DNA from: Hymenobacter psoromatis
Lineage (GTDB): Bacteria; Bacteroidota; Bacteroidia; Cytophagales; Hymenobacteraceae
DNA: 64,000 bases
Assembly (NCBI GenBank): GCA_001596155.1
Contig: CP014771.1
Location: forward strand, 4,154,001-4,218,000
Direction: 5' to 3'
In this document: piece by piece, positions 1 through 64,000 of the stretch
Layout: every line of letters starts with the position of its first letter
Position numbering within the stretch: position 1 is the first letter of the stretch
Notes under the pieces: generated by a model
The model's input: the letters and a program-made list of their open reading frames with translations, nothing else
The model's database searches: none
Told to the model about the DNA's origin: nothing
Made by a program: the position numbers and the translations under genes

Positions 1-583
1 TGTTGCGCACTAGCTCCACGTACTTGGCGGGCGTCATCTCGCCCGCATAGGCGGCGTAGCCGGGGATGCGGCCGCCGGCCACCATCGCGCGCAGGTTCAG
101 GTTCTCGCACAGCTCTTTGCGGGCGTCGTAGAGGCGGCGGCCCAGGCGCAGGCTGCGGTATTCGGGGTCCACGAATACGTCCACGCCGTAGAGCGTGTCG
201 CCGTCGGCGTCGTGAGTATCGAACTTGCCGTTGCCGGTGATTTTGGCATACGTGTGCTTATCGCCAAACTTGGTGTAATCCACGATGATAGCCAGCGCCG
301 CGGCCACCAGCCGGCCGTTGTCCTCAATACCAATCTGGCCCTCGGGAAACTTGCGGATGAGCGCCGCGAACTCGTCGGCTTTCCACGCGCCTTCCATATT
401 AGAATATACCTTGTCCATGATTTCCTCAATGGCTTTGAAGTCGGCGCGGCGCAGCTGGCGCAGCACCAGCTTGTGGGCCGGCACGGCAGTGGGTGTCAGG
501 AGCTCGTCGAGGGCCATTTTGCCGTTTTTCTTGGGGTGATGTGCGCCGCCGGATGCGGTTTTGCTGCTAGCAGAAGTAGCCAT
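1..583 (-). CDS. Bifunctional GNAT acetyltransferase / carbon-nitrogen hydrolase, N-terminal part
   Basis: Reading the minus strand from the ATG at 583 gives an open frame that leaves the window at base 1, so about 194 residues are visible. After a 36-residue low-complexity leader (Ala/Ser/Lys-rich) comes a GNAT fold: 'HKLVLRQLRRADF', then 'IMDKVYSNMEGAW', a central strand 'LYGVDVFVDPEYR' and the acetyl-CoA loop 'RSLRLGRRLYDARKE'. This arrangement matches the family where a GNAT domain is fused to a C-terminal nitrilase-type amidohydrolase of about 500 residues in all. The hydrolase half lies outside the window, so its presence is inferred. A second in-frame ATG sits about 22 codons in, but the box TATTTTTG at 602-609 on this strand suits the first. 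The substrate is unknown. Confidence 0.75.
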   Translation of the reverse strand, partial: MATSASSKTASGGAHHPKKNGKMALDELLTPTAVPAHKLVLRQLRRADFKAIEEIMDKVYSNMEGAWKADEFAALIRKFPEGQIGIEDNGRLVAAALAIIVDYTKFGDKHTYAKITGNGKFDTHDADGDTLYGVDVFVDPEYRSLRLGRRLYDARKELCENLNLRAMVAGGRIPGYAAYAGEMTPAKYVELVRN

Positions 584-601
584 AAATAGAGGGAAATCAA
601 A

Positions 602-609
602 CAAAAATA
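602..609 (-). promoter_or_regulatory. Putative -7 box (TATTTTTG) for the GNAT/hydrolase gene
   Basis: On the minus strand TATTTTTG lies 18 nt before the ATG at 583 and fits the Bacteroidota -7 consensus TAnnTTTG. It coincides with the T-run of the terminator hairpin at 607-638, so one short stretch may both end scoB transcription and start the next gene. No clear -33 TTG was assigned. Confidence 0.4.
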
Positions 610-638
610 AGTGGCCGGCCACGGGGCCAGCCACTTAT
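607..638 (-). terminator. Rho-independent terminator after scoB
   Basis: ATAAGTGGC (607-615) pairs with GCCACTTAT (630-638), and a further GGCC/GGCC stem lies inside it across one mismatch, with loop ACGG. On the minus strand the hairpin runs into TTATTTTTGTTTG, which makes it a terminator for scoB, whose stop is at 711. Confidence 0.6.
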
Positions 639-710
639 ATAAACCGCAGTCAGGCTAAAAAAGATGCGTCGGCCCCGCGTGGGGCCAACGCCCTACCCCC
701 CCTGCGGGGG

Positions 711-1379
711 CTAAACGCCGCTCATTTCGGGCACCTCCTCGTCGGTGCCGTGCACCACCAGCCGGCCCGCCGTGGCGGCCCGAATCTGGGCCACCGACAC
801 GCCCGGCGCGCGCTCGCGCAGCACAAAGCCGTCGGGCGTCACGTCGAGCACGGCCAGCTCGGTCACTATTTTCTTCACGCAGCGCAGGCCCGTAATGGGC
901 AACGTGCAGTCGGGGAGCAGCTTGCTGGAGCCGTCACGGGCCACGTGCTGCATGGCCACGATGATATTCTTGGCCGAGGCCACGAGGTCCATCGCGCCAC
1001 CCATGCCCTTCACCAGCTTGCCGGGAATCTTCCAGTTGGCGATGTCGCCGCGTTCGCTCACCTCCATCGCGCCCAAAATGGTCAGGTCCACGTGCTCGCC
1101 GCGAATCATGCCAAACGAGTCGGCCGACGAAAACAGGCTGGAGCCCGGCAGTGTCGTCACCGTCTGCTTGCCGGCGTTGATGAGGTCGGGGTCCACCTCC
1201 GCTTCGGTCGGAAATGGCCCCATGCCGAGCAAGCCGTTTTCGCTTTGCAACTCGACGTTAATACCTTGAGGAATATAGTTGGCCACCAGCGTCGGAATGC
1301 CGATGCCGAGGTTGACGTAGGAGTTGTTTTCTACTTCTTGCGCGATGCGCTTGGCGATGCCGTGTTTGTCGAGAGCCAT
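711..1379 (-). CDS. scoB: 3-oxoacid CoA-transferase, subunit B
   Basis: This is the beta subunit of a succinyl-CoA:3-ketoacid (acetoacetate) CoA-transferase, which moves CoA between succinate and a 3-keto acid in ketone-body or butanoate use. The protein has 222 residues, the usual length. It begins '[16 protein letters not shown]', has the '[15 protein letters not shown]' strand-loop, and carries '[10 protein letters not shown]', where the Glu is the residue that forms the CoA thioester in this family. '[19 protein letters not shown]' is also typical. Its partner scoA lies on the same strand at 2955-3650. Normally the two genes are adjacent, but here a serine-hydrolase gene sits between them. 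Exact substrate specificity (acetoacetate or another oxoacid) cannot be read from the sequence. Confidence 0.93.
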
Positions 1380-1431
1380 AGGTGGGAATGAAGGGGGTAG
1401 GAATACTTATGCTGCTCAGCAAGTGAGCAGT

Positions 1432-1459
1432 GTAGCGCGAACTGGAAAGTTCGCGCTAC
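1432..1459. repeat. Short family D hairpin repeat
   Basis: A 12-bp perfect inverted repeat (GTAGCGCGAACT, loop GGAA) is a minimal copy of the D family also found at 4957, 18396 and 59558. Its descending arm contains the TAG stop codon (1456-1458) of the serine hydrolase gene. Confidence 0.75.
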
Positions 1460-2742
1460 TTGGCCAGCGCCGCGTACACGGCCTTGCGGAAGCGGGGCAC
1501 CAGGTCGGGCGTGTTGTTATGCGGAAATTTCTGGGTGTAAAGCAGCACTACCAGGTGCTTTTTGGGGTCAACCCAGTAGTCGGTGCCGAACGCGCCGCCC
1601 CACTCGTAGCTGCCCACCGACTGCCCGGTTTGGGCCGCGCCGGCCGGCGTCACGATGCTGAAACCAAGGCCAAACTTGTTCAGCCCCTGGCTCACGTCGC
1701 CAATCTGGTTTTGCGTCATTAGGGCTACCGTGCTGGGTTTCAGCAGGCGGTGGCCGGCGTAGGTGCCGCCATTGAGCATCATTTGCAGGAAAACGGCGTA
1801 GTCGTCGATAGTTGACGACAGCCCGCCGCCGCCCGAAAAGTACGTGCCCGCCTGGTTCGGGAAGTCGGGCCGCAGCCCCAGCATACCGGTCGTTGGCATG
1901 GCCACGGTGTGGTGGGCCGCGTCTTCGCTATAAAGCGGCGCGAGGCGGCTTTGGCGGTCGGTGGGCAGGTAGAAATAGGTGTCGCGCATGCCCAGCGGCT
2001 CAAACACGCGGGCGCGCAGATATTGGTCGAGCGGCTGCCCGCTCAGCACCTCAATCAGGCGACCCAGCACGTCCACGCTCAGTCCGTAGGTGAAGCGCTC
2101 GCCGGGCTGGTGCATCAGCGGCTGCCGGGCCAGCGCGTCGATGGCCGGCCCCAGCGTGCCCGCCGGCGACCCTACCCCCGACGGAATGTGCGCCTTCGCA
2201 TAAATAGCCCGCGCCTCGGCCGAGCCAATCACCGCGTAGCCAATGCCCGAAGTGTGCGTCAGCAGCTGCCGAATGGTAATCTCGCCGCGCGCCGGCACCG
2301 TCGTAAACGTCGAGTCCTTGGGGTTGAAGCTGGCCAGCACCTTCGGGTGCGCAAACGCCGGCAAATACTTGGCAATGGGGTCATCGAGCTGAAACTTGCC
2401 CTGGTCATACAGCTCCATCAGCCCCACGCTCGTGATGGCCTTGGTTTGCGAGGCAATGCGCTCGATGGCGTCGGGCCGCAACGGCGTCTTGGCCGCCGCG
2501 TCGGCGTAACCCAACGCCTTGCGGTACACCACCTTGCCATCGCGGGCCACCAGGGCAATGACGCCTGGCAGCCGGCCATCGTCCACGTAGCCTTGCAGCA
2601 GCTGGTCGAGTTGTTTGAGACCCTCCGCACTGACCCCCACGCTGGCGGGCGCCGCAGCCGGCAGCATCGCCGCAGCCGGCTGGCCCAGCGCTGGCCCAGC
2701 AGCGCCAAGCGCCAGCACCAAAACCAAGATAGTATTTCTCAT
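1456..2742 (-). CDS. Exported serine hydrolase, beta-lactamase/class C family
   Basis: The 428-residue protein has a Sec signal peptide ('MRNTILVLVLALGAAGPALG', cleavage near residue 20). It then has a class C beta-lactamase/DD-peptidase-like fold: the SxxK catalytic motif 'SQTK' at about 98-101, 'LLTHTSGIGY' after it, a 'YGLSVDVLGRLIE' segment at the place of the YxN motif, and 'GGGGLSSTIDDYAVFLQ'. The C-terminus has 'GAFGTDYWVDPKK', typical of EstB-like esterases. It could be an esterase, a peptidase or a transacylase; resistance to beta-lactams should not be assumed. It interrupts the scoA-scoB pair on the same strand, 76 nt before scoB. Its TAG stop lies within a D-family hairpin. Confidence 0.85.
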   Translation of the reverse strand: MRNTILVLVLALGAAGPALGQPAAAMLPAAAPASVGVSAEGLKQLDQLLQGYVDDGRLPGVIALVARDGKVVYRKALGYADAAAKTPLRPDAIERIASQTKAITSVGLMELYDQGKFQLDDPIAKYLPAFAHPKVLASFNPKDSTFTTVPARGEITIRQLLTHTSGIGYAVIGSAEARAIYAKAHIPSGVGSPAGTLGPAIDALARQPLMHQPGERFTYGLSVDVLGRLIEVLSGQPLDQYLRARVFEPLGMRDTYFYLPTDRQSRLAPLYSEDAAHHTVAMPTTGMLGLRPDFPNQAGTYFSGGGGLSSTIDDYAVFLQMMLNGGTYAGHRLLKPSTVALMTQNQIGDVSQGLNKFGLGFSIVTPAGAAQTGQSVGSYEWGGAFGTDYWVDPKKHLVVLLYTQKFPHNNTPDLVPRFRKAVYAALAK

Positions 2743-2791
2743 TGCTGTTTTTTAATCCTTTAGGAAATTCAAAAAAGCGATACTGACTAAA

Positions 2792-2884
2792 CGTCATTCC
2801 GAGCTTGCCGAGGAATCTCGCTCGTAATCGTTCGGGTTTCGTCCGACGACGCGAGCGAGATTCCTCGGCAAGCTCGGAATGACG
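2792..2884. repeat. Family A inverted repeat (copy 1)
   Basis: Perfect 33-bp arms at 2792-2824 and 2852-2884 with a 27-nt spacer. Each arm holds an internal mini-hairpin ATTCC...GGAAT. It lies between scoA and the serine hydrolase. Confidence 0.9.
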
Positions 2885-2916
2885 GGCTGACGACTTCCTA
2901 AACAGCCTCGCCTACT

Positions 2917-2954
2917 AAATCCGACCAATCCGACCAATCCGAAAAATCCGTGGT
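2917..2954. repeat. Family G GGATT repeat touching the scoA stop codon
   Basis: Four AATCC/GGATT words at about 9-10 nt spacing. The ACCACGGATT end abuts the TGA stop of scoA (2955-2957) directly. Other copies lie at 7255, 16712, 56484, 63418 and 63582. Confidence 0.75.
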
Positions 2955-3650
2955 TCAGACAAGTACCGTGCGCTGCTCGATGCGCTTCTCATACTGCTCC
3001 CCCTGAAAAATACGCTGCACGAAAATTCCCGGCGTGTGAATCTGGTTGGGGTCGAGCGCGCCCGCGGGAACCAATTCCTCCACCTCCGCCACGGTAATCT
3101 TGCCGGCCGTAGCCATCATCGGGTTGAAATTACGGGCCGTGCCCTTGTAAATGAGGTTGCCCGCCGTGTCGCCCTTCCAAGCTTTGACGAACGCAAAATC
3201 GGCGGTGAGGCCGGTTTCGAGCAGGTACATCTTGCCGTTGAACTCGCGGCTTTCCTTCCCTACTCCCACCTCCGTGCCGTAACCGGCCGGGGTGAAAAAT
3301 GCCGGAATGCCCGCCCCGCCGGCCCGGCAGCGCTCGGCCAGCGTGCCCTGCGGAATCAGTTCCACCTCCAGCTCACCGGCTAATAATTGCCGCTCAAACT
3401 CGGCATTCTCGCCCACGTAGCTCGAAATCATCTTGCGCACCTGCCGCTTTTGCAAGAGCAGCCCAATGCCAAAATCATCGACGCCCGCGTTGTTCGAGAT
3501 GCAGGTTAAGTCCTTCACGCCCAGGCGTAAAATCCCTTGAATGGCGTTTTCAGGGATGCCGCAGAGGCCAAAGCCGCCCAGCATCAGGGTCATGCCGTTG
3601 GCCAGGCCCGCGAGGGCGGCCCGGACATCGGGAACAGTCTTATCAATCAT
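2955..3650 (-). CDS. scoA: 3-oxoacid CoA-transferase, subunit A
   Basis: Alpha subunit of the CoA-transferase, 231 residues. Family features are '[19 protein letters not shown]' near residues 19-37 (the glycine-rich CoA-binding stretch), '[19 protein letters not shown]', '[17 protein letters not shown]' and 'LELELIPQG'-like '[16 protein letters not shown]'. It forms a heterotetramer with ScoB and is needed for the same reaction. It is transcribed from the minus strand, upstream of the serine hydrolase and scoB. A family A inverted repeat and a family G repeat separate it from the next gene, so the co-transcription usual for scoAB may be weakened or lost here. Confidence 0.93.
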
Positions 3651-3673
3651 AGGTGAATATTTCGCGGGCGAAA

Positions 3674-4882
3674 TCAGTGGGTGGGAAAAGCGGGCGGAAG
3701 ATAGTCAAGGGGCAGGAGCTCGCCGATTTTCTCGAAGCTCCAGTAGCCCTCCGTGAGCAGCGCCAGCGGCTCGGTGGGCACGCCATTCGGCTCCACTTCG
3801 GCGGCCGGGGGCGGCCGCAAGTGCAACACCGATTCCTGGTAGCGGGGTAGGGGCCGGCCCGACACCGAGCCCGGCAGCCGGAAGTTAGGGTCGGGCCGCT
3901 CGCCATCGTAGGTCACGGCCAGCAGGTCGCGAAAGCGCAGCCACACCCGGCCGTTGGCGTCGGTGCGGCGCATGCTGTCGGGCGGCAGGTAGGGCTCGTA
4001 GAGAATCGAAACCAGGTGCGGCTCAGCCAGCTGCTTCCATATCGAGGGGGGTAGGCTATTCTGATTGAGGATGGCGCCCGAGGCCTGGCGGGCGCGCACC
4101 AGGCTGTCGGCGGCGGCCCAGCGGCGGTTGGGCAGGCGCTGCAAGCGTTGCAGCCGGAAGCCCTGCTGCACCACGTCGCCCACGTAGGCACTACGCAAAA
4201 AGTGCATAAACGACCCCTGATAGGCCCGCAGGCGGTTAGCGGCCCACCGCTTTTGTTGCTTGTTGGTACCAGTCAGCTCCTTGAAAACCACCTGGCTAAG
4301 CGTAGTAAGCATGGCCGACTGGTCGGCAAAATCGGCCCGGAAATACAGGTTGTAAAACGTGAGGCGGTAGCCCAGCGCCAGGTTATCGACCAGCAGCGGC
4401 TGCCGCGCCGCGCCGGCCGTGAGCGCCCGCGTAGTGGGGTCATAATCGACCTGCACATCGGTCGGGTTGCGCACCTGGCACTGGCGCGCGAAGCTGGACG
4501 TGCCCAGAAATAATTCCAGAAAGCGCTGGTAGTCATCGGCCAGCGCCGGCCGCGGCCGCACCACTACCTCGCCCAGCGCCTGCGCGGCGGGGGGTAGGGC
4601 CAGGTCAACGGTCAGCGGCGCGCTGCCCACCACCACCGACTGCTGCCGCAGCCGGTGGCCCAGGTACGTGGCGGCCACCTCGTAGCGGCCCGCCGGCACG
4701 GCTGGCAGCACATAATGCCCCTGCTCATTGGTCGTCGCGCCCAGCGTGGTATTCACCAGAAACACGCTGGCAAACGCCAGCGGCTGCCGCGTCACGGAGT
4801 CGCGCACCGTGCCGCTGAGGCTAGCTTGCGCCAACGCCAGCCCCGGCAGCAGCCAAAGTAGGAAAGCCCAAATGGCGCGCAT
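3674..4882 (-). CDS. Secreted carboxypeptidase-like regulatory domain protein (paralogue 1)
   Basis: 402 residues. A signal peptide ('[19 protein letters not shown]') is followed by a CarboxypepD_reg-like beta-sandwich at about 20-105 ('[19 protein letters not shown]', '[19 protein letters not shown]'). This is the domain found at the N-terminus of many SusC-like receptors, but no plug or barrel follows. The remaining 300 residues form a family I cannot name; they carry '[12 protein letters not shown]' and end '[18 protein letters not shown]'. The gene at 5073-6242 is a tandem paralogue with the same architecture and end motif. It is probably periplasmic or outer-membrane associated. A TATTTTTG box at 4921-4928 on this strand is a plausible promoter. 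Only 23 nt separate its end from scoA's start. Confidence 0.75.
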
Positions 4883-4920
4883 ATTTCAGTAGGAAAGCCC
4901 GGAATGAAAAGAGCTTTCCG

Positions 4921-4928
4921 CAAAAATA
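4921..4928 (-). promoter_or_regulatory. Putative -7 box (TATTTTTG)
   Basis: Minus-strand TATTTTTG, 38 nt before the ATG at 4882, matches TAnnTTTG. It lies between the D-family repeat and the first paralogue. Confidence 0.4.
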
Positions 4929-4956
4929 GGCGCATTCCCTACCCCCTGTTAGGTTA

Positions 4957-5066
4957 GTAGCACGAACTTTCCAGTTCGTGCGCGAGCAAAGCGAGCATCG
5001 TCGTGCGCACCGCGTGGTCCCGGCTGCTCGCTGCGCTCGCGCACGAACTGGAAAGTTCGCGCTACT
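4957..5066. repeat. Family D inverted repeat (copy 2)
   Basis: The arms begin AGTAGC(A/G)CGAACTTTCC and contain the internal hairpin CGAACT-TTCC-AGTTCG. They face each other across about 45 nt, between the two carboxypeptidase-like paralogues. On the minus strand the element starts about 7 nt after the stop of the gene at 5073. Confidence 0.85.
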
Positions 5067-5072
5067 GGTGGC

Positions 5073-6242
5073 CTACCGCAGTTGGGCGCGGCCCGTGGCC
5101 GGCGCGCTACGCGCCGGAGCGGGGGTAGGCGCGGCCGGCGCAGTAGTCAGCGGCTCGTAGTCGAGAGGCATAAACTCGCCGATTTTCTCGAAGCCCCAGT
5201 ACTCGCCCAGCGCTACGGCTTCGGAATCGTGGAGCGAGCCGTTGGGCAAAATCTCGACCTGAGGAGCCAGCAGGCGCACCTTCGATACCTCGCGCTCGGT
5301 GGGGTAGGGCGTGCGCGAGTAGCCCAGCGGCGACATCGGCTGGCTGTAGGCCGGGTCGGGCGTTTCGCCAAAATAAGCCACCTGCAGGTCGCCCGTGAAG
5401 CGCAGATACACGTGCTGCCGGTCGGCCGATACCCGCCGAATGCTGTCGATGGGCCGCGCGCCGGGATACACCACGGCCGAGCTGCCGTCGGGCGTCAAGC
5501 GCACGAGCTGCGCCAAAAAGCCCTGCTTCTTCAAGTCGTTGCGGTACACGCTGCGCAAGAAGTGCGTGAATGAGCCCGCGTAGGCCCTGGCGCGGTTGGC
5601 GGCCCACTGCTGCCGCTGCTGGTCGTCCTGCGGCGTCATTTCCTCAAACACCGGCTGGCCGTCAAAGCTGCCGGCGCTGCCGTCGGGGGTAAAGCGGAAG
5701 CTCATGCCGTAGTATTTCAGGCGGTAGCCCAAGGCGTCGTTTTCCACCTCTACGAAGTTTTTGGCCGAGGCCACCAGCTCCTGCGTCGAGTCGTTAACGA
5801 ACACCACCACGTTCTTCGGATTGGTGATGCGGCACTGCTGCGAAAACGCGGTTTGCCCCAGAAAAAGGCCCGAAAATTTGTCATAATCTTCCTGGCTGTG
5901 GGGGCTGGCCTGCACCATTACCTCGCCCAGCGCCGGCCCCGCCGCGCTCAGCAGCAGCGTCAGGCTCTGGGGCGCGGCCGCCTTGCCTATCGTAATGGAT
6001 TGCTTGCTCAAATTGTAGCCTACGTAGGAGCCCACCAGCTCGTAGCTGCCCGCCGGTACCTTCGGAAATACGAATTCGCCCTGCTCGGTAGTAGTCGCGC
6101 CCAGCGTCGTATTGGCCAAAAACACGCTGGCAAACGCCAGCGGCTGGTGAGTGGCCGAGTCCTGCACCACGCCCGTCAGCTTGCCCTGCGCCAGGGCCAG
6201 CCCCGGCAGCAAGCAAAGTAAAAACGCCAGTATCTTCTGCAT
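5073..6242 (-). CDS. Secreted carboxypeptidase-like regulatory domain protein (paralogue 2)
   Basis: 389 residues with signal peptide '[19 protein letters not shown]', then a CarboxypepD_reg-like domain ('KLTGVVQDSATHQPLAFAS', 'TTTEQGEFVFPKVPAGSYE') and a C-terminal region like that of the gene at 3674. Shared landmarks are 'FTHFLRSVYRNDLKKQGFL' and 'YWGFEKIGEFMPLDYEPL'. The tail is Ala/Pro-rich (about 20 residues). The pair probably arose by tandem duplication and has diverged considerably. No enzyme motif is evident, so a structural or surface role in the envelope is a guess. It is on the same strand as, and upstream of, paralogue 1, with a D-family repeat between them. Confidence 0.75.
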   Translation of the reverse strand: MQKILAFLLCLLPGLALAQGKLTGVVQDSATHQPLAFASVFLANTTLGATTTEQGEFVFPKVPAGSYELVGSYVGYNLSKQSITIGKAAAPQSLTLLLSAAGPALGEVMVQASPHSQEDYDKFSGLFLGQTAFSQQCRITNPKNVVVFVNDSTQELVASAKNFVEVENDALGYRLKYYGMSFRFTPDGSAGSFDGQPVFEEMTPQDDQQRQQWAANRARAYAGSFTHFLRSVYRNDLKKQGFLAQLVRLTPDGSSAVVYPGARPIDSIRRVSADRQHVYLRFTGDLQVAYFGETPDPAYSQPMSPLGYSRTPYPTEREVSKVRLLAPQVEILPNGSLHDSEAVALGEYWGFEKIGEFMPLDYEPLTTAPAAPTPAPARSAPATGRAQLR

Positions 6243-6306
6243 AAGTCAGTTAGTAGGGAAGAGGTCGCCTTCGCCGGCGAGCGAGGGGGTAGGGCAAGAA
6301 AAGTGC

Positions 6307-7257
6307 CTAAGCGCCCAGCGCCGCCCGCGTGGCCTGCGCATCGAGCGCCAGCTGGGCTGTGAGGGCAGGCAGGCCATCATACTTTTCTTCGCCCCGCAGC
6401 CAGGCAACGAACTCCAGCGTCAGTAATTGCCCGTATAGGTCACCGCTAAAGTCAAGTAGATTAACCTCAATGGTTTGCGCCAGACCTTCGCCAATGGTCG
6501 GCCGCACCCCAATGGCCAGCATGCCGGGGTGCCGGGTGCCCGCCGCCGTGGTCGCCCACACCGCATAAATGCCGATGGCCGGCACCAGCTTCAGCGGCTC
6601 GGGCACGGCCAGGTTGGCCGTGGGGTAGCCGATGGTGCGGCCCAGCTGCTGGCCCGTCACCACGCGCCCGGTGAGGGGGTAGTGATAACCCAGATAGGCC
6701 GTGGCAGTAGCCACATCGCCGGCCCGCAGCGCCCGCCGAATGCGCGTGCTGCTCACGCCCACCGCGTCCACGTCCTGCCGCGAAATTTCCTCCACCGTGA
6801 AGCCGTAGCGCGCCGCGTGCTGGCTGAGGTAGTCGAAGCCACCCTCCCGGTTTTTGCCGAAGCGGTGGTCGTAGCCAATCACCAAGTGCCTGGTGCCCAC
6901 CGTTTTTACTAGCAATTCCTGAATGTATTCCTCCGAGGTCCACTGCGCAAACTCGCGGGTGAAGGGCATCACCAGCAGGTAGTCCACGCCGTGCTCGGCC
7001 AGCCGGGCCGCGCGCTCATCCAGGGTGTTGAGCAGCTGCAACTCCAGCAGCTCGGGATGCGAGGGCGGCGGCCCCAGCACCAGGCGCGGGTGCGGCCAAT
7101 AGGTGACGACCACCGTGGGGCCGCCCACCGCGTCGGCTACCTGCCGCAGCCGCGCCAAAATGCGCTGGTGCCCCAGGTGCACCCCATCGAAGGTGCCGCT
7201 CGTCACCACGGCATTGGGCAGGCGCGGAAAGTCGGCGGGGTCAGTAATACAAATCAC
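6307..7257 (-). CDS. ribF: Bifunctional riboflavin kinase / FAD synthetase
   Basis: RibF converts riboflavin to FMN and then FAD in the cytosol. The 316 residues show the N-terminal FAD synthetase nucleotidyltransferase domain ('VTSGTFDGVHLGHQRIL' at about 19-35, and 'SSTRIRRALRAGDV') and the C-terminal riboflavin kinase domain ('LGRTIGYPTANLAVPEP', 'GVRPTIGEG', 'EVNLLDFSGDLYGQ'). The start is GTG at 7257, giving 'MICITDPADFPRLPNAVV'. That GTG belongs to the CACGGATT end of a family G repeat (7255-7296), an odd situation shared with pth. ribF closes the ftsX-DUF3098-uppP-truB-ribF series on the minus strand; 65 nt separate it from truB. Confidence 0.95.
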   Translation of the reverse strand: MICITDPADFPRLPNAVVTSGTFDGVHLGHQRILARLRQVADAVGGPTVVVTYWPHPRLVLGPPPSHPELLELQLLNTLDERAARLAEHGVDYLLVMPFTREFAQWTSEEYIQELLVKTVGTRHLVIGYDHRFGKNREGGFDYLSQHAARYGFTVEEISRQDVDAVGVSSTRIRRALRAGDVATATAYLGYHYPLTGRVVTGQQLGRTIGYPTANLAVPEPLKLVPAIGIYAVWATTAAGTRHPGMLAIGVRPTIGEGLAQTIEVNLLDFSGDLYGQLLTLEFVAWLRGEEKYDGLPALTAQLALDAQATRAALGA

Positions 7258-7296
7258 GGATTACGCGGATTTTAGACGGATTTCACGGATTTTGTA
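7255..7296. repeat. Family G GGATT repeat supplying the ribF start codon
   Basis: CACGGATTACGCGGATTTT... has GGATT words spaced 9-10 nt. The first CAC is, on the minus strand, the GTG start codon of ribF. Confidence 0.75.
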
Positions 7297-7322
7297 GACG
7301 GCGCGGGGGGCTCTGGCTTGGC

Positions 7323-8174
7323 CTACGCGGATTCGGCTGATTGTGCTGAATCTGGAGTGGCGGGCAAGCTGGAATTTTCGGCCTGCTGGGCGGCGAAATA
7401 GTCGAGGCCGGCGCGGGGTGCCGGGTGGCGCTCGCGCGGGCGGGGGGGGGTAGGGGCCGCGCCATCGGCGGCGGCGGCCTCGGGGCGGGGCGGGCGCAGG
7501 GCCTGCACCTCGGCCACGGTCCAGGCGTCGGCTAGTTTATAGTCGCCGATGCGGGTGCGCACCAGGCGCGTGAGGTGCGCGCCTACCCCCAGCGCCGCGC
7601 CCAGGTCGCGGGCCAGGCTGCGGATGTAGGTACCCTTCGAGCACACCACCCGAAAATCAATTTCCGGCAGCTCGATGCGCGTAATATCAAACGCCTTTAT
7701 CTCCACCGTTTTGGGCTTGATTTCGGCTTCCTGGCCTTTGCGCGCCAGCTCGTAGGCGCGCTGGCCGTCCACTTTCACCGCCGAAAACAGCGGGGGTATC
7801 TGCTCAATTTTACCCAGAAAGGGTAGCACGGCGGCCCGGATTTCCGCCTCCGTCAGGTGCGCGTAGGGCAGCTCGGCGTCCACGGCCGTTTCGCGGTCGA
7901 AGCTGGGGGTAGTCTGGCCCAGGCGGAAGGTGCCTTCATACTCTTTTTCCTGGGCCTGAATCTGGTCTATGTCCTTGGTTTTTTTGCCGGTGCAGAGAAT
8001 AAGCAAGCCGGTCGCCAGCGGGTCGAGGGTGCCGGCGTGGCCGATTTTGCGCGGGCGCAACGTGTTTTTCACCTTGCGCACGATATCAAATGAAGTCCAG
8101 GTCAGCGGCTTGTCGAGCAGCAGCACTTCGCCCGTTTCAAAGTCAAAGTCTGCCAGCTGTTTTTTCTCGCTCAT
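7323..8174 (-). CDS. truB: tRNA pseudouridine(55) synthase
   Basis: TruB isomerises U55 of the tRNA T-arm. I chose the ATG at 8174 ('MSEKKQLADFDFETGEVLL') because the longer frame, from 8207, would run 32 nt into uppP; with this start the two genes are 1 nt apart. Motifs: 'LLLDKPLTWTSFDIVRKVK', the catalytic 'HAGTLDPLATGLL' (Asp of GTLDPLA, about residue 51), 'EYEGTFRLGQTT' and 'CSKGTYIRSLARDLG'. The last 60 residues are a Pro/Ala-rich tail ('PTPPRPRERHPAP') beyond the usual end of the family; it is encoded partly by GGGGTAG-type words. Probably co-transcribed with uppP. Confidence 0.95.
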   Translation of the reverse strand: MSEKKQLADFDFETGEVLLLDKPLTWTSFDIVRKVKNTLRPRKIGHAGTLDPLATGLLILCTGKKTKDIDQIQAQEKEYEGTFRLGQTTPSFDRETAVDAELPYAHLTEAEIRAAVLPFLGKIEQIPPLFSAVKVDGQRAYELARKGQEAEIKPKTVEIKAFDITRIELPEIDFRVVCSKGTYIRSLARDLGAALGVGAHLTRLVRTRIGDYKLADAWTVAEVQALRPPRPEAAAADGAAPTPPRPRERHPAPRAGLDYFAAQQAENSSLPATPDSAQSAESA

Positions 8175-8175
8175 C

Positions 8176-9006
8176 CTAAACCAGTTGCAGATTGAGGCCC
8201 AGCCCAATCATCACTAAAAGCAGTCCGCCCACGATGATGCGGTAGATGCCGAACGCCCGAAAGCCGTACTTCGCCACGAAGCCCACAAACAGCCGAATTG
8301 CCAGCAGCGCCACCACAAAGGCCACCACGTTGCCGAGCACCAGCAGCTTCACCTCCTGCCCCGAGAATAAGTGGCCCAGGTCAACACCCTGACTGTGAGC
8401 TTCTTTGTAATAATCGTACAAGTCCTTGGCCGCCGCCGCCGCCATCGTGGGCATGGCCAGGAAGAACGCAAACTCGGCCGCCGCCCGGCGCGTCAGCTTC
8501 TGCGTGAGGCCGCCGATAATGGTGGCCGCCGAGCGGCTCACGCCCGGCACCACGGCCAGGCACTGAAACCAGCCGATGACAAACGCCTCCTTGTAGCTCG
8601 GGTTCGTGACCGGGTGGCCGCCGTGCTGCGAGTCTTCCTGCGGATAGAGCTTATCAATGAATACCAGCACGATACCGCCCAGCAGCAGCATCACGGCCAC
8701 CGTCGTCACCGACTCCAGCAGGGCGTCGATGTGCTTTTTGAGCAGCAGCCCCACCACCACGATGGGCAGAAAAGCCACCAGCAGTTTCAGGTAAAAATCA
8801 ATATTCTGAAAAAATCGCTTCCAGTACACCACCAGCACCGACAGGATGGCCCCGAGCTGAATCACCACCAAAAAGAGTTTCACAAAAGGGGTAGCCGCGA
8901 TGCCCAGCAGCTTGGAGGCGATAATCATGTGGCCAGTGCTCGATACGGGCAGAAATTCGGTGATTCCTTCCACAATCGCCAGCAGCAGCGCTTGCCAGTA
9001 AGTCAT
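8176..9006 (-). CDS. uppP: Undecaprenyl-diphosphatase
   Basis: An integral inner-membrane phosphatase (BacA/UppP) that dephosphorylates undecaprenyl pyrophosphate so that the lipid carrier can be reused for peptidoglycan and O-antigen synthesis. 276 residues with about eight hydrophobic segments. The two signatures are '[17 protein letters not shown]' near residues 14-30 (Glu-rich motif) and '[14 protein letters not shown]' (PGxSRSxxT). High levels are known to give bacitracin tolerance in other bacteria. It is followed after 1 nt by truB, which suggests translational coupling, and preceded by DUF3098 and ftsX on the same strand. Confidence 0.95.
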
Positions 9007-9042
9007 TTTTGGTGCTTGTTAGTTGTTGATTGTTAAGCGTTT

Positions 9043-9128
9043 GTCATTGCGAGCCTGCGAAGCAATCGCACCAGAACGAAGCCAGCGCCGGTCGTTCTGG
9101 TGCGATTGCTTCGCAGGCTCGCAATGAC
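9043..9128. repeat. Family C inverted repeat (copy 1)
   Basis: Perfect 37-bp arms (9043-9079 and 9092-9128) with a 12-nt spacer. Each arm contains ATTGC...GCAAT. It lies between DUF3098 and uppP. Confidence 0.9.
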
Positions 9129-9145
9129 GGATAACACACTAAAAC

Positions 9146-9493
9146 CTAGCTCGGCCGCTTATACGCCGGCTTGGCCGGGCGGGGGGGGGTAGGGGCCGCC
9201 GTGGGCGCGGCTGCCGGCGCGGCCGGCTTGAGGCCCGCCACGAAGGGCGCGGCGACCACTGGCTCAGCGGCGGGCACTAATTCGCCGGGATTGCTGCGCA
9301 CCATAATGGCCGCAAACTCAATGAGAAAGCCCAAAAAAAGCAAAATCGGCCCCAGCGTGAGTCCCAGAAAGCCCTCGCCATAATCGGCCTTGTCGAGCAT
9401 CATCGTGATGAAGCCCACGGCCAGCACGGCCAAGCCCGCCCACATCAGGCGGTAGTTGCGCGGCCCAAAGGCGAAGCGAATCGTTGGTTGCAT
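9146..9493 (-). CDS. DUF3098 family small membrane protein
   Basis: 115 residues from the ATG at 9493 ('MQPTIRFAFGPRNYRLMW'). A longer frame would extend into an inverted repeat and is rejected. There are two transmembrane helices, at about 15-33 ('LMWAGLAVLAVGFITMMLD') and 42-62 ('GLTLGPILLFLGFLIEF'), followed by a Pro/Ala-rich cytosolic tail ('APAAAPTAAPTPPRPAKP'). The family is found in Bacteroidota next to ftsX and uppP, as here, so a role linked to division or envelope growth is often presumed, but no function is established. Confidence 0.8.
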   Translation of the reverse strand: MQPTIRFAFGPRNYRLMWAGLAVLAVGFITMMLDKADYGEGFLGLTLGPILLFLGFLIEFAAIMVRSNPGELVPAAEPVVAAPFVAGLKPAAPAAAPTAAPTPPRPAKPAYKRPS

Positions 9494-9497
9494 AAGG

Positions 9498-9577
9498 TTC
9501 TGGTTCTTAGTTTTTGGTTCCTGGTTCCTGGTTTCTAGTCTGAACGACAACTAGGAACCAGAAACCAGGAACAAGGA
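9498..9577. repeat. Family F inverted repeat (GGTTCCTGG type)
   Basis: An imperfect inverted repeat built from short words such as TTGGTTCCTGGTTCCTGG and, on the other arm, CCAGAAACCAGGAACAAGG. It fills the whole gap between the DUF3098 start and the ftsX stop. A related, perfect element lies at 19685-19770. Confidence 0.65.
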
Positions 9578-9579
9578 AC

Positions 9580-10464
9580 TCAATAAAGCTCGTCGAGCGA
9601 CACGTTTAAGTATTTATTAACTGCCCAATACGAGCTGAAAAAGCCGATGGCCGTGCCCAGCCCCAGCACCCCCAGCAGCAGCAGGCCAATGAGGTAGTCG
9701 TCGCGCAGCAGGCGCAGCTGCGTGATTTCCAGATACGCATATTGCAGCAGCCCCAGCAGCACCAGCGCGGCCAGCAAGCCGCTGGCCAGGCCCTGCCAGG
9801 TGGCGCGCCGAATAAACGGCTGCCGGATAAAGAACCGCGTTGCGCCCACCAGTTGCATCGACCGGATAAGCAGCCGCTGCGAAAACATGGCTAGCTTAAT
9901 GGTATTGTTAATCAAAATAACCACCACCAGCACCAGCACCGCCGCGAAGCCCAGCAGCAGCAGGCTCACCCGCGCCAGATTTTGGTTAATGCTGGTGAAC
10001 AGGCTCTTCGGATACTGCACCTCAAACACGCCGCGCATCTGGCCCAGGCTGCGGCCCAGCCGGCGCAGGCTGGCCGTGTCGGTGTGGGTGGAGTTTATCT
10101 TAATAGCGTAGGCGTCGCGCAAAGGATTGTCATCCAAAAAGTTATGATAATCCTCGCCGGTGCTTTCGAGTAGTTGGCGGGCACCTTCTTCCTTGCTCAC
10201 GAAGCGCACCTGGGCGCGGCCGTTGCGCACGGCTACATCGGGTTGGTTTTCCAGGTCTTGCTGCAGGCGCAGCAGCTCGGTTTCGGGCAGGTTGCGCTCC
10301 AGGTACACCTGCACCTCCAGGTTTTCGCGCACCGACTCGCCCAGCTTGTGGGCGTGCAGCAGCAGCAGGCCAAACAACCCAATCACCACCAGCGCCAGCG
10401 TCACGCTGAACACCACCAGCAGGGTAGGGTAGGAGCCAAGTTTCTTTTTGCGGGGCCGGGCCAT
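9580..10464 (-). CDS. ftsX: Cell division protein FtsX
   Basis: The permease-like partner of FtsE at the septum, which activates peptidoglycan hydrolases. From the ATG at 10464 ('MARPRKKKLGSYP') the protein has 294 residues. One TM helix at about 16-37 is followed by a periplasmic domain ('VQVYLERNLPETELLRLQQ', 'RFVSKEEGARQLLE'), then three TM helices, with 'LINNTIKLAMFSQRLLIRS' and 'LVGATRFFIRQPF', which are highly typical of FtsX. ftsE is not in the window. A TACCTTTG box ends 7 nt before the ATG, so the transcript may be almost leaderless. The gene heads the ftsX-DUF3098-uppP-truB-ribF series. Confidence 0.95.
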   Translation of the reverse strand: MARPRKKKLGSYPTLLVVFSVTLALVVIGLFGLLLLHAHKLGESVRENLEVQVYLERNLPETELLRLQQDLENQPDVAVRNGRAQVRFVSKEEGARQLLESTGEDYHNFLDDNPLRDAYAIKINSTHTDTASLRRLGRSLGQMRGVFEVQYPKSLFTSINQNLARVSLLLLGFAAVLVLVVVILINNTIKLAMFSQRLLIRSMQLVGATRFFIRQPFIRRATWQGLASGLLAALVLLGLLQYAYLEITQLRLLRDDYLIGLLLLGVLGLGTAIGFFSSYWAVNKYLNVSLDELY

Positions 10465-10471
10465 AGAAGCG

Positions 10472-10479
10472 CAAAGGTA
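10472..10479 (-). promoter_or_regulatory. Putative -7 box (TACCTTTG) for ftsX, nearly leaderless
   Basis: Minus-strand TACCTTTG is followed by CGCTTCT and the ATG. With the usual distance to the transcription start, the 5' leader would be 0-3 nt. Confidence 0.55.
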
Positions 10480-10514
10480 CACGTAGCTTTAATTGGAATA
10501 ACGCGCCTACCACC

Positions 10515-10615
10515 TGTCATTGTGAGCACAGCGAAGCAATCGCACCCGCCCGATACCCGAACGAGTCGTTCTACAATCGTTCTGGTGCGATTGCTTCGCT
10601 GTGCTCGCAATGACA
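10515..10615. repeat. Family C inverted repeat (copy 2)
   Basis: 32-bp arms at 10515-10546 and 10584-10615 with one mismatch (TGTCATTGTGAG against TGTCATTGCGAG). It lies between tamB and ftsX. Confidence 0.85.
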
Positions 10616-10633
10616 AACGACGACCTGCAAATT

Positions 10634-13600
10634 CTACAAAGTCGTCCTTTTGTCCTCGTCCACCGTCAGCACCTCGCGGGCGCGCTGGGTGTCGCGCTGG
10701 CGGCGGCTGGGGTTTTCGCGGCCGAAAAGCTCACTCAGGTTGTTGAATTCTTTGGTATGCAGCAGCGAGATGCCGGCGCGCGGCTGGTTCACGGTGGTCA
10801 CGATGTTGTCGCGCGGGGTGGTTTCGTAGCGCAGCTTTGCCCGGAACTTGCCGTCGGGCCGCAGGAAATATTCGAGGCTGAAATCGCCAATCAGCGACGA
10901 CTGCGTGTAGGGTAGGCCGGTGGCCGGGTTGATGGTCGAGGTGTTGGCCGAGTTGCTGATGCCGCCCTCGCGGGTGAGGCGCAGGCGGCCGTTCAGGAAC
11001 GAGTAGCTGAGGCGCACTTGCAGCGCCTGGAGCTGGTCGGCGGTGAGGCCGTTGATATTGAAGTCGATTTCGAGGTTCTGGTCAATCTGCGAAGTCAGCA
11101 GGCCGAGCTGCGACGAGATAATCTGGCCCAGGCTGTTCTGCACCGCGTTGCCCTGCCCCGTGAGCGAAACGCCGCTGAAATTACTGTTGTTGGTCGGCGA
11201 CAATGTTCTGAAAACCAGCAAGCTGAATACCTGTCGGTTTAGCTCCTGCTCGTCGTTGCGCAGCAGCGCGATGAACGCGGCCAGGTCGTTTTGCAGCGAG
11301 CTGGGCGCGTCGTCAAACTCCAAAGCCAGCTTGATAACCGGCAGCAGCAACGGCCCGGTCAGGTTCATTACGGCCGTGACGGGCACCACCGCGCCGCTCG
11401 TGCCCGCGCCGGTGCTCGACAAAATCGGGGCCAGCGAGGTGCGTTGGGTGTAAGTAGCCGTCACGTTCATCTGGCCATCGAGCGGGTCGCCGTTCCAAGT
11501 AATAATGCCGCCCGGCCGCACCACAAACTCCTTGTTTACCAGTCCTTGCAGCGTGAAATTATACGCCCCGCGCACAATCTCGACCTGCCCATACATGTTA
11601 AAATCGCCCCGCGTGTCGATGTTCAAACGCAGCTGGCCGGTGGCAGTGCCCCGAATCACGTCGCCGGTGGCCTCGTCCAGCAAAATCTCCAGGTAGGCAT
11701 CGGGCGTCACCGTCAGGTTCATGTTCAGCCGGATGCCCGAGAGGTCCACCTTGTCCTGCGCCGCCACCACGGCCGTCCGCCGCGTCTGGCGGCGCAGCAT
11801 CGAGTCGGGCAGGTTGTGGTTCACAAATTTGATGTAGCTGGCCTGCTCCGCCTTGGCCGCGTTATCGAGGGGTAGGGCTAGGCGGGTGCCGGCCTCGGAA
11901 GTGGCCTGCACGTCCACCACCAGGTCGTCGGCGGGGCCGCGCACGGTGGCCGTGCCCGTGGCGTAGGCTGTGCCGAAATACAGGTCATTGTCGCGCCGCG
12001 TGGTGTGCAGCACCTGAAACTTGCGGAAGCTGGCATTCATGCTCAGCACCATGTTCTGAAAGCCCTGGTGCCGGATGAGGCCCGTCACGGTGCCCAGGTT
12101 GCCCTGCTGGTCACGCAGCTGCACATTGTTAAAGCTTATCGAGGTAGTAGTGAAGCTGATGCGGTCGGCAAACTTATACGTTGTGCCCAGGTAGCCGAAG
12201 GTGAAGCGGCCATCCGTGACATCGACCGCGCCGGCCAGGGTAGGGGCACCGAACATGCCGCCGAGCTGCAGCTGGCCCCGCCCGGTGCCGCCCAGGTTTT
12301 GCAGAATGCTCCCCAAAAACGGCTGGGCCAGCACCACCGGCGCGTCGTTCAGCTCGCCGGTCAGGTTGAGTTGCTGCGTCGCGGAGCCAGGCGCCAGGTA
12401 GCCCGTCACCGTCAGTACGCGCTGCTGCTGGCGGGCCACGTCGAGGTTCACGCGCAGCTGGCCGCTGGGGTTGTCCCAGTCGCCGCGCCCCGCCACCTGC
12501 CCGATGGGCGTGCCCTCGTACACGAGCGAATCGACGGCTAGCGTGCTATTGATAGCCAGCTGGTTATACACGCCGCTCACGGCCGCCTGCATGTTTAGCC
12601 GCCCGCCCAGCCGCTGCCCGATAACGGAGGTCAGCGCCGACAAATCGAAGTTGGTCACGTCGAGCTTGAGCGGCGGCTTGCGCGCATCGGGCGAGATAAC
12701 TCCCTGCGCGCTAATGCGTTCGTTGCCGCTGGTGAGCGAGAAGTTCTGAATATCAAATTCCCTACCCCCCCCGCTGATGCGCACCGAGTTATCGGCCGCA
12801 ATCGTGTATTCCTGGTCCAGCAGGTGCAGGCCGCTTTTGCGGAAAATGACTTGCACCGCATTAGGCAAAAACTCCAGCGCCCCGTTGATGGTGGCCCGGT
12901 TGGTGGTGCCCGTCTGCGCCAGCGAGGTCGAAAAATTGATACGCTGCTGGTCCCACACGCCTTCCACCACGAATTTCTCGGTACGGCCCAGCCCTGGCAG
13001 CAGCTGTTGCGCCGAGGTTACGCTGGCCTGCGCCAGCACTTCGGGCTGGTAAGGCAGCTTGGAAGTGGTGAAGTCAAACTCGGTGGCCACCGTATGCACC
13101 GGCCCGTACCAGATGCTGTCAAACTTGCCGCCAAGCTGCAAAATCGACGTTTCGCCCTGCCGGAACGAGCCGTCGAGGTGGCTGTGGTCGGCCAACTGCA
13201 AGTCGGGCATAAACAGGTTCAGCACGGGGTTAAGGTGCTTCATATTCACCTCCAGCTCAATGGCATAGGTGGGCTGATGCACCTGGCGCTTGCGCCGGTA
13301 GTAGTCGGCCGTGGCAGCGGCGTTACTCTCAAAATTGAGCCGGTACTCGTGCCACAGCGTCTGCAAGTCGCGCGAGACCGTGGCAAACTCAAAGGCACCG
13401 TTGGCCACCACATCCACCAGCTCCGAGCGCAGACTCACCGCGCGCTGGCCGCGGCGGCTGCGGGTGCTCAGCACGTCGAGCGTGTCGAGGTCGAGGCGCT
13501 GGCCGCGCAGCGCAAAGTGCGAGCCGCGCAGCTGCACGGTGCCCAGCAGCGAGTCAAGCTGGGTGCCGCGCAGGTTCACGCGGGCCGTAGTGCTCAGGGT

Positions 13601-15244
13601 CAGCGGCACGCTCAACAGGCCCAGCGTGCCCAGGTTGGCGTGGGCCACGTTGGCCAGCACGTCGATGTGCTGGTGCTTGGGGTCGAGGTTGAAATCGCCG
13701 TTGGCGGTGAGGCGCACGGCCGGGTCGGCGGCGGTTACTTTCCCCTTAAAGCCCTGCCCGGCAAAGTCGCCGTCGAGGCTCAGGTTGTGGTAGCGGTAGC
13801 CGGCCAGCCAAATGGCGGGCACCGTCACCACGGCGTGGCCCTTGGCCACGGGCGGCTGAAAGCCGGTCCCCTGCACCTTGCCACTCAGCGTCACGTCGCG
13901 GATAAACGACTCATCACCAATGAATTTGCCCACGTTGAAGGCCGTGCTGCGAATAGTACCTTCATACACGGCGTGGTCAAAGTCGCTCTTGGTTTTCAGG
14001 TTCACGTCGGTCGAAACCGCGCCCAGCGCCGTGTCGAAGTTGGCCTTGCCCACGAAGTCGTTGTAGAAACCCAGGAACTGCCCGTCCAGCTTTATCAACC
14101 CCAGCCGCTGCACTATCTTATTAGCCGAAGGGTCCAGGAAGCGGCGCAAATCGGCGGCATCCACCTGCGAAGGTTTCAGACGCAGGTCAAGGAAGCTTTC
14201 GCGCCAGTGGGGCAGATTGTCAGCGTGAGCGCGGGTAGCAAAAATGTGCGTGCGCTGGCCGTAGCGCAGGTCCAGGTTCTTAATCTGGAAGTCGCGCACG
14301 TAGCCTTTCGCATCGCCCGAGATGAAAACGGAATCTTTCAGCGCCGCTAAATCGGGAGCAAATTTGGCAATGTCGTCGCTATAGAGCCGGGTGCCGCGCA
14401 GTCGGGCTACTACCCGCATCGAGTCATTAAAATCCGAAAAATTGTCGAAGCGCCGGTATTCAAACCGCACGAAATTTTGCAGCACCGAGCGCCCCACCCG
14501 CAGTTTCAGCCCCCCAAACTCCCAGAAGTGCCGCTGAAAAATAATGTGCGCTGTCAGTTCCTGAATGCGCGTGTGCGAGGGCGTGTCCACGAGGCGCAGG
14601 TTCGTCACCTGCACGGCCGTGGTGTCGCCGTGGGTGGTCAGGTTGGAGATGTCGGCGTAGATGCTGTCGGCCCGGATGTGGCCGTAATCGACGCTGCGGC
14701 CGTAGTGCGGCTTGCGGGGCTCATCCACCAAATCACGCACGAAGCTGCCGTTGCGAATCGCCACGTCATGCAGCTGAAAATCAAATGGCTGGGAGGTTGT
14801 GCGAGTCGTGTCGGGCGGCCCGCTCAGCCGCCTGATGGCCGCCAGAAACTGGTCCAAAGTGGTCGAATCGGGCTGCCCCGCCACGGTGCGCAGCACGAAG
14901 CGCGGCTCGGTGAGCGTGAGCGTGCCCACGTGCAGGTGCCGCGGGTCAAATATTGAAAACAGCTTAATGTCCGCATCGGCCCTACCCACCCCAAACAGCT
15001 CGCCGCCGCGCCGGTCCAGCACCCGCACGCCCTCCAGCAGCACGTGCGAAAAGGGCCGCACATCGACGCTGCCAATCGTCACGGACTGGCCCAGTTTCGT
15101 GCTCAGCACGTCGGCAATCTCGTGCGCCACCCGCGTTTGCACGCTCGGCACGCGCAGCGCCAGCAGCGCCCCGCCCACCACCAGCACCAGCACCACGGCC
15201 AGCCCAAGCAAGATTCGGAACAGAATACGAAGGACGCGACGCAC
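10634..15244 (-). CDS. tamB: TamB-like translocation and assembly protein (DUF490)
   Basis: A very large AsmA-like protein anchored in the inner membrane and spanning the periplasm, thought to move phospholipids or help outer-membrane assembly. An N-terminal TM helix ('LLGLAVVLVLVVGGALLAL') is followed by long repetitive beta-rich sequence and ends in the conserved TamB/DUF490 domain ('GQLRLNIDTRGDFNMYGQV', 'GGIITWNGDPLDGQMN', 'LLTSQIDQNLEIDFNING', 'FLRPDGKFRAKLRYE'). An ATG frame opens at 15334, but a CACCTTTG box at 15298-15305 lies inside that extension. I therefore prefer the GTG at 15244 ('VRRVLRILFRILLGL'), giving 1536 residues. No tamA homologue is visible nearby. Confidence 0.88.
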   Translation of the reverse strand: MRRVLRILFRILLGLAVVLVLVVGGALLALRVPSVQTRVAHEIADVLSTKLGQSVTIGSVDVRPFSHVLLEGVRVLDRRGGELFGVGRADADIKLFSIFDPRHLHVGTLTLTEPRFVLRTVAGQPDSTTLDQFLAAIRRLSGPPDTTRTTSQPFDFQLHDVAIRNGSFVRDLVDEPRKPHYGRSVDYGHIRADSIYADISNLTTHGDTTAVQVTNLRLVDTPSHTRIQELTAHIIFQRHFWEFGGLKLRVGRSVLQNFVRFEYRRFDNFSDFNDSMRVVARLRGTRLYSDDIAKFAPDLAALKDSVFISGDAKGYVRDFQIKNLDLRYGQRTHIFATRAHADNLPHWRESFLDLRLKPSQVDAADLRRFLDPSANKIVQRLGLIKLDGQFLGFYNDFVGKANFDTALGAVSTDVNLKTKSDFDHAVYEGTIRSTAFNVGKFIGDESFIRDVTLSGKVQGTGFQPPVAKGHAVVTVPAIWLAGYRYHNLSLDGDFAGQGFKGKVTAADPAVRLTANGDFNLDPKHQHIDVLANVAHANLGTLGLLSVPLTLSTTARVNLRGTQLDSLLGTVQLRGSHFALRGQRLDLDTLDVLSTRSRRGQRAVSLRSELVDVVANGAFEFATVSRDLQTLWHEYRLNFESNAAATADYYRRKRQVHQPTYAIELEVNMKHLNPVLNLFMPDLQLADHSHLDGSFRQGETSILQLGGKFDSIWYGPVHTVATEFDFTTSKLPYQPEVLAQASVTSAQQLLPGLGRTEKFVVEGVWDQQRINFSTSLAQTGTTNRATINGALEFLPNAVQVIFRKSGLHLLDQEYTIAADNSVRISGGGREFDIQNFSLTSGNERISAQGVISPDARKPPLKLDVTNFDLSALTSVIGQRLGGRLNMQAAVSGVYNQLAINSTLAVDSLVYEGTPIGQVAGRGDWDNPSGQLRVNLDVARQQQRVLTVTGYLAPGSATQQLNLTGELNDAPVVLAQPFLGSILQNLGGTGRGQLQLGGMFGAPTLAGAVDVTDGRFTFGYLGTTYKFADRISFTTTSISFNNVQLRDQQGNLGTVTGLIRHQGFQNMVLSMNASFRKFQVLHTTRRDNDLYFGTAYATGTATVRGPADDLVVDVQATSEAGTRLALPLDNAAKAEQASYIKFVNHNLPDSMLRRQTRRTAVVAAQDKVDLSGIRLNMNLTVTPDAYLEILLDEATGDVIRGTATGQLRLNIDTRGDFNMYGQVEIVRGAYNFTLQGLVNKEFVVRPGGIITWNGDPLDGQMNVTATYTQRTSLAPILSSTGAGTSGAVVPVTAVMNLTGPLLLPVIKLALEFDDAPSSLQNDLAAFIALLRNDEQELNRQVFSLLVFRTLSPTNNSNFSGVSLTGQGNAVQNSLGQIISSQLGLLTSQIDQNLEIDFNINGLTADQLQALQVRLSYSFLNGRLRLTREGGISNSANTSTINPATGLPYTQSSLIGDFSLEYFLRPDGKFRAKLRYETTPRDNIVTTVNQPRAGISLLHTKEFNNLSELFGRENPSRRQRDTQRAREVLTVDEDKRTTL

Positions 15245-15297
15245 GAAAAAGGGCGAAAGCAGGTTAAAAAAAACGCCCAGGCGAGCCGGTACTAACG

Positions 15298-15305
15298 CAA
15301 AGGTG
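15298..15305 (-). promoter_or_regulatory. Putative -7 box (CACCTTTG) for tamB
   Basis: Minus-strand CACCTTTG, one base off TAnnTTTG, is 53 nt before the GTG at 15244. It argues against translation starting at 15334. Confidence 0.4.
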
Positions 15306-15445
15306 CAGCTTTTCGCGCGTACCAGTCGGCCCAACGTAGCCCACGGCCCGTGGGTTCGCCCGACCTTTGCGGAGGCTTCGCCAATTGAAAATAAAGAATT
15401 TCAGACCTGATATTCTGCATTAACTCATGTTGTTACAAAATGAGT

Positions 15446-15562
15446 CGCAAAAAAGAACGTCATTCCGAGCTTGCCGAGGAATCTCGTTCGCACCGTTGCG
15501 GTAGTAACCCAATGATGCAAGCAAGATTCCTCGGCAAGCTCGGAATGACGTTCTTTTTTGCG
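15446..15562. repeat. Family A inverted repeat (copy 2)
   Basis: Arms of about 41 bp. The match between arms extends outside the family core into CGCAAAAAAGAACG. It sits in the divergent tamB/tsaD gap. The rest of that gap holds a GACCTTTG box near 15361 on the plus strand but no gene. Confidence 0.88.
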
Positions 15563-15606
15563 GTTCACAACCAATGATTTCTCATTCCGAATTCTAAATT
15601 CAAAAA

Positions 15607-16608
15607 ATGACCCTTCTCGCCATCGAATCGAGCTGCGACGACACCGGCGCGGCGGTGTTCCAAAACGGCCAGCTGCTGAGCAACGTGGTGGCCGGCCAGG
15701 CCGTGCACGAGCAGTATGGGGGGGTAGTGCCCGAGCTGGCCTCGCGCGCGCACCAGCAGCATTTGCTACCCGTCGTCACGGCCGCGCTGCGCCGGGCGGG
15801 CATCACGAAGGATGACCTCGACGCCGTGGCCGTGACCCAGGGGCCGGGCCTGCTTGGCTCCTTATTAGTAGGAAATTTATTTGCCAAGAGCCTGGCGCTG
15901 GCGCTGGGCAAGCCGCTGCTGGCCGTGAACCACATGCGGGCGCACATTCTGGCGCATTTCATCCGCGAGCCCAAGCCGGTTTTCCCGTTTCTGTGCCTCA
16001 CCGTGAGCGGCGGCCACACGCAGCTGGTGGTGGTGCGCGGCGCGGCCGAGATGGAAATTCTGGGCCAGACCATCGACGACGCGGCCGGCGAGGCGTTCGA
16101 CAAAACGGCCAAGCTGCTCGGCCTGCCCTACCCCGGCGGCCCGCGCCTCGACAAGCTGGCCCAAACCGGCAACCCGCGCCGCTTCGACTTTCCGTTGGGC
16201 GCGCTCGATGGCTACAATTTCTCCTTCAGCGGCTTGAAAACATCGGTGCTCTATTTTCTGAAAAAGGAAACCGCCGCCTACCCCCCCTTTATCGCAGAAA
16301 ACCTGGCCGACCTCTGCGCCAGCATCCAGCACACCATCGTGCAAACGCTGCTGCGCCAGCTCAAAAAAGCGGCCCAGGCCACCGGCCTGCGGCAAGTGGC
16401 GCTGGCCGGGGGGGTAGCGGCCAACTCGGGCCTGCGCCAGGGCCTGCAAGCGCTGGCCGAAACCGAAGGTTGGGAAGTATTTATTCCTGACTTCGAATTC
16501 TGCACCGACAACGCGGCGATGGTGGGCCAGGCGGCCATTTTTCAATACGAAGCCGGCGACTTCGCCAGCCAGCTCACTAGCCCTGACCCACGCCTGAAAC
16601 TGACGTAA
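15607..16608 (+). CDS. tsaD: tRNA N6-adenosine threonylcarbamoyltransferase
   Basis: TsaD (Kae1/YgjD) transfers threonylcarbamoyl to A37 of ANN-decoding tRNAs, together with TsaB and TsaE, which are not in this window. 333 residues. It has the ASKHA ATPase fold: 'LAIESSCDDTGAAVF' (phosphate 1), the metal-binding 'NHMRAHILAHF' (HxxxH, about 110-114), 'LTVSGGHTQLVVV', 'LGQTIDDAAGEAFDK', 'NFSFSGLKTSVL' and 'GGVAANSGLR'. The final metal Asp lies in 'FCTDNAAMVG'. The gene is divergent from tamB and followed by smpB on the same strand after an E-family repeat. Confidence 0.96.
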   Translation: MTLLAIESSCDDTGAAVFQNGQLLSNVVAGQAVHEQYGGVVPELASRAHQQHLLPVVTAALRRAGITKDDLDAVAVTQGPGLLGSLLVGNLFAKSLALALGKPLLAVNHMRAHILAHFIREPKPVFPFLCLTVSGGHTQLVVVRGAAEMEILGQTIDDAAGEAFDKTAKLLGLPYPGGPRLDKLAQTGNPRRFDFPLGALDGYNFSFSGLKTSVLYFLKKETAAYPPFIAENLADLCASIQHTIVQTLLRQLKKAAQATGLRQVALAGGVAANSGLRQGLQALAETEGWEVFIPDFEFCTDNAAMVGQAAIFQYEAGDFASQLTSPDPRLKLT

Positions 16609-16611
16609 ACA

Positions 16612-16686
16612 GTGTAAGATAAGCTTTAGCTTGCCGTATCATTGACCAAATAGATGCCAAAACGGCAAGCTGAAGCTTATCCTACA
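16612..16686. repeat. Family E inverted repeat (copy 1)
   Basis: The arms 16612-16637 and 16661-16686 are built on GTAAGATAAGCTTTAGCTTGCCGT-like sequence, with a few mismatches. Each holds the mini-hairpin AAGCT-TT-AGCTT (one arm varies to AAGCT-TC-AGCTT). It starts 3 nt after the tsaD stop codon. Confidence 0.8.
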
Positions 16687-16711
16687 CGCGCAATACCTTT
16701 ACGCCCGCGCC

Positions 16712-16747
16712 GATTAAATCCGCGTAATCTGCAGTAATCTGCGATTT
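16712..16747. repeat. Family G repeat touching the smpB start codon
   Basis: Words AATCC, AATCT and AATCT at about 10-nt spacing end in GCGATTT immediately before the smpB ATG at 16748. A slightly degenerate copy. Confidence 0.6.
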
Positions 16748-17203
16748 ATGAAAGACAAGACCCCCGCCAACGTCAACATCAAAAACCGCCGCGCCAGCCA
16801 TGAATACACCTTCCTGGCCAAGTACGACGCGGGCATGATGCTGCAAGGAACCGAGATAAAGAGCGTGCGCGCCGCCGAAGTCAACCTCCAGGACGGCTAC
16901 TGCACCTTCGACCACAAAGGCGACCTGTGGGTGCACAGCGTGCGCATAGCCCCCTACACGCCAGGTACTTACAACAACCATGACGCCATGCGCGCCCGCA
17001 AGCTGCTGCTCAACAAGCGTGAGCTGCGGCAGCTGGCCGGCAAAATGGATACCGGCCTCACCATCATCCCGTTGCGCCTCTTCGTAACGGACCGCGGCTT
17101 TGCGAAACTCGAAATCGCGCTGGCCCAGGGTAAAAAGCTCTTTGATAAGCGCGAAGACCTCAAGGCCAAAGACCAGAAGCGCGAAATGGAGCGCTTCCGG
17201 TGA
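16748..17203 (+). CDS. smpB: SsrA-binding protein SmpB
   Basis: SmpB binds tmRNA and brings it to stalled ribosomes for trans-translation. 151 residues. Family motifs are 'VNIKNRRASHEYTFLAKYD', 'GMMLQGTEIKSVRAAEVN', 'LWVHSVRIAPYTPG' and the basic C-terminal tail 'DLKAKDQKREMERF', which enters the mRNA channel. It lies 139 nt after tsaD; the gap is filled by an E and a G repeat, the latter ending exactly at the ATG. I looked for the ssrA (tmRNA) gene in the downstream gap and did not see it. Confidence 0.96.
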   Translation: MKDKTPANVNIKNRRASHEYTFLAKYDAGMMLQGTEIKSVRAAEVNLQDGYCTFDHKGDLWVHSVRIAPYTPGTYNNHDAMRARKLLLNKRELRQLAGKMDTGLTIIPLRLFVTDRGFAKLEIALAQGKKLFDKREDLKAKDQKREMERFR

Positions 17204-17221
17204 GGAGAATTAAAATTGTCC

Positions 17222-17312
17222 GTCATTGCGAGCTTGCGAAGCAATCGCACCTAAACGATGGACGAACGGACGCGAACGTGCCGATGCGATTGCTTCGCAA
17301 GCTCGCAATGAC
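17222..17312. repeat. Family C inverted repeat (copy 3)
   Basis: Perfect 28-bp arms (17222-17249 and 17285-17312) with the ATTGC...GCAAT mini-hairpin in each. Confidence 0.9.
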
Positions 17313-17348
17313 AGACGTTTACTTTTCAGGTACGCTAGTTAAAGCTAT

Positions 17349-17582
17349 GCCCTTTAGGGCAAGACTTTAGTTGCTACTCACTTTTGCCGGTCTTGTTCAG
17401 GCAAGGCTGTTTAATTTTTGATTGTCAGTTAGTTACTGCTATTTGCTCAATGACCGACGCCAGCGTTTAGCCAGCAGAATTTCATTCTAAAGCGACCCAC
17501 TTTCAGTGGCTTCTTTCAGTCGGCTTTAGCCGAAACCGCCGAATTCCATTCGCTTTCAAACCTATGGACTTACAGTCCATAG
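17349..17582. repeat. Array of short CT...AG hairpins
   Basis: Hairpins: GCCCT-TT-AGGGC (17349-17360), ACT-TT-AGT (17364-17371), CCACT-TTC-AGTGG (17497-17509), TCGGCT-TT-AGCCGA (17520-17533) and CTATGGACT-TAC-AGTCCATAG (17562-17582). The stems differ completely, but all are closed by CT/AG around a 2-3 nt loop. The same apical rule appears in the E and D repeat families. Confidence 0.6.
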
Positions 17583-17610
17583 TCGTTTAGTCTATTTCAT
17601 CTTACTGATT

Positions 17611-18399
17611 TTGAACCACGGTATTTGCGCGCTCAGCGCCGTTCCGGTTCGCGCCGAGCCCACCGACCGCGCCGAGCTGGTCACCGAATTATTGTTTGGC
17701 GAGTGCTACACGGTGCTGCAAACCCAGGGCAACTGGCTGCGCATCGAAGCCGCCGCCGATACTTATCTGGGCTGGATTGACCTCAAGCAGCACCGGCCCG
17801 TGAGCGCCGCCTACTTCGCCGCCTGGCGCGGCCAGGACCACCCGCGCGTGCTCGACGTAGTGCAAGTGGTGTCGAGCGCCGACCGCCGCCAACCCATTAC
17901 GCTGGGCTGCCGCCTACCCTTTTTCGACGGCATGACGTTGCGGCTGGGTGATGATAACCCGCTGTTTTTCAACGGTGCGGCTACCAACTTGGCGCAGTCG
18001 TGCCTGCCCGAGCGCCAGCTGGTGCTGCTGCGCAAGATGGGCCAGCATTTCCTGCAAGCGCCCTACGTGTGGGGGGGTAAGAATATTTTTGGCATCGACT
18101 GCTCGGGGCTGATGCAGACGCTGTTTGGCCTCATTGGCGTGCAGTTGCCGCGTGATGCCCGCCAGCAGATTACGCTGGGTGAGCCCGTCGATTTTGTGAC
18201 CCAGGCTCAGCTCGGCGACCTGGCTTTTTTCGATAATGCCGACGGTGCCATCGTCCACGTGGGCATGGTTTTCGACGACGGCCTCATCCTGCACGCCTCG
18301 GGCGAAGTGCGCCTCGACCCGCTCGACCACCACGGCATCTTCAACCGCGAGCGCCAGAAATACGGCCACAAGCTGCGCCTAATCAAGCGGTTGTTGTAG
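17611..18399 (+). CDS. NlpC/P60 family C40 peptidase with SH3-like N-terminus
   Basis: 262 residues from a TTG start at 17611, giving 'MNHGICALSAVPVRAEPTD', a beginning characteristic of this family in Bacteroidota. Residues about 5-70 look like a bacterial SH3 domain ('ELLFGECYTVLQTQGNWLR', 'GWIDLKQH'). The C-terminal NlpC/P60 domain has the catalytic Cys in 'FGIDCSGLMQTLFGL' (about residue 164), a His in 'AIVHVGMVF' and the third polar residue in 'LILHASGEV'. It is expected to hydrolyse gamma-D-Glu-diaminopimelate bonds in peptidoglycan. No signal peptide is visible, so a role in recycling muropeptides in the cytosol is possible. The TAG stop falls within a D-family repeat. Confidence 0.9.
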   Translation: MNHGICALSAVPVRAEPTDRAELVTELLFGECYTVLQTQGNWLRIEAAADTYLGWIDLKQHRPVSAAYFAAWRGQDHPRVLDVVQVVSSADRRQPITLGCRLPFFDGMTLRLGDDNPLFFNGAATNLAQSCLPERQLVLLRKMGQHFLQAPYVWGGKNIFGIDCSGLMQTLFGLIGVQLPRDARQQITLGEPVDFVTQAQLGDLAFFDNADGAIVHVGMVFDDGLILHASGEVRLDPLDHHGIFNRERQKYGHKLRLIKRLL

Positions 18400-18504
18400 C
18401 GCGAAGTTTCCACTTCGTGCGCGAACGCAGCGAGCAGGCGGCACCACGCGGGGCGAACGACGATGTTCGCTGCGCTCGCGCACGAACTGGAAAGTCCGTG
18501 CTAC
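18396..18504. repeat. Family D inverted repeat (copy 3), arm with compensatory change
   Basis: The left arm reads GTAGCGCGAAGTTTCCACTT and the right arm matches the usual CGAACT...AGTTCG. The left arm has two changes that keep its own mini-hairpin (CGAAGT-TTCC-ACTTCG) while breaking pairing with the right arm. The TAG stop of the NlpC/P60 gene is inside the left end. Confidence 0.85.
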
Positions 18505-19167
18505 TTACCACCCAACCGGCTGCTCGCCGTGCTTCTCCAACCACGCATTGGCCTGGCTGAAAGGCTTGGAGCCGAAAAAGCCGCGGTCGGCGGAGTAGGG
18601 CGAAGGGTGGGCGGCCTTCAAAATCAGGTGCTTACTGGCGTCAATCAGTTCTTCTTTCTTCTGCGCATAGGCTCCCCACAAGATAAAAACCACGTGCGGC
18701 CGGCCCGCCGACACCCGCCGGATAACTTCATCCGTGAATTCTTCCCAGCCTTTTTTCTGGTGCGAGCCGGGGGTAGCGGCCCGCACCGTGAGGGTAGCAT
18801 TCAGCAGTAAAACGCCCTGCTGAGCCCAGCGGTCGAGGTTGCCGTTGGCGGGCGCGGGCGTGCCGGGCAGGTCATCTTGCAGCTCTTTAAAAATATTTTG
18901 CAGCGACGGCGGGGTGCGCACGCCCTCATTCACCGAAAAAGCCAAGCCGTGGGCCTGATTTTTGCCGTGGTAAGGGTCTTGTCCCAGGATAACCACTTTC
19001 ACTTCCTCAAATGGGCACGCGTCGAAGGCATGAAAGATTTGCGAGCCCAGCGGGTACACGGTGGTGGTGGCATATTCGCCCCGCACCCAGGCCGTGAGCT
19101 TTTGAAAATAGGGTTTTTCAAATTCGGCGGCGAGCACCGGCCGCCAGCTTTCGGCAATTTTGACCAT
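18505..19167 (-). CDS. ung: Uracil-DNA glycosylase, family 1
   Basis: Removes uracil from DNA as the first step of base excision repair. From the ATG at 19167 ('MVKIAESWRPVLAAEF') it has 220 residues; a 13-residue longer frame is hydrophobic and atypical. Motif A is 'VVILGQDPYHGKNQAHGLAF' with the catalytic Asp in GQDPYH (about residue 65). Also present are 'PPSLQNIFKEL', 'GVLLLNATLTVR', 'FILWGAYAQKK' and motif B 'AAHPSPYSADRGFFG' with its His. It faces the NlpC/P60 gene convergently and apaG divergently. Confidence 0.97.
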   Translation of the reverse strand: MVKIAESWRPVLAAEFEKPYFQKLTAWVRGEYATTTVYPLGSQIFHAFDACPFEEVKVVILGQDPYHGKNQAHGLAFSVNEGVRTPPSLQNIFKELQDDLPGTPAPANGNLDRWAQQGVLLLNATLTVRAATPGSHQKKGWEEFTDEVIRRVSAGRPHVVFILWGAYAQKKEELIDASKHLILKAAHPSPYSADRGFFGSKPFSQANAWLEKHGEQPVGW

Positions 19168-19246
19168 GAGAAAGAAAAGTAGGAAATGGAAAAAAGTAGC
19201 TAACAACTAAACCACGAAGCCTCGCGTTGAGGCCTCAAAACCAAAC

Positions 19247-19271
19247 TCGCGGGGCCACTGTTGCCCCGCGA
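19247..19271. other. Strong hairpin in the ung/apaG divergent region
   Basis: TCGCGGGGC pairs with GCCCCGCGA across 7 nt. It lies between two divergent genes, where a terminator would not be expected, and no T-run follows on the plus strand. It may be a 5' UTR structure of ung. Confidence 0.4.
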
Positions 19272-19294
19272 ACGTAATTTCGCCGGCCGCCGCT

Positions 19295-19681
19295 ATGCCA
19301 ACTACCACTACGCAAGGCGTAACCGTTACGGTTACGACCAATTACCTGCCCGATTACTCCAGCCCCGCTCAGGAGCACTTCGTATTTGCTTATCGCATTG
19401 ATATTCGAAATGATAGCGAGTTTACCATCAAGCTTTTGCGGCGGCACTGGTACATTTCCGATGTCAATACCGGCCAGCGCGAAGTGGAGGGCGAGGGCGT
19501 GGTAGGCCGCCAGCCCGTGCTGGAGCCCGGCGAGGCCCACCAGTATATGAGCGGTTGCAACTTAAAGTCGGGGGTAGGGAAAATGCGCGGCACCTACCTT
19601 ATGGAGCGCGTGGCCAACGGCGAGCATTTTCGGGTCAATATTCCCGAATTTACTCTCATGGTGCCGTTTCGGATGAACTAG
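19295..19681 (+). CDS. apaG: ApaG domain protein
   Basis: 128 residues forming the ApaG beta-sandwich: 'GVTVTVTTNYLPDYSSP', 'HFVFAYRIDIRNDSEFTIK', 'LLRRHWYISDVNTGQREVE', 'GEGVVGRQPVLEPGEAHQY' and 'GTYLMERVANGEHFRVNIP'. The family is named from an operon with apaH in enterobacteria, where it was linked to cobalt resistance and magnesium efflux, but its biochemical role is not firmly known. No apaH or ksgA is nearby. An F-family inverted repeat begins 4 nt after the stop codon. Confidence 0.93.
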   Translation: MPTTTTQGVTVTVTTNYLPDYSSPAQEHFVFAYRIDIRNDSEFTIKLLRRHWYISDVNTGQREVEGEGVVGRQPVLEPGEAHQYMSGCNLKSGVGKMRGTYLMERVANGEHFRVNIPEFTLMVPFRMN

Positions 19682-19684
19682 GAG

Positions 19685-19770
19685 TTGGTGCCTGGTGCGT
19701 AGTGCCTGGTGCTTGGGTCGTTCAATCGAACCATAATCCCAAGCACCAGGCACTACGCACCAGGCACCAA
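19685..19770. repeat. Family F inverted repeat (TGGTGCC type)
   Basis: Perfect 33-bp arms at 19685-19717 and 19738-19770, each made of the near-duplicated words TGGTGCCTGGTGC and TAGTGCCTGGTGC. It fills the apaG-methyltransferase gap almost completely. Confidence 0.9.
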
Positions 19771-19774
19771 ATCT

Positions 19775-20560
19775 ATGCACCAACTACTCGCTTACCTTCG
19801 CCACTGGCTGTTGCGCTCGGGCAATGCTCATGGGCTGCATTCGCCCTTCGTGTTTGGGCTCTACACTACCGTTATTCGCCACGACGGCGAATTTCGCGCC
19901 TACCCCCTCGTTGAGAAGCGAAGGCAGGAGCTGCTGGCCAGCGACCAGGTGCTGGAAGTTACTGATTTCGGGGCCGGCTCGCAGGTGGCCGGGGCCGGCG
20001 GGCGCCGCCGGGCGGTGCGCGACATTGCGCGCCACGCGGCCAAGTCACCGCGCCTGGCGCAGCTGCTGTTTCGGCTGGTCAACCACTTTCAGCCCGCCAC
20101 TATTTTAGAGCTGGGCACCTCGCTGGGCCTCACCACGGCCTACCTGGCGCTGGCCAGCTCGCGCAGTCAGGTCATCACTTTCGAGGGCTGTCCCAACACG
20201 GCCGCCGTGGCCCGCGAAACGTTTGAGCAGCTGAAAATCAAGAACGTGCGCCTAGTGGAAGGCAACCTCGACCAGACGCTACCCGCCACGCTGGCCGACT
20301 TGGATAAGCCGCTCGATTTCGTGTTTTTCGACGGCAACCACCGCTACGAGCCTACGCTACGCTACTTCGAAGCGTGCTTGGCTAAGGCCCACGAAAACAG
20401 CGTGTTCGTGCTGGATGATATCCATTGGTCGGCCGAGATGGAGCAGGCGTGGGCCGCCATTAAGGCTCATCCGGCCGTGACGGTGACGGTCGATTTATTC
20501 TACGTGGGGCTGGTATTTTTCAGAAAGCAGCCCCGCCAGGATTTCTGGCTGCGGTATTGA
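19775..20560 (+). CDS. Class I SAM-dependent methyltransferase (Methyltransf_24-like)
   Basis: 261 residues from the ATG at 19775 ('MHQLLAYLRHWLLRSGN'). An earlier in-frame ATG lies inside the F repeat and is rejected. SAM-binding motif I is 'ILELGTSLGLTTAYLALAS'. An acidic residue at the end of strand 2 lies in 'VITFEGCPNTAAVAR', and motif IV is 'PLDFVFFDGNHRYEPTL'. The C-terminus 'LFYVGLVFFRKQPRQDFWLR' is typical of a Bacteroidota family that is usually unannotated. 'HGLHSPFVFGLY' near the N-terminus is also characteristic. The methyl acceptor is unknown. Confidence 0.82.
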   Translation: MHQLLAYLRHWLLRSGNAHGLHSPFVFGLYTTVIRHDGEFRAYPLVEKRRQELLASDQVLEVTDFGAGSQVAGAGGRRRAVRDIARHAAKSPRLAQLLFRLVNHFQPATILELGTSLGLTTAYLALASSRSQVITFEGCPNTAAVARETFEQLKIKNVRLVEGNLDQTLPATLADLDKPLDFVFFDGNHRYEPTLRYFEACLAKAHENSVFVLDDIHWSAEMEQAWAAIKAHPAVTVTVDLFYVGLVFFRKQPRQDFWLRY

Positions 20561-20607
20561 CCACAAGTGCTTGGTAGCATCGGTGGAAGCTGAAATAGCA
20601 CTTTGTG

Positions 20608-21468
20608 TTACGCATCCAGCCCGTTAAGCTCAATGTCGCCGCTGGGGCGCACAGCCTCGCGCACGCGGGTGAGGCGTTGAAGCAGGGCTTCGAGTTGGTC
20701 GAGGGGCAGCATGTTGGCCCCGTCGGAGAGGGCGGTGGCGGGGGTCGGGTGCGTTTCGATGAACAGGCCGTCAGCGCCCACGGCGATGGCGGCCTTGGCG
20801 ATGGTTTCGATGAGGGCGGGCTGGCCACCCGTCACGCCGCTGGCCTGGTTGGGCTGCTGCAAGGAGTGCGTCACGTCCATCACCACGGGCACGCCGAAGC
20901 TGCGCATGGTGGGCAGGTTGCGGAAGTCCACTACTAAGTCGCTGTAGCCAAACGAGTTGCCGCGGTCGGTAAGGATGACGTGCGGGTTGCCGGCACCCTG
21001 CACCTTGTCCAGTGCCCAGCGCATGGCCTCGCCATTGAGAAACTGGCCCTTCTTGATATTCACCACCTTGCCGGTTTTGGCGGCGGCTACCAGCAGCTCG
21101 GTCTGGCGGCAGAGGAAGGCCGGAATTTGCAGCACGTCCACGTACTCGGCGGCCAGCGCGGCCTCATCCGATTCGTGAATATCCGTGACGGTAGGCACGC
21201 CGATTTCGCGCCCCACTTTTTGCAGAATGCGCAGCGCCGTTTCGTCGCCAATGCCCGTGAACGAGTCGAGCCGCGAGCGGTTGGCCTTGCGGTATGAGCC
21301 CTTGAAAATGTAGGGAATCTGGAGTTTATCGGTGATGTGCTTGATGCGTTCGGCAATGCGCAGGGCCATGTCTTCGCCCTCGATAACGCAGGGCCCGGCC
21401 ATCAAAAAAAACTGGCCCGAGTTGGTGTTGCGGAAGTGGGGTAGGGCCTGGGCGAGGGAGGTGAGCAT
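20608..21468 (-). CDS. kdsA: 3-deoxy-8-phosphooctulonate synthase
   Basis: Condenses phosphoenolpyruvate with D-arabinose 5-phosphate to make Kdo 8-phosphate for the lipopolysaccharide inner core. From the ATG at 21468 ('MLTSLAQALPHFRN') there are 286 residues. Motifs: 'FFLMAGPCVIEGEDMALR', 'IFKGSYRKANRSRLDSF', 'VPTVTDIHESDEA', 'VLQIPAFLCRQTELL', 'VNIKKGQFLNGEAM' and 'THSLQQPNQASGVTGGQ'. The Asn-Xaa-containing start of the third motif and the Cys in 'GPCVIE' fall at positions that decide metal dependence in this family; the Cys suggests a metal-dependent form. It shows that the organism makes Kdo-containing LPS. Confidence 0.96.
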   Translation of the reverse strand: MLTSLAQALPHFRNTNSGQFFLMAGPCVIEGEDMALRIAERIKHITDKLQIPYIFKGSYRKANRSRLDSFTGIGDETALRILQKVGREIGVPTVTDIHESDEAALAAEYVDVLQIPAFLCRQTELLVAAAKTGKVVNIKKGQFLNGEAMRWALDKVQGAGNPHVILTDRGNSFGYSDLVVDFRNLPTMRSFGVPVVMDVTHSLQQPNQASGVTGGQPALIETIAKAAIAVGADGLFIETHPTPATALSDGANMLPLDQLEALLQRLTRVREAVRPSGDIELNGLDA

Positions 21469-21482
21469 GGGTAGATGAGTAG

Positions 21483-21599
21483 TTAAAAAAAGAACGTCAT
21501 GCTGAGCTTGTCGAAGCATCTCGCTCGCATCGTTGGACGATTAAATTAGTGTTGCAAGCGAGATGCTTCGGCAAGCTCAGCATGACGTTCTTTTTAAGT
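21483..21599. repeat. Family B inverted repeat (copy 1)
   Basis: Arms with core AGAACGTCATGCTGAGCTTG and mini-hairpin ATGCT...AGCAT. The right end contains the TAA stop (21594-21596) of the TPMT-family gene. Confidence 0.88.
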
Positions 21600-22223
21600 T
21601 AAAAGATTAGTAACAGGTTTTCGCAGGCAAATAAACAGCTCGCGGCCGGCGCGGGCCGTCAGCGAGTTATACGCCGTTTCGAAATGCACGAACTCAAAAT
21701 ACGGCGCGAAATAAGCCCGGTATTCTTCGCGGCTGCCGCCGAAGGGCGGCTCGGCGGCGTTGGGAAACTCAGTGTCGAAGAGCAGGCCCACTAGCTTGCC
21801 GCCGGGCCGCAGCAGCGCGGCGCACTGCCGGGCGTAGGCGGGGCGCAGGCTCGGGTCGAGGGCGCAGAAAAACGTTTGTTCGATGAGCAGGTCAAAGGTT
21901 TTGGTGGGGGGTAGGGCGAAGAAATCGGCTAGCCAGAGGTTTTCTTTGGGAAAGTCGGGCACGCGGGCGGCCAGCGCCGCCAGGGGCTCGGGGGCCAGGT
22001 CGGCTACCACCACATTGCGGAAGCCCAGGCGGTGCAAATATTCGGCCTCGTAGGCCCGGCCGGCCCCCGGAATCAGGATGCGGGGCTGCTGAGCTACAGG
22101 CAGTTGGTCGAAGTAGGCGCGCAGGGGAGGGGTAGGGCGGCCAGCGTCCCAGCTGGCGCGGCCGGGGGTGGCGTAGCGGGCCTGCCAATAGGCCGCATCG
22201 AAGGGCGGGAAAACCGTTTGCAC
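21594..22223 (-). CDS. TPMT-family SAM-dependent methyltransferase
   Basis: A thiopurine/thiol methyltransferase family protein. I place the start at the GTG at 22223 ('VQTVFPPFDAAYWQARYA', 209 residues) because a TACCTTTG box at 22284-22291 lies upstream of it and inside the longer frame that opens at 22346. Motifs: 'WDAGRPTPPLRAYFDQL', SAM motif 'RILIPGAGRAYEAEYLHRLG', 'NVVVADLAPEPLAAL', 'LLIEQTFFCALDPSLRPAYA' and 'GGKLVGLLFDTEF'. Relatives methylate thiols, selenium or tellurium compounds; the substrate here is not known. It is divergent from the coiled-coil protein gene. Confidence 0.85.
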   Translation of the reverse strand: MQTVFPPFDAAYWQARYATPGRASWDAGRPTPPLRAYFDQLPVAQQPRILIPGAGRAYEAEYLHRLGFRNVVVADLAPEPLAALAARVPDFPKENLWLADFFALPPTKTFDLLIEQTFFCALDPSLRPAYARQCAALLRPGGKLVGLLFDTEFPNAAEPPFGGSREEYRAYFAPYFEFVHFETAYNSLTARAGRELFICLRKPVTNLLT

Positions 22224-22283
22224 AGGAGCCAAGTATAAAGAGAGCCGCAGCCGATTGGAAATTTCGCCTATTTTTACCCGCGG

Positions 22284-22291
22284 CAAAGGTA
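22284..22291 (-). promoter_or_regulatory. Putative -7 box (TACCTTTG) for the TPMT-family gene
   Basis: Minus-strand TACCTTTG, 60 nt before the proposed GTG start. It helped decide that start. Confidence 0.45.
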
Positions 22292-22362
22292 AGTAGCGAC
22301 CAGGCCGGCCCTGGTTAGCAGCTTTGCATTCTGCCACTTCATCCACTCAGCCCCCCTTTTTT

Positions 22363-23316
22363 ATGGAGCCTAAACAGGAATATCCCGAACCCCGTCAAAA
22401 CAACAGCCGCGTACTTTTGTGGGTCGCCCTCGTGCTCGTGCTGCTGGGCATCAACGGGGTGCTATTTTACCTGAATTCGCAGAAAAAGACTGAAAATGAG
22501 CAGCTTACCACGCAAGTGCAAGCGAAAGACACCAAGCTGCAAGCGCAGATAAAGGAGTACGAAGATTTGAAATCCAGCTATGAGCGCCAGAGCCAGGACC
22601 TGCAAAAGCTGGGCCTGAGCAACGACTCGCTCAATGCCCGCATTTCCGGCATCAATGCCGATTTGCTGAAGCTGCGCTCGTTTAAGGCGGGTTCGTTTTC
22701 GCTGGCGCAACAGCAGATTTTCAAGCAGCGCGCCCTCAATCTGGAGAGTCAGCTCAAGAAAAAGGATGAGCAGATTGCCGATTTGAAAAAGTCGAACGAA
22801 AATCTGTACACCGAGACTACGACCCTGAAGGAGCGGCAAAACAAGCTGACCGATACCATCAGCACCATCGCCAAATCTAACCGCGACCTGAGCGATAAAG
22901 TGACGACGGCCTCGCGCGTGCAGGCCAGCAACATTCACGTGAGCGTGCTCAACAAGCGCGACAAGGAGAAGGACGACGCCAAGGAGGAGTTTAAGGCCCG
23001 CAAGGTGGACCGCGTGAAGGTGACGTTCAGCCTGGGCCGCAACGACGTGACGCCCAAGGACACCAAAACCATTTACATGCGCATTCTGGAGCCCGACGGC
23101 GCAGCCCTCTACAACCTGAGCACGGGCGGCGGCACCTTCACCGTGGATGGCCAGGAAGCTTTCTACACCATGAAGCAGGACGTGGTGTTTGACAACACCA
23201 AGCAGGCGCTCAACTTCGTGTATGCCAAGGGCAGCGACTACAAAATCGGCCAGCACACGGTCGAGCTGTACGAAGGTGGCGCGTTGATGGGCAAGACTAC
23301 TTTCACGCTGAAATAA
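22363..23316 (+). CDS. Single-pass membrane protein with long coiled coil
   Basis: 317 residues from the ATG at 22363 ('MEPKQEYPEPRQNNSRV'). One TM helix at about 18-38 ('LLWVALVLVLLGINGVLFYL') is followed by about 180 residues of heptad-like, charged sequence ('KTENEQLTTQVQAKDTKLQ', 'KKKDEQIADLKKSNENLYT'). The last 110 residues form a beta-rich globular domain ('RVKVTFSLGRNDVTPKDTKT', 'TVELYEGGALMGKTTFTL'). It probably sits in the inner membrane with the coiled coil in the periplasm. Such proteins are widespread in Bacteroidota, but I know no function. Confidence 0.78.
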   Translation: MEPKQEYPEPRQNNSRVLLWVALVLVLLGINGVLFYLNSQKKTENEQLTTQVQAKDTKLQAQIKEYEDLKSSYERQSQDLQKLGLSNDSLNARISGINADLLKLRSFKAGSFSLAQQQIFKQRALNLESQLKKKDEQIADLKKSNENLYTETTTLKERQNKLTDTISTIAKSNRDLSDKVTTASRVQASNIHVSVLNKRDKEKDDAKEEFKARKVDRVKVTFSLGRNDVTPKDTKTIYMRILEPDGAALYNLSTGGGTFTVDGQEAFYTMKQDVVFDNTKQALNFVYAKGSDYKIGQHTVELYEGGALMGKTTFTLK

Positions 23317-23344
23317 AGCGCGTTAGTAGTTTAGTTGTACTAAT

Positions 23345-23449
23345 AAAGAACGTCATGCTGAGCTTGTCGAAGCATCTCGCTCGCCCAGTTTGGTTGCTAA
23401 CCTGACGGCGCTGGCAAGATGCTTCGACAAGCTCAGCATGACGTTCTTT
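23345..23449. repeat. Family B inverted repeat (copy 2)
   Basis: Arms 23345-23380 and 23413-23449 share AAAGAACGTCATGCTGAGC and ATGCT...AGCAT. It lies between the coiled-coil protein and the ATP pyrophosphatase genes. Confidence 0.88.
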
Positions 23450-23490
23450 TTTAACCGTTTCGTATTCCTGACAAGCCCCTACCCCCTATT

Positions 23491-24180
23491 ATGCCCGCCC
23501 AAGCGCTGTTGAGCTGGAGCGGCGGCAAAGACTCGGCCCTGGCCCTGCACCACGCCCGGCGCGACCCGCGCTATCACGTAGCGCATCTGCTCACGAGCGT
23601 GAACGCCCACTACGAGCGCGTGTCGATGCACGGCGTGCGGGTGGCACTGCTCGAAGCGCAGGCGGCACGCATTGGCCTGTCCCTCACCCAGTTGCGCCTG
23701 CCCGAAACGCCCTCGATGGTGGAGTACGACCAGGCGCAGCAAGCAACGCTGGCCGGCCTGCGGGCGCAGGGCGTGGAGGCTGCTTTTTACGGTGATATTT
23801 TTCTGGAAGACCTGCGGGCCTACCGCGAGCAGCAGCTGACGCGGGCGGGGCTGCGCGGCGAGTTTCCGCTGTGGCAGCGGCCGGGTGCCGAGTTGTTGCG
23901 CGAGTTTCTGGACTTGGGTTTTCAAGCGATAACCGTGTGCGTGAACGAGCGCTGGCTCGACGCCAGCTTCTGCGGCCGGCTGCTCGATGCCGATTTTTTG
24001 CGCGACCTGCCGCCCGGTGTGGACCCCTGCGGCGAAAACGGCGAATACCACAGCTTTGTGTTCGACGCGCCGTATTTCAGCGCGCCCATTCCGTTTGAGA
24101 AAGGCGAACTGGTGCGCCGCTTATATGCGCCGGTTGCGGATAGCCCGGCCTTCTGGTACCAGGATTTATTAGCAGTGTAG
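23491..24180 (+). CDS. Diphthine--ammonia ligase-like ATP pyrophosphatase (Dph6/DUF71 family)
   Basis: 229 residues. The PP-loop 'ALLSWSGGKDSALALHHA' (SGGKDS near residues 9-14) binds ATP. 'YHVAHLLTSVNAHYERVSMH', 'GVEAAFYGDIFLEDLRAYRE' and 'DPCGENGEYHSFVFDAPYF' are the signatures of the DUF71/Dph6 family. In archaea and eukaryotes these enzymes amidate diphthine on elongation factor 2. Bacteria lack diphthamide, so the bacterial substrate is unknown; an adenylating amidation of another molecule is a reasonable guess. The TAG stop lies within the E-family repeat that follows. Confidence 0.85.
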   Translation: MPAQALLSWSGGKDSALALHHARRDPRYHVAHLLTSVNAHYERVSMHGVRVALLEAQAARIGLSLTQLRLPETPSMVEYDQAQQATLAGLRAQGVEAAFYGDIFLEDLRAYREQQLTRAGLRGEFPLWQRPGAELLREFLDLGFQAITVCVNERWLDASFCGRLLDADFLRDLPPGVDPCGENGEYHSFVFDAPYFSAPIPFEKGELVRRLYAPVADSPAFWYQDLLAV

Positions 24181-24309
24181 GGTAGGCTTTAGCTTGCCGT
24201 GAAGGGAAATGTGCGGTAAGCTTTAGCTTGCCGTTTTTTAAAAGCAAAAGCCAAATTTGCGGGCTGCTTCACGGCAAGCTAAAGCTTACCGCACATCTGC
24301 TACCCTACA
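24177..24309. repeat. Family E composite: two direct units and one inverted unit
   Basis: Outer arms TGTAGGGTAG (24177-24186) and CTACCCTACA (24300-24309). E units lie at about 24184-24204 and 24209-24234 in one direction and 24267-24296 in the other. The right unit can pair with either left unit, so two long stems are mutually exclusive. It lies just before the GH3 fusion gene. Confidence 0.8.
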
Positions 24310-24351
24310 TTTCGGGCGACTTTGCAGCCCTTCCTTTCATTTCTCCTTCGC

Positions 24352-27300
24352 TTGCTCACTAAAAAATACCTGTGGCTGCTGCTGTTGCTGTCGGCCCCGC
24401 TGCTGGCCCCGGCCCAGCGCCGCCCGGCTGCTCGGCCGCACTTGCGCCACGCGGCCCCTACCCCCCCTAAAAAGGCCGAAGCGGGGCAGGCACCCGCATT
24501 TTTGCGCTACCTGCACTCAAGCTGGGTCGATAGCCTGATGCGCGTGCTCACGCCCCGGCAGCGGGTGGCGCAGCTTTTCATGCTGGCCGCATATTCCAAC
24601 AAACCCGCTATTTACCAGGACTCGATTTCGACGCTGATACGCGACTATGGCATTGGCGGGCTGATATATTTTCAGGGTGGGCCGGTGCGGCAAACGCGGC
24701 TGCTGAACCGTTTTCAGCGCGAAAGCCGAGTGCCGCTGCTGGTGGCGATGGATGGCGAGTGGGGCGCGGGCATGCGCCTCGACAGCGTGCTGAAATTCCC
24801 GTACCAGATGACGTTGGGCGCGGCCCCGGTGGCCGACTCGCTGCTGATTTATGACATGGGCCGCGAGGTGGCGCGGCAGTTTCGGCGGCTGGGCATGCAA
24901 GTCAATTTTGCGCCCGTGGTGGATGTTAATAACAACCCTAATAACCCGGTAATCGGCTTCCGCTCGTGGGGCGAAAACCCGGCCGCCGTGGCGCGCCTGA
25001 GCCGCCTCTACATGCGCGGGATGCAGCACGCGGGCGTGCTGGCCGTGGCCAAGCACTTTCCCGGCCACGGCGACGTGGATGCTGACTCGCACCTGGGCCT
25101 GCCGGTGGTGCGCGTGGACCGCCAGCGCCTCGATACGCTGGAGCTGCCGCCCTTCAAAAGCATGATTGCCAACGGAATAGGCGGCATAATGGTGGCTCAC
25201 CTCAACGTGTCGGCCCTCGATACCGTGCGCGGCCCCAGCACCTTGTCGAAGCCCATCGTGACGGGCTTGCTGCGCCAGCAGCTGGGTTTTCGGGGGGTAG
25301 TGTTTACCGATGCCATGAACATGAAGGGCCTCACCAACCTGGTGCCGCCCGGCGAGGCCGAGGTGCGCGCGCTGCTGGCCGGCAACGACGTGCTGGAGTT
25401 CAGCAAAAACGTGCCGCTGGCCCTCACCAGCGTGCTGGCCGCCGTAGACAGCGGGCGCATTTCGCAGGCGCGCATTGATGAAAGCTGCCGGCGCGTGCTG
25501 GCGCTCAAGCAGTGGGCCGGCCTGCGCCATTACCAACCCATCGCGGAGCAAAACCTGTTTGCCGACCTCAACCCGCCGCACGCCCGCTACCTGGCCCACC
25601 GCCTCACCGCGCGCAGCCTCACGCTGCTGCGCAACCAGCGGGATTTCCTGCCCTTGCAGCGCCTCGATACGTTGCGCCTCGCAACCCTGGTGCTGGGCGG
25701 CGAGCCGGCCGACACCACGGAATTTCAGCGCGCCGTGACGGATTACGACGCCCAGGTGGCGCACTTTCACCTGCCGGCCGCGCCTACCCTCGATGAGCTG
25801 ACCGACATGCGCGCCCGGCTTTTTGGCTACGATGTGGTGCTGGTGGCGCTGCAAAACCTGGGCCGCCTGCCCGCCACCAACTTCGGCATCGCGCCCGAGG
25901 CCAACGTGCTGCTACGCGAGCTGACCAAGCCCGGCCAGCGGGTGATTCTGAGCATCTTCGGCTCGGCCTATGCAGCGGCCAAGGTGCGCGACTTTGACCG
26001 GGCCAGCGCCGTGGTCATGGCTTACCAGGAAAGCCCCGACGCGCAGCAGCTGGCGGCGCAGCTCATTTTTGGAGGGGTAGGGGCCGTTGGTAAATTGCCC
26101 GTGACCGCGGCGAATAGCCTGCCCGCTGGCTTCGGCCTGACAACCCAGCCCGGCCTACGCCTGGCCTATGCCCACCCTGAGGATACGGGCATGAACAACC
26201 GCCTGGAGGCGCGGGTGGACAGCATTATGCGGCAGGCGCTGGCGGCCGGGGCCACGCCCGGCGGGCAGGTGCTCATTGCCCGGCGCGGGGTAGTGGTGCT
26301 ACGCAAAAGCTACGGCTACCAGCAATACGCCGGGGCTGGGCCAGCCCCTACCCCCCCGCCAGCGGGGAAAGCTGCCTTACTAGCCGCAAGCAGCATGGCC
26401 AGCGAGCCCGGCGCGCAAGCCGCCAGCGTGGCGGCCGCGCCCCGCGCGCTGCCCGCCGCCGGTCCCCGGCCAGTGCAAAACACCGACCTCTACGACCTCG
26501 CCTCGCTCACCAAAGTGCTGGCCGCCACGCCCGCGCTGCTTAAGCTGCAGGAGCAGGGCAAATTCAGCCCTAATAGCACGCTAGGGCAGTTTTTTCCCTT
26601 CCTGAAAAAGACCAATAAGGCTAGCTTGAAGCTGCGCGACGTGCTGGCCCACCAGGCCGGCCTGCCCGCCTGGATTCCGTTCTGGAAAGCCTTTGCCAAG
26701 GCTGATGGCAGCCTGCGGCGGCGCTGGTTTCGGGCCGATTCGTCGCGGCGCTTTCCGCTGCCGGTGGCGCGCGGGCTGTGGGGAAGTCGTCGGCTGCCCC
26801 AGTATATCTACCAAAAAATCGGGGCCGCGCCGCTCAACGCCAAGCCGGGTTACGTGTATTCGGATTTGTCTTTTTACCTCTACCCCGAACTGGTGCGGCG
26901 GCGCACGGGGCAGCCTTTTGAGCAGTTTTTGGCGAAGGAAGTGTACCGGCCGCTGGGCTCGGGGCTGCACTTTCAGCCGCTGCACCACGCGCCATTGCGC
27001 CGCATCGTGCCCACGGAGTACGACTCGCTTTTTCGGCACCAGCTGCTGCACGGCTTCGTCGATGACGAGGGCGCGGCGCTGCTGGGCGGCATCTCGGGCC
27101 ACGCGGGCCTTTTTGGCTCCGCCAACGACGTGGCGCAGCTGGCGCAGGCCTACGCCTGGGGCGGGCGTTACGGCGGCCAGCAGCTTTTCAGCCGGGAAAT
27201 TCTGGCTGACTGGACGCGCCAGCAGTCGGCCGGCAACCGGCGCGCGCTGGCCTTTGACCGGCCCGCCAGCCCGGCCGCCGGCAACACCGCGCCGGGCGCT

Positions 27301-27480
27301 TCGGCGGGCAGCTTCGGGCATTCGGGCTTCACGGGCACGTATTTCTGGGTTGACCCCGAACGGGAATTGGTGGTCATCGTGCTCACCAACCGCGTCAATC
27401 CCTCGCGGCGCAACAATAAGCTGAGTGAACTGAATGTGCGGACCCAGATTCAGCAGGTGGCGATTGAAGCGCTGCGATAG
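24352..27480 (+). CDS. Exported GH3 beta-N-acetylglucosaminidase-like / serine hydrolase fusion
   Basis: 1042 residues from a TTG at 24352, which gives a clean signal peptide ('MLTKKYLWLLLLLSAPLLA'); the frame opens with another TTG at 24322. Residues about 60-600 are a glycoside hydrolase family 3 domain: 'VAKHFPGHGDVDADSHLGLP' (the KHFPGHG loop of NagZ-type enzymes, about 234) and nucleophile Asp in 'VVFTDAMNMKGL' (about 320). After it comes a class C beta-lactamase-like serine hydrolase: 'DLASLTKVLAATPALL' (SxxK, about 717), 'YSDLSFYLYPELV' and 'GHSGFTGTYFWVDPE'. A Pro/Ala-rich insert of about 55 residues precedes the SxxK motif. Both halves suggest cell-wall or muropeptide trimming in the periplasm; the peptide or ester substrate of the second half is unknown. 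Confidence 0.9.
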   Translation: MLTKKYLWLLLLLSAPLLAPAQRRPAARPHLRHAAPTPPKKAEAGQAPAFLRYLHSSWVDSLMRVLTPRQRVAQLFMLAAYSNKPAIYQDSISTLIRDYGIGGLIYFQGGPVRQTRLLNRFQRESRVPLLVAMDGEWGAGMRLDSVLKFPYQMTLGAAPVADSLLIYDMGREVARQFRRLGMQVNFAPVVDVNNNPNNPVIGFRSWGENPAAVARLSRLYMRGMQHAGVLAVAKHFPGHGDVDADSHLGLPVVRVDRQRLDTLELPPFKSMIANGIGGIMVAHLNVSALDTVRGPSTLSKPIVTGLLRQQLGFRGVVFTDAMNMKGLTNLVPPGEAEVRALLAGNDVLEFSKNVPLALTSVLAAVDSGRISQARIDESCRRVLALKQWAGLRHYQPIAEQNLFADLNPPHARYLAHRLTARSLTLLRNQRDFLPLQRLDTLRLATLVLGGEPADTTEFQRAVTDYDAQVAHFHLPAAPTLDELTDMRARLFGYDVVLVALQNLGRLPATNFGIAPEANVLLRELTKPGQRVILSIFGSAYAAAKVRDFDRASAVVMAYQESPDAQQLAAQLIFGGVGAVGKLPVTAANSLPAGFGLTTQPGLRLAYAHPEDTGMNNRLEARVDSIMRQALAAGATPGGQVLIARRGVVVLRKSYGYQQYAGAGPAPTPPPAGKAALLAASSMASEPGAQAASVAAAPRALPAAGPRPVQNTDLYDLASLTKVLAATPALLKLQEQGKFSPNSTLGQFFPFLKKTNKASLKLRDVLAHQAGLPAWIPFWKAFAKADGSLRRRWFRADSSRRFPLPVARGLWGSRRLPQYIYQKIGAAPLNAKPGYVYSDLSFYLYPELVRRRTGQPFEQFLAKEVYRPLGSGLHFQPLHHAPLRRIVPTEYDSLFRHQLLHGFVDDEGAALLGGISGHAGLFGSANDVAQLAQAYAWGGRYGGQQLFSREILADWTRQQSAGNRRALAFDRPASPAAGNTAPGASAGSFGHSGFTGTYFWVDPERELVVIVLTNRVNPSRRNNKLSELNVRTQIQQVAIEALR

Positions 27481-27626
27481 GGGTAGGAATTTTTCGCGCA
27501 GTCGTTCGGGCTTCGTTCAACGAGGCGAGCGAGATTCCTCGGCAAGCTCGCAAGGACGTTCTTTCTGGCAGTTTACTTCATAACGAGTATAATACCCTGC
27601 AACACTGCGCGAAAAATTCCTACCCC
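27480..27626. repeat. Gap-filling inverted repeat (H) around a broken family A element
   Basis: GGGGTAGGAATTTTTCGCGC... at 27480-27501 is perfectly inverted at 27605-27626 (22 bp). The arms start at the stop codon of the GH3 gene and contain the TAG stop of the convergent gene at 27620. Between them, about 27524-27564 is the right arm of a family A repeat with two substitutions; its left arm is missing. Confidence 0.75.
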
Positions 27627-28048
27627 CTCGCCTGCTCGGCCATCAGCCAACTCATGGCCTCAGCTTCGGTGATGCACTGGTTCATGCGGAAGGGCTCGTG
27701 GTGGGCATAGTCAGTAGGCTCGGGCACGAGGCCATCCTGCTGAAACTCCTGGCGCAGGCCGGGGGCCATAAAATATACCAGGCGCACGGGTGCGCCCAGC
27801 TCGCGCACCGCCTGGTCGTAGTAGGTATTAAGCAACCAAGCTAGGGTAGGGTCCGCGCTGCGGCCACGCCGCCGGATGTCGAGCAGCCAATAGTGGGCCT
27901 CGAAGTGCCGGGCGGCGGCCAGCAGGTCGACGTAGTCACGAAGGGCTTCGGCCTCCATAACGGGGCGGAGCCAGCGGCCCACCAATACCCGAAAATCGGG
28001 CTGATAGCTTATTTCAAGGTGTTCGGAAGCGGCGTACTGGTCGGGCAT
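27620..28048 (-). CDS. Conserved hypothetical protein, possibly STAS-like
   Basis: 142 residues, no signal peptide or TM segment. The sequence 'LEISYQPDFRVLVGRWLRPV', then 'EALRDYVDLLAAARHFEAHYW', 'LLDIRRRG' and 'WLLNTYYDQAVRELGAPVR' suggests an alternating beta-alpha fold like the SpoIIAA/STAS-like proteins common in Hymenobacter-type genomes, but I see no decisive motif. It ends 'ITEAEAMSWLMAEQAR', a helix often seen at the end of that group. It is convergent with the GH3 fusion gene and divergent from the acyl-CoA ligase gene. Confidence 0.6.
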   Translation of the reverse strand: MPDQYAASEHLEISYQPDFRVLVGRWLRPVMEAEALRDYVDLLAAARHFEAHYWLLDIRRRGRSADPTLAWLLNTYYDQAVRELGAPVRLVYFMAPGLRQEFQQDGLVPEPTDYAHHEPFRMNQCITEAEAMSWLMAEQARG

Positions 28049-28214
28049 GAAAACGGTATTCCTGGTGGACCAGGCAGGTGCTTTTTAGCTGGCCTAACGA
28101 ATGGCGCGCGCGAAGTGTTCGGTTGGCTTTAAAAGAAGCGTGGGGGGTAGGGCCGGGCAGCCCCTGGCCCCTATCTTCCGGACACTATCTTAATTCCTAC
28201 CCTACCCCCCGCTT

Positions 28215-29846
28215 ATGCTCGGACTAATGATGCAAACGCCCCTGCGCATCGCGGGGCTGATTGAACACGCCGCCAAATGGCACGGCACCACCGAAATCGT
28301 GTCGCGCCTGCCCGAGGGCGGCCCGCTGCACCGCTACACCTACGCCGCCGCCCACCAGCGCGCCAAGCAGCTGGCCAATGCTCTCAGGCGCCTGGGTATA
28401 AAAGAAGGCGACCGGGTGGGCACGCTGGCTTGGAATACGCACCGGCATTTCGAACTGTACTACGGCATCTCGGGCCTCGCGGCGGTGTGCCACACCATCA
28501 ATCCGCGGCTGTTTTTTGAGCAGTTGGTGTACATTATCAACCACGCCCAGGACCGGCTGCTGTTCTTCGATAGCACCTTCCTACCCCTCGTTAATAAGCT
28601 GGCGCCGCACTGCCCTACCGTTGAGAAATGGATTCTGATGACCGGCCCCGAACACCTGCCCGCCGACTCGGCCCTGCCCGGCTTGGCCAGCTACGAAAGT
28701 CTGCTGGCTGCTGAAAGCACTGATTTTGAGTGGCCGGTCTTCGATGAAAACACGGCTTCGTCGCTCTGCTACACCTCCGGCACCACCGACGAGCCCAAGG
28801 GCGTGCTCTACTCGCACCGCTCCACGCTGCTGCACAGCTACGCCGCCTCGCTGCCCGACTGCTTCAATTGCGGCGCGCGCGACGTGATTTTGCCCGTCGT
28901 GCCCATGTTCCACGTCAATGCCTGGGGCGTGCCCTACCTGGCGGCGCTCAACGGCTGCAAGCTGGTGCTGCCCGGCCCCGCGCTCGACGCGGCCAGCTTA
29001 TATGAATTATTTGAAAGCGAGAAGGTTACGTTCTCGGCTGGCGTGCCCACCATCTGGTTTGGGCTGCTGACCTACATGCGCGAGGGCCAGCGCCGGTTTT
29101 CCACGCTGCGCAAGATGATAGTGGGCGGCGCGTCGTGCCCGCCGGCCCTGCTGCGGGCCTTCGACGAAGAGCTGGGGGTAGAGATTCGGCACGCCTGGGG
29201 CATGTCCGAAACCTCGCCGCTGGGCACTGTTAGCACCCTCAAGGCCAGCCAGCTGGAGCTGCCTGAGGAGGCGCGGTTCTTCTATAAAATCAAGCAGGGC
29301 CGCGTCATTTTTGGCATCGACATGGAAATCGTGGACGGCGAGGGCCAGCCGCTGCCGCACGACGGCGTGGCCTTTGGCGACCTGCTGGTGCGCGGGCCGT
29401 TTGTGGTGAGTGACTATTTCGGCTCGCCTACCCCCGGCCAGCTCACCGCCGATGGCTGGTTTCGCACCGGCGATGTGGGCACCATCGACCCCGAAGGCTT
29501 CCTCAACATCACCGACCGCTCGAAGGACGTGATAAAGTCGGGCGGCGAATGGATTTCGAGCATTGACCTCGAAAACCTGGCCATCGCCCACCCCGGCATC
29601 GCCGAGGCCGCCGTTATTGGCGTGCCGCACCCCAAGTGGAGCGAGCGCCCACTGCTGGTAGCCGTGCGCAAGCCCGGCCACGAGGTAACCGGCGAAGAAT
29701 TACTGGCCTTTTTGGACGGTAAAATCGCCCCCTGGTGGCGGCCCGACGCCGTGGAATTCGTGGCTTCCCTACCCCACACTGCCACCGGCAAGCTGCTCAA
29801 AACGCAGCTGCGCAAGGACTTTGCGGGCTACGAGTTGAAGGGCTGA
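28215..29846 (+). CDS. Fatty acyl-CoA ligase (AMP-binding, AlkK/FadD-like)
   Basis: 543 residues of the adenylate-forming family that activates a fatty acid with ATP and joins it to CoA. Motifs: the P-loop 'SLCYTSGTTDEPKGVLYSHR' (about 182-201), 'LPVVPMFHVNAWGVPY', 'HAWGMSETSPLGTVS' (A5), 'GWFRTGDVGTIDPEGFLNI' (A7) and the A10 lysine in 'LPHTATGKLLKTQLR'. 'DRSKDVIKSGGEWISS' is the linker motif of medium/long-chain ligases. Chain-length preference cannot be read directly. It is a single gene, convergent with the DUF2723 gene across a family A repeat and a terminator. Confidence 0.92.
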   Translation: MLGLMMQTPLRIAGLIEHAAKWHGTTEIVSRLPEGGPLHRYTYAAAHQRAKQLANALRRLGIKEGDRVGTLAWNTHRHFELYYGISGLAAVCHTINPRLFFEQLVYIINHAQDRLLFFDSTFLPLVNKLAPHCPTVEKWILMTGPEHLPADSALPGLASYESLLAAESTDFEWPVFDENTASSLCYTSGTTDEPKGVLYSHRSTLLHSYAASLPDCFNCGARDVILPVVPMFHVNAWGVPYLAALNGCKLVLPGPALDAASLYELFESEKVTFSAGVPTIWFGLLTYMREGQRRFSTLRKMIVGGASCPPALLRAFDEELGVEIRHAWGMSETSPLGTVSTLKASQLELPEEARFFYKIKQGRVIFGIDMEIVDGEGQPLPHDGVAFGDLLVRGPFVVSDYFGSPTPGQLTADGWFRTGDVGTIDPEGFLNITDRSKDVIKSGGEWISSIDLENLAIAHPGIAEAAVIGVPHPKWSERPLLVAVRKPGHEVTGEELLAFLDGKIAPWWRPDAVEFVASLPHTATGKLLKTQLRKDFAGYELKG

Positions 29847-29867
29847 GAAGAGTAAACTGGTGCCAGA

Positions 29868-29967
29868 AGAACGTCATTCCGAGCTTGCCGAGGAATCTCG
29901 CTCGCGCCGTTCGGGTATCGTTCAACGGTGCGAGCGAGATTCCTCGGCAAGCTCGGAATGACGTTCT
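29868..29967. repeat. Family A inverted repeat (copy 3)
   Basis: Arms with AGAACGTCATTCCGAGC on the left and its complement ending at 29967. The match extends into the inner CGCTCG(C) bases. It is in a convergent gap. Confidence 0.9.
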
Positions 29968-30002
29968 GTTTGCCCGATTGTTTTTGCCCGATTATTAAAA
30001 AT

Positions 30003-30039
30003 AAAAAGCCCCGCTGGCGTCAACCAGCGGGGCTTTTTT
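30003..30039. terminator. Bidirectional rho-independent terminator
   Basis: AAAAAGCCCCGCTGG pairs with CCAGCGGGGCTTTTT across CGTCAA. It lies between the convergent acyl-CoA ligase and DUF2723 genes and can serve both. Confidence 0.85.
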
Positions 30040-30054
30040 ATAAAATCCGAAACC

Positions 30055-33045
30055 CTACTGCCGCTCCTGCAAATAAGGCGCGAGCACCTCGTAGGCTTTC
30101 TTGGCGCGGGCCTCGTCGTGGACTTGAGCCGCCGCCTGGTACACGCTCTGCAGGGTGAGCAGGTAGCCGCGCTGCGAGTCGTCAAACAGCGCGCCGTCGT
30201 GGGTCTGGTAGTAGCTCAGGATGTTGATGCTGCGGGTCGTGAGCTTGTCCAGGATGGCGTTGGCCTTGTCCTTTTCGCCCACGGCGTAGAGCACCGGCAC
30301 CAGCTGCGGCGTGTAGTAGTCGAAGGGCACCGCGCTGTCGGGCATCACGGCCAGGCATTTGTTGGCTACTTCCTTGGCCTTGGCCAGGTCGCCGGCGGCC
30401 ACGTAGGCATTGGCGAGGCGGGCAAATTTATCGCGGTAGTTGGCCGGGAAACGCAGGTTGTTTTCGTCGTAGAACACGCTGGCGTTGTCGAGGCCGCGGT
30501 ACCGGAATTTGTTCATCAGGTCATCATAGCAGATGGATTTCTCCACGTAGCCCTCGTCGGCGCGGCGGTCGTAGTGCGGGTCGCGTAGCGGCAGCAGGCG
30601 GTAGGCCATGCCTTCGAGCTGGAAGTAGGGCTGCAGGTTCATGTAGTCTGCCGGGGCCACCGTGGAGCTGAAATAAATGGGCCGCTTCCAGTTGTTGGTG
30701 GCAATCATGTCCAGAATCACCAGGTTTTTCTTCTCGATGGCGCGCTTGCCCATGCTCCATTCCAGGTGGCTCACAAGCTGGTGCTGGCGGTCTTTCGGGA
30801 TGATACCCAGCGCTTTCACCGCCGTCGTATCCACGTTCAAATAAAACTTGGGGGTAGGGAAGGTCATGGTCGAGTAGTTGCCTTCGGTGTATTTCAGCAG
30901 CGGGCTACCCTGGCCCACGAGGCTGATGAACTGCTTGAGGTCGAGGCTGTCCACGGCCGGGTTGGGCGAGAAGGGCAGCATGTCGTTGTTGCCTTGCGCG
31001 TAGGTCGCGTCGCTCATCGAGATGGGCACCGGCTGCGAGAGGTAGGCGCGGCGCTTCATCTGCTGAATGTACCAGTCGGTGTTCAGGTACGAGAGCACGG
31101 CCACGCGCACGTCGGTGCGCACGCCTTCCACCTCCTGAATGTACCAGAGCGGGAAAGTGTCGTTGTCGCCGTTGGTGAACAGGATGGCGTTCGGCGCGCA
31201 GCTATTGAGCAGGTTGCGGGCCGAGTCCACCGAGTTGAAGCGGTCGGTGCGGTTGTGGTCGTCCCAGCCCTGCGCCACCAGAATCGTCGGCGAAATCAGG
31301 CCCAGCAAGATGGCCACGGTGGCGCGGGTATTCTCGGCCCGAAGTACCGAGGCCAGTACCTGGCCCAGCCCAATCACGCCCAGGCCAATCCAGATGGCAA
31401 ACGCAAACGTGGCCCCGCAGAAGGTGTAGTCACGCTCGCGCGGCTCCAGCGGCGGCTGGTTGAGGTACACCACAATAGCGATGCCCGTGAACAGGAACAG
31501 CAGGCCCACGATAAGCGCGTCGTGCCCGCGCCGCCGAATCTGCACAAACAAGCCAATAAGGCCCAGAATGAAGGGAATGGCGTAAAAATTATTGTGCGCG
31601 AAGCTGCCGCCGATGCGGTCGGGCAGCGTGCTCTTGGGCGGGCTGAAGGGCGTCACCACGCCCGCCTGCTGCACATCGGACTCGCGCCCGATGTAGTTCC
31701 AGCCGAAATAGCGCCAGAACATGTGCCCAATCTGGTACTGGAACAGGAAGCCCAGGTTCTGGCCCATCGTGGGCTTCACGCCCTCCTGCAAGTCAGGTAC
31801 CCACTTCTTATACTCCTGAATATGAGCCGGTTCGTAGCTGTAGATGCGGGGTAAGAGCATCTTGTCGGCGTCGTTGTAGCCGGGCTCCTGGGCGCGGGGC
31901 AGGATTTCGACGTAGCGGCCATCCTGGCGCTTGTAGCGCGGGGCGCCTTCCTCGTAGTGGTCGGGCTGGGCGTTGAACTGCGGGCCGTAGAGCAAGGGCC
32001 GCGAGCCGTACTGCTCGCGCTTGAGGTAGCTCACGAAGCTCAGCACGTCCTCGGGGTCGTTCTCGTTGATGGTGGGGTGAAACGACGAGCGAATCGGCAC
32101 AATCAGATAAGTCGAGTAGCCGATGAGGATAAAGGTGAAGCACAGCATGGCCGTGTTCAGCAGCTGGCTGCGGCGCTGGTACGAGAGCCGAAAGCCCAGC
32201 CAAATCAGCGCCACGAACAGTAGCAGGAAGATAACCAGGCCCGAATCGAAGGGTAGGCCCAGCGTATTGACGAAGAACACCTCAAACCAGCCCGCCAGCG
32301 TGGGCAGGCCCGGAATGATGCCTACCAGCACCGAACTCACAATGATGAGACTGATTACCAGCGTAATAATACCGCCCACCACCGTAGGGTTGGCCGAGCG
32401 GCGGTAGTAGTAGATGAACGCCAGCGCCGGCACGGCCAGTAAATTCAGCAAGTGCACCCCGATGCTGAGGCCGATGACGTAGGCAATGAGGATGAGCCAC
32501 TTATCGGAGTCGGCGTCGCGGGCGTGCTCCTCCCACTTCATCATTATCCAGACCACGGCGGCCGTGCACAGCGATGACATGGCGTACACCTCGCCTTCCT
32601 CGGCATTGAACCAGAACGAGTCGGAAAACGCGAACGAGAGCGCGCCCACTACCCCCGCGCCCAGAATGAGCAGCGTTTGGTAGCTGGTCGGCTCGGGCGT
32701 TTCGGTCTCAAACTCGGTGCGGGCCACCAACAACTTGCGCCCCATGCGGGTAATAATCCAGAACAGGAACAGCACCGTAAACGCGCTGCTAAGCCCCGAC
32801 AAGGCATTTACCAGCACTGGCACCTTGGTTACATCGCCGAAGCTAAGCAAGGACATCAACCGGCCCAAAATGAGGAAGGTCGGCGCGCCCGGCGGGTGCG
32901 GCACCAGCAGCTTGTAGGAGCAGGCAATGAACTCGCCGCAGTCCCAGAAAGAGGCCGTGGGCTCCAGCGTGAGCATAAAGACGACAGCAGCGATGGCAAA
33001 TACCACCCAGCCGACTAGGTTATTCAACCGTTGAAAAGAACGCAT
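30055..33045 (-). CDS. DUF2723 multi-pass membrane protein (GT117-like)
   Basis: 996 residues from the ATG at 33045 ('MRSFQRLNNLVGWVVFAIA'); a longer frame runs into non-coding sequence. The N-terminal half has about ten TM helices with the DUF2723 signature 'PTASFWDCGEFIACSYKL' and 'VPHPPGAPTFLILGRLMSL', where the acidic Asp/Glu sit at the start of the first loop, as in GT-C glycosyltransferases. 'EPRERDYTFCGATFAFAIW' and 'NGDNDTFPLWYIQEVEGVR' are also typical. The C-terminal 300 residues contain TPR-like helices. Family members are proposed to glycosylate exported proteins or lipids in Bacteroidota, but this is not established for most. It may be nearly leaderless: a CCTTTTTG box ends 6 nt before the ATG. 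Confidence 0.88.
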   Translation of the reverse strand: MRSFQRLNNLVGWVVFAIAAVVFMLTLEPTASFWDCGEFIACSYKLLVPHPPGAPTFLILGRLMSLLSFGDVTKVPVLVNALSGLSSAFTVLFLFWIITRMGRKLLVARTEFETETPEPTSYQTLLILGAGVVGALSFAFSDSFWFNAEEGEVYAMSSLCTAAVVWIMMKWEEHARDADSDKWLILIAYVIGLSIGVHLLNLLAVPALAFIYYYRRSANPTVVGGIITLVISLIIVSSVLVGIIPGLPTLAGWFEVFFVNTLGLPFDSGLVIFLLLFVALIWLGFRLSYQRRSQLLNTAMLCFTFILIGYSTYLIVPIRSSFHPTINENDPEDVLSFVSYLKREQYGSRPLLYGPQFNAQPDHYEEGAPRYKRQDGRYVEILPRAQEPGYNDADKMLLPRIYSYEPAHIQEYKKWVPDLQEGVKPTMGQNLGFLFQYQIGHMFWRYFGWNYIGRESDVQQAGVVTPFSPPKSTLPDRIGGSFAHNNFYAIPFILGLIGLFVQIRRRGHDALIVGLLFLFTGIAIVVYLNQPPLEPRERDYTFCGATFAFAIWIGLGVIGLGQVLASVLRAENTRATVAILLGLISPTILVAQGWDDHNRTDRFNSVDSARNLLNSCAPNAILFTNGDNDTFPLWYIQEVEGVRTDVRVAVLSYLNTDWYIQQMKRRAYLSQPVPISMSDATYAQGNNDMLPFSPNPAVDSLDLKQFISLVGQGSPLLKYTEGNYSTMTFPTPKFYLNVDTTAVKALGIIPKDRQHQLVSHLEWSMGKRAIEKKNLVILDMIATNNWKRPIYFSSTVAPADYMNLQPYFQLEGMAYRLLPLRDPHYDRRADEGYVEKSICYDDLMNKFRYRGLDNASVFYDENNLRFPANYRDKFARLANAYVAAGDLAKAKEVANKCLAVMPDSAVPFDYYTPQLVPVLYAVGEKDKANAILDKLTTRSINILSYYQTHDGALFDDSQRGYLLTLQSVYQAAAQVHDEARAKKAYEVLAPYLQERQ

Positions 33046-33209
33046 ACGGGACAAAAAGGGCCGGTCGCCACTGCCAGAAGCAGCCGCCAGCCAACCAGAG
33101 GGAAATTCCGTTATAGCTAAACCATTGCCATTCGGCAAGAAGCCCCCAAAAGTAGGCAACAACCGCCGAGGGTTGCGTGGAGGGGGTAGGGCTGACGCAT
33201 AAAAACGTC

Positions 33210-33323
33210 TGTCATTGCGAGCGTAACGAAGTGAAGCGCGGCAATCTTTCCTGCTTGTTGGGCTGGTAACCCAAATAACAAGGAAAGATTGCCGCGCTTC
33301 ACTTCGTTACGCTCGCAATGACA
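33210..33323. repeat. Family C inverted repeat (copy 4, long-loop variant)
   Basis: Perfect arms of about 43 bp. In each arm the ATTGC...GCAAT mini-hairpin encloses a longer insert (GAGCGTAACGAAGTGAAGCG). The spacer has its own TTGGG...CCCAA stem. Confidence 0.9.
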
Positions 33324-33332
33324 ACTGAAGTT

Positions 33333-33926
33333 TTACAGCAGCGTGAGCCGATTGGTGCTCACGGCCTTGTCGTTCACCAGCAGCGAGCAGAAATACAGCC
33401 CGGCCGGCAAGCCGGTTACATCGAGGGGTAGGCCGCTGGCGGCGGTGGCAAGCGGCAGCGGCAACAGGCGCACCTCGCGGCCCAGCACATTGCTCAGGCG
33501 CAGCTTGTAGTCGGGCCCAACCTGGGCCGAAAGCTGCACCGTGAGCTGCCCGCGAGCCGGGTTCGGAAACAGGCTCAAGGTCGGGTTAAAGCCCTGGAGC
33601 GGCATGGGAGTCAGCACTGAGTGCAGGGCGCGGGTGCCACGCAACGCGGCATAAATATTTGTTTTAGTAATAGTAGCGACCGGCATCGCCACGTAGCTGC
33701 CCAGCATAGGCAGAGTCCAAGCGGTATGCGCGCTCTCGCCCATAGTGGGGTAGGCCTCCGAAGTCCAGCCCAGGTCAGAATGACCGCTGGTGTGCTGGCG
33801 CTGTGGCAGGAAAGCGAGGGAGCTGCCCGGTGTGCGCTGGGCGGCAAAAGCAGTGGCCCCAACGGCCGCCGGCAGCAAGGCCAGGGCGGCTAAAGCCAGT
33901 GATAAAATACGAGTAGCAAGGCGCAT
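33333..33926 (-). CDS. Small secreted protein with T9SS type A sorting domain
   Basis: 197 residues from the ATG at 33926 ('MRLATRILSLALAALALLP'), which gives a normal signal peptide. The middle has no recognisable domain. The last 85 residues are a Por secretion-system C-terminal domain: 'TLSLFPNPARGQLTVQLS', 'YKLRLSNVLGREVRLLPL', 'DVTGLPAGLYFCSLLVND' and 'VSTNRLTLL'. The protein should be moved across the outer membrane by the type IX system and the domain then removed. The system genes themselves are not in this window. The short cargo part (about 90 residues) is of unknown function. Confidence 0.85.
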   Translation of the reverse strand: MRLATRILSLALAALALLPAAVGATAFAAQRTPGSSLAFLPQRQHTSGHSDLGWTSEAYPTMGESAHTAWTLPMLGSYVAMPVATITKTNIYAALRGTRALHSVLTPMPLQGFNPTLSLFPNPARGQLTVQLSAQVGPDYKLRLSNVLGREVRLLPLPLATAASGLPLDVTGLPAGLYFCSLLVNDKAVSTNRLTLL

Positions 33927-34289
33927 GGGGAGGAAAAGTAGGGGGCGCAGCCGCAAAGGCCGTGCAAGTTAGCAGAATATCCGCAGGTTACCTACAAATA
34001 CAAGCGACGTGCCGAAGTATAAGTTTCTGAGAGTCTGAGTAAAGTCTGCCAAAGCAGCGCTTTACCGGACGAAAGGGGGGTAGGAGCGTGAGAAAATGCG
34101 GTACCTGGCGATAAATATATTTTTCGCTCTGGAAAGAAGCGCAAAAAAGAACGTCATTCCGAGCTTGCCGAGGAATCTCGCTCGCGTCGTTGAACGCGGC
34201 CCGAACGATTACGGGCAAGATTCCTCGGCAAGCTCGGAATGACGTTCTTTTTTGCGCTTCTTTCCAGAGCGAATACTATCAGCCAACCG
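33927..34289. other. Gene-free region between the T9SS cargo and the A2M gene
   Basis: 363 nt dominated by a perfect palindromic family A element (34123-34273). The rest holds a GGCCTTTG box near 33956 on the minus strand, about 30 nt before the cargo gene, which could be its promoter. I see no open frame of note. Confidence 0.65.
34123..34273. repeat. Family A inverted repeat (copy 4) with perfect 56-bp arms
   Basis: Arms 34123-34178 and 34218-34273 are exact reverse complements. The inner 29 bp are the family A core. The outer 26 bp (TTCGCTCTGGAAAGAAGCGC and on) are not part of the other A copies, apart from the A-run. Confidence 0.93.
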
Positions 34290-37200
34290 TTACCGTACCC
34301 GCACCACGCCCGCGCCGCTCACCGAGCGGTACTCGCCGTTATACATGGCCTCGGCGCTGACCGGGCCGAGCTTGAAGGTGCCCTTGCTCACGGCGCGGGC
34401 CAGGTAGGCAAAGAGTTTGACCTGGGGCGTGGCGGTGGTGAAGATGTTGAGGCGGTCGTCGCGCACGTCGAGGTAGTCGGGTTGGGCTAGGTTGGCTAGC
34501 GCGGGCAGGTCGCGCTGCACGCCGAGGCGCGGGTTTTCGATTTCCAGGCCCGCGGGCAGCAGGTCGGTGATGGCTACGTTCTTGACCTCGCCGGCCGCGT
34601 CGCCGCTTTGCAGCGCGATGACGACCAGCACCAGGTCGTTTTGCTGGAAGGTGCTTTGCGACAAGGTTTTACCGTCGCGGGTGGCGAAGTAGCGGCGCAC
34701 TTTCAGGTAGTGGTCCTCCTCGGGCACGCGGCCGGTGACGCTCACGCCCTGCGCCTGCCAGAAGTAGTAGAGCGCCCCCGCGCCGCTCGGCTGCACGCGC
34801 ACGGTGCGGTTGGCCACGTTGTTCACCGTCAGGTCTTTGCCTGAGAATTTGCCGATTAGCTTGCCGTCAGCCAGCAGGTCGGCCACGGCCGTGCTGGCCT
34901 GGGCGCGGCGGGCTATTTTGCCCAATGCCAGCAGGGAGAAGGCCCGCTCCTGGGTGTTGAGGTAGGGCGCGTCGTGGACCTGGCGGCTCAGTTGCCGGGC
35001 CAGGGCGTTGACCTGCGGGTTGGTGGGGTCGGCGCTCAGCAAGGCATTGAGGGCCAGCGCTTCATCGCGGATGGGCGAGGCGAACGAGCCGCCCAGCTCC
35101 CGCTGCGCGCGCTCCGGGGTGAATTGCCGGGGTAGGGTTTCCTGGAACGCCCGCTGCTGGCCGCCCAGCGCGTAGGTGCAGGCCAGCAGGAAGCGCGCGT
35201 CGGGCGTGAGCAGCGGCCGGTTGGCCTTGTAGTAGTTCAGGGCCACGGCATCCTGGCGGCCGGCCAGGGCCAGCACGTAGAGCGAGTAGGCGATTTCGCG
35301 CGGGGCGATGACCCGCTCGCGGGCCAGGTTATTCGCGTCGAAATACTGGTACTTCTCCGTCTCGCGCTTCTTGAGGCGCAACTGCAAGTAAAGCAGCGTT
35401 TTATCTAAAATGCCCTGGTTCACGGCGAAGCCGGCTTGCTTGGCTTCGAGCAGAAAATGCGCGGCGTAGGCAGTGGCCCACCAGTTGTCGTAGTCGCCGC
35501 CCGGCCAGTAGCTGAGGCTGCCGTTGTAGAGCTGCATACTCTCGGTTTTGCGGATGGCCTCCTGCACGTTATAGTTCGGGTTGTAGCGCTGGGCCTTGGC
35601 CGCCGCGCCGGTTTGCTGCCGCAGCGTGGCCGCTAAATCGCCGAAATACAGCTGCGGAAACGCCGCCGACACGGTTTGCTCCAGGCAGCCGTAGGGATAA
35701 TTGAGCAGATAATTCAGGCTGCCGGCAAACTGCGTGAGCGGCGAGCGGCTTAGCACCAGCTTGCTACGCAACGTGCTGGGTAGGAAGTCGGTCCGCAGAT
35801 TGAGCGTGGCCGGCGCGGCGGCCGTGGCCTCCCCGCTGCCCGTGCGCGAAGCCAGCGGCGCGGCCGGGCGGACGGGGATTTCGGTAGTTTCGGTATTGAT
35901 GATTTTCTCCGTTTCCTTGGACTTTACAAAAACAGTCACTTTGCCATTACCAATCTGTTGCAAGGCATTTATATGAAATGCTATCCTTTGCTCAGTATTT
36001 GGTTTGAGAGTAATTATGCGGACTACGGGTAGCACATCCTTGGTGCCGGGGGTAGCTGCTTCACGAGAATAAATAGGACCGCTGACTTCGTTGCCTACAA
36101 TTACTTGCAGCGGCTTACCCGTCGTATTCGTCAGCGTCACCGGCACGTCAACTGTATCACCTGGCGACATAAACCGGGGTAGGGCGGTGCTGATAACCAC
36201 CGGGTCGGCCACTTTCATCGTCTGCTCGGCGTTGGCAAAAGCGTCGTCTTTATAGGCCACGGCCATCACGCGCAGCGCCCCGCTGAACTGCGGCACCCGC
36301 ACCCGGTAGCGCACCCGGCCGGCGGCATCGGCGGTGAGAATACCGCTCCACTTCGCCACCAGCTGCACGCGGCGGCTCGGCACGGGCGAGGTGCGGCGGG
36401 CCAGCTCGGCCGCGTCGCCGCCCGAACTACTCGTACTGCTGGTGCCCAGCTCGGGCAGCAAGAACGGATAGACATCGAAGGCACTCACTTCGAGCGCCCG
36501 CTTCTGGTAGAAGTAGCCGTAGGGGTCGGGCGTCTGGTAGTTTTTGCGCTGCAAAATGCCCTCGTCCACCACCGCCAGCGTCACCTGGGCGCGCGGAGCC
36601 GTGCGCACCTCAATGGTCTGGAAGGTTTGGGAGCGGCTGAGCGCGGCCACCGCCAGGGTGAGGGGTAGGTGGGTGCCGGGCTTCTCCACGGTCAGCGGCA
36701 CGAAGCCCCGCGCCACGGTAAGGGGTAGGCCATTGTCGGTAATGGGCCGGATGGCGGTGGCCGTCACGTACACGTTGGGCACGTGCCCGGCGCGGATGGG
36801 CACGCTCACCCGCGCCGATTTCTGGTCGGTATCCACGTAAAAATGGTCGAACACGTGGTCGCGCTCCACCGTCACCAGCACCCGGCCGGCGAAGGGCGTT
36901 TTGAGCAGCAGCTGCGCCGTTTCGCCCGGCTCGTACTTCGGCTTGTCGGCCTCAATGGTCACCTGGCCCTCGGTGCTCACCTCGAAGGCGTTGCCGGCCG
37001 TGTCGCCGCTGCCGTAGGCGTAAAAGTGCGTCGCCACGTAGCTGGCCGCGCCCGGCCGGCTCACCCGCACCTCGTACTCGCCCGAGTAAGTAGGGGTGAA
37101 GCTGAAGCCCGTCCCTACCCCCACGTTCAGCGTCTGCGCGCTCAGCGTCTGCTCGCGCTGCTGCGAATTATAGACGTAGCGCCCGCCCTGGCGCTCCAGC

Positions 37201-39812
37201 ACGGTTTCCCAGAGCAGCCGCACCACGCGCACCTGCGCCGCCGCCGTGGTGGGCCGCCCGCCCGGCGTGAGCGCCGCCAGCTTTATCGGCAGCGCCTGCC
37301 GCGTGCTCACCAATTCGGGCAGGTTCTGGATGCCAAACATCGCCGCCTGCGTTTGCACCGCGAAGGTGGCCAGGCGGTTCACCGGCCGGCCGGTTTCGTC
37401 AAAAATCGTGGCGAACGCTACCCCCTCCAACGTGCCCAGGTCGCGGGCATCGGGCAACTCGTAGGCGGCGGTGCCGCGCCCGGCGGCGTCGGTTTCGCCC
37501 TGCCGCACCTCCTTCTGGAAGCGCGCCGCGATGCCGGTCGGCGGCGTGCTGCCACCGTAATTAGTGCGCTGCGGCCGCTCGCCGGTGCTGAGGTCGAAGT
37601 TGTAATCGGGGTAATTCTTGGGCGAAAACTTCTTCTCTTTCAGCGAAAACTCGACCTCAAACTTGCGGCCGGCGGCCGGCGGGCCAAACAGGTTTTGGGC
37701 CAGAATATTCGCCGTCACGGTCTGGCCCGGCCCCAGCACGGCGGGCGCGGCGGTCACGGTCACCTTCAGCCGGTCGGGGATAAACTCTTCTACACTTATT
37801 GATTTCGAGCTGAGCAGCACGTCGTTGCCGGTCAATACTTCCAGCGAGTAGAGGCCCGTCATGGCCGTAGCCGGCAGGATAAAGCGCGAGGCGACCGCGC
37901 CGGCCGCGTTCAGCTTTTCGCCCAGGCTGGCGTATTCCTGGCCGGTGGGCAGCAGCAGGCGCACCTTCACGGGCAGGCCGGCGGGGGGCGTCGCCCAATC
38001 ATCGGCGCGCACCACGGTATTCGTGTAAATGGTGTCGCCGGGCCGGTACAAATCGCGGTCGCCGTACAAAAATGCCTGGTAGTGCGCCGCGTTGCTGGTG
38101 AGCCCGCCCACCTCGAAGCGCGAGGTTTCCACCTGGCTGTTTTTCAGATTGATAAACGAAAAATCGCTGCCGCTGGTGGCCGTTACTAGGCCCAGTTTCA
38201 GCGGCGAACCCAGCACGCTGTCGAGCCGCGCCACGCCCTGGCCGTTGCTGGTGGCCGTGCCCATGAGCTGGTTATTGGTCGAGATGAAGCGTACCGTGGC
38301 CCCGCCCACCGGCCGCGCCGTGCGCAGCGAGTTTAGAAACACCACCGCGTTGCCGCCTACCCCTTGCTTGGCGATGAGTCCCAAATCGGTGAGCGCCACC
38401 AGCTTGTCCTGGCGCAGCCATTGGCGCTCGGTGTCCTGCACCCGCACCACGTACAGGCCCTTGAGCGGCGCGCTGAATTCCAGCTCTTTAAGACTGAGAT
38501 TTAGCAAGCGCTGGCCATTCACTTTACTGAGGCCGGCCGTGGCGTAGCGCCGGGTAAAGAGCACGTCGCCCCGGTTTTCGAGGTCGTAGTAGCGGTAGCT
38601 GCGGTCCACGTACTCGCCGTTTTCATCGCGCCCGCCGCCTTCTTCGTCGTTGTCGTAGCCGTACTGCTTTTCGCCGCGCAGCAAATCCTGAATATTGCTG
38701 GCGTACACCTTCGCCACCGTCACCTGCACGTTTTCCACCTCGTTCAGCCGCAACGCTAGGTTACGGTTACCATTGGCCTGCAAGTACATGGCCTTGTCGG
38801 CGCTGGCAAACTCAATGCTCGGTTGGCTGTCGCCGAAGCTTACGGCCTGGTCAAATTTCTCGGTTAATTGCCCGCCCAACGCCCCGCGCACGCCGGGGTT
38901 CAGGGTTATTTGGTAGGTCTTGCCCACCTCGAAGCCGCCGCGCAGCAACAGTCCGCTTTCCAGCGCCTCGATTTCGTAGGGCACGGCGGGCGTCACCTTT
39001 AATAGGGGCTGAATGTCGGCCACCGACACGGGCTGGTTGGTGAGCAGCGTTACCACGGCTTTGCCGTCGAGCACCTGGCCGGTCAGCTCGCGCACTTGCA
39101 GGGTTTGCTGGTCGGGCACCGCGACCTCGGCCGTTAGCGGGGCGGTGGTGGCCTGGCTGCCGGCCAGCGCCTTCAGCCCCGCCGCTATCTCGAATTGCAG
39201 CGGCTGGTCGGGCTTGAGTTCCTGGTTGATGGTGAGGCCCAGCGTTTTATCGGGCTCGGCGGCGGTGAGCGTGAAGGCCACCGGCCTACCCCCCTGGCTG
39301 AGGCGCAGGCGCGGCCGCAGGTCCGCTGGCCGCACGGGGTAGTTGAACAGCACATTGGCGCGCATTTCGGCGGTGCCCGCCGCCCGGCTGCTGCGCCCGT
39401 AAAACACCTGCGCTCCGCCTAGCTGCAAAAACGGCGTGTGAAATTTCGCCCGGCTCAAGGTCAATTTTTGCTTGCCCGAAGGCAGCGTAGCCGGCCGCAG
39501 ACTGGCTGAAAACGCGGTGCTCGGCCGAAACGGCTCCAGCGGCGAAAACACCAGCTCACGCCCGTCGTTCAGCCACTTAAACTTGCCCCGAATGGCCGGC
39601 TCAAACTGCACGTAGCGCGTGGTGTCCCAGCGCCCCGCCTGGCCGGCCGGCACCACCGGCTCGTCGAAGTTGAACACCAAATTCTGGTACGGGTCAATCT
39701 CCTCGCCGGCCGCCTGCGCGGCCGTATCCTGCTCCGTATCAGCTTTTTTAGAACAGGAAAACGCGGCGCATAAGCTCAGCAGCAAGAGCAGGGGTAGGGG
39801 GCGTAGGCGCAT
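34290..39812 (-). CDS. Alpha-2-macroglobulin family lipoprotein
   Basis: 1840 residues from the ATG at 39812. The lipoprotein signal ('MRLRPLPLLLLLSLCAAFSC', lipobox AFSC, Cys20) anchors it to a membrane, probably the periplasmic face. It has successive MG domains, a 'GDLYRPGDTIYTNTVVRA'-like MG3 region ('YLYGDRDLYRPGD'), a bait-type region and the thioester motif 'YPYGCLEQTVSAAF' (Cys at about 1374, Gln two residues on), followed by the alpha-helical thioester domain and a receptor-like end. Such proteins trap proteases and are thought to guard the cell wall. In many bacteria the gene is next to pbpC; no pbpC is visible here. Confidence 0.9.
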   Translation of the reverse strand: MRLRPLPLLLLLSLCAAFSCSKKADTEQDTAAQAAGEEIDPYQNLVFNFDEPVVPAGQAGRWDTTRYVQFEPAIRGKFKWLNDGRELVFSPLEPFRPSTAFSASLRPATLPSGKQKLTLSRAKFHTPFLQLGGAQVFYGRSSRAAGTAEMRANVLFNYPVRPADLRPRLRLSQGGRPVAFTLTAAEPDKTLGLTINQELKPDQPLQFEIAAGLKALAGSQATTAPLTAEVAVPDQQTLQVRELTGQVLDGKAVVTLLTNQPVSVADIQPLLKVTPAVPYEIEALESGLLLRGGFEVGKTYQITLNPGVRGALGGQLTEKFDQAVSFGDSQPSIEFASADKAMYLQANGNRNLALRLNEVENVQVTVAKVYASNIQDLLRGEKQYGYDNDEEGGGRDENGEYVDRSYRYYDLENRGDVLFTRRYATAGLSKVNGQRLLNLSLKELEFSAPLKGLYVVRVQDTERQWLRQDKLVALTDLGLIAKQGVGGNAVVFLNSLRTARPVGGATVRFISTNNQLMGTATSNGQGVARLDSVLGSPLKLGLVTATSGSDFSFINLKNSQVETSRFEVGGLTSNAAHYQAFLYGDRDLYRPGDTIYTNTVVRADDWATPPAGLPVKVRLLLPTGQEYASLGEKLNAAGAVASRFILPATAMTGLYSLEVLTGNDVLLSSKSISVEEFIPDRLKVTVTAAPAVLGPGQTVTANILAQNLFGPPAAGRKFEVEFSLKEKKFSPKNYPDYNFDLSTGERPQRTNYGGSTPPTGIAARFQKEVRQGETDAAGRGTAAYELPDARDLGTLEGVAFATIFDETGRPVNRLATFAVQTQAAMFGIQNLPELVSTRQALPIKLAALTPGGRPTTAAAQVRVVRLLWETVLERQGGRYVYNSQQREQTLSAQTLNVGVGTGFSFTPTYSGEYEVRVSRPGAASYVATHFYAYGSGDTAGNAFEVSTEGQVTIEADKPKYEPGETAQLLLKTPFAGRVLVTVERDHVFDHFYVDTDQKSARVSVPIRAGHVPNVYVTATAIRPITDNGLPLTVARGFVPLTVEKPGTHLPLTLAVAALSRSQTFQTIEVRTAPRAQVTLAVVDEGILQRKNYQTPDPYGYFYQKRALEVSAFDVYPFLLPELGTSSTSSSGGDAAELARRTSPVPSRRVQLVAKWSGILTADAAGRVRYRVRVPQFSGALRVMAVAYKDDAFANAEQTMKVADPVVISTALPRFMSPGDTVDVPVTLTNTTGKPLQVIVGNEVSGPIYSREAATPGTKDVLPVVRIITLKPNTEQRIAFHINALQQIGNGKVTVFVKSKETEKIINTETTEIPVRPAAPLASRTGSGEATAAAPATLNLRTDFLPSTLRSKLVLSRSPLTQFAGSLNYLLNYPYGCLEQTVSAAFPQLYFGDLAATLRQQTGAAAKAQRYNPNYNVQEAIRKTESMQLYNGSLSYWPGGDYDNWWATAYAAHFLLEAKQAGFAVNQGILDKTLLYLQLRLKKRETEKYQYFDANNLARERVIAPREIAYSLYVLALAGRQDAVALNYYKANRPLLTPDARFLLACTYALGGQQRAFQETLPRQFTPERAQRELGGSFASPIRDEALALNALLSADPTNPQVNALARQLSRQVHDAPYLNTQERAFSLLALGKIARRAQASTAVADLLADGKLIGKFSGKDLTVNNVANRTVRVQPSGAGALYYFWQAQGVSVTGRVPEEDHYLKVRRYFATRDGKTLSQSTFQQNDLVLVVIALQSGDAAGEVKNVAITDLLPAGLEIENPRLGVQRDLPALANLAQPDYLDVRDDRLNIFTTATPQVKLFAYLARAVSKGTFKLGPVSAEAMYNGEYRSVSGAGVVRVR

Positions 39813-39861
39813 AGCGAAGGAAGAGAGTGAGCGGCGCGTGAAAGGTAGCTCACCGCCCACG

Positions 39862-40770
39862 CTAATGCACTATTTCCAAGCAGGCATTCATTGCTGGTAG
39901 GCAAAATGAGACTTGGCAGGCTAGCTCTACGGCCCGGCGCAGGGCCAGCTTATACTGGCGCTTGCGCAGGGTACGGGCCCGGTGGTTGGGCTTAAGACTT
40001 CCCAGGGGCTTTTCGGGGGGCGGTATGCTAAGTAGAAAGAGCTGATTAGCCATTCGCTCGCCCCCAAGTTGGGCCCAAAAAGCATCGTAGTCAAAGCAAT
40101 TGCCCGCGCCCTGGCTCAGTTGCTCGGCCGTGCTGACGCCCACCGCGTACTGCACGCCCAGCGCGGCGGCCAGCCCATAAGCGGCATGCACGAGCAAAGC
40201 AGCCGGCGTAATGTCGAGTAGGGTTTTGGTGGCGTGTTTATAGAGGATGGGTAGGTGCGTGCCTTGCACTTGGCTAAAGAGCAGGGCTTGCCCCCCGCCA
40301 GCGCCTACCAGCTGGCCAGGAACAATCACAAACGACACTACTTGCGTATATACCTCATTGACCCGCAGGCTTAGCGATAGTTCACCTTCGAAACCCACCA
40401 GAGCGGGGTAGGAAAGCACAATGGTGAAGGTGTCAGCCCCGCGCTGTTCTTGCCAAAGGATAGGTTTAGACGCCACCAGCCCGAAAAAATCCGTGCCGAC
40501 GGTAGCCATCAGAAAATCATAATGGTTGAGAATAGCGGCCAGCCGCTCGCGCCGCGAAAAGCTGGCCGCCGTGTAGCGCGACAAATACTTATGTGTAAAG
40601 CGCGGTTGCCGCTCCAACAGTTGCTCCAGATGCAGCGTAGCGGCTAATTGCTTGATACGCTGAAAGCCGCCATAATCCAGCATGGTTTGGAGGCTCCGTA
40701 ACGAGTGCTTAATCGTCAGTAAGCCAGGCTGATTGAGAATGTGGCGCAAAATGGCCGGCAACTGCTCCAC
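39862..40770 (-). CDS. DUF535 (VirK/YbjX) family protein
   Basis: 302 residues from a GTG start at 40770. Sequence landmarks of DUF535 are visible: 'RFTHKYLSRYTAASFSRRER' and 'LAAILNHYDFLMA' near the N-terminus, 'YPALVGFEGELSLSLRVN', a central 'GVSTAEQLSQGAGNCFDYDA', 'FWAQLGGERM' and the basic tail 'HRARTLRKRQYKLALRR'. VirK and YbjX of enteric bacteria belong here and are connected with envelope or virulence functions, but the molecular activity is unknown. The upstream 150 nt are AT-rich and may hold its promoter. It is on the same strand as the A2M gene, 49 nt upstream of it. Confidence 0.65.
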   Translation of the reverse strand: MEQLPAILRHILNQPGLLTIKHSLRSLQTMLDYGGFQRIKQLAATLHLEQLLERQPRFTHKYLSRYTAASFSRRERLAAILNHYDFLMATVGTDFFGLVASKPILWQEQRGADTFTIVLSYPALVGFEGELSLSLRVNEVYTQVVSFVIVPGQLVGAGGGQALLFSQVQGTHLPILYKHATKTLLDITPAALLVHAAYGLAAALGVQYAVGVSTAEQLSQGAGNCFDYDAFWAQLGGERMANQLFLLSIPPPEKPLGSLKPNHRARTLRKRQYKLALRRAVELACQVSFCLPAMNACLEIVH

Positions 40771-40937
40771 AAAAAGGAAGGAGGTAGGGAATATTGATAA
40801 AAGGCGAATGACTACCGCCGGCTAAAGATAGAGATTAGATGAATAATTTGGATTAAAAAAAGACACTCCTGCTACTAATTATTTTATAAATTTTTGATAA
40901 TGAGAAAGTTACTCTTTTAGTGTTAGATTAACCTGGC

Positions 40938-41061
40938 ACTTACGCAAAGCGTCTGTCATTGCGAGCGAAGCGCGGCAATCGCCCCAGAACGATATGCGCA
41001 CGACTCGTTCGGGTGCGATTGCTTCGCTTTGCTCGCAATGACAAACGTCTTTTGCGTAAGT
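40938..41061. repeat. Family C inverted repeat (copy 5) with unlike arms
   Basis: Outer arms ACTTACGCAAA... match each other. The cores differ: the left has GCGAGCGAAGCGCGGCAATC and the right, read in complement, has GCGAGCAAAGCGAAGCAATC. Each keeps ATTGC...GCAAT. Confidence 0.8.
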
Positions 41062-41070
41062 CCTATACCC

Positions 41071-41228
41071 TAGAGCGGTTCCCAAGTCGGCGTACAGCTT
41101 GGCTGGTGCGGGCTGCCAGCTTTTCGCCGGCTGTCCACTCTTCAAAAGAACGAGCGGCGCGAACGACAAGCGGATAGCCGGCGAAAAGCCGACAGCCCGT
41201 CCCGTACACCGCCTTGGGAACTGCTCTA
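41071..41228. mobile_element. MITE-like element with 23-bp terminal inverted repeats
   Basis: The ends GAGCGGTTCCCAAGTCGGCG... and, complemented, GAGCAGTTCCCAAGGCGGTG... match at about 20 of 23 positions and are each bordered by TA, the target duplication of Tc1/IS630-type elements. Inner parts (CTTTTCGCCGGCT) are also inverted. It is about 154 bp with no coding capacity. Confidence 0.5.
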
Positions 41229-41315
41229 AATCATCGGCTAAGTCAACCCCAGAATAGCTCGGCCTACCCCATGTAGCTTGGCGTCTGCTCAGGGGTTAGG
41301 CTCATCAGAGCAGGT

Positions 41316-41323
41316 TACTTTTG
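41316..41323 (+). promoter_or_regulatory. Putative -7 box (TACTTTTG) for the LysR gene
   Basis: TACTTTTG ends 22 nt before the ATG at 41346 and matches TAnnTTTG. Confidence 0.5.
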
Positions 41324-41345
41324 CCCTACAGTCGGCAAATAAATC

Positions 41346-42254
41346 ATGCTTTCTCATCCCCACGAAGTCTTCCTCGAAGTGGCCCAGCGCCTGAGCTTCA
41401 CCAAGGCCGGGCAGGCGCTATTTATCAGCCAGTCGGCGGTGAGTAAGCAAATAAAGGCGCTGGAAGAGCACTACCAAACCGGCCTCTTCGAGCGCCTCGG
41501 CGGCAGCGTGCAGCTGACCCCGGCCGGCCAGAAGTTATATCAAAAGCTTTTGCAAGCCAAGCAGTTGCAGCAGGAATTGCAGCAGGAGATGAGCGAGCTG
41601 AGCCCGGCTTTCGCGCCGGCCGTGCATCTGCTCATCGGGGCCAGCACCACTATTTCGCTCTACGTGCTGCCGCCCGTGGTGGCGGCCTACCTACGCCAGC
41701 ACCCACAACACCAACTCAGCCTCAAAAACCGGAATAGTGATAATATTCTGAAAGCCCTGCTCGACCACGAAATCGAGCTGGGCATTATCGAAGGCATTCA
41801 TAAAGTTAGCAACGTGACCTACACGCCGCTGCTCACCGATGCCGTGGTGGCGGTGTGCGCCGCCGACAACCCGCTGGCCGGCCGTGAGCTGGTAGTCAGC
41901 GACTTGCTGAGCGTGCCACTGGCCCTGCGCGAGGTGGGCTCCGGCACGCTGGCCGTGCTGGAAGAGGCGCTGGCGCGGCACCACATCCGGCTGGCCGCCC
42001 TACCCGTGCGGGTGCGCCTGGGCGGCACCGAGGCGCTGAAGAATTTCGTGCGGGTCGAGACGACTTGCCTGGCCTTCCTACCTCGCCAAGCAGTAGTGAA
42101 AGAGCTAGCCAGTGGCGAGTTAAGAGAAGTGATAATCAAAGATTTGCCTCTAAAAAGGCAGTTCAGCTTTATTCAGCGGCGGGGTACGGAAAACAACGGC
42201 CCTTACCGCGATTTTCTGCGCTTCACCCAGCGCTACTATTCCGGCAAGGAATAG
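41346..42254 (+). CDS. LysR-family transcriptional regulator
   Basis: 302 residues. The N-terminal winged helix-turn-helix is 'FLEVAQRLSFTKAGQALFIS' with the recognition helix 'SQSAVSKQIKALEEHYQTGL', followed by the linker helix 'LYQKLLQAKQLQQELQQ'. The C-terminal effector domain begins 'LLIGASTTISLYVLPPVVAA', similar to CysB/CbbR-type regulators. LysR genes often act on a divergent neighbour, which would be the DUF535 gene, or on the downstream thrC, but nothing here decides it. The inducer is unknown. A TACTTTTG box precedes it. Confidence 0.92.
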   Translation: MLSHPHEVFLEVAQRLSFTKAGQALFISQSAVSKQIKALEEHYQTGLFERLGGSVQLTPAGQKLYQKLLQAKQLQQELQQEMSELSPAFAPAVHLLIGASTTISLYVLPPVVAAYLRQHPQHQLSLKNRNSDNILKALLDHEIELGIIEGIHKVSNVTYTPLLTDAVVAVCAADNPLAGRELVVSDLLSVPLALREVGSGTLAVLEEALARHHIRLAALPVRVRLGGTEALKNFVRVETTCLAFLPRQAVVKELASGELREVIIKDLPLKRQFSFIQRRGTENNGPYRDFLRFTQRYYSGKE

Positions 42255-42307
42255 GCTATGCGAAAATCCCATTTCGCAAAGGCATAGCAACTGGTGGTTG
42301 GCCACCG

Positions 42308-42315
42308 GACCTTTG
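42308..42315 (+). promoter_or_regulatory. Putative leaderless promoter box of thrC (GGACCTTTG)
   Basis: ACCTTTG is followed by CCAC and the ATG. The same layout (CTTTG/CTTCG, 4 nt, ATG) is seen at 43541 and 55053. Confidence 0.45.
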
Positions 42316-42319
42316 CCAC

Positions 42320-43525
42320 ATGAACTCCGTCGCCACCCTACCCCTCTCGCGCATTCAAGCCTTGCACTGCGCCCAGTGCGGCGCTGAATACTCGGCTTTC
42401 CAGCTACAGGCTGTGTCGGCTTGCTGCCAGCAGCCACTCGTGGCCGCTTACGACCTGCATGAGCCGTTGAGCCGCAAGGCTGGTATCAACCTGGCCGACA
42501 GCTCGATGTGGCGCTATGGCGCGCTCTTACCCCTGCTCGATGAGGCCAACAAGGTAACCCTGGGCGAGGGCATGACGCCCCTGCTGGCCCTACCCCGGCT
42601 GGCAGCTCACTACGGCCTCAACAACTTGCTGCTCAAGGATGAAGGCCAGAACCCGACCGGCTCCTTCAAGGCGCGCGGCCTGAGCATGGCTATTTCCAAG
42701 GCCAAGGAGCTGGGCACCACCGGCTGCATCATCCCCACGGCCGGCAACGCGGGGGTGGCGATGGCCGCCTACTGCGCCCGCGGCGGCCTGGCCGCCACCG
42801 TAGTGATGCCGCGCCACACGCCGGAGGCATTCAAGGAAGAATGCTATTGGTACGGCGCGCGGGTGGAGCTGGTAGATGGCCTCATCAGCGACTGCGGAGC
42901 CCGCGTGCGCCAGCTCAACGCCGGCGGCGAATTGCTCGATATCTCGACCCTCAAGGAGCCCTACCGCCTCGAAGGCAAGAAAACGATGGGCTACGAAATC
43001 GCGGAGCAGCTCAACTGGCAGCTGCCCGACGTGCTGCTCTACCCCGCTGGCGGCGGCACCGGCCTCATCGGTATCTGGAAGGCGTTTCAGGAAATGAAAG
43101 CCCTGGGCTGGCTCGCGCCCGAAACCCAGCTGCCGCGCATGGTGGCTGTGCAGGCCGAAAACTGCTGCCCACTGCTCGAAACCTACCTCGGCCGCCAGCC
43201 CAACTGCCACAACTATCAGGGCCGCCCCACGCTGGCCAACGGCCTGGCCGTGCCGCACCCCCTGGGCGAGCCGCAGATGCTGCAAGTGCTCCGCGAGTCG
43301 CACGGCACGGTAGTGGCTGTCAGCGAGGAAGATATGCTGGAAGGGATGCGCGAGCTGGGCCGCCACGAGGGCCTGTTCGTGGCTCCTGAGGGCGCGGCCG
43401 TCTGGATGGCCGCCCGCCAATTGCTGGCCGCCGGCTGGCTGCGCGCCGACGAGCGCATCCTGCTTTTAAACACTGGCAATGGCCAGAAATACATGAGTAA
43501 CGTGGCTGGGCGGGCGGGAGGGTAA
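42320..43525 (+). CDS. thrC: Threonine synthase
   Basis: 401 residues from the ATG at 42320. The longer frame starts inside the LysR gene and is rejected. A PLP enzyme that converts O-phosphohomoserine to threonine. The N-terminus has a zinc-ribbon-like set of cysteines ('HCAQCGAEYSAF', 'VSACCQQPL') typical of this class. The PLP lysine is in 'NPTGSFKARGLSMAI' (about residue 118) and the phosphate loop is 'IPTAGNAGVAMAAYCARGG'. 'LYPAGGGTGLIGIWKAFQE' is also diagnostic. Other threonine biosynthesis genes are not adjacent. A GACCTTTG box ends 4 nt before the ATG, which suggests leaderless mRNA. Confidence 0.92.
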   Translation: MNSVATLPLSRIQALHCAQCGAEYSAFQLQAVSACCQQPLVAAYDLHEPLSRKAGINLADSSMWRYGALLPLLDEANKVTLGEGMTPLLALPRLAAHYGLNNLLLKDEGQNPTGSFKARGLSMAISKAKELGTTGCIIPTAGNAGVAMAAYCARGGLAATVVMPRHTPEAFKEECYWYGARVELVDGLISDCGARVRQLNAGGELLDISTLKEPYRLEGKKTMGYEIAEQLNWQLPDVLLYPAGGGTGLIGIWKAFQEMKALGWLAPETQLPRMVAVQAENCCPLLETYLGRQPNCHNYQGRPTLANGLAVPHPLGEPQMLQVLRESHGTVVAVSEEDMLEGMRELGRHEGLFVAPEGAAVWMAARQLLAAGWLRADERILLLNTGNGQKYMSNVAGRAGG

Positions 43526-43545
43526 TTGCCCCCGACCTTTGCGCC

Positions 43546-45381
43546 ATGCGCATTCTGCACGTTCTGTCCGCCAACTTTTTCGCTGGCTCGGTGGCCTACG
43601 CCGTGGCCCTGGCCGAGGCCCACCACCGTGAGGGTCATCAGGTGTGGCTGGCCTCCGACGCGGCAGTTTTACCCACGGTGGCGGCGCAGGTGCAGCTGCC
43701 CATCAGCCAGCGCAAATACGGCCAGCGACTGCGCAATATTCAGGCCCTGCGCCAATTGGTAACAACCCACCAAATTGACGTGGTGCACGCCCACTCGCGG
43801 GCCGCGAGCTGGGTTAGCTACTTCGCTCTCAAGGGCTTGCTGGTGCCGCTGGTAAGCACCGTGCACGGCCGCCAGCACCTGCATACATCTACTTCGCTGT
43901 TTGATATTTATGGCCAGAAGGTCATCGCCATCTGCGAAAACCTGGCCGAGCACCTACGGGAAGAGGTGCAGATGGACCCGGCCAAAATTGTAATGGTGCC
44001 GAATGGAGTGGCGTTCACGCCAACGATTACAGCGGAGTCCCGTGAGGTAAGCCGCCTGGCCTTCATCGGCCGCTTCAACGGCCCGAAAGGCGAGCGCGCC
44101 GCCGCGCTGCTCCAGCACGTTTTCCCGCCGCTGCTGGCGGAGTTTTCGCAGCTGCGCGTGGCCCTTATTGGGGGGGAAATGGAGCAGCTGCCCGCAGCCG
44201 GTAAAACGGCCCTCGCGCAGCTGCAAAGCCAATATGGCGAGCGGTTGGAAGTCATTGGCTTTACGGATGACGTGGCGGGCTGGCTCCTGAAAACCGACCT
44301 CGTTATTGGGGCCGGGCGGGTGGTGATGGAGGCCCTGGGCGCGGGCCGCGCCGTGCTGGCGCTGGGCGAGGCGCTGTACGTGGGGCCGGTTACGCTGGAA
44401 AACTACGCTGAGGCGGCTGCCTCCAACTTCGGCGACATCTCGGCTCGATTAGGGGGGGTAGGGAAATTTGACCCCGCGCCGGTGCTGGCTGATGCGCGGG
44501 CCTTTCTGGCGCGGCCGCACCGGGTAGCGCCGGCCCTGGCGGCGCAAGTGCGCCACGACTACGACCTGGCCCGCGTGGCGGCGCGGGTGCTAGGCGTGTA
44601 CGAATCGGCGCGCATGGCGCGGGCCGTGCCAGAGTTTATTCCGGTGCTCATGTACCACAAAATTCCCGACGCGCCCATCGCCACCAAGCACCAGATTTTC
44701 GTCACGAAGGAAAATTTTGCGAAGCATCTGGCGTATTTCAAAAGCCACGCTATCACACCGATAACCTTCCGCGACTACCAGGATTTTGCCAGCGGCCGGC
44801 GGCCGCTGGCCGAGTTTCCCAAGCGGCCCATCGTGCTGACATTTGACGACGGCTACACCGATAACTACACCAACCTGCTGCCGCTCATGCAACAGTACGG
44901 CTACCGGGGCGTGCTCTACCTGCTCGGCGATTTTGAGGTGCGCCACAACCAGTGGGACCTCGCCGTGGACCCCACCGAGCCCCGTGCCGATATCATGAAC
45001 GAAGCCCAGAAGCGCGCTTTCGTGGCCGCTGGCTGGGAAATCGGCGCGCACACCCAAACTCACCCGCGCCTGGCCGCCCTACCCCCCGCCGAAGCCGCCG
45101 CCGAAATCAGCCAGAGCAAAGCCGAATTGGAACGCCGGTTAGGAATTGAAATCCAGTCTTTTGCCTATCCCTACGGCGACTTTAGTCCCGAAACCAAGCG
45201 CCTCGTGGCCGAGGCCGGCTTTCGCTTCGCCGTGGCCACAGACAGCGGCGGCCTGCACCTGGAAGACGACCGTCTGCAAATCTTCCGCATCAATATGTTT
45301 CCGCACGAAACGGGGGGTAGCCTGTTCAAGAAAACCGCGCCCTGGTACCGCCGCTACTACCGCTGGAAACGGGGGAGGTAA
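43546..45381 (+). CDS. GT4 glycosyltransferase fused to a NodB-type polysaccharide deacetylase
   Basis: 611 residues, two domains. Residues about 1-350 are a GT-B glycosyltransferase of family 4: 'ILHVLSANFFAGSVAYAVAL', 'IDVVHAHSRAASWVSYFAL', 'VVMVPNGVAFT'-type 'KIVMVPNGVAFTP', 'LAFIGRFNGPKGERAAALLQ' and 'VVMEALGAGRAVLALGEALY'. From about 365 comes a carbohydrate esterase 4 domain: 'FIPVLMYHKIPD', 'RPIVLTFDDGYTDNYTNLLP' (metal Asp in TFDDG, about 432), 'WEIGAHTQTHPRLAALPP' (His pair) and 'IQSFAYPYGDFSPETKRL'. It probably builds and trims a surface glycan in the same pathway. Substrates are unknown. A GACCTTTG box ends 4 nt before the ATG. Confidence 0.9.
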   Translation: MRILHVLSANFFAGSVAYAVALAEAHHREGHQVWLASDAAVLPTVAAQVQLPISQRKYGQRLRNIQALRQLVTTHQIDVVHAHSRAASWVSYFALKGLLVPLVSTVHGRQHLHTSTSLFDIYGQKVIAICENLAEHLREEVQMDPAKIVMVPNGVAFTPTITAESREVSRLAFIGRFNGPKGERAAALLQHVFPPLLAEFSQLRVALIGGEMEQLPAAGKTALAQLQSQYGERLEVIGFTDDVAGWLLKTDLVIGAGRVVMEALGAGRAVLALGEALYVGPVTLENYAEAAASNFGDISARLGGVGKFDPAPVLADARAFLARPHRVAPALAAQVRHDYDLARVAARVLGVYESARMARAVPEFIPVLMYHKIPDAPIATKHQIFVTKENFAKHLAYFKSHAITPITFRDYQDFASGRRPLAEFPKRPIVLTFDDGYTDNYTNLLPLMQQYGYRGVLYLLGDFEVRHNQWDLAVDPTEPRADIMNEAQKRAFVAAGWEIGAHTQTHPRLAALPPAEAAAEISQSKAELERRLGIEIQSFAYPYGDFSPETKRLVAEAGFRFAVATDSGGLHLEDDRLQIFRINMFPHETGGSLFKKTAPWYRRYYRWKRGR

Positions 45382-45397
45382 GGCCGGGAATGATTCG

Positions 45398-45760
45398 TCA
45401 GGCGGCCACGTAGCCGGGTACGTCCGCCAGGCGATAGTACACGGGCAGGCCCCGCGCCAGGGCCAGGCGCACGTCTTCGTCGGCTCCGGCCGAGGCCCCT
45501 TTGAGGCGCAGTATGGCTTCGCAATGGGCCAGCAGCCGGTGGGCGGCGGGGTAGAGAATTTCCTCGTAGGCTGCATCGCCGGGCCGGGCCGAGCCCGCCA
45601 GCCGCAGCAGCGGCAGGGCCAGCCACTCGCCGATGACGGGCAGGTGGCCGGCGCGGAACAGGGGTAGGGCGGCGGCTTCGAGGCGAGCGAGGTTGGCCGC
45701 CATGCGGGCGGGGTCGTCGTGGGTGCCGCTGCGGTAGGGTCCGGCAATCAGAATGAGCAT
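45398..45760 (-). CDS. DUF4406 / nucleoside deoxyribosyltransferase-like protein
   Basis: 120 residues. The N-terminal 'LILIAGPYRSGTHDDPARMA' resembles the first strand and loop of the nucleoside 2-deoxyribosyltransferase fold, with a later 'HCEAILRLKGASAGADEDVR' matching the strand with an acidic residue that follows. DUF4406 proteins share this fold, but their activity is not known. It follows nudK on the same strand after 31 nt, so the two may form a nucleotide-related operon. It is convergent with the GT4/deacetylase fusion, 16 nt away. Confidence 0.65.
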   Translation of the reverse strand: MLILIAGPYRSGTHDDPARMAANLARLEAAALPLFRAGHLPVIGEWLALPLLRLAGSARPGDAAYEEILYPAAHRLLAHCEAILRLKGASAGADEDVRLALARGLPVYYRLADVPGYVAA

Positions 45761-45791
45761 TTGGGAAATGACGTAAGTAGTTGAAAATAAG

Positions 45792-46367
45792 TTATTTTTC
45801 TAATTGCAGTAAGCGCAGGTGCTGCAAGAGAATAATCGTTTTGCCGTCCTGGATTTCGCCGCTCGCCACCATTGCCAGAGCTTGAGTTAATGGCAGTTCC
45901 AGCACCTCAATCTCCTCTTCGTCAATGCCGCCGCCAGCCCGCCGCTCGGTGGCGGCCGAATACTCGGCCAGGTAAAAAAACAGCCGCTCCGTTACCGAGC
46001 CGGGGCTCATGTAGGCTTCCAGCACGCGGCGCACGGCGGTGAGACGGTAGCCGGTTTCCTCCTGCGTTTCGCGCACGATGGCCGCGTCGGGGTGCTCCTG
46101 GTCGAGCAGGCCGGCGCAGGTTTCAATGAGCATTCCCGACGGATTACCGTTGACGAAGGTGGGTAGGCGAAACTGCCGGGTCAGGATAACCGTGTCGGCC
46201 GCCGGGTTGTGTAGCAGGATGGTGGCCCCATTGCCCCGGTCGTAGGCTTCGCGGGAGTGGGTTTCCCACGCGCCGTTTTTGCGTTGATAATCAAAAGTGA
46301 TTTTGCGCAGGGTATACCAGTCATCGGCTAAAACTGTCTGTTCCCGCAGGCGAATTCGTTCGTTCAT
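45792..46367 (-). CDS. nudK: Nudix hydrolase, GDP-mannose pyrophosphatase (NudK-like)
   Basis: 191 residues. The Nudix box 'GLLDQEHPDAAIVRETQEET' (GX5EX7REXXEE, about 85-107) holds the catalytic glutamates. 'ILTRQFRLPTFVNGNPSGML' and 'MSPGSVTERLFFYLAEYS' are characteristic of the NudK/ADP-ribose pyrophosphatase branch, in which NudK splits GDP-mannose. ADP-ribose remains a possible substrate. It leads a two-gene operon with the DUF4406 gene and is divergent from the DeoR regulator across 71 nt. Confidence 0.85.
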   Translation of the reverse strand: MNERIRLREQTVLADDWYTLRKITFDYQRKNGAWETHSREAYDRGNGATILLHNPAADTVILTRQFRLPTFVNGNPSGMLIETCAGLLDQEHPDAAIVRETQEETGYRLTAVRRVLEAYMSPGSVTERLFFYLAEYSAATERRAGGGIDEEEIEVLELPLTQALAMVASGEIQDGKTIILLQHLRLLQLEK

Positions 46368-46438
46368 GCTTGAAAAATTGTTCGTTTGGGTTCTAATGAG
46401 TTTCTTTGTGTTCTTTTAACGCAAGGTAGGCTTTCCGC

Positions 46439-47191
46439 ATGAATTTCCAACTCCGTAAGCACTACATTCTGACCACTTTGGAGCAGCAGCGCAGCCTGAG
46501 CGTGGCCGTCGTGGCCGCGCACCTGGGCACCACGCCCATCACCGTGCGCCGCGATTTGGCCGAGCTGGAAAGCCAGGGGCTAGTGGTGCGCACGCACGGC
46601 GGGGCCGTGCTGCCGAGCGTGGCCCGGCACCCGGTCGCCTTCGCCCGCAAAGCCGCCGTCAACCTGCCGCAGAAAGCGCACATCTGCCAGCTGGCTGCCC
46701 GGCAGGTGGCCGAGGGCGACACCATTTTTATGGACTGCGGCAGCACCACGTTTCCCTTGTGCGCCCTGATTCGGCATTTGCGCATCCGCGTGATTACCAA
46801 TTCGCTACCTGTGCTGTTTGAGCTGGTCGGCTCGGCCGCGCAGGTGGTCATCGCCGGGGGCGAGGTGGATGCCGGGCGGCAGGCCGTGCACGGCGCGCTG
46901 GCCGCGGAGCACCTGCGCCGCTACACCTTCGACCAGGCTTTTCTGGGTGTCGATGGCCTGTCGCTGAGCCGGGGCCTGAGCGCCAACGGCGAGCCCGAAG
47001 CCAGTATCAGCCAAGCCGTGCTGGCCGGAGCCCGCCGCGCGTTCCTGCTCTGCGATTCCAGCAAGCTGGAGCAGGATAAGTACCTGCAATTTGCCCCGCT
47101 CAGCGCCATTCATACCCTCATCACCGATGCGCAGGCCGACCCGGCCATACTGGCCCGCTACGAAGAAGCCGGCCTGCGCGTCCTGCGCTGA
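46439..47191 (+). CDS. DeoR/GlpR-family transcriptional regulator
   Basis: 250 residues. The N-terminal DeoR helix-turn-helix is 'RKHYILTTLEQQRSLSVAVV' followed by 'HLGTTPITVRRDLAELESQG' and the signature 'VRTHGGAVLP'. The C-terminal sugar-phosphate sensor domain has 'EGDTIFMDCGSTTFPLCAL', 'VITNSLPVLFELVGS', 'VVIAGGEVDAGRQAVHG' and 'KYLQFAPLSAIHTLITD'. Members repress sugar or nucleoside catabolic genes. The divergent nudK/DUF4406 pair is a possible target, by position only. The ATG is preceded by TAGGCTTTCCGC, which may be a weak -7 box almost touching the start. Confidence 0.92.
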   Translation: MNFQLRKHYILTTLEQQRSLSVAVVAAHLGTTPITVRRDLAELESQGLVVRTHGGAVLPSVARHPVAFARKAAVNLPQKAHICQLAARQVAEGDTIFMDCGSTTFPLCALIRHLRIRVITNSLPVLFELVGSAAQVVIAGGEVDAGRQAVHGALAAEHLRRYTFDQAFLGVDGLSLSRGLSANGEPEASISQAVLAGARRAFLLCDSSKLEQDKYLQFAPLSAIHTLITDAQADPAILARYEEAGLRVLR

Positions 47192-47291
47192 GCGGCCACC
47201 AAACGTAGCGGCTGGCAGGGCAGGCTGGTTTGAAAGCGGTAGTCAGCGCGGCGCGTTATCCCCAACGAACAACCAAAAACGACTAATGAAA

Positions 47292-48503
47292 CTACCGCAG
47301 CGCGAACACCCAGGTGTAGGCCACCGTGGCGTATAAGAATATCATCGTCAGCTGGTTAGGAATACCGAGCATGGCCAGCGCCACGGCCGCCGCGCCGACG
47401 GCGGCCAGCGCCCAGCCGGCCCAGCGCGAGTAGCCGTGCTGCTTGGGTTGCCCGTGCCCGGCCAGCCGCTCGGTGCCCACCAGCGGAAACAACAGCCCCA
47501 GCGCCACCAGCGCCAGCGTGCCCAGGCCCGGCACGGGGGCTCCTAACAACATTCCTAATCCAGCCGCCAGTCCTACCCCCAGCAAGGCCAGGAAGTGGGT
47601 CGAGTGCAGCGTCTGGGCCGGGCTGAGGGCGTAGCGCCCGTAGCGGTTCAGGCGCAGCAACGAATTGAAAATGGGGTCTTTGAACCAGCTCAAATAAGCA
47701 AAAACCAGGTAGAAGGGCAGCAGCCAGGGCACGAAGCGCGCCACCACGTAGGCACCCAGCAGCAGCCCGCGCCGCAGCCCCGCGCTCAAGGAATTGACCC
47801 AATACATGAAGCGCATAAACGTGCGATATACCCAGTGGCGGGCCTTGAGGGCCTCCACCAGCCCGGCGCGGGCAAAGTCGGAAGTAGGGTCGAGGCGCAG
47901 GGCTTCGCGGAAGTGGTCGAGGGCCTCTCCGGAGCGGTTGGTTTCGAGGGCTACCCAGCCGGCCTGGGCTTGGATGCTGCTGCTTTCGGCCCCGCGGCCC
48001 AGGGCGGCGCGGGCGGCGGCGCGGGCTTCCTGGCCCCGGCCCTGGCGGGCCAGGGCGCGGGCCTCCAGGCCGTGCAGGTCGGCGTGCTCGCTGTCGAAGC
48101 CCAGGCCGGTGCGGGCGGCTTGCAGGGCCGCCTGCCACTGGCCGCTTTCCAGGCGCAATTGGCCCAGCAAGTGGTAGTAGTTGGCATCGGCGGGGTCGAG
48201 GGCCAGCGCCTGGTTGATGGCCGCCAGCGCCGCCGCCGGCCGGTGCTGCCGGTGCTGCACCAGCGCCAGCACGTAGAAGGCAAAGTCATACTCCGGGGCC
48301 AGGTGAATGGCCAGCTCGGCTTCTTCCTGGGCCTGGGGTAGGCGTTGCGCGTCTTCCAGCAGGCACAGGGCCAGCAGGGAGTGCGCCACCGGCTCGTGCG
48401 GGTCGAGGCGCAGCTGTTGGCGCAGCTCATCGGCGGCCTGGGGTAGGCGGTTTTGCTGCATCAGCAGCTGCACGCGGGGCAGCCAGTCGGTAGAGTAGTT
48501 CAC
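47292..48503 (-). CDS. TPR-repeat protein with C-terminal membrane segments
   Basis: 403 residues from a GTG start at 48503 ('VNYSTDWLPRVQLLMQQ'). The first 240 residues are TPR-like helices ('AADELRQQLRLDPHEPVAHS', 'AALAAINQALALDPADANYY', 'EALDHFREALRLDPTSDFAR'). The rest has about four TM helices ('LLLGAYVVARFVPWLLPFYL', 'LALLGVGLAAGLGMLLG', 'VALGLLFPLV', 'LAAVGAAAVALAMLGI'). This suggests an inner-membrane scaffold with cytosolic TPRs. No specific function can be assigned. It is on the minus strand and convergent with the DeoR gene. Confidence 0.82.
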   Translation of the reverse strand: MNYSTDWLPRVQLLMQQNRLPQAADELRQQLRLDPHEPVAHSLLALCLLEDAQRLPQAQEEAELAIHLAPEYDFAFYVLALVQHRQHRPAAALAAINQALALDPADANYYHLLGQLRLESGQWQAALQAARTGLGFDSEHADLHGLEARALARQGRGQEARAAARAALGRGAESSSIQAQAGWVALETNRSGEALDHFREALRLDPTSDFARAGLVEALKARHWVYRTFMRFMYWVNSLSAGLRRGLLLGAYVVARFVPWLLPFYLVFAYLSWFKDPIFNSLLRLNRYGRYALSPAQTLHSTHFLALLGVGLAAGLGMLLGAPVPGLGTLALVALGLLFPLVGTERLAGHGQPKQHGYSRWAGWALAAVGAAAVALAMLGIPNQLTMIFLYATVAYTWVFALR

Positions 48504-49269
48504 GGGGACAAATTACTGAGCAGCTTAGTCTTGCTGGTCTTTAATGAACGCGGCTTTAGCGCGGGCAAGCATAGTTCTGCTTATAAAGAAGATAGGGATA
48601 ATCGACAAGAGTGGTGGTATGCCGAGCCGCAGATATTAGGTAGCTGAAGAAGCAAGCTACCAGCAGGTCCCAGTCAGCTATCAAGTTCCCGTATTGCGCT
48701 GGGCGGACAGCTCATGCTGAAAAATGGGGTCTTGCCGAGTCAGCCACCATGCTGGCTCAGCAGCTCTTCAATCACCACGAAGGCGGCCAACGTTTTGCCC
48801 AGCGCAAAAATAAGCCTCGGCGAGGCCCGGTTATAGGGCAGGGGCGGTGGGGCGGTAGCGCAGGCCCTCGCGGTATAATTCTTCGGCGGCTTGCGCTTGG
48901 CTGGCCTAGTATAGCAGTCCGCTCAGGTGCTGACGCAACGGCAGGTTGTCGGGCGAAAATTGCAAAACGGTAAGCAGCGGTTGCAGCGTGGCGTTGGACA
49001 TAAAATCGGGGAAGTACAAAAGCTGGTCAGTGAAAGTACGGCTGGCCGCCACTAGTTCAGCCCCGGTAGCGGACTGGAATGGCCGCGCCGTTGGCCACTA
49101 TCAGCCCGACTAACTTCATTTTTTTGAACGGCCTACCCCCGCGCCCCTACCCCCGCGGCCGGGCGCGGGGGTAGGGGACAAAATTAACCCCAGGAGAATC
49201 GGTTGGCTCCTTCTGGCCGGAGTAGGGTTCGCGACGGACATTTGTCAAAATATTTAGCGAAAAAAAACG
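48504..49269. other. Gene-poor region with a decayed gene
   Basis: 766 nt between the TPR gene and the aldo/keto reductase. The minus strand at 48740-49001 holds a broken TPR-like coding fragment; the rest shows only short frames. Near 49125-49180 are stacked GCGGGGGTAGGG-type words in both orientations. Confidence 0.6.
48740..49001 (-). pseudogene. Decayed TPR-type gene fragment
   Basis: From an ATG at 49001 the minus strand reads 'MSNATLQPLLTVLQFSPDN', 'LPLRQHLSGLLY', then a TAG (48906-48908). The frame continues sensibly as 'AEELYREGLRYRPTAPAL', meets a TAA, goes on with 'PGLAEAYF' and then needs a frame change to read 'LGKTLAAFVVIEELLSQHGG' before a stop. This is the pattern of a TPR domain ruined by two stops and a frameshift. 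I recall similar TPR N-termini on AAA+ ATPases in this group, but no ATPase part remains here, so that identification is weak. Confidence 0.6.
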
Positions 49270-50304
49270 ATGAACTACCGACTATTTGGCACCCGTACCG
49301 GGCTGCGCGTGAGTGAATTGGTATTGGGCACCGGCCTGTTTGGCAACACGACCGGCCTCGGGGCCAGCCCCGAGGCGGCGCGCGATATTCTGCGCGCCTA
49401 CGTCGAGGCCGGGGGCAACTTCTTCGACACCTCCGACGCCTACCAGCACGGCGCGGCCGAGCGTCAGCTGGGCGAGTTTATCGCGCCCAACCGGGGCGAC
49501 TTCGTGCTGGCTTCCAAGTACACCCGCACGGCGGCGGCCGCGCCCGCCCTGGCCCCGCTCGGCAACCACCGTAAGGCCATGCGCCAAGCCGTAGAGGCCA
49601 GCCTCCAGCGCCTGGGCACCGACTACCTCGACATATACCTGGCCCACCTGCCCGACGAAGTGACCCCGGTGGAAGAAATAGTGCGCGGCTTTGAGGACCT
49701 GACGCGGGCCGGCAAAATCCTCTACGGCGGCCTGTCCAACTTCCCGGCCTGGCGGGTCGCCACTGCCGCCACCATCGCCGAGCTGCGCGGCTGGGCTCCG
49801 CTCACGGCGCTGCAAGTCGAATACAATCTGGTGCAGCGCGAGGCCGAGCGCGAGCTGTTGCCAATGGCCGAAGGTTTTGGCCTGGGCGTGATGGGCTACT
49901 CCACGCTGGCGGGCGGCGTGCTCACTGGCAAGTACCAGCGTGGCGAAACCGGCCGCGCTACCATCATCCAGGGCGGGCCGCCCGCCGCCTCGCCCCACGT
50001 CGATGCCGTGCTCGATACCCTGCTGGCCTTGGCCGAAGAGCTGGCCGCCCCGGCCGGGCAGGTCGCCACGGCCTGGGTCAGCGCTAAGGGCGTGTTTCCC
50101 ATCGCTGGCCCCCGCACGCACGCCCAGCTGGCCGACTACCTGGCCGCCACCGCGCTCACCCTGAGCCCGGCCCAAATCGAGCGCCTCGATGCCGCTTCGG
50201 CCGTGCCCCGCGGCTACCCGCACGACCTGCTGGCCCAGCAGCGCGGCGCGCTCACCGGCAACCGGGCTGACCAGGTAACCTGGCCCGCCCGGACCGTTAA
50301 GTAA
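49270..50304 (+). CDS. Aldo/keto reductase
   Basis: 344 residues with the AKR TIM barrel. The catalytic set is visible: Asp and Tyr in 'FFDTSDAYQHGAAERQLG', Lys in 'FVLASKYT' and His in 'LDIYLAHLPDEVTPVEEI'. 'GKILYGGLSNFPAWRVA' and 'LTALQVEYNLVQREAERELL' are typical. The NADPH-binding end is 'GVFPIAGPRTHAQLADYLAA', where the family usually has a longer Arg-containing loop. It most resembles the YajO/IolS-type oxidoreductases. The substrate is unknown. Its last 8 nt overlap the convergent HxlR gene. Confidence 0.92.
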   Translation: MNYRLFGTRTGLRVSELVLGTGLFGNTTGLGASPEAARDILRAYVEAGGNFFDTSDAYQHGAAERQLGEFIAPNRGDFVLASKYTRTAAAAPALAPLGNHRKAMRQAVEASLQRLGTDYLDIYLAHLPDEVTPVEEIVRGFEDLTRAGKILYGGLSNFPAWRVATAATIAELRGWAPLTALQVEYNLVQREAERELLPMAEGFGLGVMGYSTLAGGVLTGKYQRGETGRATIIQGGPPAASPHVDAVLDTLLALAEELAAPAGQVATAWVSAKGVFPIAGPRTHAQLADYLAATALTLSPAQIERLDAASAVPRGYPHDLLAQQRGALTGNRADQVTWPARTVK

Positions 50305-50671
50305 CGGCGGGAGCTGACTCGGGCACCAGCCCCAATACGCGGTGTAACTGCGCTTTGTGGGTTTCTCCCCATTCGCCCAAGGCAGCAATCAGGGGTAGGA
50401 ACGACTCGCCGAAGGCAGTGAGATGGTACTCCACGCGGGGCGGCAGCTCGGCAAAAATCGTCCTGGTCACCAGCTCATGGGCTTCCAACTCCCTGAGCTG
50501 CGCGTAGAGAACGCGCCGGGCCGCGCCGGGTAGTTTCTGCTGAAGCTGGTAGGGCCGCCGCACGCCCTGGCTGATGAGGTAGAGCAGGCTGATTTTCCAC
50601 TTGCCGCCCACTACCTCCCGTACCAAATTCAGTCCGCAATGCAGCGAAATGGGAATTTTGCGTGGAGGCAT
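50297..50671 (-). CDS. HxlR-family transcriptional regulator
   Basis: 124 residues. The winged-helix HxlR fold is shown by 'LNLVREVVGGKWKISLLYLI', 'SQGVRRPYQLQQKLPGAARR', 'VLYAQLRELEAHELVTRTIF' and 'PPRVEYHLTAFGESFLPLIA'. HxlR proteins commonly sense aldehydes, quinones or disulfide stress and control nearby oxidoreductases. The overlapping, convergent aldo/keto reductase is thus a possible functional partner, although convergence is an unusual layout for a regulator and target. It lies 35 nt after the endonuclease III relative on the same strand. Confidence 0.9.
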   Translation of the reverse strand: MPPRKIPISLHCGLNLVREVVGGKWKISLLYLISQGVRRPYQLQQKLPGAARRVLYAQLRELEAHELVTRTIFAELPPRVEYHLTAFGESFLPLIAALGEWGETHKAQLHRVLGLVPESAPAVT

Positions 50672-50706
50672 AAAATAGTAAAATTTAAGGTAAAATGATA
50701 AATAAC

Positions 50707-51447
50707 TTACTCTTCCTTAACCGCCGCCTGCCCAACCGGGCACACGTCCAGCATCACGCACCGGCCGCAGGCAGGCCGATGATAGAAGCAGCATTTCTGC
50801 CCGTGAAACATCAGCGCCTCGTGGTGGTCATAGACCTGCTGCGCCGTCCAATCCGGGGGTAGGAGGGCGGCCAGCAGGGCGTGGGCCGGCCCTTCGCCCA
50901 CCTTCGGGCCGATGAGACCCAGGCGCTGCGCCACCCGGTGGTGGTGGCTATCGACGGGCATAGCTGGCAGGCGCAAGGTGCTGAAGAGCAGCGTGGCGGC
51001 GCTGGTTTTGGGCCCTACCCCCGTAATGCTTTCGAGCCAGGCGCGGGCCTCCGGGATGGGCCGGTCGGCCAGGAAATCGAGCGAGCAGGGCGGCAGGTTT
51101 TCGTCGCCGCAGCGGCGGCTGATTTCGTGCAGCACGGCCTGAATGCGCGGGGCCTTTTGCTCGGGCCAGGTGCAGGCGCTCAGGGCGCGCTGCACGTCGA
51201 GGGTAGGGGCGTCGCGCACGGCCTCCCAGGTCGGGAACGTGGCGCGCAGCTGCTGGTAAGCGCGGTGCGAGTCGGCGTTCTTGGTGCGGTGCGAAAGCAA
51301 GGCACTTATCAGCTCGCTCAGCGGGTCTTTATCGCTGAAAAACAGGAAGGGCGCGCCGTACTCGGCGCATAGTCGCTGGTGAGCCAGCAGCGCCAGCGCC
51401 TGGCGGGCAGCAAAATCGGTAGCGGGCGCGGCAGCGGGGGTAGGCAT
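50707..51447 (-). CDS. Endonuclease III-like HhH-GPD DNA glycosylase
   Basis: 246 residues from the ATG at 51447 ('MPTPAAAPATDFAARQAL'); a TTG 18 nt upstream is less likely. Features of the Nth/MutY superfamily: 'DPLSELISALLSHRTKNADS', the helix-hairpin-helix 'LESITGVGPKTSAATLLF' with the position of the catalytic Lys occupied by 'GPKTSA' and the Asp in 'MPVDSHHHRVAQRLGL'. At the end are four cysteines, 'KCCFYHRPACGRCVMLDVC', consistent with the [4Fe-4S] cluster. It removes oxidised bases in base excision repair. It differs enough from canonical Nth (for example LSHRT in place of LSAQT) that I do not give it that symbol. Confidence 0.85.
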   Translation of the reverse strand: MPTPAAAPATDFAARQALALLAHQRLCAEYGAPFLFFSDKDPLSELISALLSHRTKNADSHRAYQQLRATFPTWEAVRDAPTLDVQRALSACTWPEQKAPRIQAVLHEISRRCGDENLPPCSLDFLADRPIPEARAWLESITGVGPKTSAATLLFSTLRLPAMPVDSHHHRVAQRLGLIGPKVGEGPAHALLAALLPPDWTAQQVYDHHEALMFHGQKCCFYHRPACGRCVMLDVCPVGQAAVKEE

Positions 51448-51465
51448 AAAAAAGGGTACTGCCAA

Positions 51466-51620
51466 TCCTGGGTTCAGGTTGGCCGTACCCTTGAAAATTG
51501 GTTGCTGAGTGGTATATGGGTCGAATAGTTTTTAGCCCGCAGAGGACGCCGAGGTTTTCGCAGAAGACGCAGAAGCAGACGACCCCTCTTAAACTATCCG
51601 TTTAGTCGGTCATCGAAACG
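51466..51620. other. Short intergenic region with CGCAGA-type words
   Basis: Around 51539-51580 the words CGCAGAGGACGC, CGCAGAAGACGC and CAGAAGCAGACG recur at about 10-20 nt. It resembles the degenerate direct-repeat style of the G family but is not inverted. Confidence 0.4.
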
Positions 51621-52640
51621 CTAGCGGTAGCCCGTGCTGTTGTAGAGCGCGATGGCCTGGCGCTGGGCTGAGGACTGCTTGCCTTGGAGCACCAGCGGCA
51701 CGATGAGCACCGGAATGGCCGCGTAGAACAGCGGCGAAATGCCGGGGCTGGTAGGTTGCAGCGATTGCAACAGGCCGGCTACTAGCAGGCCGCCGCCCAC
51801 CACGTATGCCCCCACCACGAAGGTTTGGTAGCGCCGGGCCTGGGACAGCAGCTCCTGCGCGCCCGCATTGTCGGTGGTGGCCAGGGCCAGATTGCGCGAG
51901 TTCAGGTTTTGAATCGGGCCGTTGTCTTTCGAAAAATACTCGGTTTTGGTGGTGCGGTAGCCGTTGCCGTAGGGGTAGCCACCAAAGCCGCCGTAGCCCA
52001 TGCCGCCATAGCCCATGCCGGGCATGCCGTAGCCGCCGGGCGCATAGCTGGTGCTATACGTGGCATAAAGGCTGATGCGGCCGGTTTTTTCGCGGCGCAG
52101 CGTGGCCTCGCGCGACGAGCCGGGCAGGGTCGTGCGCACGAAGTGACCCGTCTCGTTTTCGTAGAAGCCCACCTCGCTCAGCTCCACGCGGCGCTGGCCA
52201 TCGAGCAGCAGGAAATTGCGCCCGAACAGCGGCTGCTTGACCTGCACATCGTACACATTGTACACGGCCCCGTTCTTGAGGCCCACCTGGTAGCGGGCCG
52301 GCTGCGTCGAGCCGCCCATGATGTAGGGCCGGTTGAAGGGCGAAGTGCCACCGGGCGCGGGCTGGGCCGCCGGGGCGGGCTGGGGCTGTGCGGCGGGGGT
52401 AGTGGCTATCTGAGCCGGCTGGGTCGCCCGCGTCGAGTCGGGGGGGGTAGGCGTGGCGGCCGCGGCGGGCGCAGCCGTCGGCACTGGTTCGAGCTGCCGG
52501 GGCGCTGGCGCTGCCTGGCGAGGGGCAGGCGCGGGCGCCACGGGGGCGCCGCCCAGCTGCCGGGGAGCTTCCTGCGCCAGCACCGGCGCCCAGGCGGCGC
52601 TCAGCCCCAGGCCTAGCACCACAACGAACAAGAATTTCAT
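51621..52640 (-). CDS. Secreted Pro/Ala-rich hypothetical protein with C-terminal TM pair
   Basis: 339 residues. The signal peptide 'MKFLFVVVLGLGLSAAWAPV' is followed by about 90 residues rich in Pro, Ala and Gln, then a folded region ('RYQVGLKNGAVYNVYDVQVK', 'LLDGQRRVELSEVGFYENET'). Next come a Gly/Tyr-rich stretch ('GMPGMGYGGMGYGGFGGY') and two hydrophobic segments ('FVVGAYVVGGGLLVAGLL', 'LFYAAIPVLIVPLVLQG'). The end 'QRQAIALYNSTGYR' looks conserved-type. Probably an envelope protein. No known domain was recognised. Confidence 0.7.
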   Translation of the reverse strand: MKFLFVVVLGLGLSAAWAPVLAQEAPRQLGGAPVAPAPAPRQAAPAPRQLEPVPTAAPAAAATPTPPDSTRATQPAQIATTPAAQPQPAPAAQPAPGGTSPFNRPYIMGGSTQPARYQVGLKNGAVYNVYDVQVKQPLFGRNFLLLDGQRRVELSEVGFYENETGHFVRTTLPGSSREATLRREKTGRISLYATYSTSYAPGGYGMPGMGYGGMGYGGFGGYPYGNGYRTTKTEYFSKDNGPIQNLNSRNLALATTDNAGAQELLSQARRYQTFVVGAYVVGGGLLVAGLLQSLQPTSPGISPLFYAAIPVLIVPLVLQGKQSSAQRQAIALYNSTGYR

Positions 52641-52782
52641 GCGGGCAAATAAAAGCGATTTTGGCCAATCGCGGCCACTGCGCAGCTAACGCCGCTACCC
52701 CCCGCGAAAGTGCCCACGCCACTGGCCAGCTTTTGGGCGCGGTTAAGGGCACGCGGTCAGTAAGTTAAGTTGGCGAGCCTAC

Positions 52783-53193
52783 TTACTTCAATAATTTTTC
52801 GAGCAAGCTCAGGCTGTCGGCCAGGTCGTCGCCGGAGGCAAAGTCTAGGGGCTTCAGAATGTAGCCGCTCACGCCCAGGCGCTCGGCCTCGGCGCGGTCG
52901 AGGTCCATGCTCGACGTGGTGGTCACGAACACCGGCAGGTGCGCCAGCTGGGGCGTGCCGCGCAACACTTCCAGAAACTCGACGCCGTTCATGCGGGGCA
53001 TGTTCAGGTCAAGCAAAATGACTTCGGGCAGCGGGTCGATAGCGGGGGTTCCGAAGCGGCCCAGCAGCATATCCAGGGCTTCTTCGCCGTTGAAAGCGGT
53101 GAGCAGCTGGTGCGGCACGTTGAAGCGCTCGAAGGACTTTTGCGCCGTCATCGTGTCAAAAACATCATCTTCTATCAGCAATACGGAGCGCAT
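52783..53193 (-). CDS. Single-domain response regulator (CheY/Rcp1-like)
   Basis: 136 residues with only a receiver domain. 'VLLIEDDVFDTMTAQKSFER' holds the acidic pair. The phosphoacceptor Asp is in 'EVILLDLNMPRMNGVEFLEV' (about residue 60), Thr/Ser in 'PVFVTTTSSMDLDRAEAE', and Lys in 'SGYILKPLDF'. The extended loop and 'NMPRMNGVEFLEVLR' are typical of Rcp1-type regulators that partner phytochrome-like kinases. There is no output domain, so it may work by protein contact or as a phosphate relay. It follows the histidine kinase at 53265 on the same strand, 71 nt downstream. Confidence 0.92.
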   Translation of the reverse strand: MRSVLLIEDDVFDTMTAQKSFERFNVPHQLLTAFNGEEALDMLLGRFGTPAIDPLPEVILLDLNMPRMNGVEFLEVLRGTPQLAHLPVFVTTTSSMDLDRAEAERLGVSGYILKPLDFASGDDLADSLSLLEKLLK

Positions 53194-53264
53194 GGGGGGG
53201 TAGGGAAAAGGTGAGCGTGGGCAGCTTCGGCGGCGGCAGGCGCGGGGCCGGAGAGCATGGCGAA

Positions 53265-54797
53265 TCAGGAGAAAGCGGTTTCCGGAACGGCAGCCGCCGT
53301 AGGTTCTTTCAGCCAGGTGAAGATAAAAGTTGCGCCCTGGCCCAGCGCCGACTCAACGCGGACGGTGCCCTGTTGGTCTTCAACCAGCTTCTTTACGATG
53401 CTTAGACCAATACCGGTGCTTTCGGCGGTATCACGGTCACGTAGGGTCTGGAAGAGCAGAAATATTTTATGGTGGTGCTCGGGCGCAATGCCGGGGCCAT
53501 TGTCCTGAATCCGAAACTCATAGTGCGTCCCCAGGTCCTGGCCCGTAACGGTAATCTGGCCCTGGCCCTCGCCGGCGTAATATTTTACGGCATTGCTGAG
53601 CAGGTTGGTAAATACCTGCTGCAAGCTCAGGCGGTCGGCCACGAAGGTAGGCAGGCCGGGGGCCAGCGTCAGGGCAAAGCCGGGCGGCACCACCAGGTCG
53701 GCCACCTCGCGCACCAGCTGGGCCACGTCCACGGGTTCGAGCGCACGCTCGGCGCGGCTGGCGCGGGCGTAGGTCAGCAGCCCGTCAATGAGGTCGTCGA
53801 GGCGGCTGAGGCGGCCCTTGAGCTGGTCGAGGTAGGTGCGCAGCCGCGGCGACAGCTCCTCGGGCAGCTCTTCTTCTATCCATTGCACGATGGTGCGCAG
53901 GCCGCGCAGGGGGGCCTTGAGGTCGTGCGAGGCCACGTAGGCAAACTGGTCAAGCTCCTTGTTGCGGTTTTCGAGCGCTCCGAAGGCCGTGTCCAGGGCC
54001 TGGGTCATCTGGTTGAGCAGCGTGGCCAGTGAGGCCAGGCGGTCGTGCTGCTGGCCGGGGTCCGTGATTTTGACCTGGTAATCGCCCTGCACCACCTGCC
54101 GAGCCAGGTATTCCATCGCCCGAATGCGGCGGGCCATGTCGAGGTTGGTGCGCGTGAGTTGGAGGCGCAGGTCGTCGTTGGCGTGTAGTTCGCCCGCGAT
54201 TTTGCGAAACAGCCACAGCACGATAATGACCGCTAGCATAGCCGACACCACCACGGCCGACGGGGCCAGCTTCTGAAACAGGGTTTGCTGGCGGTTGCGG
54301 GCGCGCAGCAGCTCATCTTCGTGCCGCCGCAGCCGCAGCAGCACCCCTTTGAGCGTGCGCAGCGGCCTTTGCTCGCGCAGCAGCAGCGACTGGGCGGCCG
54401 GGGGGGTAGGGGCAAAATCGCGGTAGATAGCCAGCTCGCGCAGCTGCCCGGCCACAAAATGGCGCAGCGTGTCGGCGCGGGCGTGCTGCCCGGCATCGTC
54501 GGCTACCAGGTCGTGCAGCACGTTGGCCTCGGTCTGCATCAGGGCCGCGTTGCGGCGGTAGGAGTTCAGGAAGGAGGTGTCGGCCAGCAGCAGGTAGTTG
54601 CGCACGCCCCCTTGGGCGTCGCGCACGCTGATGCGCAGGTCACTGGTTTGCTGCAACACCCGGTAGGAGTGCTCCACCAGCTGCGTGTAGCGGCTCAGCT
54701 GCTGCATCACCACGTAGGAAATAATGGAGGTCGCCATCAGCACCGTGAGGGCAATGGTAAATCCAAGTAAAATCTTGGTATTAAGCCGAATAGCCAA
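53265..54797 (-). CDS. CHASE3-like sensor histidine kinase
   Basis: 510 residues from a TTG start ('MAIRLNTKILLGFTIALTV'). There are two TM helices, at about 9-30 and 182-204, around a helical periplasmic domain of CHASE3 type ('RISVRDAQGGVRNYLLLADT'). A HAMP-like helix follows, then the HisKA box 'YVASHDLKAPLRGLRTIVQW' (His about 291) and the HATPase domain with 'NLLSNAVKYYAGEGQG', 'IQDNGPGIAPEHHHKIF' and 'STGIGLSIVKKLVEDQQGTV'. The HisKA sequence is like that of bacteriophytochrome kinases, though no chromophore domain is present. It is paired with the response regulator downstream. The signal is unknown. Confidence 0.92.
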   Translation of the reverse strand: MAIRLNTKILLGFTIALTVLMATSIISYVVMQQLSRYTQLVEHSYRVLQQTSDLRISVRDAQGGVRNYLLLADTSFLNSYRRNAALMQTEANVLHDLVADDAGQHARADTLRHFVAGQLRELAIYRDFAPTPPAAQSLLLREQRPLRTLKGVLLRLRRHEDELLRARNRQQTLFQKLAPSAVVVSAMLAVIIVLWLFRKIAGELHANDDLRLQLTRTNLDMARRIRAMEYLARQVVQGDYQVKITDPGQQHDRLASLATLLNQMTQALDTAFGALENRNKELDQFAYVASHDLKAPLRGLRTIVQWIEEELPEELSPRLRTYLDQLKGRLSRLDDLIDGLLTYARASRAERALEPVDVAQLVREVADLVVPPGFALTLAPGLPTFVADRLSLQQVFTNLLSNAVKYYAGEGQGQITVTGQDLGTHYEFRIQDNGPGIAPEHHHKIFLLFQTLRDRDTAESTGIGLSIVKKLVEDQQGTVRVESALGQGATFIFTWLKEPTAAAVPETAFS

Positions 54798-54829
54798 TGC
54801 GGGTGGGAAAAGTTGCGGTAATTCTCAGG

Positions 54830-54918
54830 TTCGTGAACAGAGTTAAAGGTGGAGAATTAAAAGTCAAGCGTATGGTATTTTAACTTTTAGCTCTCCACTT
54901 TTAACTCTGTCCACGAAC
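54830..54918. repeat. Family J inverted repeat (AGAGTTAAAAGTGG type)
   Basis: GTTCGTGAACAGAGTTAAAG... and its imperfect complement ...CTTTTAACTCTGTCCACGAAC. It lies between the kinase start and the TACCTTTG box at 54974-54981, so it could form part of the kinase mRNA leader. Confidence 0.65.
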
Positions 54919-54973
54919 TTCAAACCTCAGTAAGATAAATTTTACGTGAATTAATTGCACGCGCCAAGTCCGG

Positions 54974-54981
54974 CAAAGGTA
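54974..54981 (-). promoter_or_regulatory. Putative -7 box (TACCTTTG) upstream of the kinase
   Basis: Minus-strand TACCTTTG, 176 nt before the kinase start. If used, the leader would contain the J inverted repeat. Confidence 0.35.
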
Positions 54982-55045
54982 CGCCAACGGCCCGGCCAGC
55001 CTGCCAAGTGCGCCGGCTCTTGGCAGGCGCACTACCCTGGCCCAG

Positions 55046-55053
55046 TACCTTCG
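55046..55053 (+). promoter_or_regulatory. Putative leaderless promoter box (TACCTTCG)
   Basis: TACCTTCG, then CGCC, then the ATG at 55058. Same layout as upstream of the GT4 fusion (CTTTG, CGCC, ATG). Confidence 0.45.
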
Positions 55054-55057
55054 CGCC

Positions 55058-55897
55058 ATGTTTGCTGCCCGCCCTACCCCCCCCGACCGCATCACCAGCA
55101 TGCACAACCCGCGCATCAGGGATGTGCTGCGCTTGCAGGAAAAATCGGCCGAGCGCCGCCGCCAGGGCCTCACGCTGGTGGAGGGCTACCGCGAGCTGAC
55201 CAATGCCCGCCAGGCCGGCTGGGCCGTGGCCACGCTGCTGGTGTGCGAAGAGCTAGCCGGCCCCGCTATTACGCAGCTCCTCCTCACGCCCGCGCAGCAA
55301 GTGCCGCGCCCCTACGAATACCTGCTCGTGAGCGCCGCCGTGTTTGCCAGGCTGGCCGTGCGCGAGCGCTCCGATGGCGTGCTGGCCGTGCTGCACACCC
55401 CGCGCCGCACGCTGGCCGACCTCGCTCTACCCCCCCAGCCGCTGGTCATCGTGCTCGAAGCCGTGGAGAAGCCCGGCAACCTCGGCGCCATCCTGCGCAC
55501 CGCCGACGCCGCGCCCGCCCACGCCGTGCTGGTCGGCGACCCGCGCACCGACCTCTACAATCCCAACGTCATCCGGGCCAGCCTGGGCGGCATTTTCACG
55601 GTGCCCACCGTGGCCGCGCCGATGGTCGAAATCCTGGCTTTTCTCGCAGAGAAAGGCATCCGCACCTTCGCCGCCGCCCTCGCCGACGGGGCCAAAGACT
55701 ACACTGCCAGCGATTTCAGCGGCCCCACGGCGCTAGTGCTCGGCACCGAGGCCGACGGCCTCACGCTCGCCACCCGCGCCGCCTGCGACGAAACCGTCAT
55801 CATCCCCATGCGCGGCGTGCTCGACTCGCTCAACGTGAGCGTGGCCGCCGCCGTGCTTACCTTCGAGGCCGTGCGCCAGCGGAGGGGTAGGGATTAG
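55058..55897 (+). CDS. SpoU/TrmH-family RNA 2'-O-methyltransferase
   Basis: 279 residues. An N-terminal substrate-binding domain ('MHNPRIRDVLRLQEKSAERR', 'GLTLVEGYRELTNARQAGW') is followed by the knotted SPOUT domain: motif 1 'LEAVEKPGNLGAILRTADAA', motif 2 'ALVLGTEADGLTLATRAACD' and motif 3 'IIPMRGVLDSLNVSVAAAVL'. It is like RlmB/TsnR enzymes that methylate 23S rRNA or tRNA ribose, but the exact target cannot be told. The start could also be the Met 14 codons on. Its end overlaps the convergent gene at 55894 by 4 nt. Confidence 0.9.
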   Translation: MFAARPTPPDRITSMHNPRIRDVLRLQEKSAERRRQGLTLVEGYRELTNARQAGWAVATLLVCEELAGPAITQLLLTPAQQVPRPYEYLLVSAAVFARLAVRERSDGVLAVLHTPRRTLADLALPPQPLVIVLEAVEKPGNLGAILRTADAAPAHAVLVGDPRTDLYNPNVIRASLGGIFTVPTVAAPMVEILAFLAEKGIRTFAAALADGAKDYTASDFSGPTALVLGTEADGLTLATRAACDETVIIPMRGVLDSLNVSVAAAVLTFEAVRQRRGRD

Positions 55898-56403
55898 TAA
55901 ACCGTCAGTGTAAAGCCCAGCTCTTTAGCTAGTTGGCGAACTTCTTCGGCTTGCGCATCGGCCACCACGCTCAGCGGGTAGGCATCGCTGTCCAGCGCCA
56001 GCAGCACCAGCGCCAGGCCCAGCGGCTCCAGCGCATCCTGCAAAGCGTCGAGCTGCTCGGGGCCGCTGGTGGTGCGGGCAGCGGCCAGGCGCAGGCACCC
56101 GGCGCGACCCTGCTGCGCCAGAATGTCATTCAGCCCCTCAGCGGTTTCAGCAATTGGGTCCTGCGCGTCGCTTTCCCACAACAGGTCCTCACTCAGCAGC
56201 GCGTCGATAAGAGCCACGTCGCGCAGTTCCTGGGGGGGTAGGGCGGCCTCCATGCCCCGCTCGGTCAACTCTTCGGCATACTTCGTCTGGTAGCCGGCCG
56301 GGTCGCTAAGCGCTAAAGCCAGCCGCTCACTAACGCGCTGGTCAGCAGCCGCATCGGCAAGCGTAAAAAGCTTAATAAATTGAGTTAAGGCCAACGTATC
56401 CAT
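55894..56403 (-). CDS. Hypothetical cytosolic protein
   Basis: 169 residues from the ATG at 56403 ('MDTLALTQFIKLFTLADAAA'). The longer frame adds a hydrophobic, low-complexity leader that coincides with AT-rich non-coding sequence. The protein is acidic and mostly helical: 'LRDVALIDALLSEDLLWESD', 'AETAEGLNDILAQQGRAGCL', and near the end 'LGLALVLLALDSDAYPLSVV', 'QAEEVRQLAKELGFTLTVY'. It may belong to the DUF6630 group, but I am not sure. It lies just downstream of typA and its terminator. Confidence 0.6.
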   Translation of the reverse strand: MDTLALTQFIKLFTLADAAADQRVSERLALALSDPAGYQTKYAEELTERGMEAALPPQELRDVALIDALLSEDLLWESDAQDPIAETAEGLNDILAQQGRAGCLRLAAARTTSGPEQLDALQDALEPLGLALVLLALDSDAYPLSVVADAQAEEVRQLAKELGFTLTVY

Positions 56404-56440
56404 AAAAAAGAACTCAAAAACAAAGTAAAAAAGAAATAAA

Positions 56441-56466
56441 AAAGGCGCGACCAAAGCCGCGCCTTT
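56441..56466 (-). terminator. Rho-independent terminator after typA
   Basis: AAAGGCGCG (56441-56449) pairs with CGCGCCTTT (56458-56466). On the minus strand the hairpin is followed by a T-rich run (TTTATTTC), fitting termination of typA. Confidence 0.7.
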
Positions 56467-56483
56467 CTCAAAATTAAACTGAC

Positions 56484-56516
56484 GTCCGAATCCGCGAAAT
56501 CGCGAAAATCCGCGAT
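56484..56516. repeat. Family G repeat touching the typA stop codon
   Basis: GTCCGAATCCGCGAAATCGC... with AATCC-type words about 9-10 nt apart ends exactly before the typA stop (56517-56519). Confidence 0.65.
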
Positions 56517-58328
56517 TTATTCGGCCGTTTTGGCGTAACGCAGCCGCTCGTTCTCATCAAGCAGAATCTTGCGCATCCGCACCGACTTGGGCGTCACTTC
56601 CAGGTATTCGTCCTTCTGGATATACTCCATCGCTTCTTCCAGCGAAAACTGGCGCTTGGGGACGATTTTGGCGTTGTCATCCGTGCCCGAGGCCCGCATA
56701 TTGGTCAATTTCTTGCCCTTCTGAATGTTGATGGTCAGGTCGTTAGGCCGCGTGTGCTCGCCAATAACCTGGCCGGCGTACACTTCCTCACCGGGGTCCA
56801 CGAAGAACGAGCCGCGGTCCTGCATCTTGTCGATGGTGTAAGCCGTGCCGGGGCCGGTTTCCAGCGAAATCAGCGAACCCGCGATGCGGCCCGGAATCGG
56901 ACCTTTGTGCTCCTCATAGTCCATGAAGCGGTGGTTCATGATGGCCTCGCCGCCGGTGGCCGTCAGCACGTTGTTACGCAAGCCAATGAGGCCGCGGCTC
57001 GGAATGCTGAATTCCAGGTGCTGCAAGTCGCCCTTGGGCTCCATGATGGTCATTTCGCCCTTGCGCATGCTCACCAGCTCGATAACCTTGCCGGCCGATT
57101 CCTCGGGCACGTCCACCACCAGCAGCTCGATGGGCTCCAGGCGCTTGCCTTTCTCATCTTCCTTGAACAGCACCTGGGGCTGGCCCACCTGCAGCTCGTA
57201 GCCTTCGCGGCGCATGGTTTCAATCAGCACCGACAAGTGCAGAATGCCGCGGCCAAACACGAGGAAGGTGTCCTCCTTATCGGTCGCCTCCACGCGCAGG
57301 GCGAGGTTTTTCTCGGTTTCCTTAAACAAACGGTCGCGCAAGTGACGCGAGGTCACGAATTTACCTTCCTTGCCGAAAAACGGCGAGTTGTTGATGGTGA
57401 ACAGCATGTTCATCGTCGGCTCGTCGATGCTGATGCGCTCCAGCTGCTCGGGGTTTTCGAAGTCGGCCAGCGTATCGCCGATGTCGAAGCCTTCGATGCC
57501 CGACACGGCGCAGATTTCGCCGCTGCTCACCTGGTCCACCTTCACGCGGCCCAGTCCTTCAAACACGTGCAGCTCGCGGATTTTTACCTTTCTGATGCTG
57601 CCATCAGCCTTCATCAGGCTCATGTTGGCACCTTCTTTCAGGGTGCCGCGGTGCACGCGGCCAATGGCGATGCGGCCTACGAACGCCGAGTAATCGAGCG
57701 ACGTAATCTGCATCTGGGGCGTGCCTTCCAGCACCGGCGCGGGCGGAATGGACGACAGCACCGCGTCGAGCAGCGGAATGAGGTTGTCGGTCCTTTCTTT
57801 CCAATCGGTGCTCATCCAGCCCTGCTTCGAGGAGCCGTACAGCGTCACGAAATCAAGCTGGTCTTCGCTAGCCCCTAGGTTGAACATGAGGTCGAAAACC
57901 TGCTCGTGCACCTCATCGGGGCGGCAGTTTTCCTTGTCCACCTTGTTCACCACCACGATGGGTTTCAGGCCCAGGTCGATGGCTTTGCCCAACACGAAGC
58001 GGGTCTGCGGCATGGCACCTTCGAAGGCATCCACGAGCAGCAAAACGCCGTCGGCCAGCTTCAACACGCGCTCTACCTCGCCGCCGAAGTCGGCGTGACC
58101 AGGCGTGTCGATGATGTTGATTTTCACGCCATTATAGCGTACTGACACGTTCTTCGAGACGATAGTAATGCCACGCTCGCGCTCCAGGGGGTTGTCGTCG
58201 AGGATGAGGTCGTCGAAGTGCTGGTGCGCGTCGAAAATCTTAGAGGCGTGGATAATCTTATCCACCAAAGTCGTCTTGCCGTGGTCAACGTGGGCAATGA
58301 TGGCGATATTCCGAATGTTCTGGCTCAT
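56517..58328 (-). CDS. typA: Translational GTPase TypA/BipA
   Basis: 603 residues from the ATG at 58328 ('MSQNIRNIAIIAHVDHGKT'), the normal family start; a longer frame upstream is rejected because a TACCTTTG box lies within it. G1 'AHVDHGKTTL', G2 'NPLERERGITIVSKN', G3 'DTPGHADFGG', G4 'VVNKVDKENCRP'. These are followed by EF-G-like domains II, III and V and the TypA-specific C-terminus ('IPSRGLIGLRNNVLTATGGE', 'HTRPNDLTINIQKGKKLTN'). It binds the ribosome and aids assembly and stress or cold adaptation. It is a single gene with its own terminator. Confidence 0.97.
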   Translation of the reverse strand: MSQNIRNIAIIAHVDHGKTTLVDKIIHASKIFDAHQHFDDLILDDNPLERERGITIVSKNVSVRYNGVKINIIDTPGHADFGGEVERVLKLADGVLLLVDAFEGAMPQTRFVLGKAIDLGLKPIVVVNKVDKENCRPDEVHEQVFDLMFNLGASEDQLDFVTLYGSSKQGWMSTDWKERTDNLIPLLDAVLSSIPPAPVLEGTPQMQITSLDYSAFVGRIAIGRVHRGTLKEGANMSLMKADGSIRKVKIRELHVFEGLGRVKVDQVSSGEICAVSGIEGFDIGDTLADFENPEQLERISIDEPTMNMLFTINNSPFFGKEGKFVTSRHLRDRLFKETEKNLALRVEATDKEDTFLVFGRGILHLSVLIETMRREGYELQVGQPQVLFKEDEKGKRLEPIELLVVDVPEESAGKVIELVSMRKGEMTIMEPKGDLQHLEFSIPSRGLIGLRNNVLTATGGEAIMNHRFMDYEEHKGPIPGRIAGSLISLETGPGTAYTIDKMQDRGSFFVDPGEEVYAGQVIGEHTRPNDLTINIQKGKKLTNMRASGTDDNAKIVPKRQFSLEEAMEYIQKDEYLEVTPKSVRMRKILLDENERLRYAKTAE

Positions 58329-58347
58329 ACGTAAGTTTTTGCGGCCG

Positions 58348-58355
58348 CAAAGGTA
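58348..58355 (-). promoter_or_regulatory. Putative -7 box (TACCTTTG) for typA
   Basis: Minus-strand TACCTTTG, 19 nt before the typA ATG. Confidence 0.55.
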
Positions 58356-58558
58356 CGGATTTTCAACTAGAAAACCGAGTTGCGTTTTTATTATCCTGAA
58401 AACCAACACCGCGCGGCCGCTCAGCGTTCCGCCGAAAGCGGGGGGTAGGACGGTTGTAAGGCCCACCGCCCGGCCGCGTCTAACCCAGCAGCATCCGAAC
58501 GCCCCGGCTTTTTCGTTTGTTGAGCTATCACACAACCACCTGCTTATCCCTACCCCCC

Positions 58559-59128
58559 ATGCGCCTTTCCATGCTTTCCCTGTTGCTGAGCGTCGCCGCC
58601 CTGTCGCCCGCCTGCTCGCAAAGCCACGCCGACCAGGGCAAAACCGTAGCTGCCGTGCCCGCCGGCCCCCACGGCGCTTCCGTAACCACCGATAAATACC
58701 CGCAGCCCCAGCCCGTCACGGGCAAGCCCGGCGAGTTTCCGGTGGTTAAAACCGATGCCGAGTGGAAAAAACAGCTCACGCCCGACCAATATTACATCCT
58801 GCGCGAAGAGGGCACCGAGCGGCCCTTCACCGGCAAATACCACGACAACCACGCGGCCGGCACCTACTACTGCGCCGCCGACCACAGCCTATTGTTTTCC
58901 AGCGACACCAAGTTCGATTCGGGCACCGGCTGGCCCAGCTTTTGGGCACCGGCCACCAACGCCAGCCTCAAGGTAAAATCGGATAAAACCTTCGGCATGA
59001 GCCGCGACGAGATTGTGTGCGACAAGTGCGGCGGTCACCTCGGCCACGTGTTCGACGACGGCCCCCAGCCCACCGGCGAGCGCTACTGCATGGACGGCAA
59101 CGCGCTGGTGTTTGAGCCCAAAAAATAG
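58559..59128 (+). CDS. msrB: Peptide-methionine (R)-S-oxide reductase lipoprotein
   Basis: 189 residues from the ATG at 58559. The lipoprotein signal '[20 protein letters not shown]' (Cys19) places it in the cell envelope, where it would repair oxidised methionines. The MsrB fold is shown by '[20 protein letters not shown]', '[14 protein letters not shown]', '[20 protein letters not shown]' and the catalytic '[11 protein letters not shown]'. Two features differ from the textbook enzyme. The first zinc pair is C-A-A-D rather than CxxC, leaving three cysteines, and the recycling Cys of SGCGWPS is Thr. Thr at that place is common in one MsrB group; the Asp is less usual. A terminator follows. 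Confidence 0.92.
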
Positions 59129-59167
59129 CGACGGCCAACCGCCCGGCGCGGAATCCGTTTAAGCAAG

Positions 59168-59192
59168 GCGGCCCACCACGGGCCGCTTTTTT
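59168..59192 (+). terminator. Rho-independent terminator after msrB
   Basis: GCGGCCC-ACCAC-GGGCCGC followed by TTTTTT. It ends 11 nt before the ATG of the next gene. Confidence 0.8.
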
Positions 59193-59202
59193 GCTGATAC
59201 TC

Positions 59203-59562
59203 ATGCTCTTCCGCCTCACCTGCCGCGCTGTGGCCCTGGCCCTACCCCCTCTGCTGCTGGCCGCGTGCTCGGCCACCGAGCGCACCGCCGAAAACGCCGC
59301 CCCCCGCTCCGTGCCCACCGAAGTAGTGACCGACGCCGACCGCCGCGCCATCTACAACGCGAACGCGCCGGCCGGTGCCGCCTCCCGCGCCGCCGTGCCC
59401 GACGCTACCCCTAATACCCAGCGCCTCGGCGAGCAGGCGTCCGACATCAACCGCCTCAAGCGGCCCGAAACGCTCAACACCAACGACGCCAACATCACCA
59501 CCAATGAAACCCGGATGCGGCGCATCGACCAGTCGATTCCCGATACGCTACGCCGCCCGTAG
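59203..59562 (+). CDS. Small lipoprotein of unknown function
   Basis: 119 residues from the ATG at 59203. The lipobox LAAC (Cys22) in 'MLFRLTCRAVALALPPLLLA' marks a lipoprotein. The mature part is polar and probably disordered, with Asn, Thr, Arg and Asp prominent ('TNDANITTNETRMRRIDQSI'). No known domain. Directly downstream is a D-family repeat whose left arm includes the TAG stop codon. Confidence 0.7.
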   Translation: MLFRLTCRAVALALPPLLLAACSATERTAENAAPRSVPTEVVTDADRRAIYNANAPAGAASRAAVPDATPNTQRLGEQASDINRLKRPETLNTNDANITTNETRMRRIDQSIPDTLRRP

Positions 59563-59690
59563 CCGTCAAGTAGCGCGAACTTTCCAGTTCGTGCGCGAGC
59601 ACAGCGAGCAAGTGGGGCCGCGCGGCGCGAACGACCATGCTCGCTGTGCTCGCGCACGAACTGGAAAGTTCGCGCTACTTGACGGCTACG
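59558..59690. repeat. Family D inverted repeat (copy 4) with perfect 53-bp arms
   Basis: Arms 59558-59610 and 59638-59690 are exact reverse complements. The outermost 12 bp (CGTAGCCGTCAA) include the last codon bases and stop of the lipoprotein gene. They are not shared with the other D copies. Confidence 0.93.
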
Positions 59691-59698
59691 GGCAACTA

Positions 59699-59742
59699 AA
59701 AAAGCCGGCCCATTTCCAATATTGGAAACGGGCCGGCTTTTT
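59699..59742. terminator. Bidirectional rho-independent terminator
   Basis: AAAAAGCCGGCCC and GGGCCGGCTTTTT enclose a second palindrome TTTCCAATATTGGAAA, forming an almost unbroken stem. It lies between convergent genes. Confidence 0.85.
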
Positions 59743-59759
59743 AGAATATTACTGATTAT

Positions 59760-60422
59760 CTACACGTTGTCCACGGCTACGCTGTCATTGGTCGTGCCGG
59801 CCGGCGTGCTGAGCTCCGGCGCGGCGGCGGACTGGCGCTTGGGGCGGCCGGGGCCGGGGCGGCTGGTCGATTTGCTGGTGGAGCCAACCGGGCGGCCGGC
59901 ACCTTTGTGGGGCGCGGCGGCGGGGGTAGGAGCCGTGGCTTTGCTGGTTTTGCGCGCCGAACTGTCTTTGTTAACCGCCGGCTTTCTGGCGCTGCTGCGG
60001 GCCGGGGCCGGCTCGGTGGCGACGTTGGCTTCGGGAGTGGGGGTAGGGGCTTCCGGCATGGCGGCGTCATAGTGGCGCACGATGTTGTGCAGCGCCTGCT
60101 CAAACATGCGCTCCGTATCGCCATCGAGGCGGCGGGTGGCGTCCTTCACCACTTCTTTCAGCTTGGCCTTCGTTTCTTTGCGGATGCGCGTGACCACCTC
60201 CTTCATGCGCGTGTCCAACTCCTTTTGCAGCTGCTTGGCGGCCGCCTTCAGGGTCTGTTTCTGGCTGGCTTTTTTCTCGGCGCGCTCGTCAGTCAGGCCT
60301 TTGGTCGCCTTCGCTGCCCGCTTGCTGGCTTTTTGAGATTTGCGCTCCTCTTTTTCCAGTGGGGTACGCTTCAATTTAGAGGCGGCGGCTTCGGGCGAAG
60401 GCGTAGCGTTTTTCTTGGCCAT
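59760..60422 (-). CDS. Lys/Ala-rich DNA-binding-like protein with AT-hook motifs
   Basis: 220 residues. The N-terminal 110 residues are highly charged and helical ('KLKRTPLEKEERKSQKASKR', 'KAAAKQLQKELDTRMKEVVT'). The C-terminal half is low complexity with two AT-hook-like cores, 'GAGRPVGSTSKS' and 'GPGRPKRQSA'. GRP flanked by basic residues is the classical minor-groove contact. The composition recalls histone H1-like or HMG-like proteins of Gram-negative bacteria. A role in nucleoid structure is an inference. It stands alone between convergent terminators and the divergent metG promoter region. Confidence 0.7.
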   Translation of the reverse strand: MAKKNATPSPEAAASKLKRTPLEKEERKSQKASKRAAKATKGLTDERAEKKASQKQTLKAAAKQLQKELDTRMKEVVTRIRKETKAKLKEVVKDATRRLDGDTERMFEQALHNIVRHYDAAMPEAPTPTPEANVATEPAPARSSARKPAVNKDSSARKTSKATAPTPAAAPHKGAGRPVGSTSKSTSRPGPGRPKRQSAAAPELSTPAGTTNDSVAVDNV

Positions 60423-60679
60423 GAGTAAAAGAAGTTAGTAGGTGTGAAAAAGGTGAAAGAGTGAAAGTTAAAGCCGCTCACCGCTCGCAATTAATTACGC
60501 TTCGCACAAACGGTAGCGCGCCCGTTTTGTTAGCATATCTCCATTTTCCCACCGCTAGTAATTCCCAATAAATAGGGTTTCAATCGGCGGTTTCTACAAG
60601 TTTCAGCCAAGCTACTGATAATTTTCGCAATTCCTTCGTTTTCAGCAGCGAAATAATTAGCAGCCAGTTCATTTTCCTA

Positions 60680-62722
60680 ATGACCTTACTCCCTCAGCGC
60701 TACACGGTTACGGCCGCTTTGCCCTACGCCAACGGCCCCGTGCACATTGGCCATTTAGCGGGCGTTTATTTGCCCGCCGACATTTACGTGCGCTACCTAC
60801 GCGCCCAAAACCGCGACGTAAAATTTATCTGCGGCTCCGACGAGCACGGCGTGCCCATCACTATTCGGGCGCAGAAAGAAGGCGTTACGCCGCAGCAAAT
60901 AGTCGATAAATACCACAAGATAATCGGCGATTCTTTCCGCGATTTCAACGTGTCGTTCGACGTGTATTCGCGCACTTCCTCGAAAACGCACGCTGAGGTT
61001 TCAAGCGAATTTTTTGAGAAATTAAATGCCGACGGCAAATTCATCGAGCAAACCACGCAGCAGCTCTACGACGAGCAGGCGGGCCAGTTTCTGGCTGACC
61101 GCTACGTGGTGGGCACCTGCCCCAACTGCGGCAACGAGAACGCCTACGGCGACCAGTGCGAGCGCTGCGGCACCTCGCTCAGCCCGACCGAATTAATTAA
61201 TCCACGCTCCATGCTCAGCGGCAACACGCCGGTGCTGCGCGACACGCGCCACTGGTTTTTGCCCCTGAACGAGTACGAGCCCTGGCTGCGCGAATGGATA
61301 ATTGAGGGCCACAAAAACGACTGGAAAACTAACGTTTACGGCCAGTGCAAATCCTGGATTGACCAGGGCCTGCACGCCCGCGCCGTGACCCGCGACCTCG
61401 ACTGGGGCGTACCCGTGCCGGTGCCCGGCGCCGAAGGTAAAGTGCTGTACGTCTGGTTCGATGCGCCCATCGGCTACATCTCGGCCACCAAGGAAGGCTT
61501 CCCCGACGAGTGGGAGAAATACTGGAAAGACCCGGCGACCAAGCTGGTGCATTTTATTGGCAAGGATAACATCGTTTTCCACTGCATTATTTTCCCGGTA
61601 ATGCTGAAGGCGCACGGCGAATTTATTCTGCCCGATAACGTGCCGGCCAATGAATTTCTAAACCTGGAAGGCGACAAAATCAGCACCTCGCGCAATTGGG
61701 CGGTGTGGCTGCACGAATATTTGCAGGATTTCCCCGGCCAGGCCGACGTGCTGCGCTACGTGCTCTGCGCCAACGCCCCCGAAACCAAGGATAACGACTT
61801 CACCTGGAAGGACTTCCAGGCGCGCAACAACAACGAGCTGGTTGCTACCCTCGGTAATTTCGTGAACCGCGCTGCCGTGCTCACCCAGAAGTTTTTTGAC
61901 GGCCAAGTGCCGGTGCGCGGCGAATTATCGGAAGTGGACGAAGAGGTATTTCGGCAGCTGGCCGAATTTCCGGCGCGCGTCGGCGACCTCATCGAAAATT
62001 ACCGCTTTCGCGACGCGCTGGCGGAGGTGATGAGCCTGGCGCGCCTCGGCAATAAATACCTCGCCGATACGCAGCCCTGGCACCTTATCAAAACCGACGC
62101 GGTCCGCACCGGCACGGTGCTGCACGTGGCGCTGCAAGTGGCGGCCGCGCTGGTTCCATTGCTCACGCCCTTCCTGCCCGAATCGGCCGAAAAGCTGGCG
62201 AAAATGCTGAATTTTGAGCCCGGCGACTGGCCGAGCGCGGCCCGCGCCGAGCAGTTGCCGGCCGGCCATCAATTGCAGGAACCCGCGCTGTTATTTGCCA
62301 AAATTGACGATGCCGTGGTGCAAACGCAAGTGCAGAAATTGCTCGATACCAAGCAGGCCAACGCGCTGGCCGCTACCCCCGTCGCGCCGGCCAAAGAGAA
62401 CGTGAGCTTCGACGAATTCGGCAAAATGGATTTGCGAGTGGGAACCATCGTGGCCGCCGAAAAAATCGCCAAAACCAAGAAATTACTCAAGCTCACCATC
62501 GAAGTTGGCCTGGAGCAGCGCACCATCGTGAGCGGCATCGCCGAGTCGTTTATTCCCGAGGCGCTGATTGGCCAGCAGGCGATGGTACTGTTGAATTTAG
62601 CGCCCCGCGAAATTAAAGGAATTCAAAGCCAGGGCATGTTATTGCTGGCCGAAAGTGCCGACGGTAGCCTGGCGCTGATGCAGCCCGGCAGCGCCGTGCG
62701 CAACGGCAGCCCGGTTTTGTAA
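60680..62722 (+). CDS. metG: Methionine--tRNA ligase
   Basis: 680 residues. The class I signatures are '[10 protein letters not shown]' (HIGH at 22-25) and '[11 protein letters not shown]' (the KMSKS loop in the form KISTS, about 333). The zinc knuckle is '[18 protein letters not shown]'. An anticodon-binding helical domain follows ('[13 protein letters not shown]', '[14 protein letters not shown]'), and from about residue 576 there is a C-terminal Trbp111-type tRNA-binding domain ('[16 protein letters not shown]', '[13 protein letters not shown]') that dimerises the enzyme. The length is that of the long MetG form. Codon use includes more TTA, AAT and ATT than neighbouring genes. Confidence 0.97.
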
Positions 62723-62736
62723 TTAATAACGAGTTA

Positions 62737-62843
62737 AAAGAGAACGTCATGCTGAGCCTGCCGAAGCATCTCGCTCACATCGTTGGACTAACCCGAACGA
62801 TGCGAGCGAGATGCTTCGGCAGGCTCAGCATGACGTTCTCTTT
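62737..62843. repeat. Family B inverted repeat (copy 3)
   Basis: Perfect 39-bp arms (62737-62775 and 62805-62843) with ATGCT...AGCAT in each. It fills most of the convergent metG/pth gap. Confidence 0.92.
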
Positions 62844-62853
62844 ATGATACTAT

Positions 62854-63420
62854 CTACTTCACATTCACCACGTTCATCGCGCGCTCCAAACCCAGACTGC
62901 CGAAGGCCAGCACGGCCTCGCCAGCCTTTTCAATCCGCGTAGGCAGGTCAATGCGCTCATCGGCCGAGAAGGGGTCGAGGACGTAATCGACCTGCCTACC
63001 CTTCGGAAAATTGGCATCAACGCCGAAGCGCAGCCGGGCGTACATGTCATTGCCCAGCGTGGCCTGAATATCCTTAAGGCCGTTGTGGCCGCCGGCTGAG
63101 CCCTGGCCTTTTAGGCGCAGCTTGCCAAAGGGGAGGGCCAGGTCGTCGGTGACGACCAGCATATTTTCGGCCGTAATTTTCAGCGTGCTCAACCAGTGCG
63201 CGGCGGCCTTGCCACTGAGATTCATAAACGTGGTGGGCTTCACCAGCACGTAGCGGTGGCCTTTGTTCTTGAATTCGGTGGTGAAAGCGTGGCGGCCCAG
63301 CTCAAAGCGCGGTGCCTCGAATTTAGCGGCCAAATAATCGGCTACCATGAAGCCAATATTATGGCGCGTATCGGCATATTCGGGGCCGATATTACCCAGG
63401 CAAAGTACTAAGAAAATCAC
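62854..63420 (-). CDS. pth: Peptidyl-tRNA hydrolase
   Basis: Releases peptides from tRNAs that dropped off the ribosome. 188 residues from a GTG start at 63420 ('MIFLVLCLGNIGPEYADTRH'), which aligns with the usual start of Pth. The catalytic His is in 'TRHNIGFMVAD'; 'KPTTFMNLSGKA' (Asn) and 'VVTDDLALPFGKLRLKGQGS' (Asp) are present, as is 'AGGHNGLKDI'. The GTG is part of the CACGGATT end of a family G repeat, as at ribF. It lies downstream of rplY on the same strand, a common pairing (ctc-pth), but a terminator separates them. Confidence 0.95.
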   Translation of the reverse strand: MIFLVLCLGNIGPEYADTRHNIGFMVADYLAAKFEAPRFELGRHAFTTEFKNKGHRYVLVKPTTFMNLSGKAAAHWLSTLKITAENMLVVTDDLALPFGKLRLKGQGSAGGHNGLKDIQATLGNDMYARLRFGVDANFPKGRQVDYVLDPFSADERIDLPTRIEKAGEAVLAFGSLGLERAMNVVNVK

Positions 63421-63459
63421 GGATTACGCGGATTTAAACGGATTTCACGGATTTTGTGG
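63418..63459. repeat. Family G repeat supplying the pth start codon
   Basis: CACGGATTACGCGGATTTAA... with four GGATT words. It is the inverted partner of the copy at 63582-63626. Confidence 0.8.
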
Positions 63460-63532
63460 ACGAGATAAATTCCCTGGCTGTACGACCAGGCTTCAGGCAA
63501 TTCGTCTCTATTTACCTCTACTTAACAAAAAA

Positions 63533-63559
63533 GAAAGCCACCCCAAAAAGGTGGCTTTC
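63533..63559 (-). terminator. Rho-independent terminator after rplY
   Basis: GAAAGCCACC and GGTGGCTTTC form a 10-bp stem. On the minus strand it is followed by TTTTTTG. It lies between the two G repeat arms. Confidence 0.8.
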
Positions 63560-63581
63560 CGGTACGAATTGACGGTGCCGT

Positions 63582-63626
63582 TCACAAAATCCGTGAAATC
63601 CGCTAAAATCCGCGTAATCCGTGGTT
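63582..63626. repeat. Family G repeat touching the rplY stop codon
   Basis: TCACAAAATCCGTGAAATCC... ending GTAATCCGTGGTT directly before the TAG of rplY (63627-63629). Together with 63418-63459 it makes an inverted pair of about 42 bp with few mismatches. Confidence 0.8.
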
Positions 63627-64000
63627 CTATTTGGTCGCGGCTATTTCGCCTTTCAGGGCGCGCGGGATGGTGACGGTGGCAATCGGGGCCTGGTCGCTGG
63701 TGAGGATGACGTAGTTGGTGGGCTTCACCGCGCCTACTTTCACCGACTTGCCCAGCTCCAGGGTGCTGATGTCCACTTCCACGTAGTCGGGCAGGTTTTC
63801 GGGCGTAGCCTTCACCTTTACTTTACGGATTTTGCTGGCTAGCTTGCCACCGGCCAATACGCCCGGCGATACGCCGACGTACTTCACGGGGATGTCCATT
63901 TTCACTTCTTTGCCGTCGGCAATTTCCAGGAAGTCAACGTGCAGCAGCATTTCGTTAACGGGGTGGAACTGAGCTTCCTGCACGATGGCGCGGTACGTGG
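63627..64000 (-). CDS. rplY: 50S ribosomal protein L25 / general stress protein Ctc (C-terminal part)
   Basis: The frame enters from beyond base 64000, so the N-terminal 5S rRNA-binding domain is mostly missing; about 124 residues are visible. 'QEAQFHPVNEMLLHVDFLEI' is the characteristic junction, followed by the TL5/Ctc beta domain: 'KVKMDIPVKYVGVSPGVLAG', 'KVKATPENLPDYVEVDISTL', 'ELGKSVKVGAVKP'. The domain makes it the long Ctc form rather than short enterobacterial L25. The family pairing with pth is kept. It ends next to a G repeat and a terminator. Confidence 0.92.
   Translation of the reverse strand, partial: TYRAIVQEAQFHPVNEMLLHVDFLEIADGKEVKMDIPVKYVGVSPGVLAGGKLASKIRKVKVKATPENLPDYVEVDISTLELGKSVKVGAVKPTNYVILTSDQAPIATVTIPRALKGEIAATK

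Follow-up and report, generated by a model that had tools for sequence, protein, structure and literature searches.

Bacterial genomes carry several kinds of short intergenic inverted repeat, among them MITEs, Correia-type and ERIC-type elements, in which many copies have no gene and few have one. REP and REPIN sequences are non-autonomous intergenic inverted repeats tied to a tyrosine transposase, RAYT. Homing endonuclease genes lie inside copies of the sequence that the nuclease recognises, and copies of that sequence without the gene also exist. A further class, the TAACTGA direct repeats of Beggiatoaceae, is described in the abstract portion of PMC4679880 as abundant, short, intergenic and arranged in sets. 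The repeats considered here share all four of those properties, but the TAACTGA repeats are direct and built of another word, and that portion of the paper makes no link to a nuclease.

Our subject is a set of GGATT-word arrays in a window of 64,000 nucleotides of Hymenobacter psoromatis (contig CP014771.1, positions 4,154,001 to 4,218,000), which are best read as solo arms belonging to a nuclease-linked family of elements, with movement of the arms inferred. That the arrays are outer arms of an intergenic family tied to a GxxExxY gene, encoding a small PD-(D/E)XK nuclease, is in our judgement somewhat better than an even proposition. An arm is about 45 nt long and consists of a tip, usually four (C)GGATT-type words about one helical turn apart, and an inner end (TTTTGTGGACGATT). 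Like MITEs, Correia and ERIC elements, the arms are short and intergenic, with inverted ends, many gene-less copies and few copies with a gene; unlike them, they are arrays of words spaced 9-11 nt, close to the helical turn that had been proposed, around a native-looking spacer without a shared core, their tip holds stop letters and GTG, and the linked gene is a nuclease. With REP/REPIN and RAYT they share short, inverted, non-autonomous intergenic repeats and one dispersed enzyme family, but the enzyme fold and the make-up of the repeat are different. As in homing endonuclease genes, a nuclease gene sits within copies of a candidate recognition sequence that also occurs without it, whereas solo arms are found at dozens of unrelated loci.

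An earlier note had placed six copies in the window at codon boundaries, and all six are present at those sites and at codon edges, with the same array end toward the gene in every case; NCBIfam models agree with the names that had been given to the adjoining genes (scoA-type, ribF, smpB, typA, pth and rplY). The pattern CACGGATT(N3-7)GGATT has 4 matches in the window against 0 in 100 shuffles, and GGATT(N3-8)GGATT has 12 against 0.37 expected. A class B arm (ACCACGGATTTTTCGGATTGGTCGGATTGGTCGGATT; 2909..2954, minus strand) lies directly 3' of the scoA-type gene (2955..3650, minus strand; TIGR02429; C-terminus ..RTVLV*), which shares its stop, TGA, with the arm tip (TCTGA); no partner was seen in this gap, and the arm is also found at the same edge in the compared genome UV11. 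At the start of ribF (6307..7257, minus strand; NF004160/TIGR00083), the outward-read tip of a class A arm (7251..7301, plus strand) gives the GTG start. Two diverged copies, of about three imperfect words each, lie directly 5' of the smpB ATG (arm 16716..16747, minus strand; gene 16748..17203, plus strand; NF003843/TIGR00086) and directly 3' of the typA stop, where TAA is followed by ATCGCGGATT (arm 56486..56516 and gene 56517..58328, both minus strand; TIGR01394), and at each of these edges UV11 has an arm with different words. The remaining two copies form an inverted pair around a native-looking core (63465..63577, no strand assigned) that holds a terminator-like hairpin at about 63533-63559. 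The left arm, of class A (63415..63464, plus strand), gives the GTG start of pth (62854..63420, minus strand; TIGR00447), and the right arm, with class A words (63578..63626, minus strand), lies directly 3' of rplY (bL25/Ctc; 3' part, 63627..63983, minus strand; TIGR00731), whose stop, TAG, is followed by AACCAC. At both ribF and pth the GTG within the arm, already noticed as the start codon, is the first start of the ORF.

Across the genome, GGATTNNNNGGATT occurs 210 times and its backwards control 0 times. Placement was examined for 93 arrays of at least three words, in stretches taken from the genome, with gene edges outside the window supplied by a home-made hexamer-based gene caller, so that starts there are approximate. 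The outer end alone is 10 nt or less from a gene edge in 69 of the 93 arrays, and the inner end alone in none. The remaining 24 have neither end within 10 nt, and the statement that the arrays always touch a gene edge was therefore too strong. The distance from the beginning of the array to the gene edge that it faces is 0-8 nt in 63 of 93, against a mean of 6.2 and a maximum of 16 in 2000 trials of random placement in the same gaps, which bears out the view that placement goes beyond chance. Neither of the outcomes that would have refuted the earlier note, a lack of a peak at 0-3 nt or a mixture of orientations, arose. Stop-side arrays number 63, of which 33 stand at exactly 5 nt, with ACCAC or ATCAC abutting the stop, and among the 30 start-side arrays GTG lies inside the arm in 11. 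Among control families of intergenic inverted repeats, counted over one 297 kb block of this genome, copies 0-8 nt from the facing gene numbered 1/16 for GTCATGCTGAGC, 2/18 for GTCATTGCGAG, 0/10 for GTCATTCCGAG, 2/5 for CCTCACCCCC and 2/25 for GCGCGAA, in which another 9/25 run one base into the end of the facing gene. Because the first three families are rarely flush, flush placement is not general for intergenic repeats in this genome, but CCTCACCCCC and GCGCGAA qualify this.

The tip carries stop letters, either TCTGA or the AA needed to finish T|AA, and in the outward reading it gives a GTG start. With all arrays other than those called B counted as class A, the stop at class A arms is TAA in 33 of 37 readable cases against 83/224 in the background (Fisher p=1.4e-9), and at class B arms it is TGA in 7 of 17 against 35/224 (p=0.015). 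Where a start lies 0-14 nt from a start-facing arm it is GTG in 12 of 16 readable cases, compared with 31/224 in the background (p=2.8e-7), and 11 of those 12 GTG codons are inside the arm. The class B tip is TCTGA in 7 of 8 start-facing arms, where a stop is unnecessary. Since the same outer tip faces both stops and starts, it does so on opposite mRNA strands. Such a tip would give a gene a clean end or beginning once an arm had been inserted.

Besides these stop letters, the earlier note had missed the inverted pairs around a spacer and the link to the GxxExxY nuclease. Inverted pairs bracketing one intergenic gap number 37 among the 93 arrays, and the other 19 arrays are unpaired by the same criterion. 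The arrays thus have the terminal inverted repeats of a MITE; a core that moves with its ends, another MITE trait, was not found. Comparison of the 37 cores by BLAST gave nine short rows, in six locus pairs, the cores being otherwise unrelated, and between this genome and UV11 the core is kept while both arms have changed class at rplY-pth, where the hairpin is also retained, and at 3960 kb. One pair core, at 394 kb, is 863 nt long. By the home-made gene caller, and in stretches chosen around arrays, convergent gaps measure 159.5 nt when armed (n=20) versus 82 when unarmed (n=35), and tandem gaps 209.5 nt (n=38) versus 107 (n=226), an excess of about two arm lengths. By the same means the distance from stop to terminator, measurable at 38 of the 68 stops with arms and at 60 of the 329 without, is 67.5 nt versus 29.5 nt (p=4.5e-8), or some 38 nt further. 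Gaps extended by about two arms, mostly unrelated cores and more distant terminators together make the arms look as if they had been added at the edges of native spacers, and the first two of these observations also disfavour insertion of arm, core and arm as a unit. Class A and class B arms are closely alike across dozens of unrelated loci. The similarity score of partner arms exceeds all 5000 re-pairings in both classes, with the partner being the best or tied best match for only 28 of the 74 paired arms, and in G014 both arms at one locus carry identical odd words.

At 3932 and 3943 kb of this genome, inverted pairs of arms enclose a GxxExxY nuclease gene. The two genes score 138.8 and 137.1 bits with TIGR04256 (cut-off 35) and 136.7 and 130.9 bits with PF13366, PDDEXK_3 (cut-off 22), far above the cut-offs, and keep D, E, K and Q-x3-Y. 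In 48 aligned GxxExxY sequences D70, E80 and K82 are invariant and Q94 nearly so, and the family belongs to the PD-(D/E)XK fold of RecB type with a QxxxY motif. Among Cas4 and RecB-like nucleases, Cas4 proteins such as SSO0001 (PDB 4ic1) have a four-cysteine iron-sulphur site. The 3932 kb protein of 128 residues has a single cysteine, and so no site of that kind. No relative of solved structure was found by sequence up to E 10, and because Hjc-type resolvases appear only lower in fold lists, a junction-resolvase role is a guess. At E 1e-5, tblastn with the 3932 kb protein matched no phage record and 8 plasmid records, all below 60% identity. Searches of mostly freely accessible literature found neither a published role for GxxExxY proteins nor any account of these repeats or of arms flanking the GxxExxY gene. 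Three papers touch on the family: the pipeline of PMC8934634 labelled as GxxExxY a gene described there as a cas4, PMC12085832 mentions GxxExxY, and PMC9756366 mentions PF13366.

Of 51 GxxExxY loci, which come from several phyla, 43 are flanked by inverted word arrays, as are 9 of 496 control genes taken from Hymenobacter; the other 8 loci have no detectable arms, and in other phyla the inverted arrays are made of other words. This genome has four GxxExxY copies, and the one at 3701 kb (L239) shows no arms. Over 37 genomes, array number follows the number of GxxExxY matches (Spearman 0.63, p=2.5e-5, uncorrected for phylogeny), and the 13 genomes without GxxExxY still have 2-44 array matches. 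On a nuclease tree of the 66 of 99 hits that have arms, near-copies included, arm word type changes 4 times versus 21.6 when shuffled, with 0 of 500 shuffles as low. Linked inheritance of arms and gene would yield such a match of clade and word without recognition. Class A/C arms are common without a nuclease of the matching subclade in the tree in G029 (31), G016 (21), G002 (19) and G014 (15), as are class B arms in G031 and G036 (26 each) and G035 (23); L242 of G016 (81% to an A/C member) and the shorter L186 of G035 do, however, stand nearest to the right subclade. G062 has 50 class B matches.

In species about 90% identical, arms stand at the same edges with their words changed and the cores kept, at the loci compared. 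Most array-bearing loci of the compared block have arms in both this genome and UV11, and many brackets must therefore be old; at the bacilliredoxin locus the core is inverted between the two.

If the nuclease-linked reading is right, the GxxExxY nuclease would act at arm DNA, and most pairs would be solo derivatives that owe their spread to a nuclease of the matching subclade working in trans. The two arms of a pair may be kept alike by hairpin or cruciform pairing, upon which repair could copy one arm from the other or the core could invert. Counting against this reading, the bracketing of both edges of a native gap matches no standard insertion reaction. An ordinary MITE, with arm, core and arm moved as a unit by some transposase, the nuclease as cargo and only gene-sparing insertions surviving, would account for inverted arms, many non-coding copies and few with a gene, and tips that end or start an ORF; in nuclease copies L128, L129, L130, L186 and L191 the terminator beside the arm is also part of the inverted repeat. 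We nevertheless consider it unlikely, since the cores share only a few short matches in gaps longer by about two arms, a change of class in both arms has left the native hairpin and core in place at two loci, and insertions spread evenly from stop to terminator would not set so many stop-side arms at one exact distance. A history without any mobile enzyme, in which arms arise and change in place through template switching and gene conversion, both from one inverted arm to the other and from locus to locus, with the nuclease as a passenger at sites prone to conversion, fits the joint evolution of partner arms and the armed edges shared with words changed. It is quite unlikely in view of the close likeness of arms, in class A and in class B, across dozens of unrelated loci, of array number and arm class that track nuclease presence, and of the same association in several phyla.

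The suggestion in the earlier note that the element could carry conserved 5' or 3' end signals, as DNA or RNA marking transcript or translation ends, draws on exact placement, single orientation and the position of arms between stop and terminator. It has become improbable: the same tip is met at starts and at stops, on opposite RNA strands, arms turn over between species about 90% identical, orthologous loci in UV11 differ in arm sequence while the cores are kept, and array matches number 201 here versus 2 to 152 in the 36 other genomes of the genus that were searched. Gene-calling artefact or chance is scarcely credible, for even though a home-made caller set the edges outside the window, the way starts are called has little effect on stops, no array has its inner end alone at an edge, the null maximum is far below the observed count, and curated gene families adjoin all six window copies. 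A wider form of the favoured nuclease-linked reading is put forward only tentatively. The arms would belong to pan-bacterial selfish elements made of nothing more than a Cas4-like nuclease and helical-turn word arrays; the nuclease would cut or unfold arm hairpins, repair would place copies of the arms at the two edges of other intergenic gaps, with the native spacer remaining between them, and the tips would serve as two-way punctuation (stop or GTG) that makes edge insertion harmless.

GxxExxY proteins occur in many phyla, and the arms are a candidate DNA substrate for them; if arms move by the nuclease alone, this would be a mobile system without a transposase. The stop and start tips suggest how a repeat can persist at the very boundary of core genes, such as those for a ribosomal protein, peptidyl-tRNA hydrolase and FAD synthesis, and the codons they hold bear on the start annotation of such genes. 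At the ribF edge UV11 has the same arm with an ATG just past it, and the GTG ATT at the start of pth corresponds to ATG AAG in G028.

All six copies of the GGATT-word repeat that the earlier note had placed at the stops of scoA, typA and rplY and at the starts of ribF, smpB and pth are present in the window, in a number far above chance, and curated models give the neighboring genes as scoA-type, ribF, smpB, typA, pth and rplY. The copies are arms, typically of ~45 nt, with an outer tip facing the gene, an array of GGATT-type words, and an inner end. The pth and rplY copies form an inverted pair with each other and have a terminator-like hairpin in the core between them; reading of the sequence around the scoA, ribF, smpB and typA arms found no partner arm, and the smpB and typA copies are diverged. 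Across the 5.45 Mb of the H. psoromatis genome, GGATTNNNNGGATT occurs 210 times and its backwards control 0 times. Arrays were collected from the window and from 48 stretches around the matches listed, with a search that covered some word forms and with gene edges drawn by a home-made hexamer gene caller, yielding, among those matches, at least 93 arrays that each contain a minimum of three exact words. Of these 93, 63 begin at a distance of 0-8 nt from the gene that they face, against a mean of 6.2 and a maximum of 16 on random placement in the same gaps. A gene edge lies within 10 nt of the outer end only in 69/93 arrays, of the inner end only in 0/93, and of neither in 24/93.

The same arrays, from the matches listed, form at least 37 inverted pairs, 15 of them in convergent, 20 in tandem and 2 in divergent gaps, with 19 of the 93 unpaired by the pair criterion. 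Class A arms read AAATCAC GGATTACGC GGATTTTAGC GGATTTCAC GGATTTTGTGGACGATT and class B arms TCTGAACCAC GGATTCGAC GGATTTTTC GGATTAATC GGATTTTGTGGACGATT; counted with every array not called B entered as A, including a few other forms, 24 pairs are A, 12 are B and 1 is mixed. Within a class, partners resemble one another more than re-paired arms do, with similarities of 941 versus 800 (sd 19) for A and 541 versus 471 (sd 12) for B, each above all 5000 re-pairings, and small indels and word changes (CATC, CCTC and CATG, for instance) are common to both arms of a locus. This likeness is strong in sum but not absolute, because the true partner is the best or tied best match for 28 of 74 paired arms.

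The arm tips carry codons. Among readable cases with a stop or start 0-14 nt from the arm, and with a 297 kb block as background, the stop is TAA at 33/37 class A arms (background 83/224, p=1.4e-9) and TGA at 7/17 class B arms (35/224, p=0.015), the remaining class B-adjacent genes ending in TAG (5) or TAA (5). Start-facing arms adjoin a GTG start in 12 of 16 cases, 11 of them within the arm (background 31/224, p=2.8e-7). Tips that face starts, and have no need of a stop, nevertheless keep TCTGA in 7/8 class B cases and AA in 7/11 class A cases, and the stop letters are therefore part of the arm. The H. psoromatis gene at 3943 kb ends in ..EDV with a TGA stop from the arm, while in UV11, a relative ~90% identical, that side is without an arm and the gene ends in ..EEVK with a TAG stop.

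Two long cores of the H. psoromatis genome contain a gene for GxxExxY, a small PD-(D/E)XK nuclease (TIGR04256, PF13366). Four GxxExxY matches are found in this genome: two have GGATT arms, the one at 3107 kb has AG-type arms, and at 3701 kb arms were not detected. The core enclosed by an arm pair at 394290-395216 is 863 nt long and has no match to GxxExxY. Among 22 loci from named records and 30 from relatives, of which 51 were testable (L135 was skipped for its short flank), inverted arms scoring at least 15 flank 43 GxxExxY loci, as compared to 9/496 control genes, all from Hymenobacter (H. psoromatis and UV11 blocks). The arm words vary by host, with left equal to right within a locus; Planctomycetota, for example, have CGCCAAGG, Algoriphagus CACATAG, Verrucomicrobiota CAGGAT, and Hymenobacter CGCAGAG. 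Over 37 genomes of the genus, more GxxExxY matches, fragments included, go with more arrays (Spearman 0.63, kinship ignored). A nuclease tree was built with 66 armed rows from 99 hits, after dropping those shorter than 105 aa, without flanks, or with an arm score below 15, and keeping a few near-copies. On this tree, GAT-type and AG-type words require 4 changes versus 21.6 when shuffled, and both types coexist in single Hymenobacter genomes, that of H. psoromatis included. By reading, supported subclades of the GAT type correspond broadly to arm classes (class B, class A/C and the CCGCAGATT class) and more loosely to the CAGATG class; genomes with the matching subclade have more arms of class A/C and of class B (one-sided p=0.0005 and p=0.0023, respectively), with exceptions to each. 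In some nuclease-bearing copies (L071 at ~2480-3085, H. psoromatis 3932 kb, and L128, L129, L130, L186 and L191), the inverted repeat is longer than the arm and takes in a terminator-like hairpin, which is near-identical at both ends.

Scoring armed GxxExxY loci for an ORF of at least 70 codons with its end no more than 12 nt from the arm tip gave 53/88 tips in Hymenobacter (173/1760 at random) and 17/50 outside it (69/1000 at random); the stop-edge habit therefore reaches other groups, more weakly. Read by eye, the arm TGA at one Planctomycetota locus (L141) is the stop of the upstream gene, and at another (L139), with a similar upstream gene, the frame continues through the arm words.

The arms look as if they were added to the edges of native spacers. 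Taking as armed any stop with two GGATT words in its first 60 nt, and dropping stops with other repeats, the median distance to the first terminator-like stem is 67.5 nt at armed versus 29.5 nt at unarmed stops (p=4.5e-8; values from 38/68 and 60/329 stops). Among gaps below 600 nt, in stretches chosen around arrays and with unarmed gaps holding other known repeats dropped, median lengths with and without an array are 159.5 nt (n=20) and 82 nt (n=35) for convergent, 209.5 nt (n=38) and 107 nt (n=226) for tandem, and 255 nt (n=6) and 209.5 nt (n=54) for divergent gaps. BLAST among 37 cores returned nine short rows from six locus pairs, one of which joins the two nuclease genes. Between H. psoromatis and UV11, the rplY-pth and 3960 kb loci keep the core hairpin, with both arms of another class. 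To our knowledge, inverted arms at both edges of a native gap fit no known insertion reaction; one guess is that the nuclease would cut and the arms would then be copied via hairpin or cruciform forms.

The rplY-pth gap was compared by eye in 30 of 42 matches in 41 genomes of the genus, one of which (G036) meets a contig end before the gap. Most of the other 29 loci have, in this order, a stop, a word array, a hairpin, an inverted array and a start, and their words are alike within species and unlike between species; G010 has an arm remnant, and clear arms were not seen in G028, G032 and G015 among these 29. At the bacilliredoxin locus (30 of 42 matches taken, the neighbor gene present in 14/30), arms are absent from G027, stand alone with identical unusual words in both in G014, and accompany GxxExxY in H. 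psoromatis, UV11 and G020, the nuclease gene of H. psoromatis lying opposite in direction to the other two. Two further gaps have word-array arms in UV11 (305890-306090 and 314860-315070) and another inverted family in H. psoromatis (4155350-4155490 and 4164440-4164670, respectively), as if repeat families may replace one another in gaps.

Three other inverted families in the window are intergenic, with pair places ~75-100 nt apart, and are mostly not flush with gene edges: GTCATGCTGAGC (21496/21575, 23352/23431 and 62746/62823), GTCATTGCGAG (9043/9118, 17222/17302, 33211/33312 and 40955/41032), and GTCATTCCGAG (2793/2873, 15459/15539, 29873/29952 and 34153/34233). The TAGCGCGAAGTTTCC.. family, at 1435/1448 and 59573/59667 in the window and at 4083234-4083334 and 4140511-4140611 in the genome, seems to be a second repeat supplying stop codons: it overlaps the end of the facing gene by one base in 9/25 copies, and its TAG is the stop of that gene where read.
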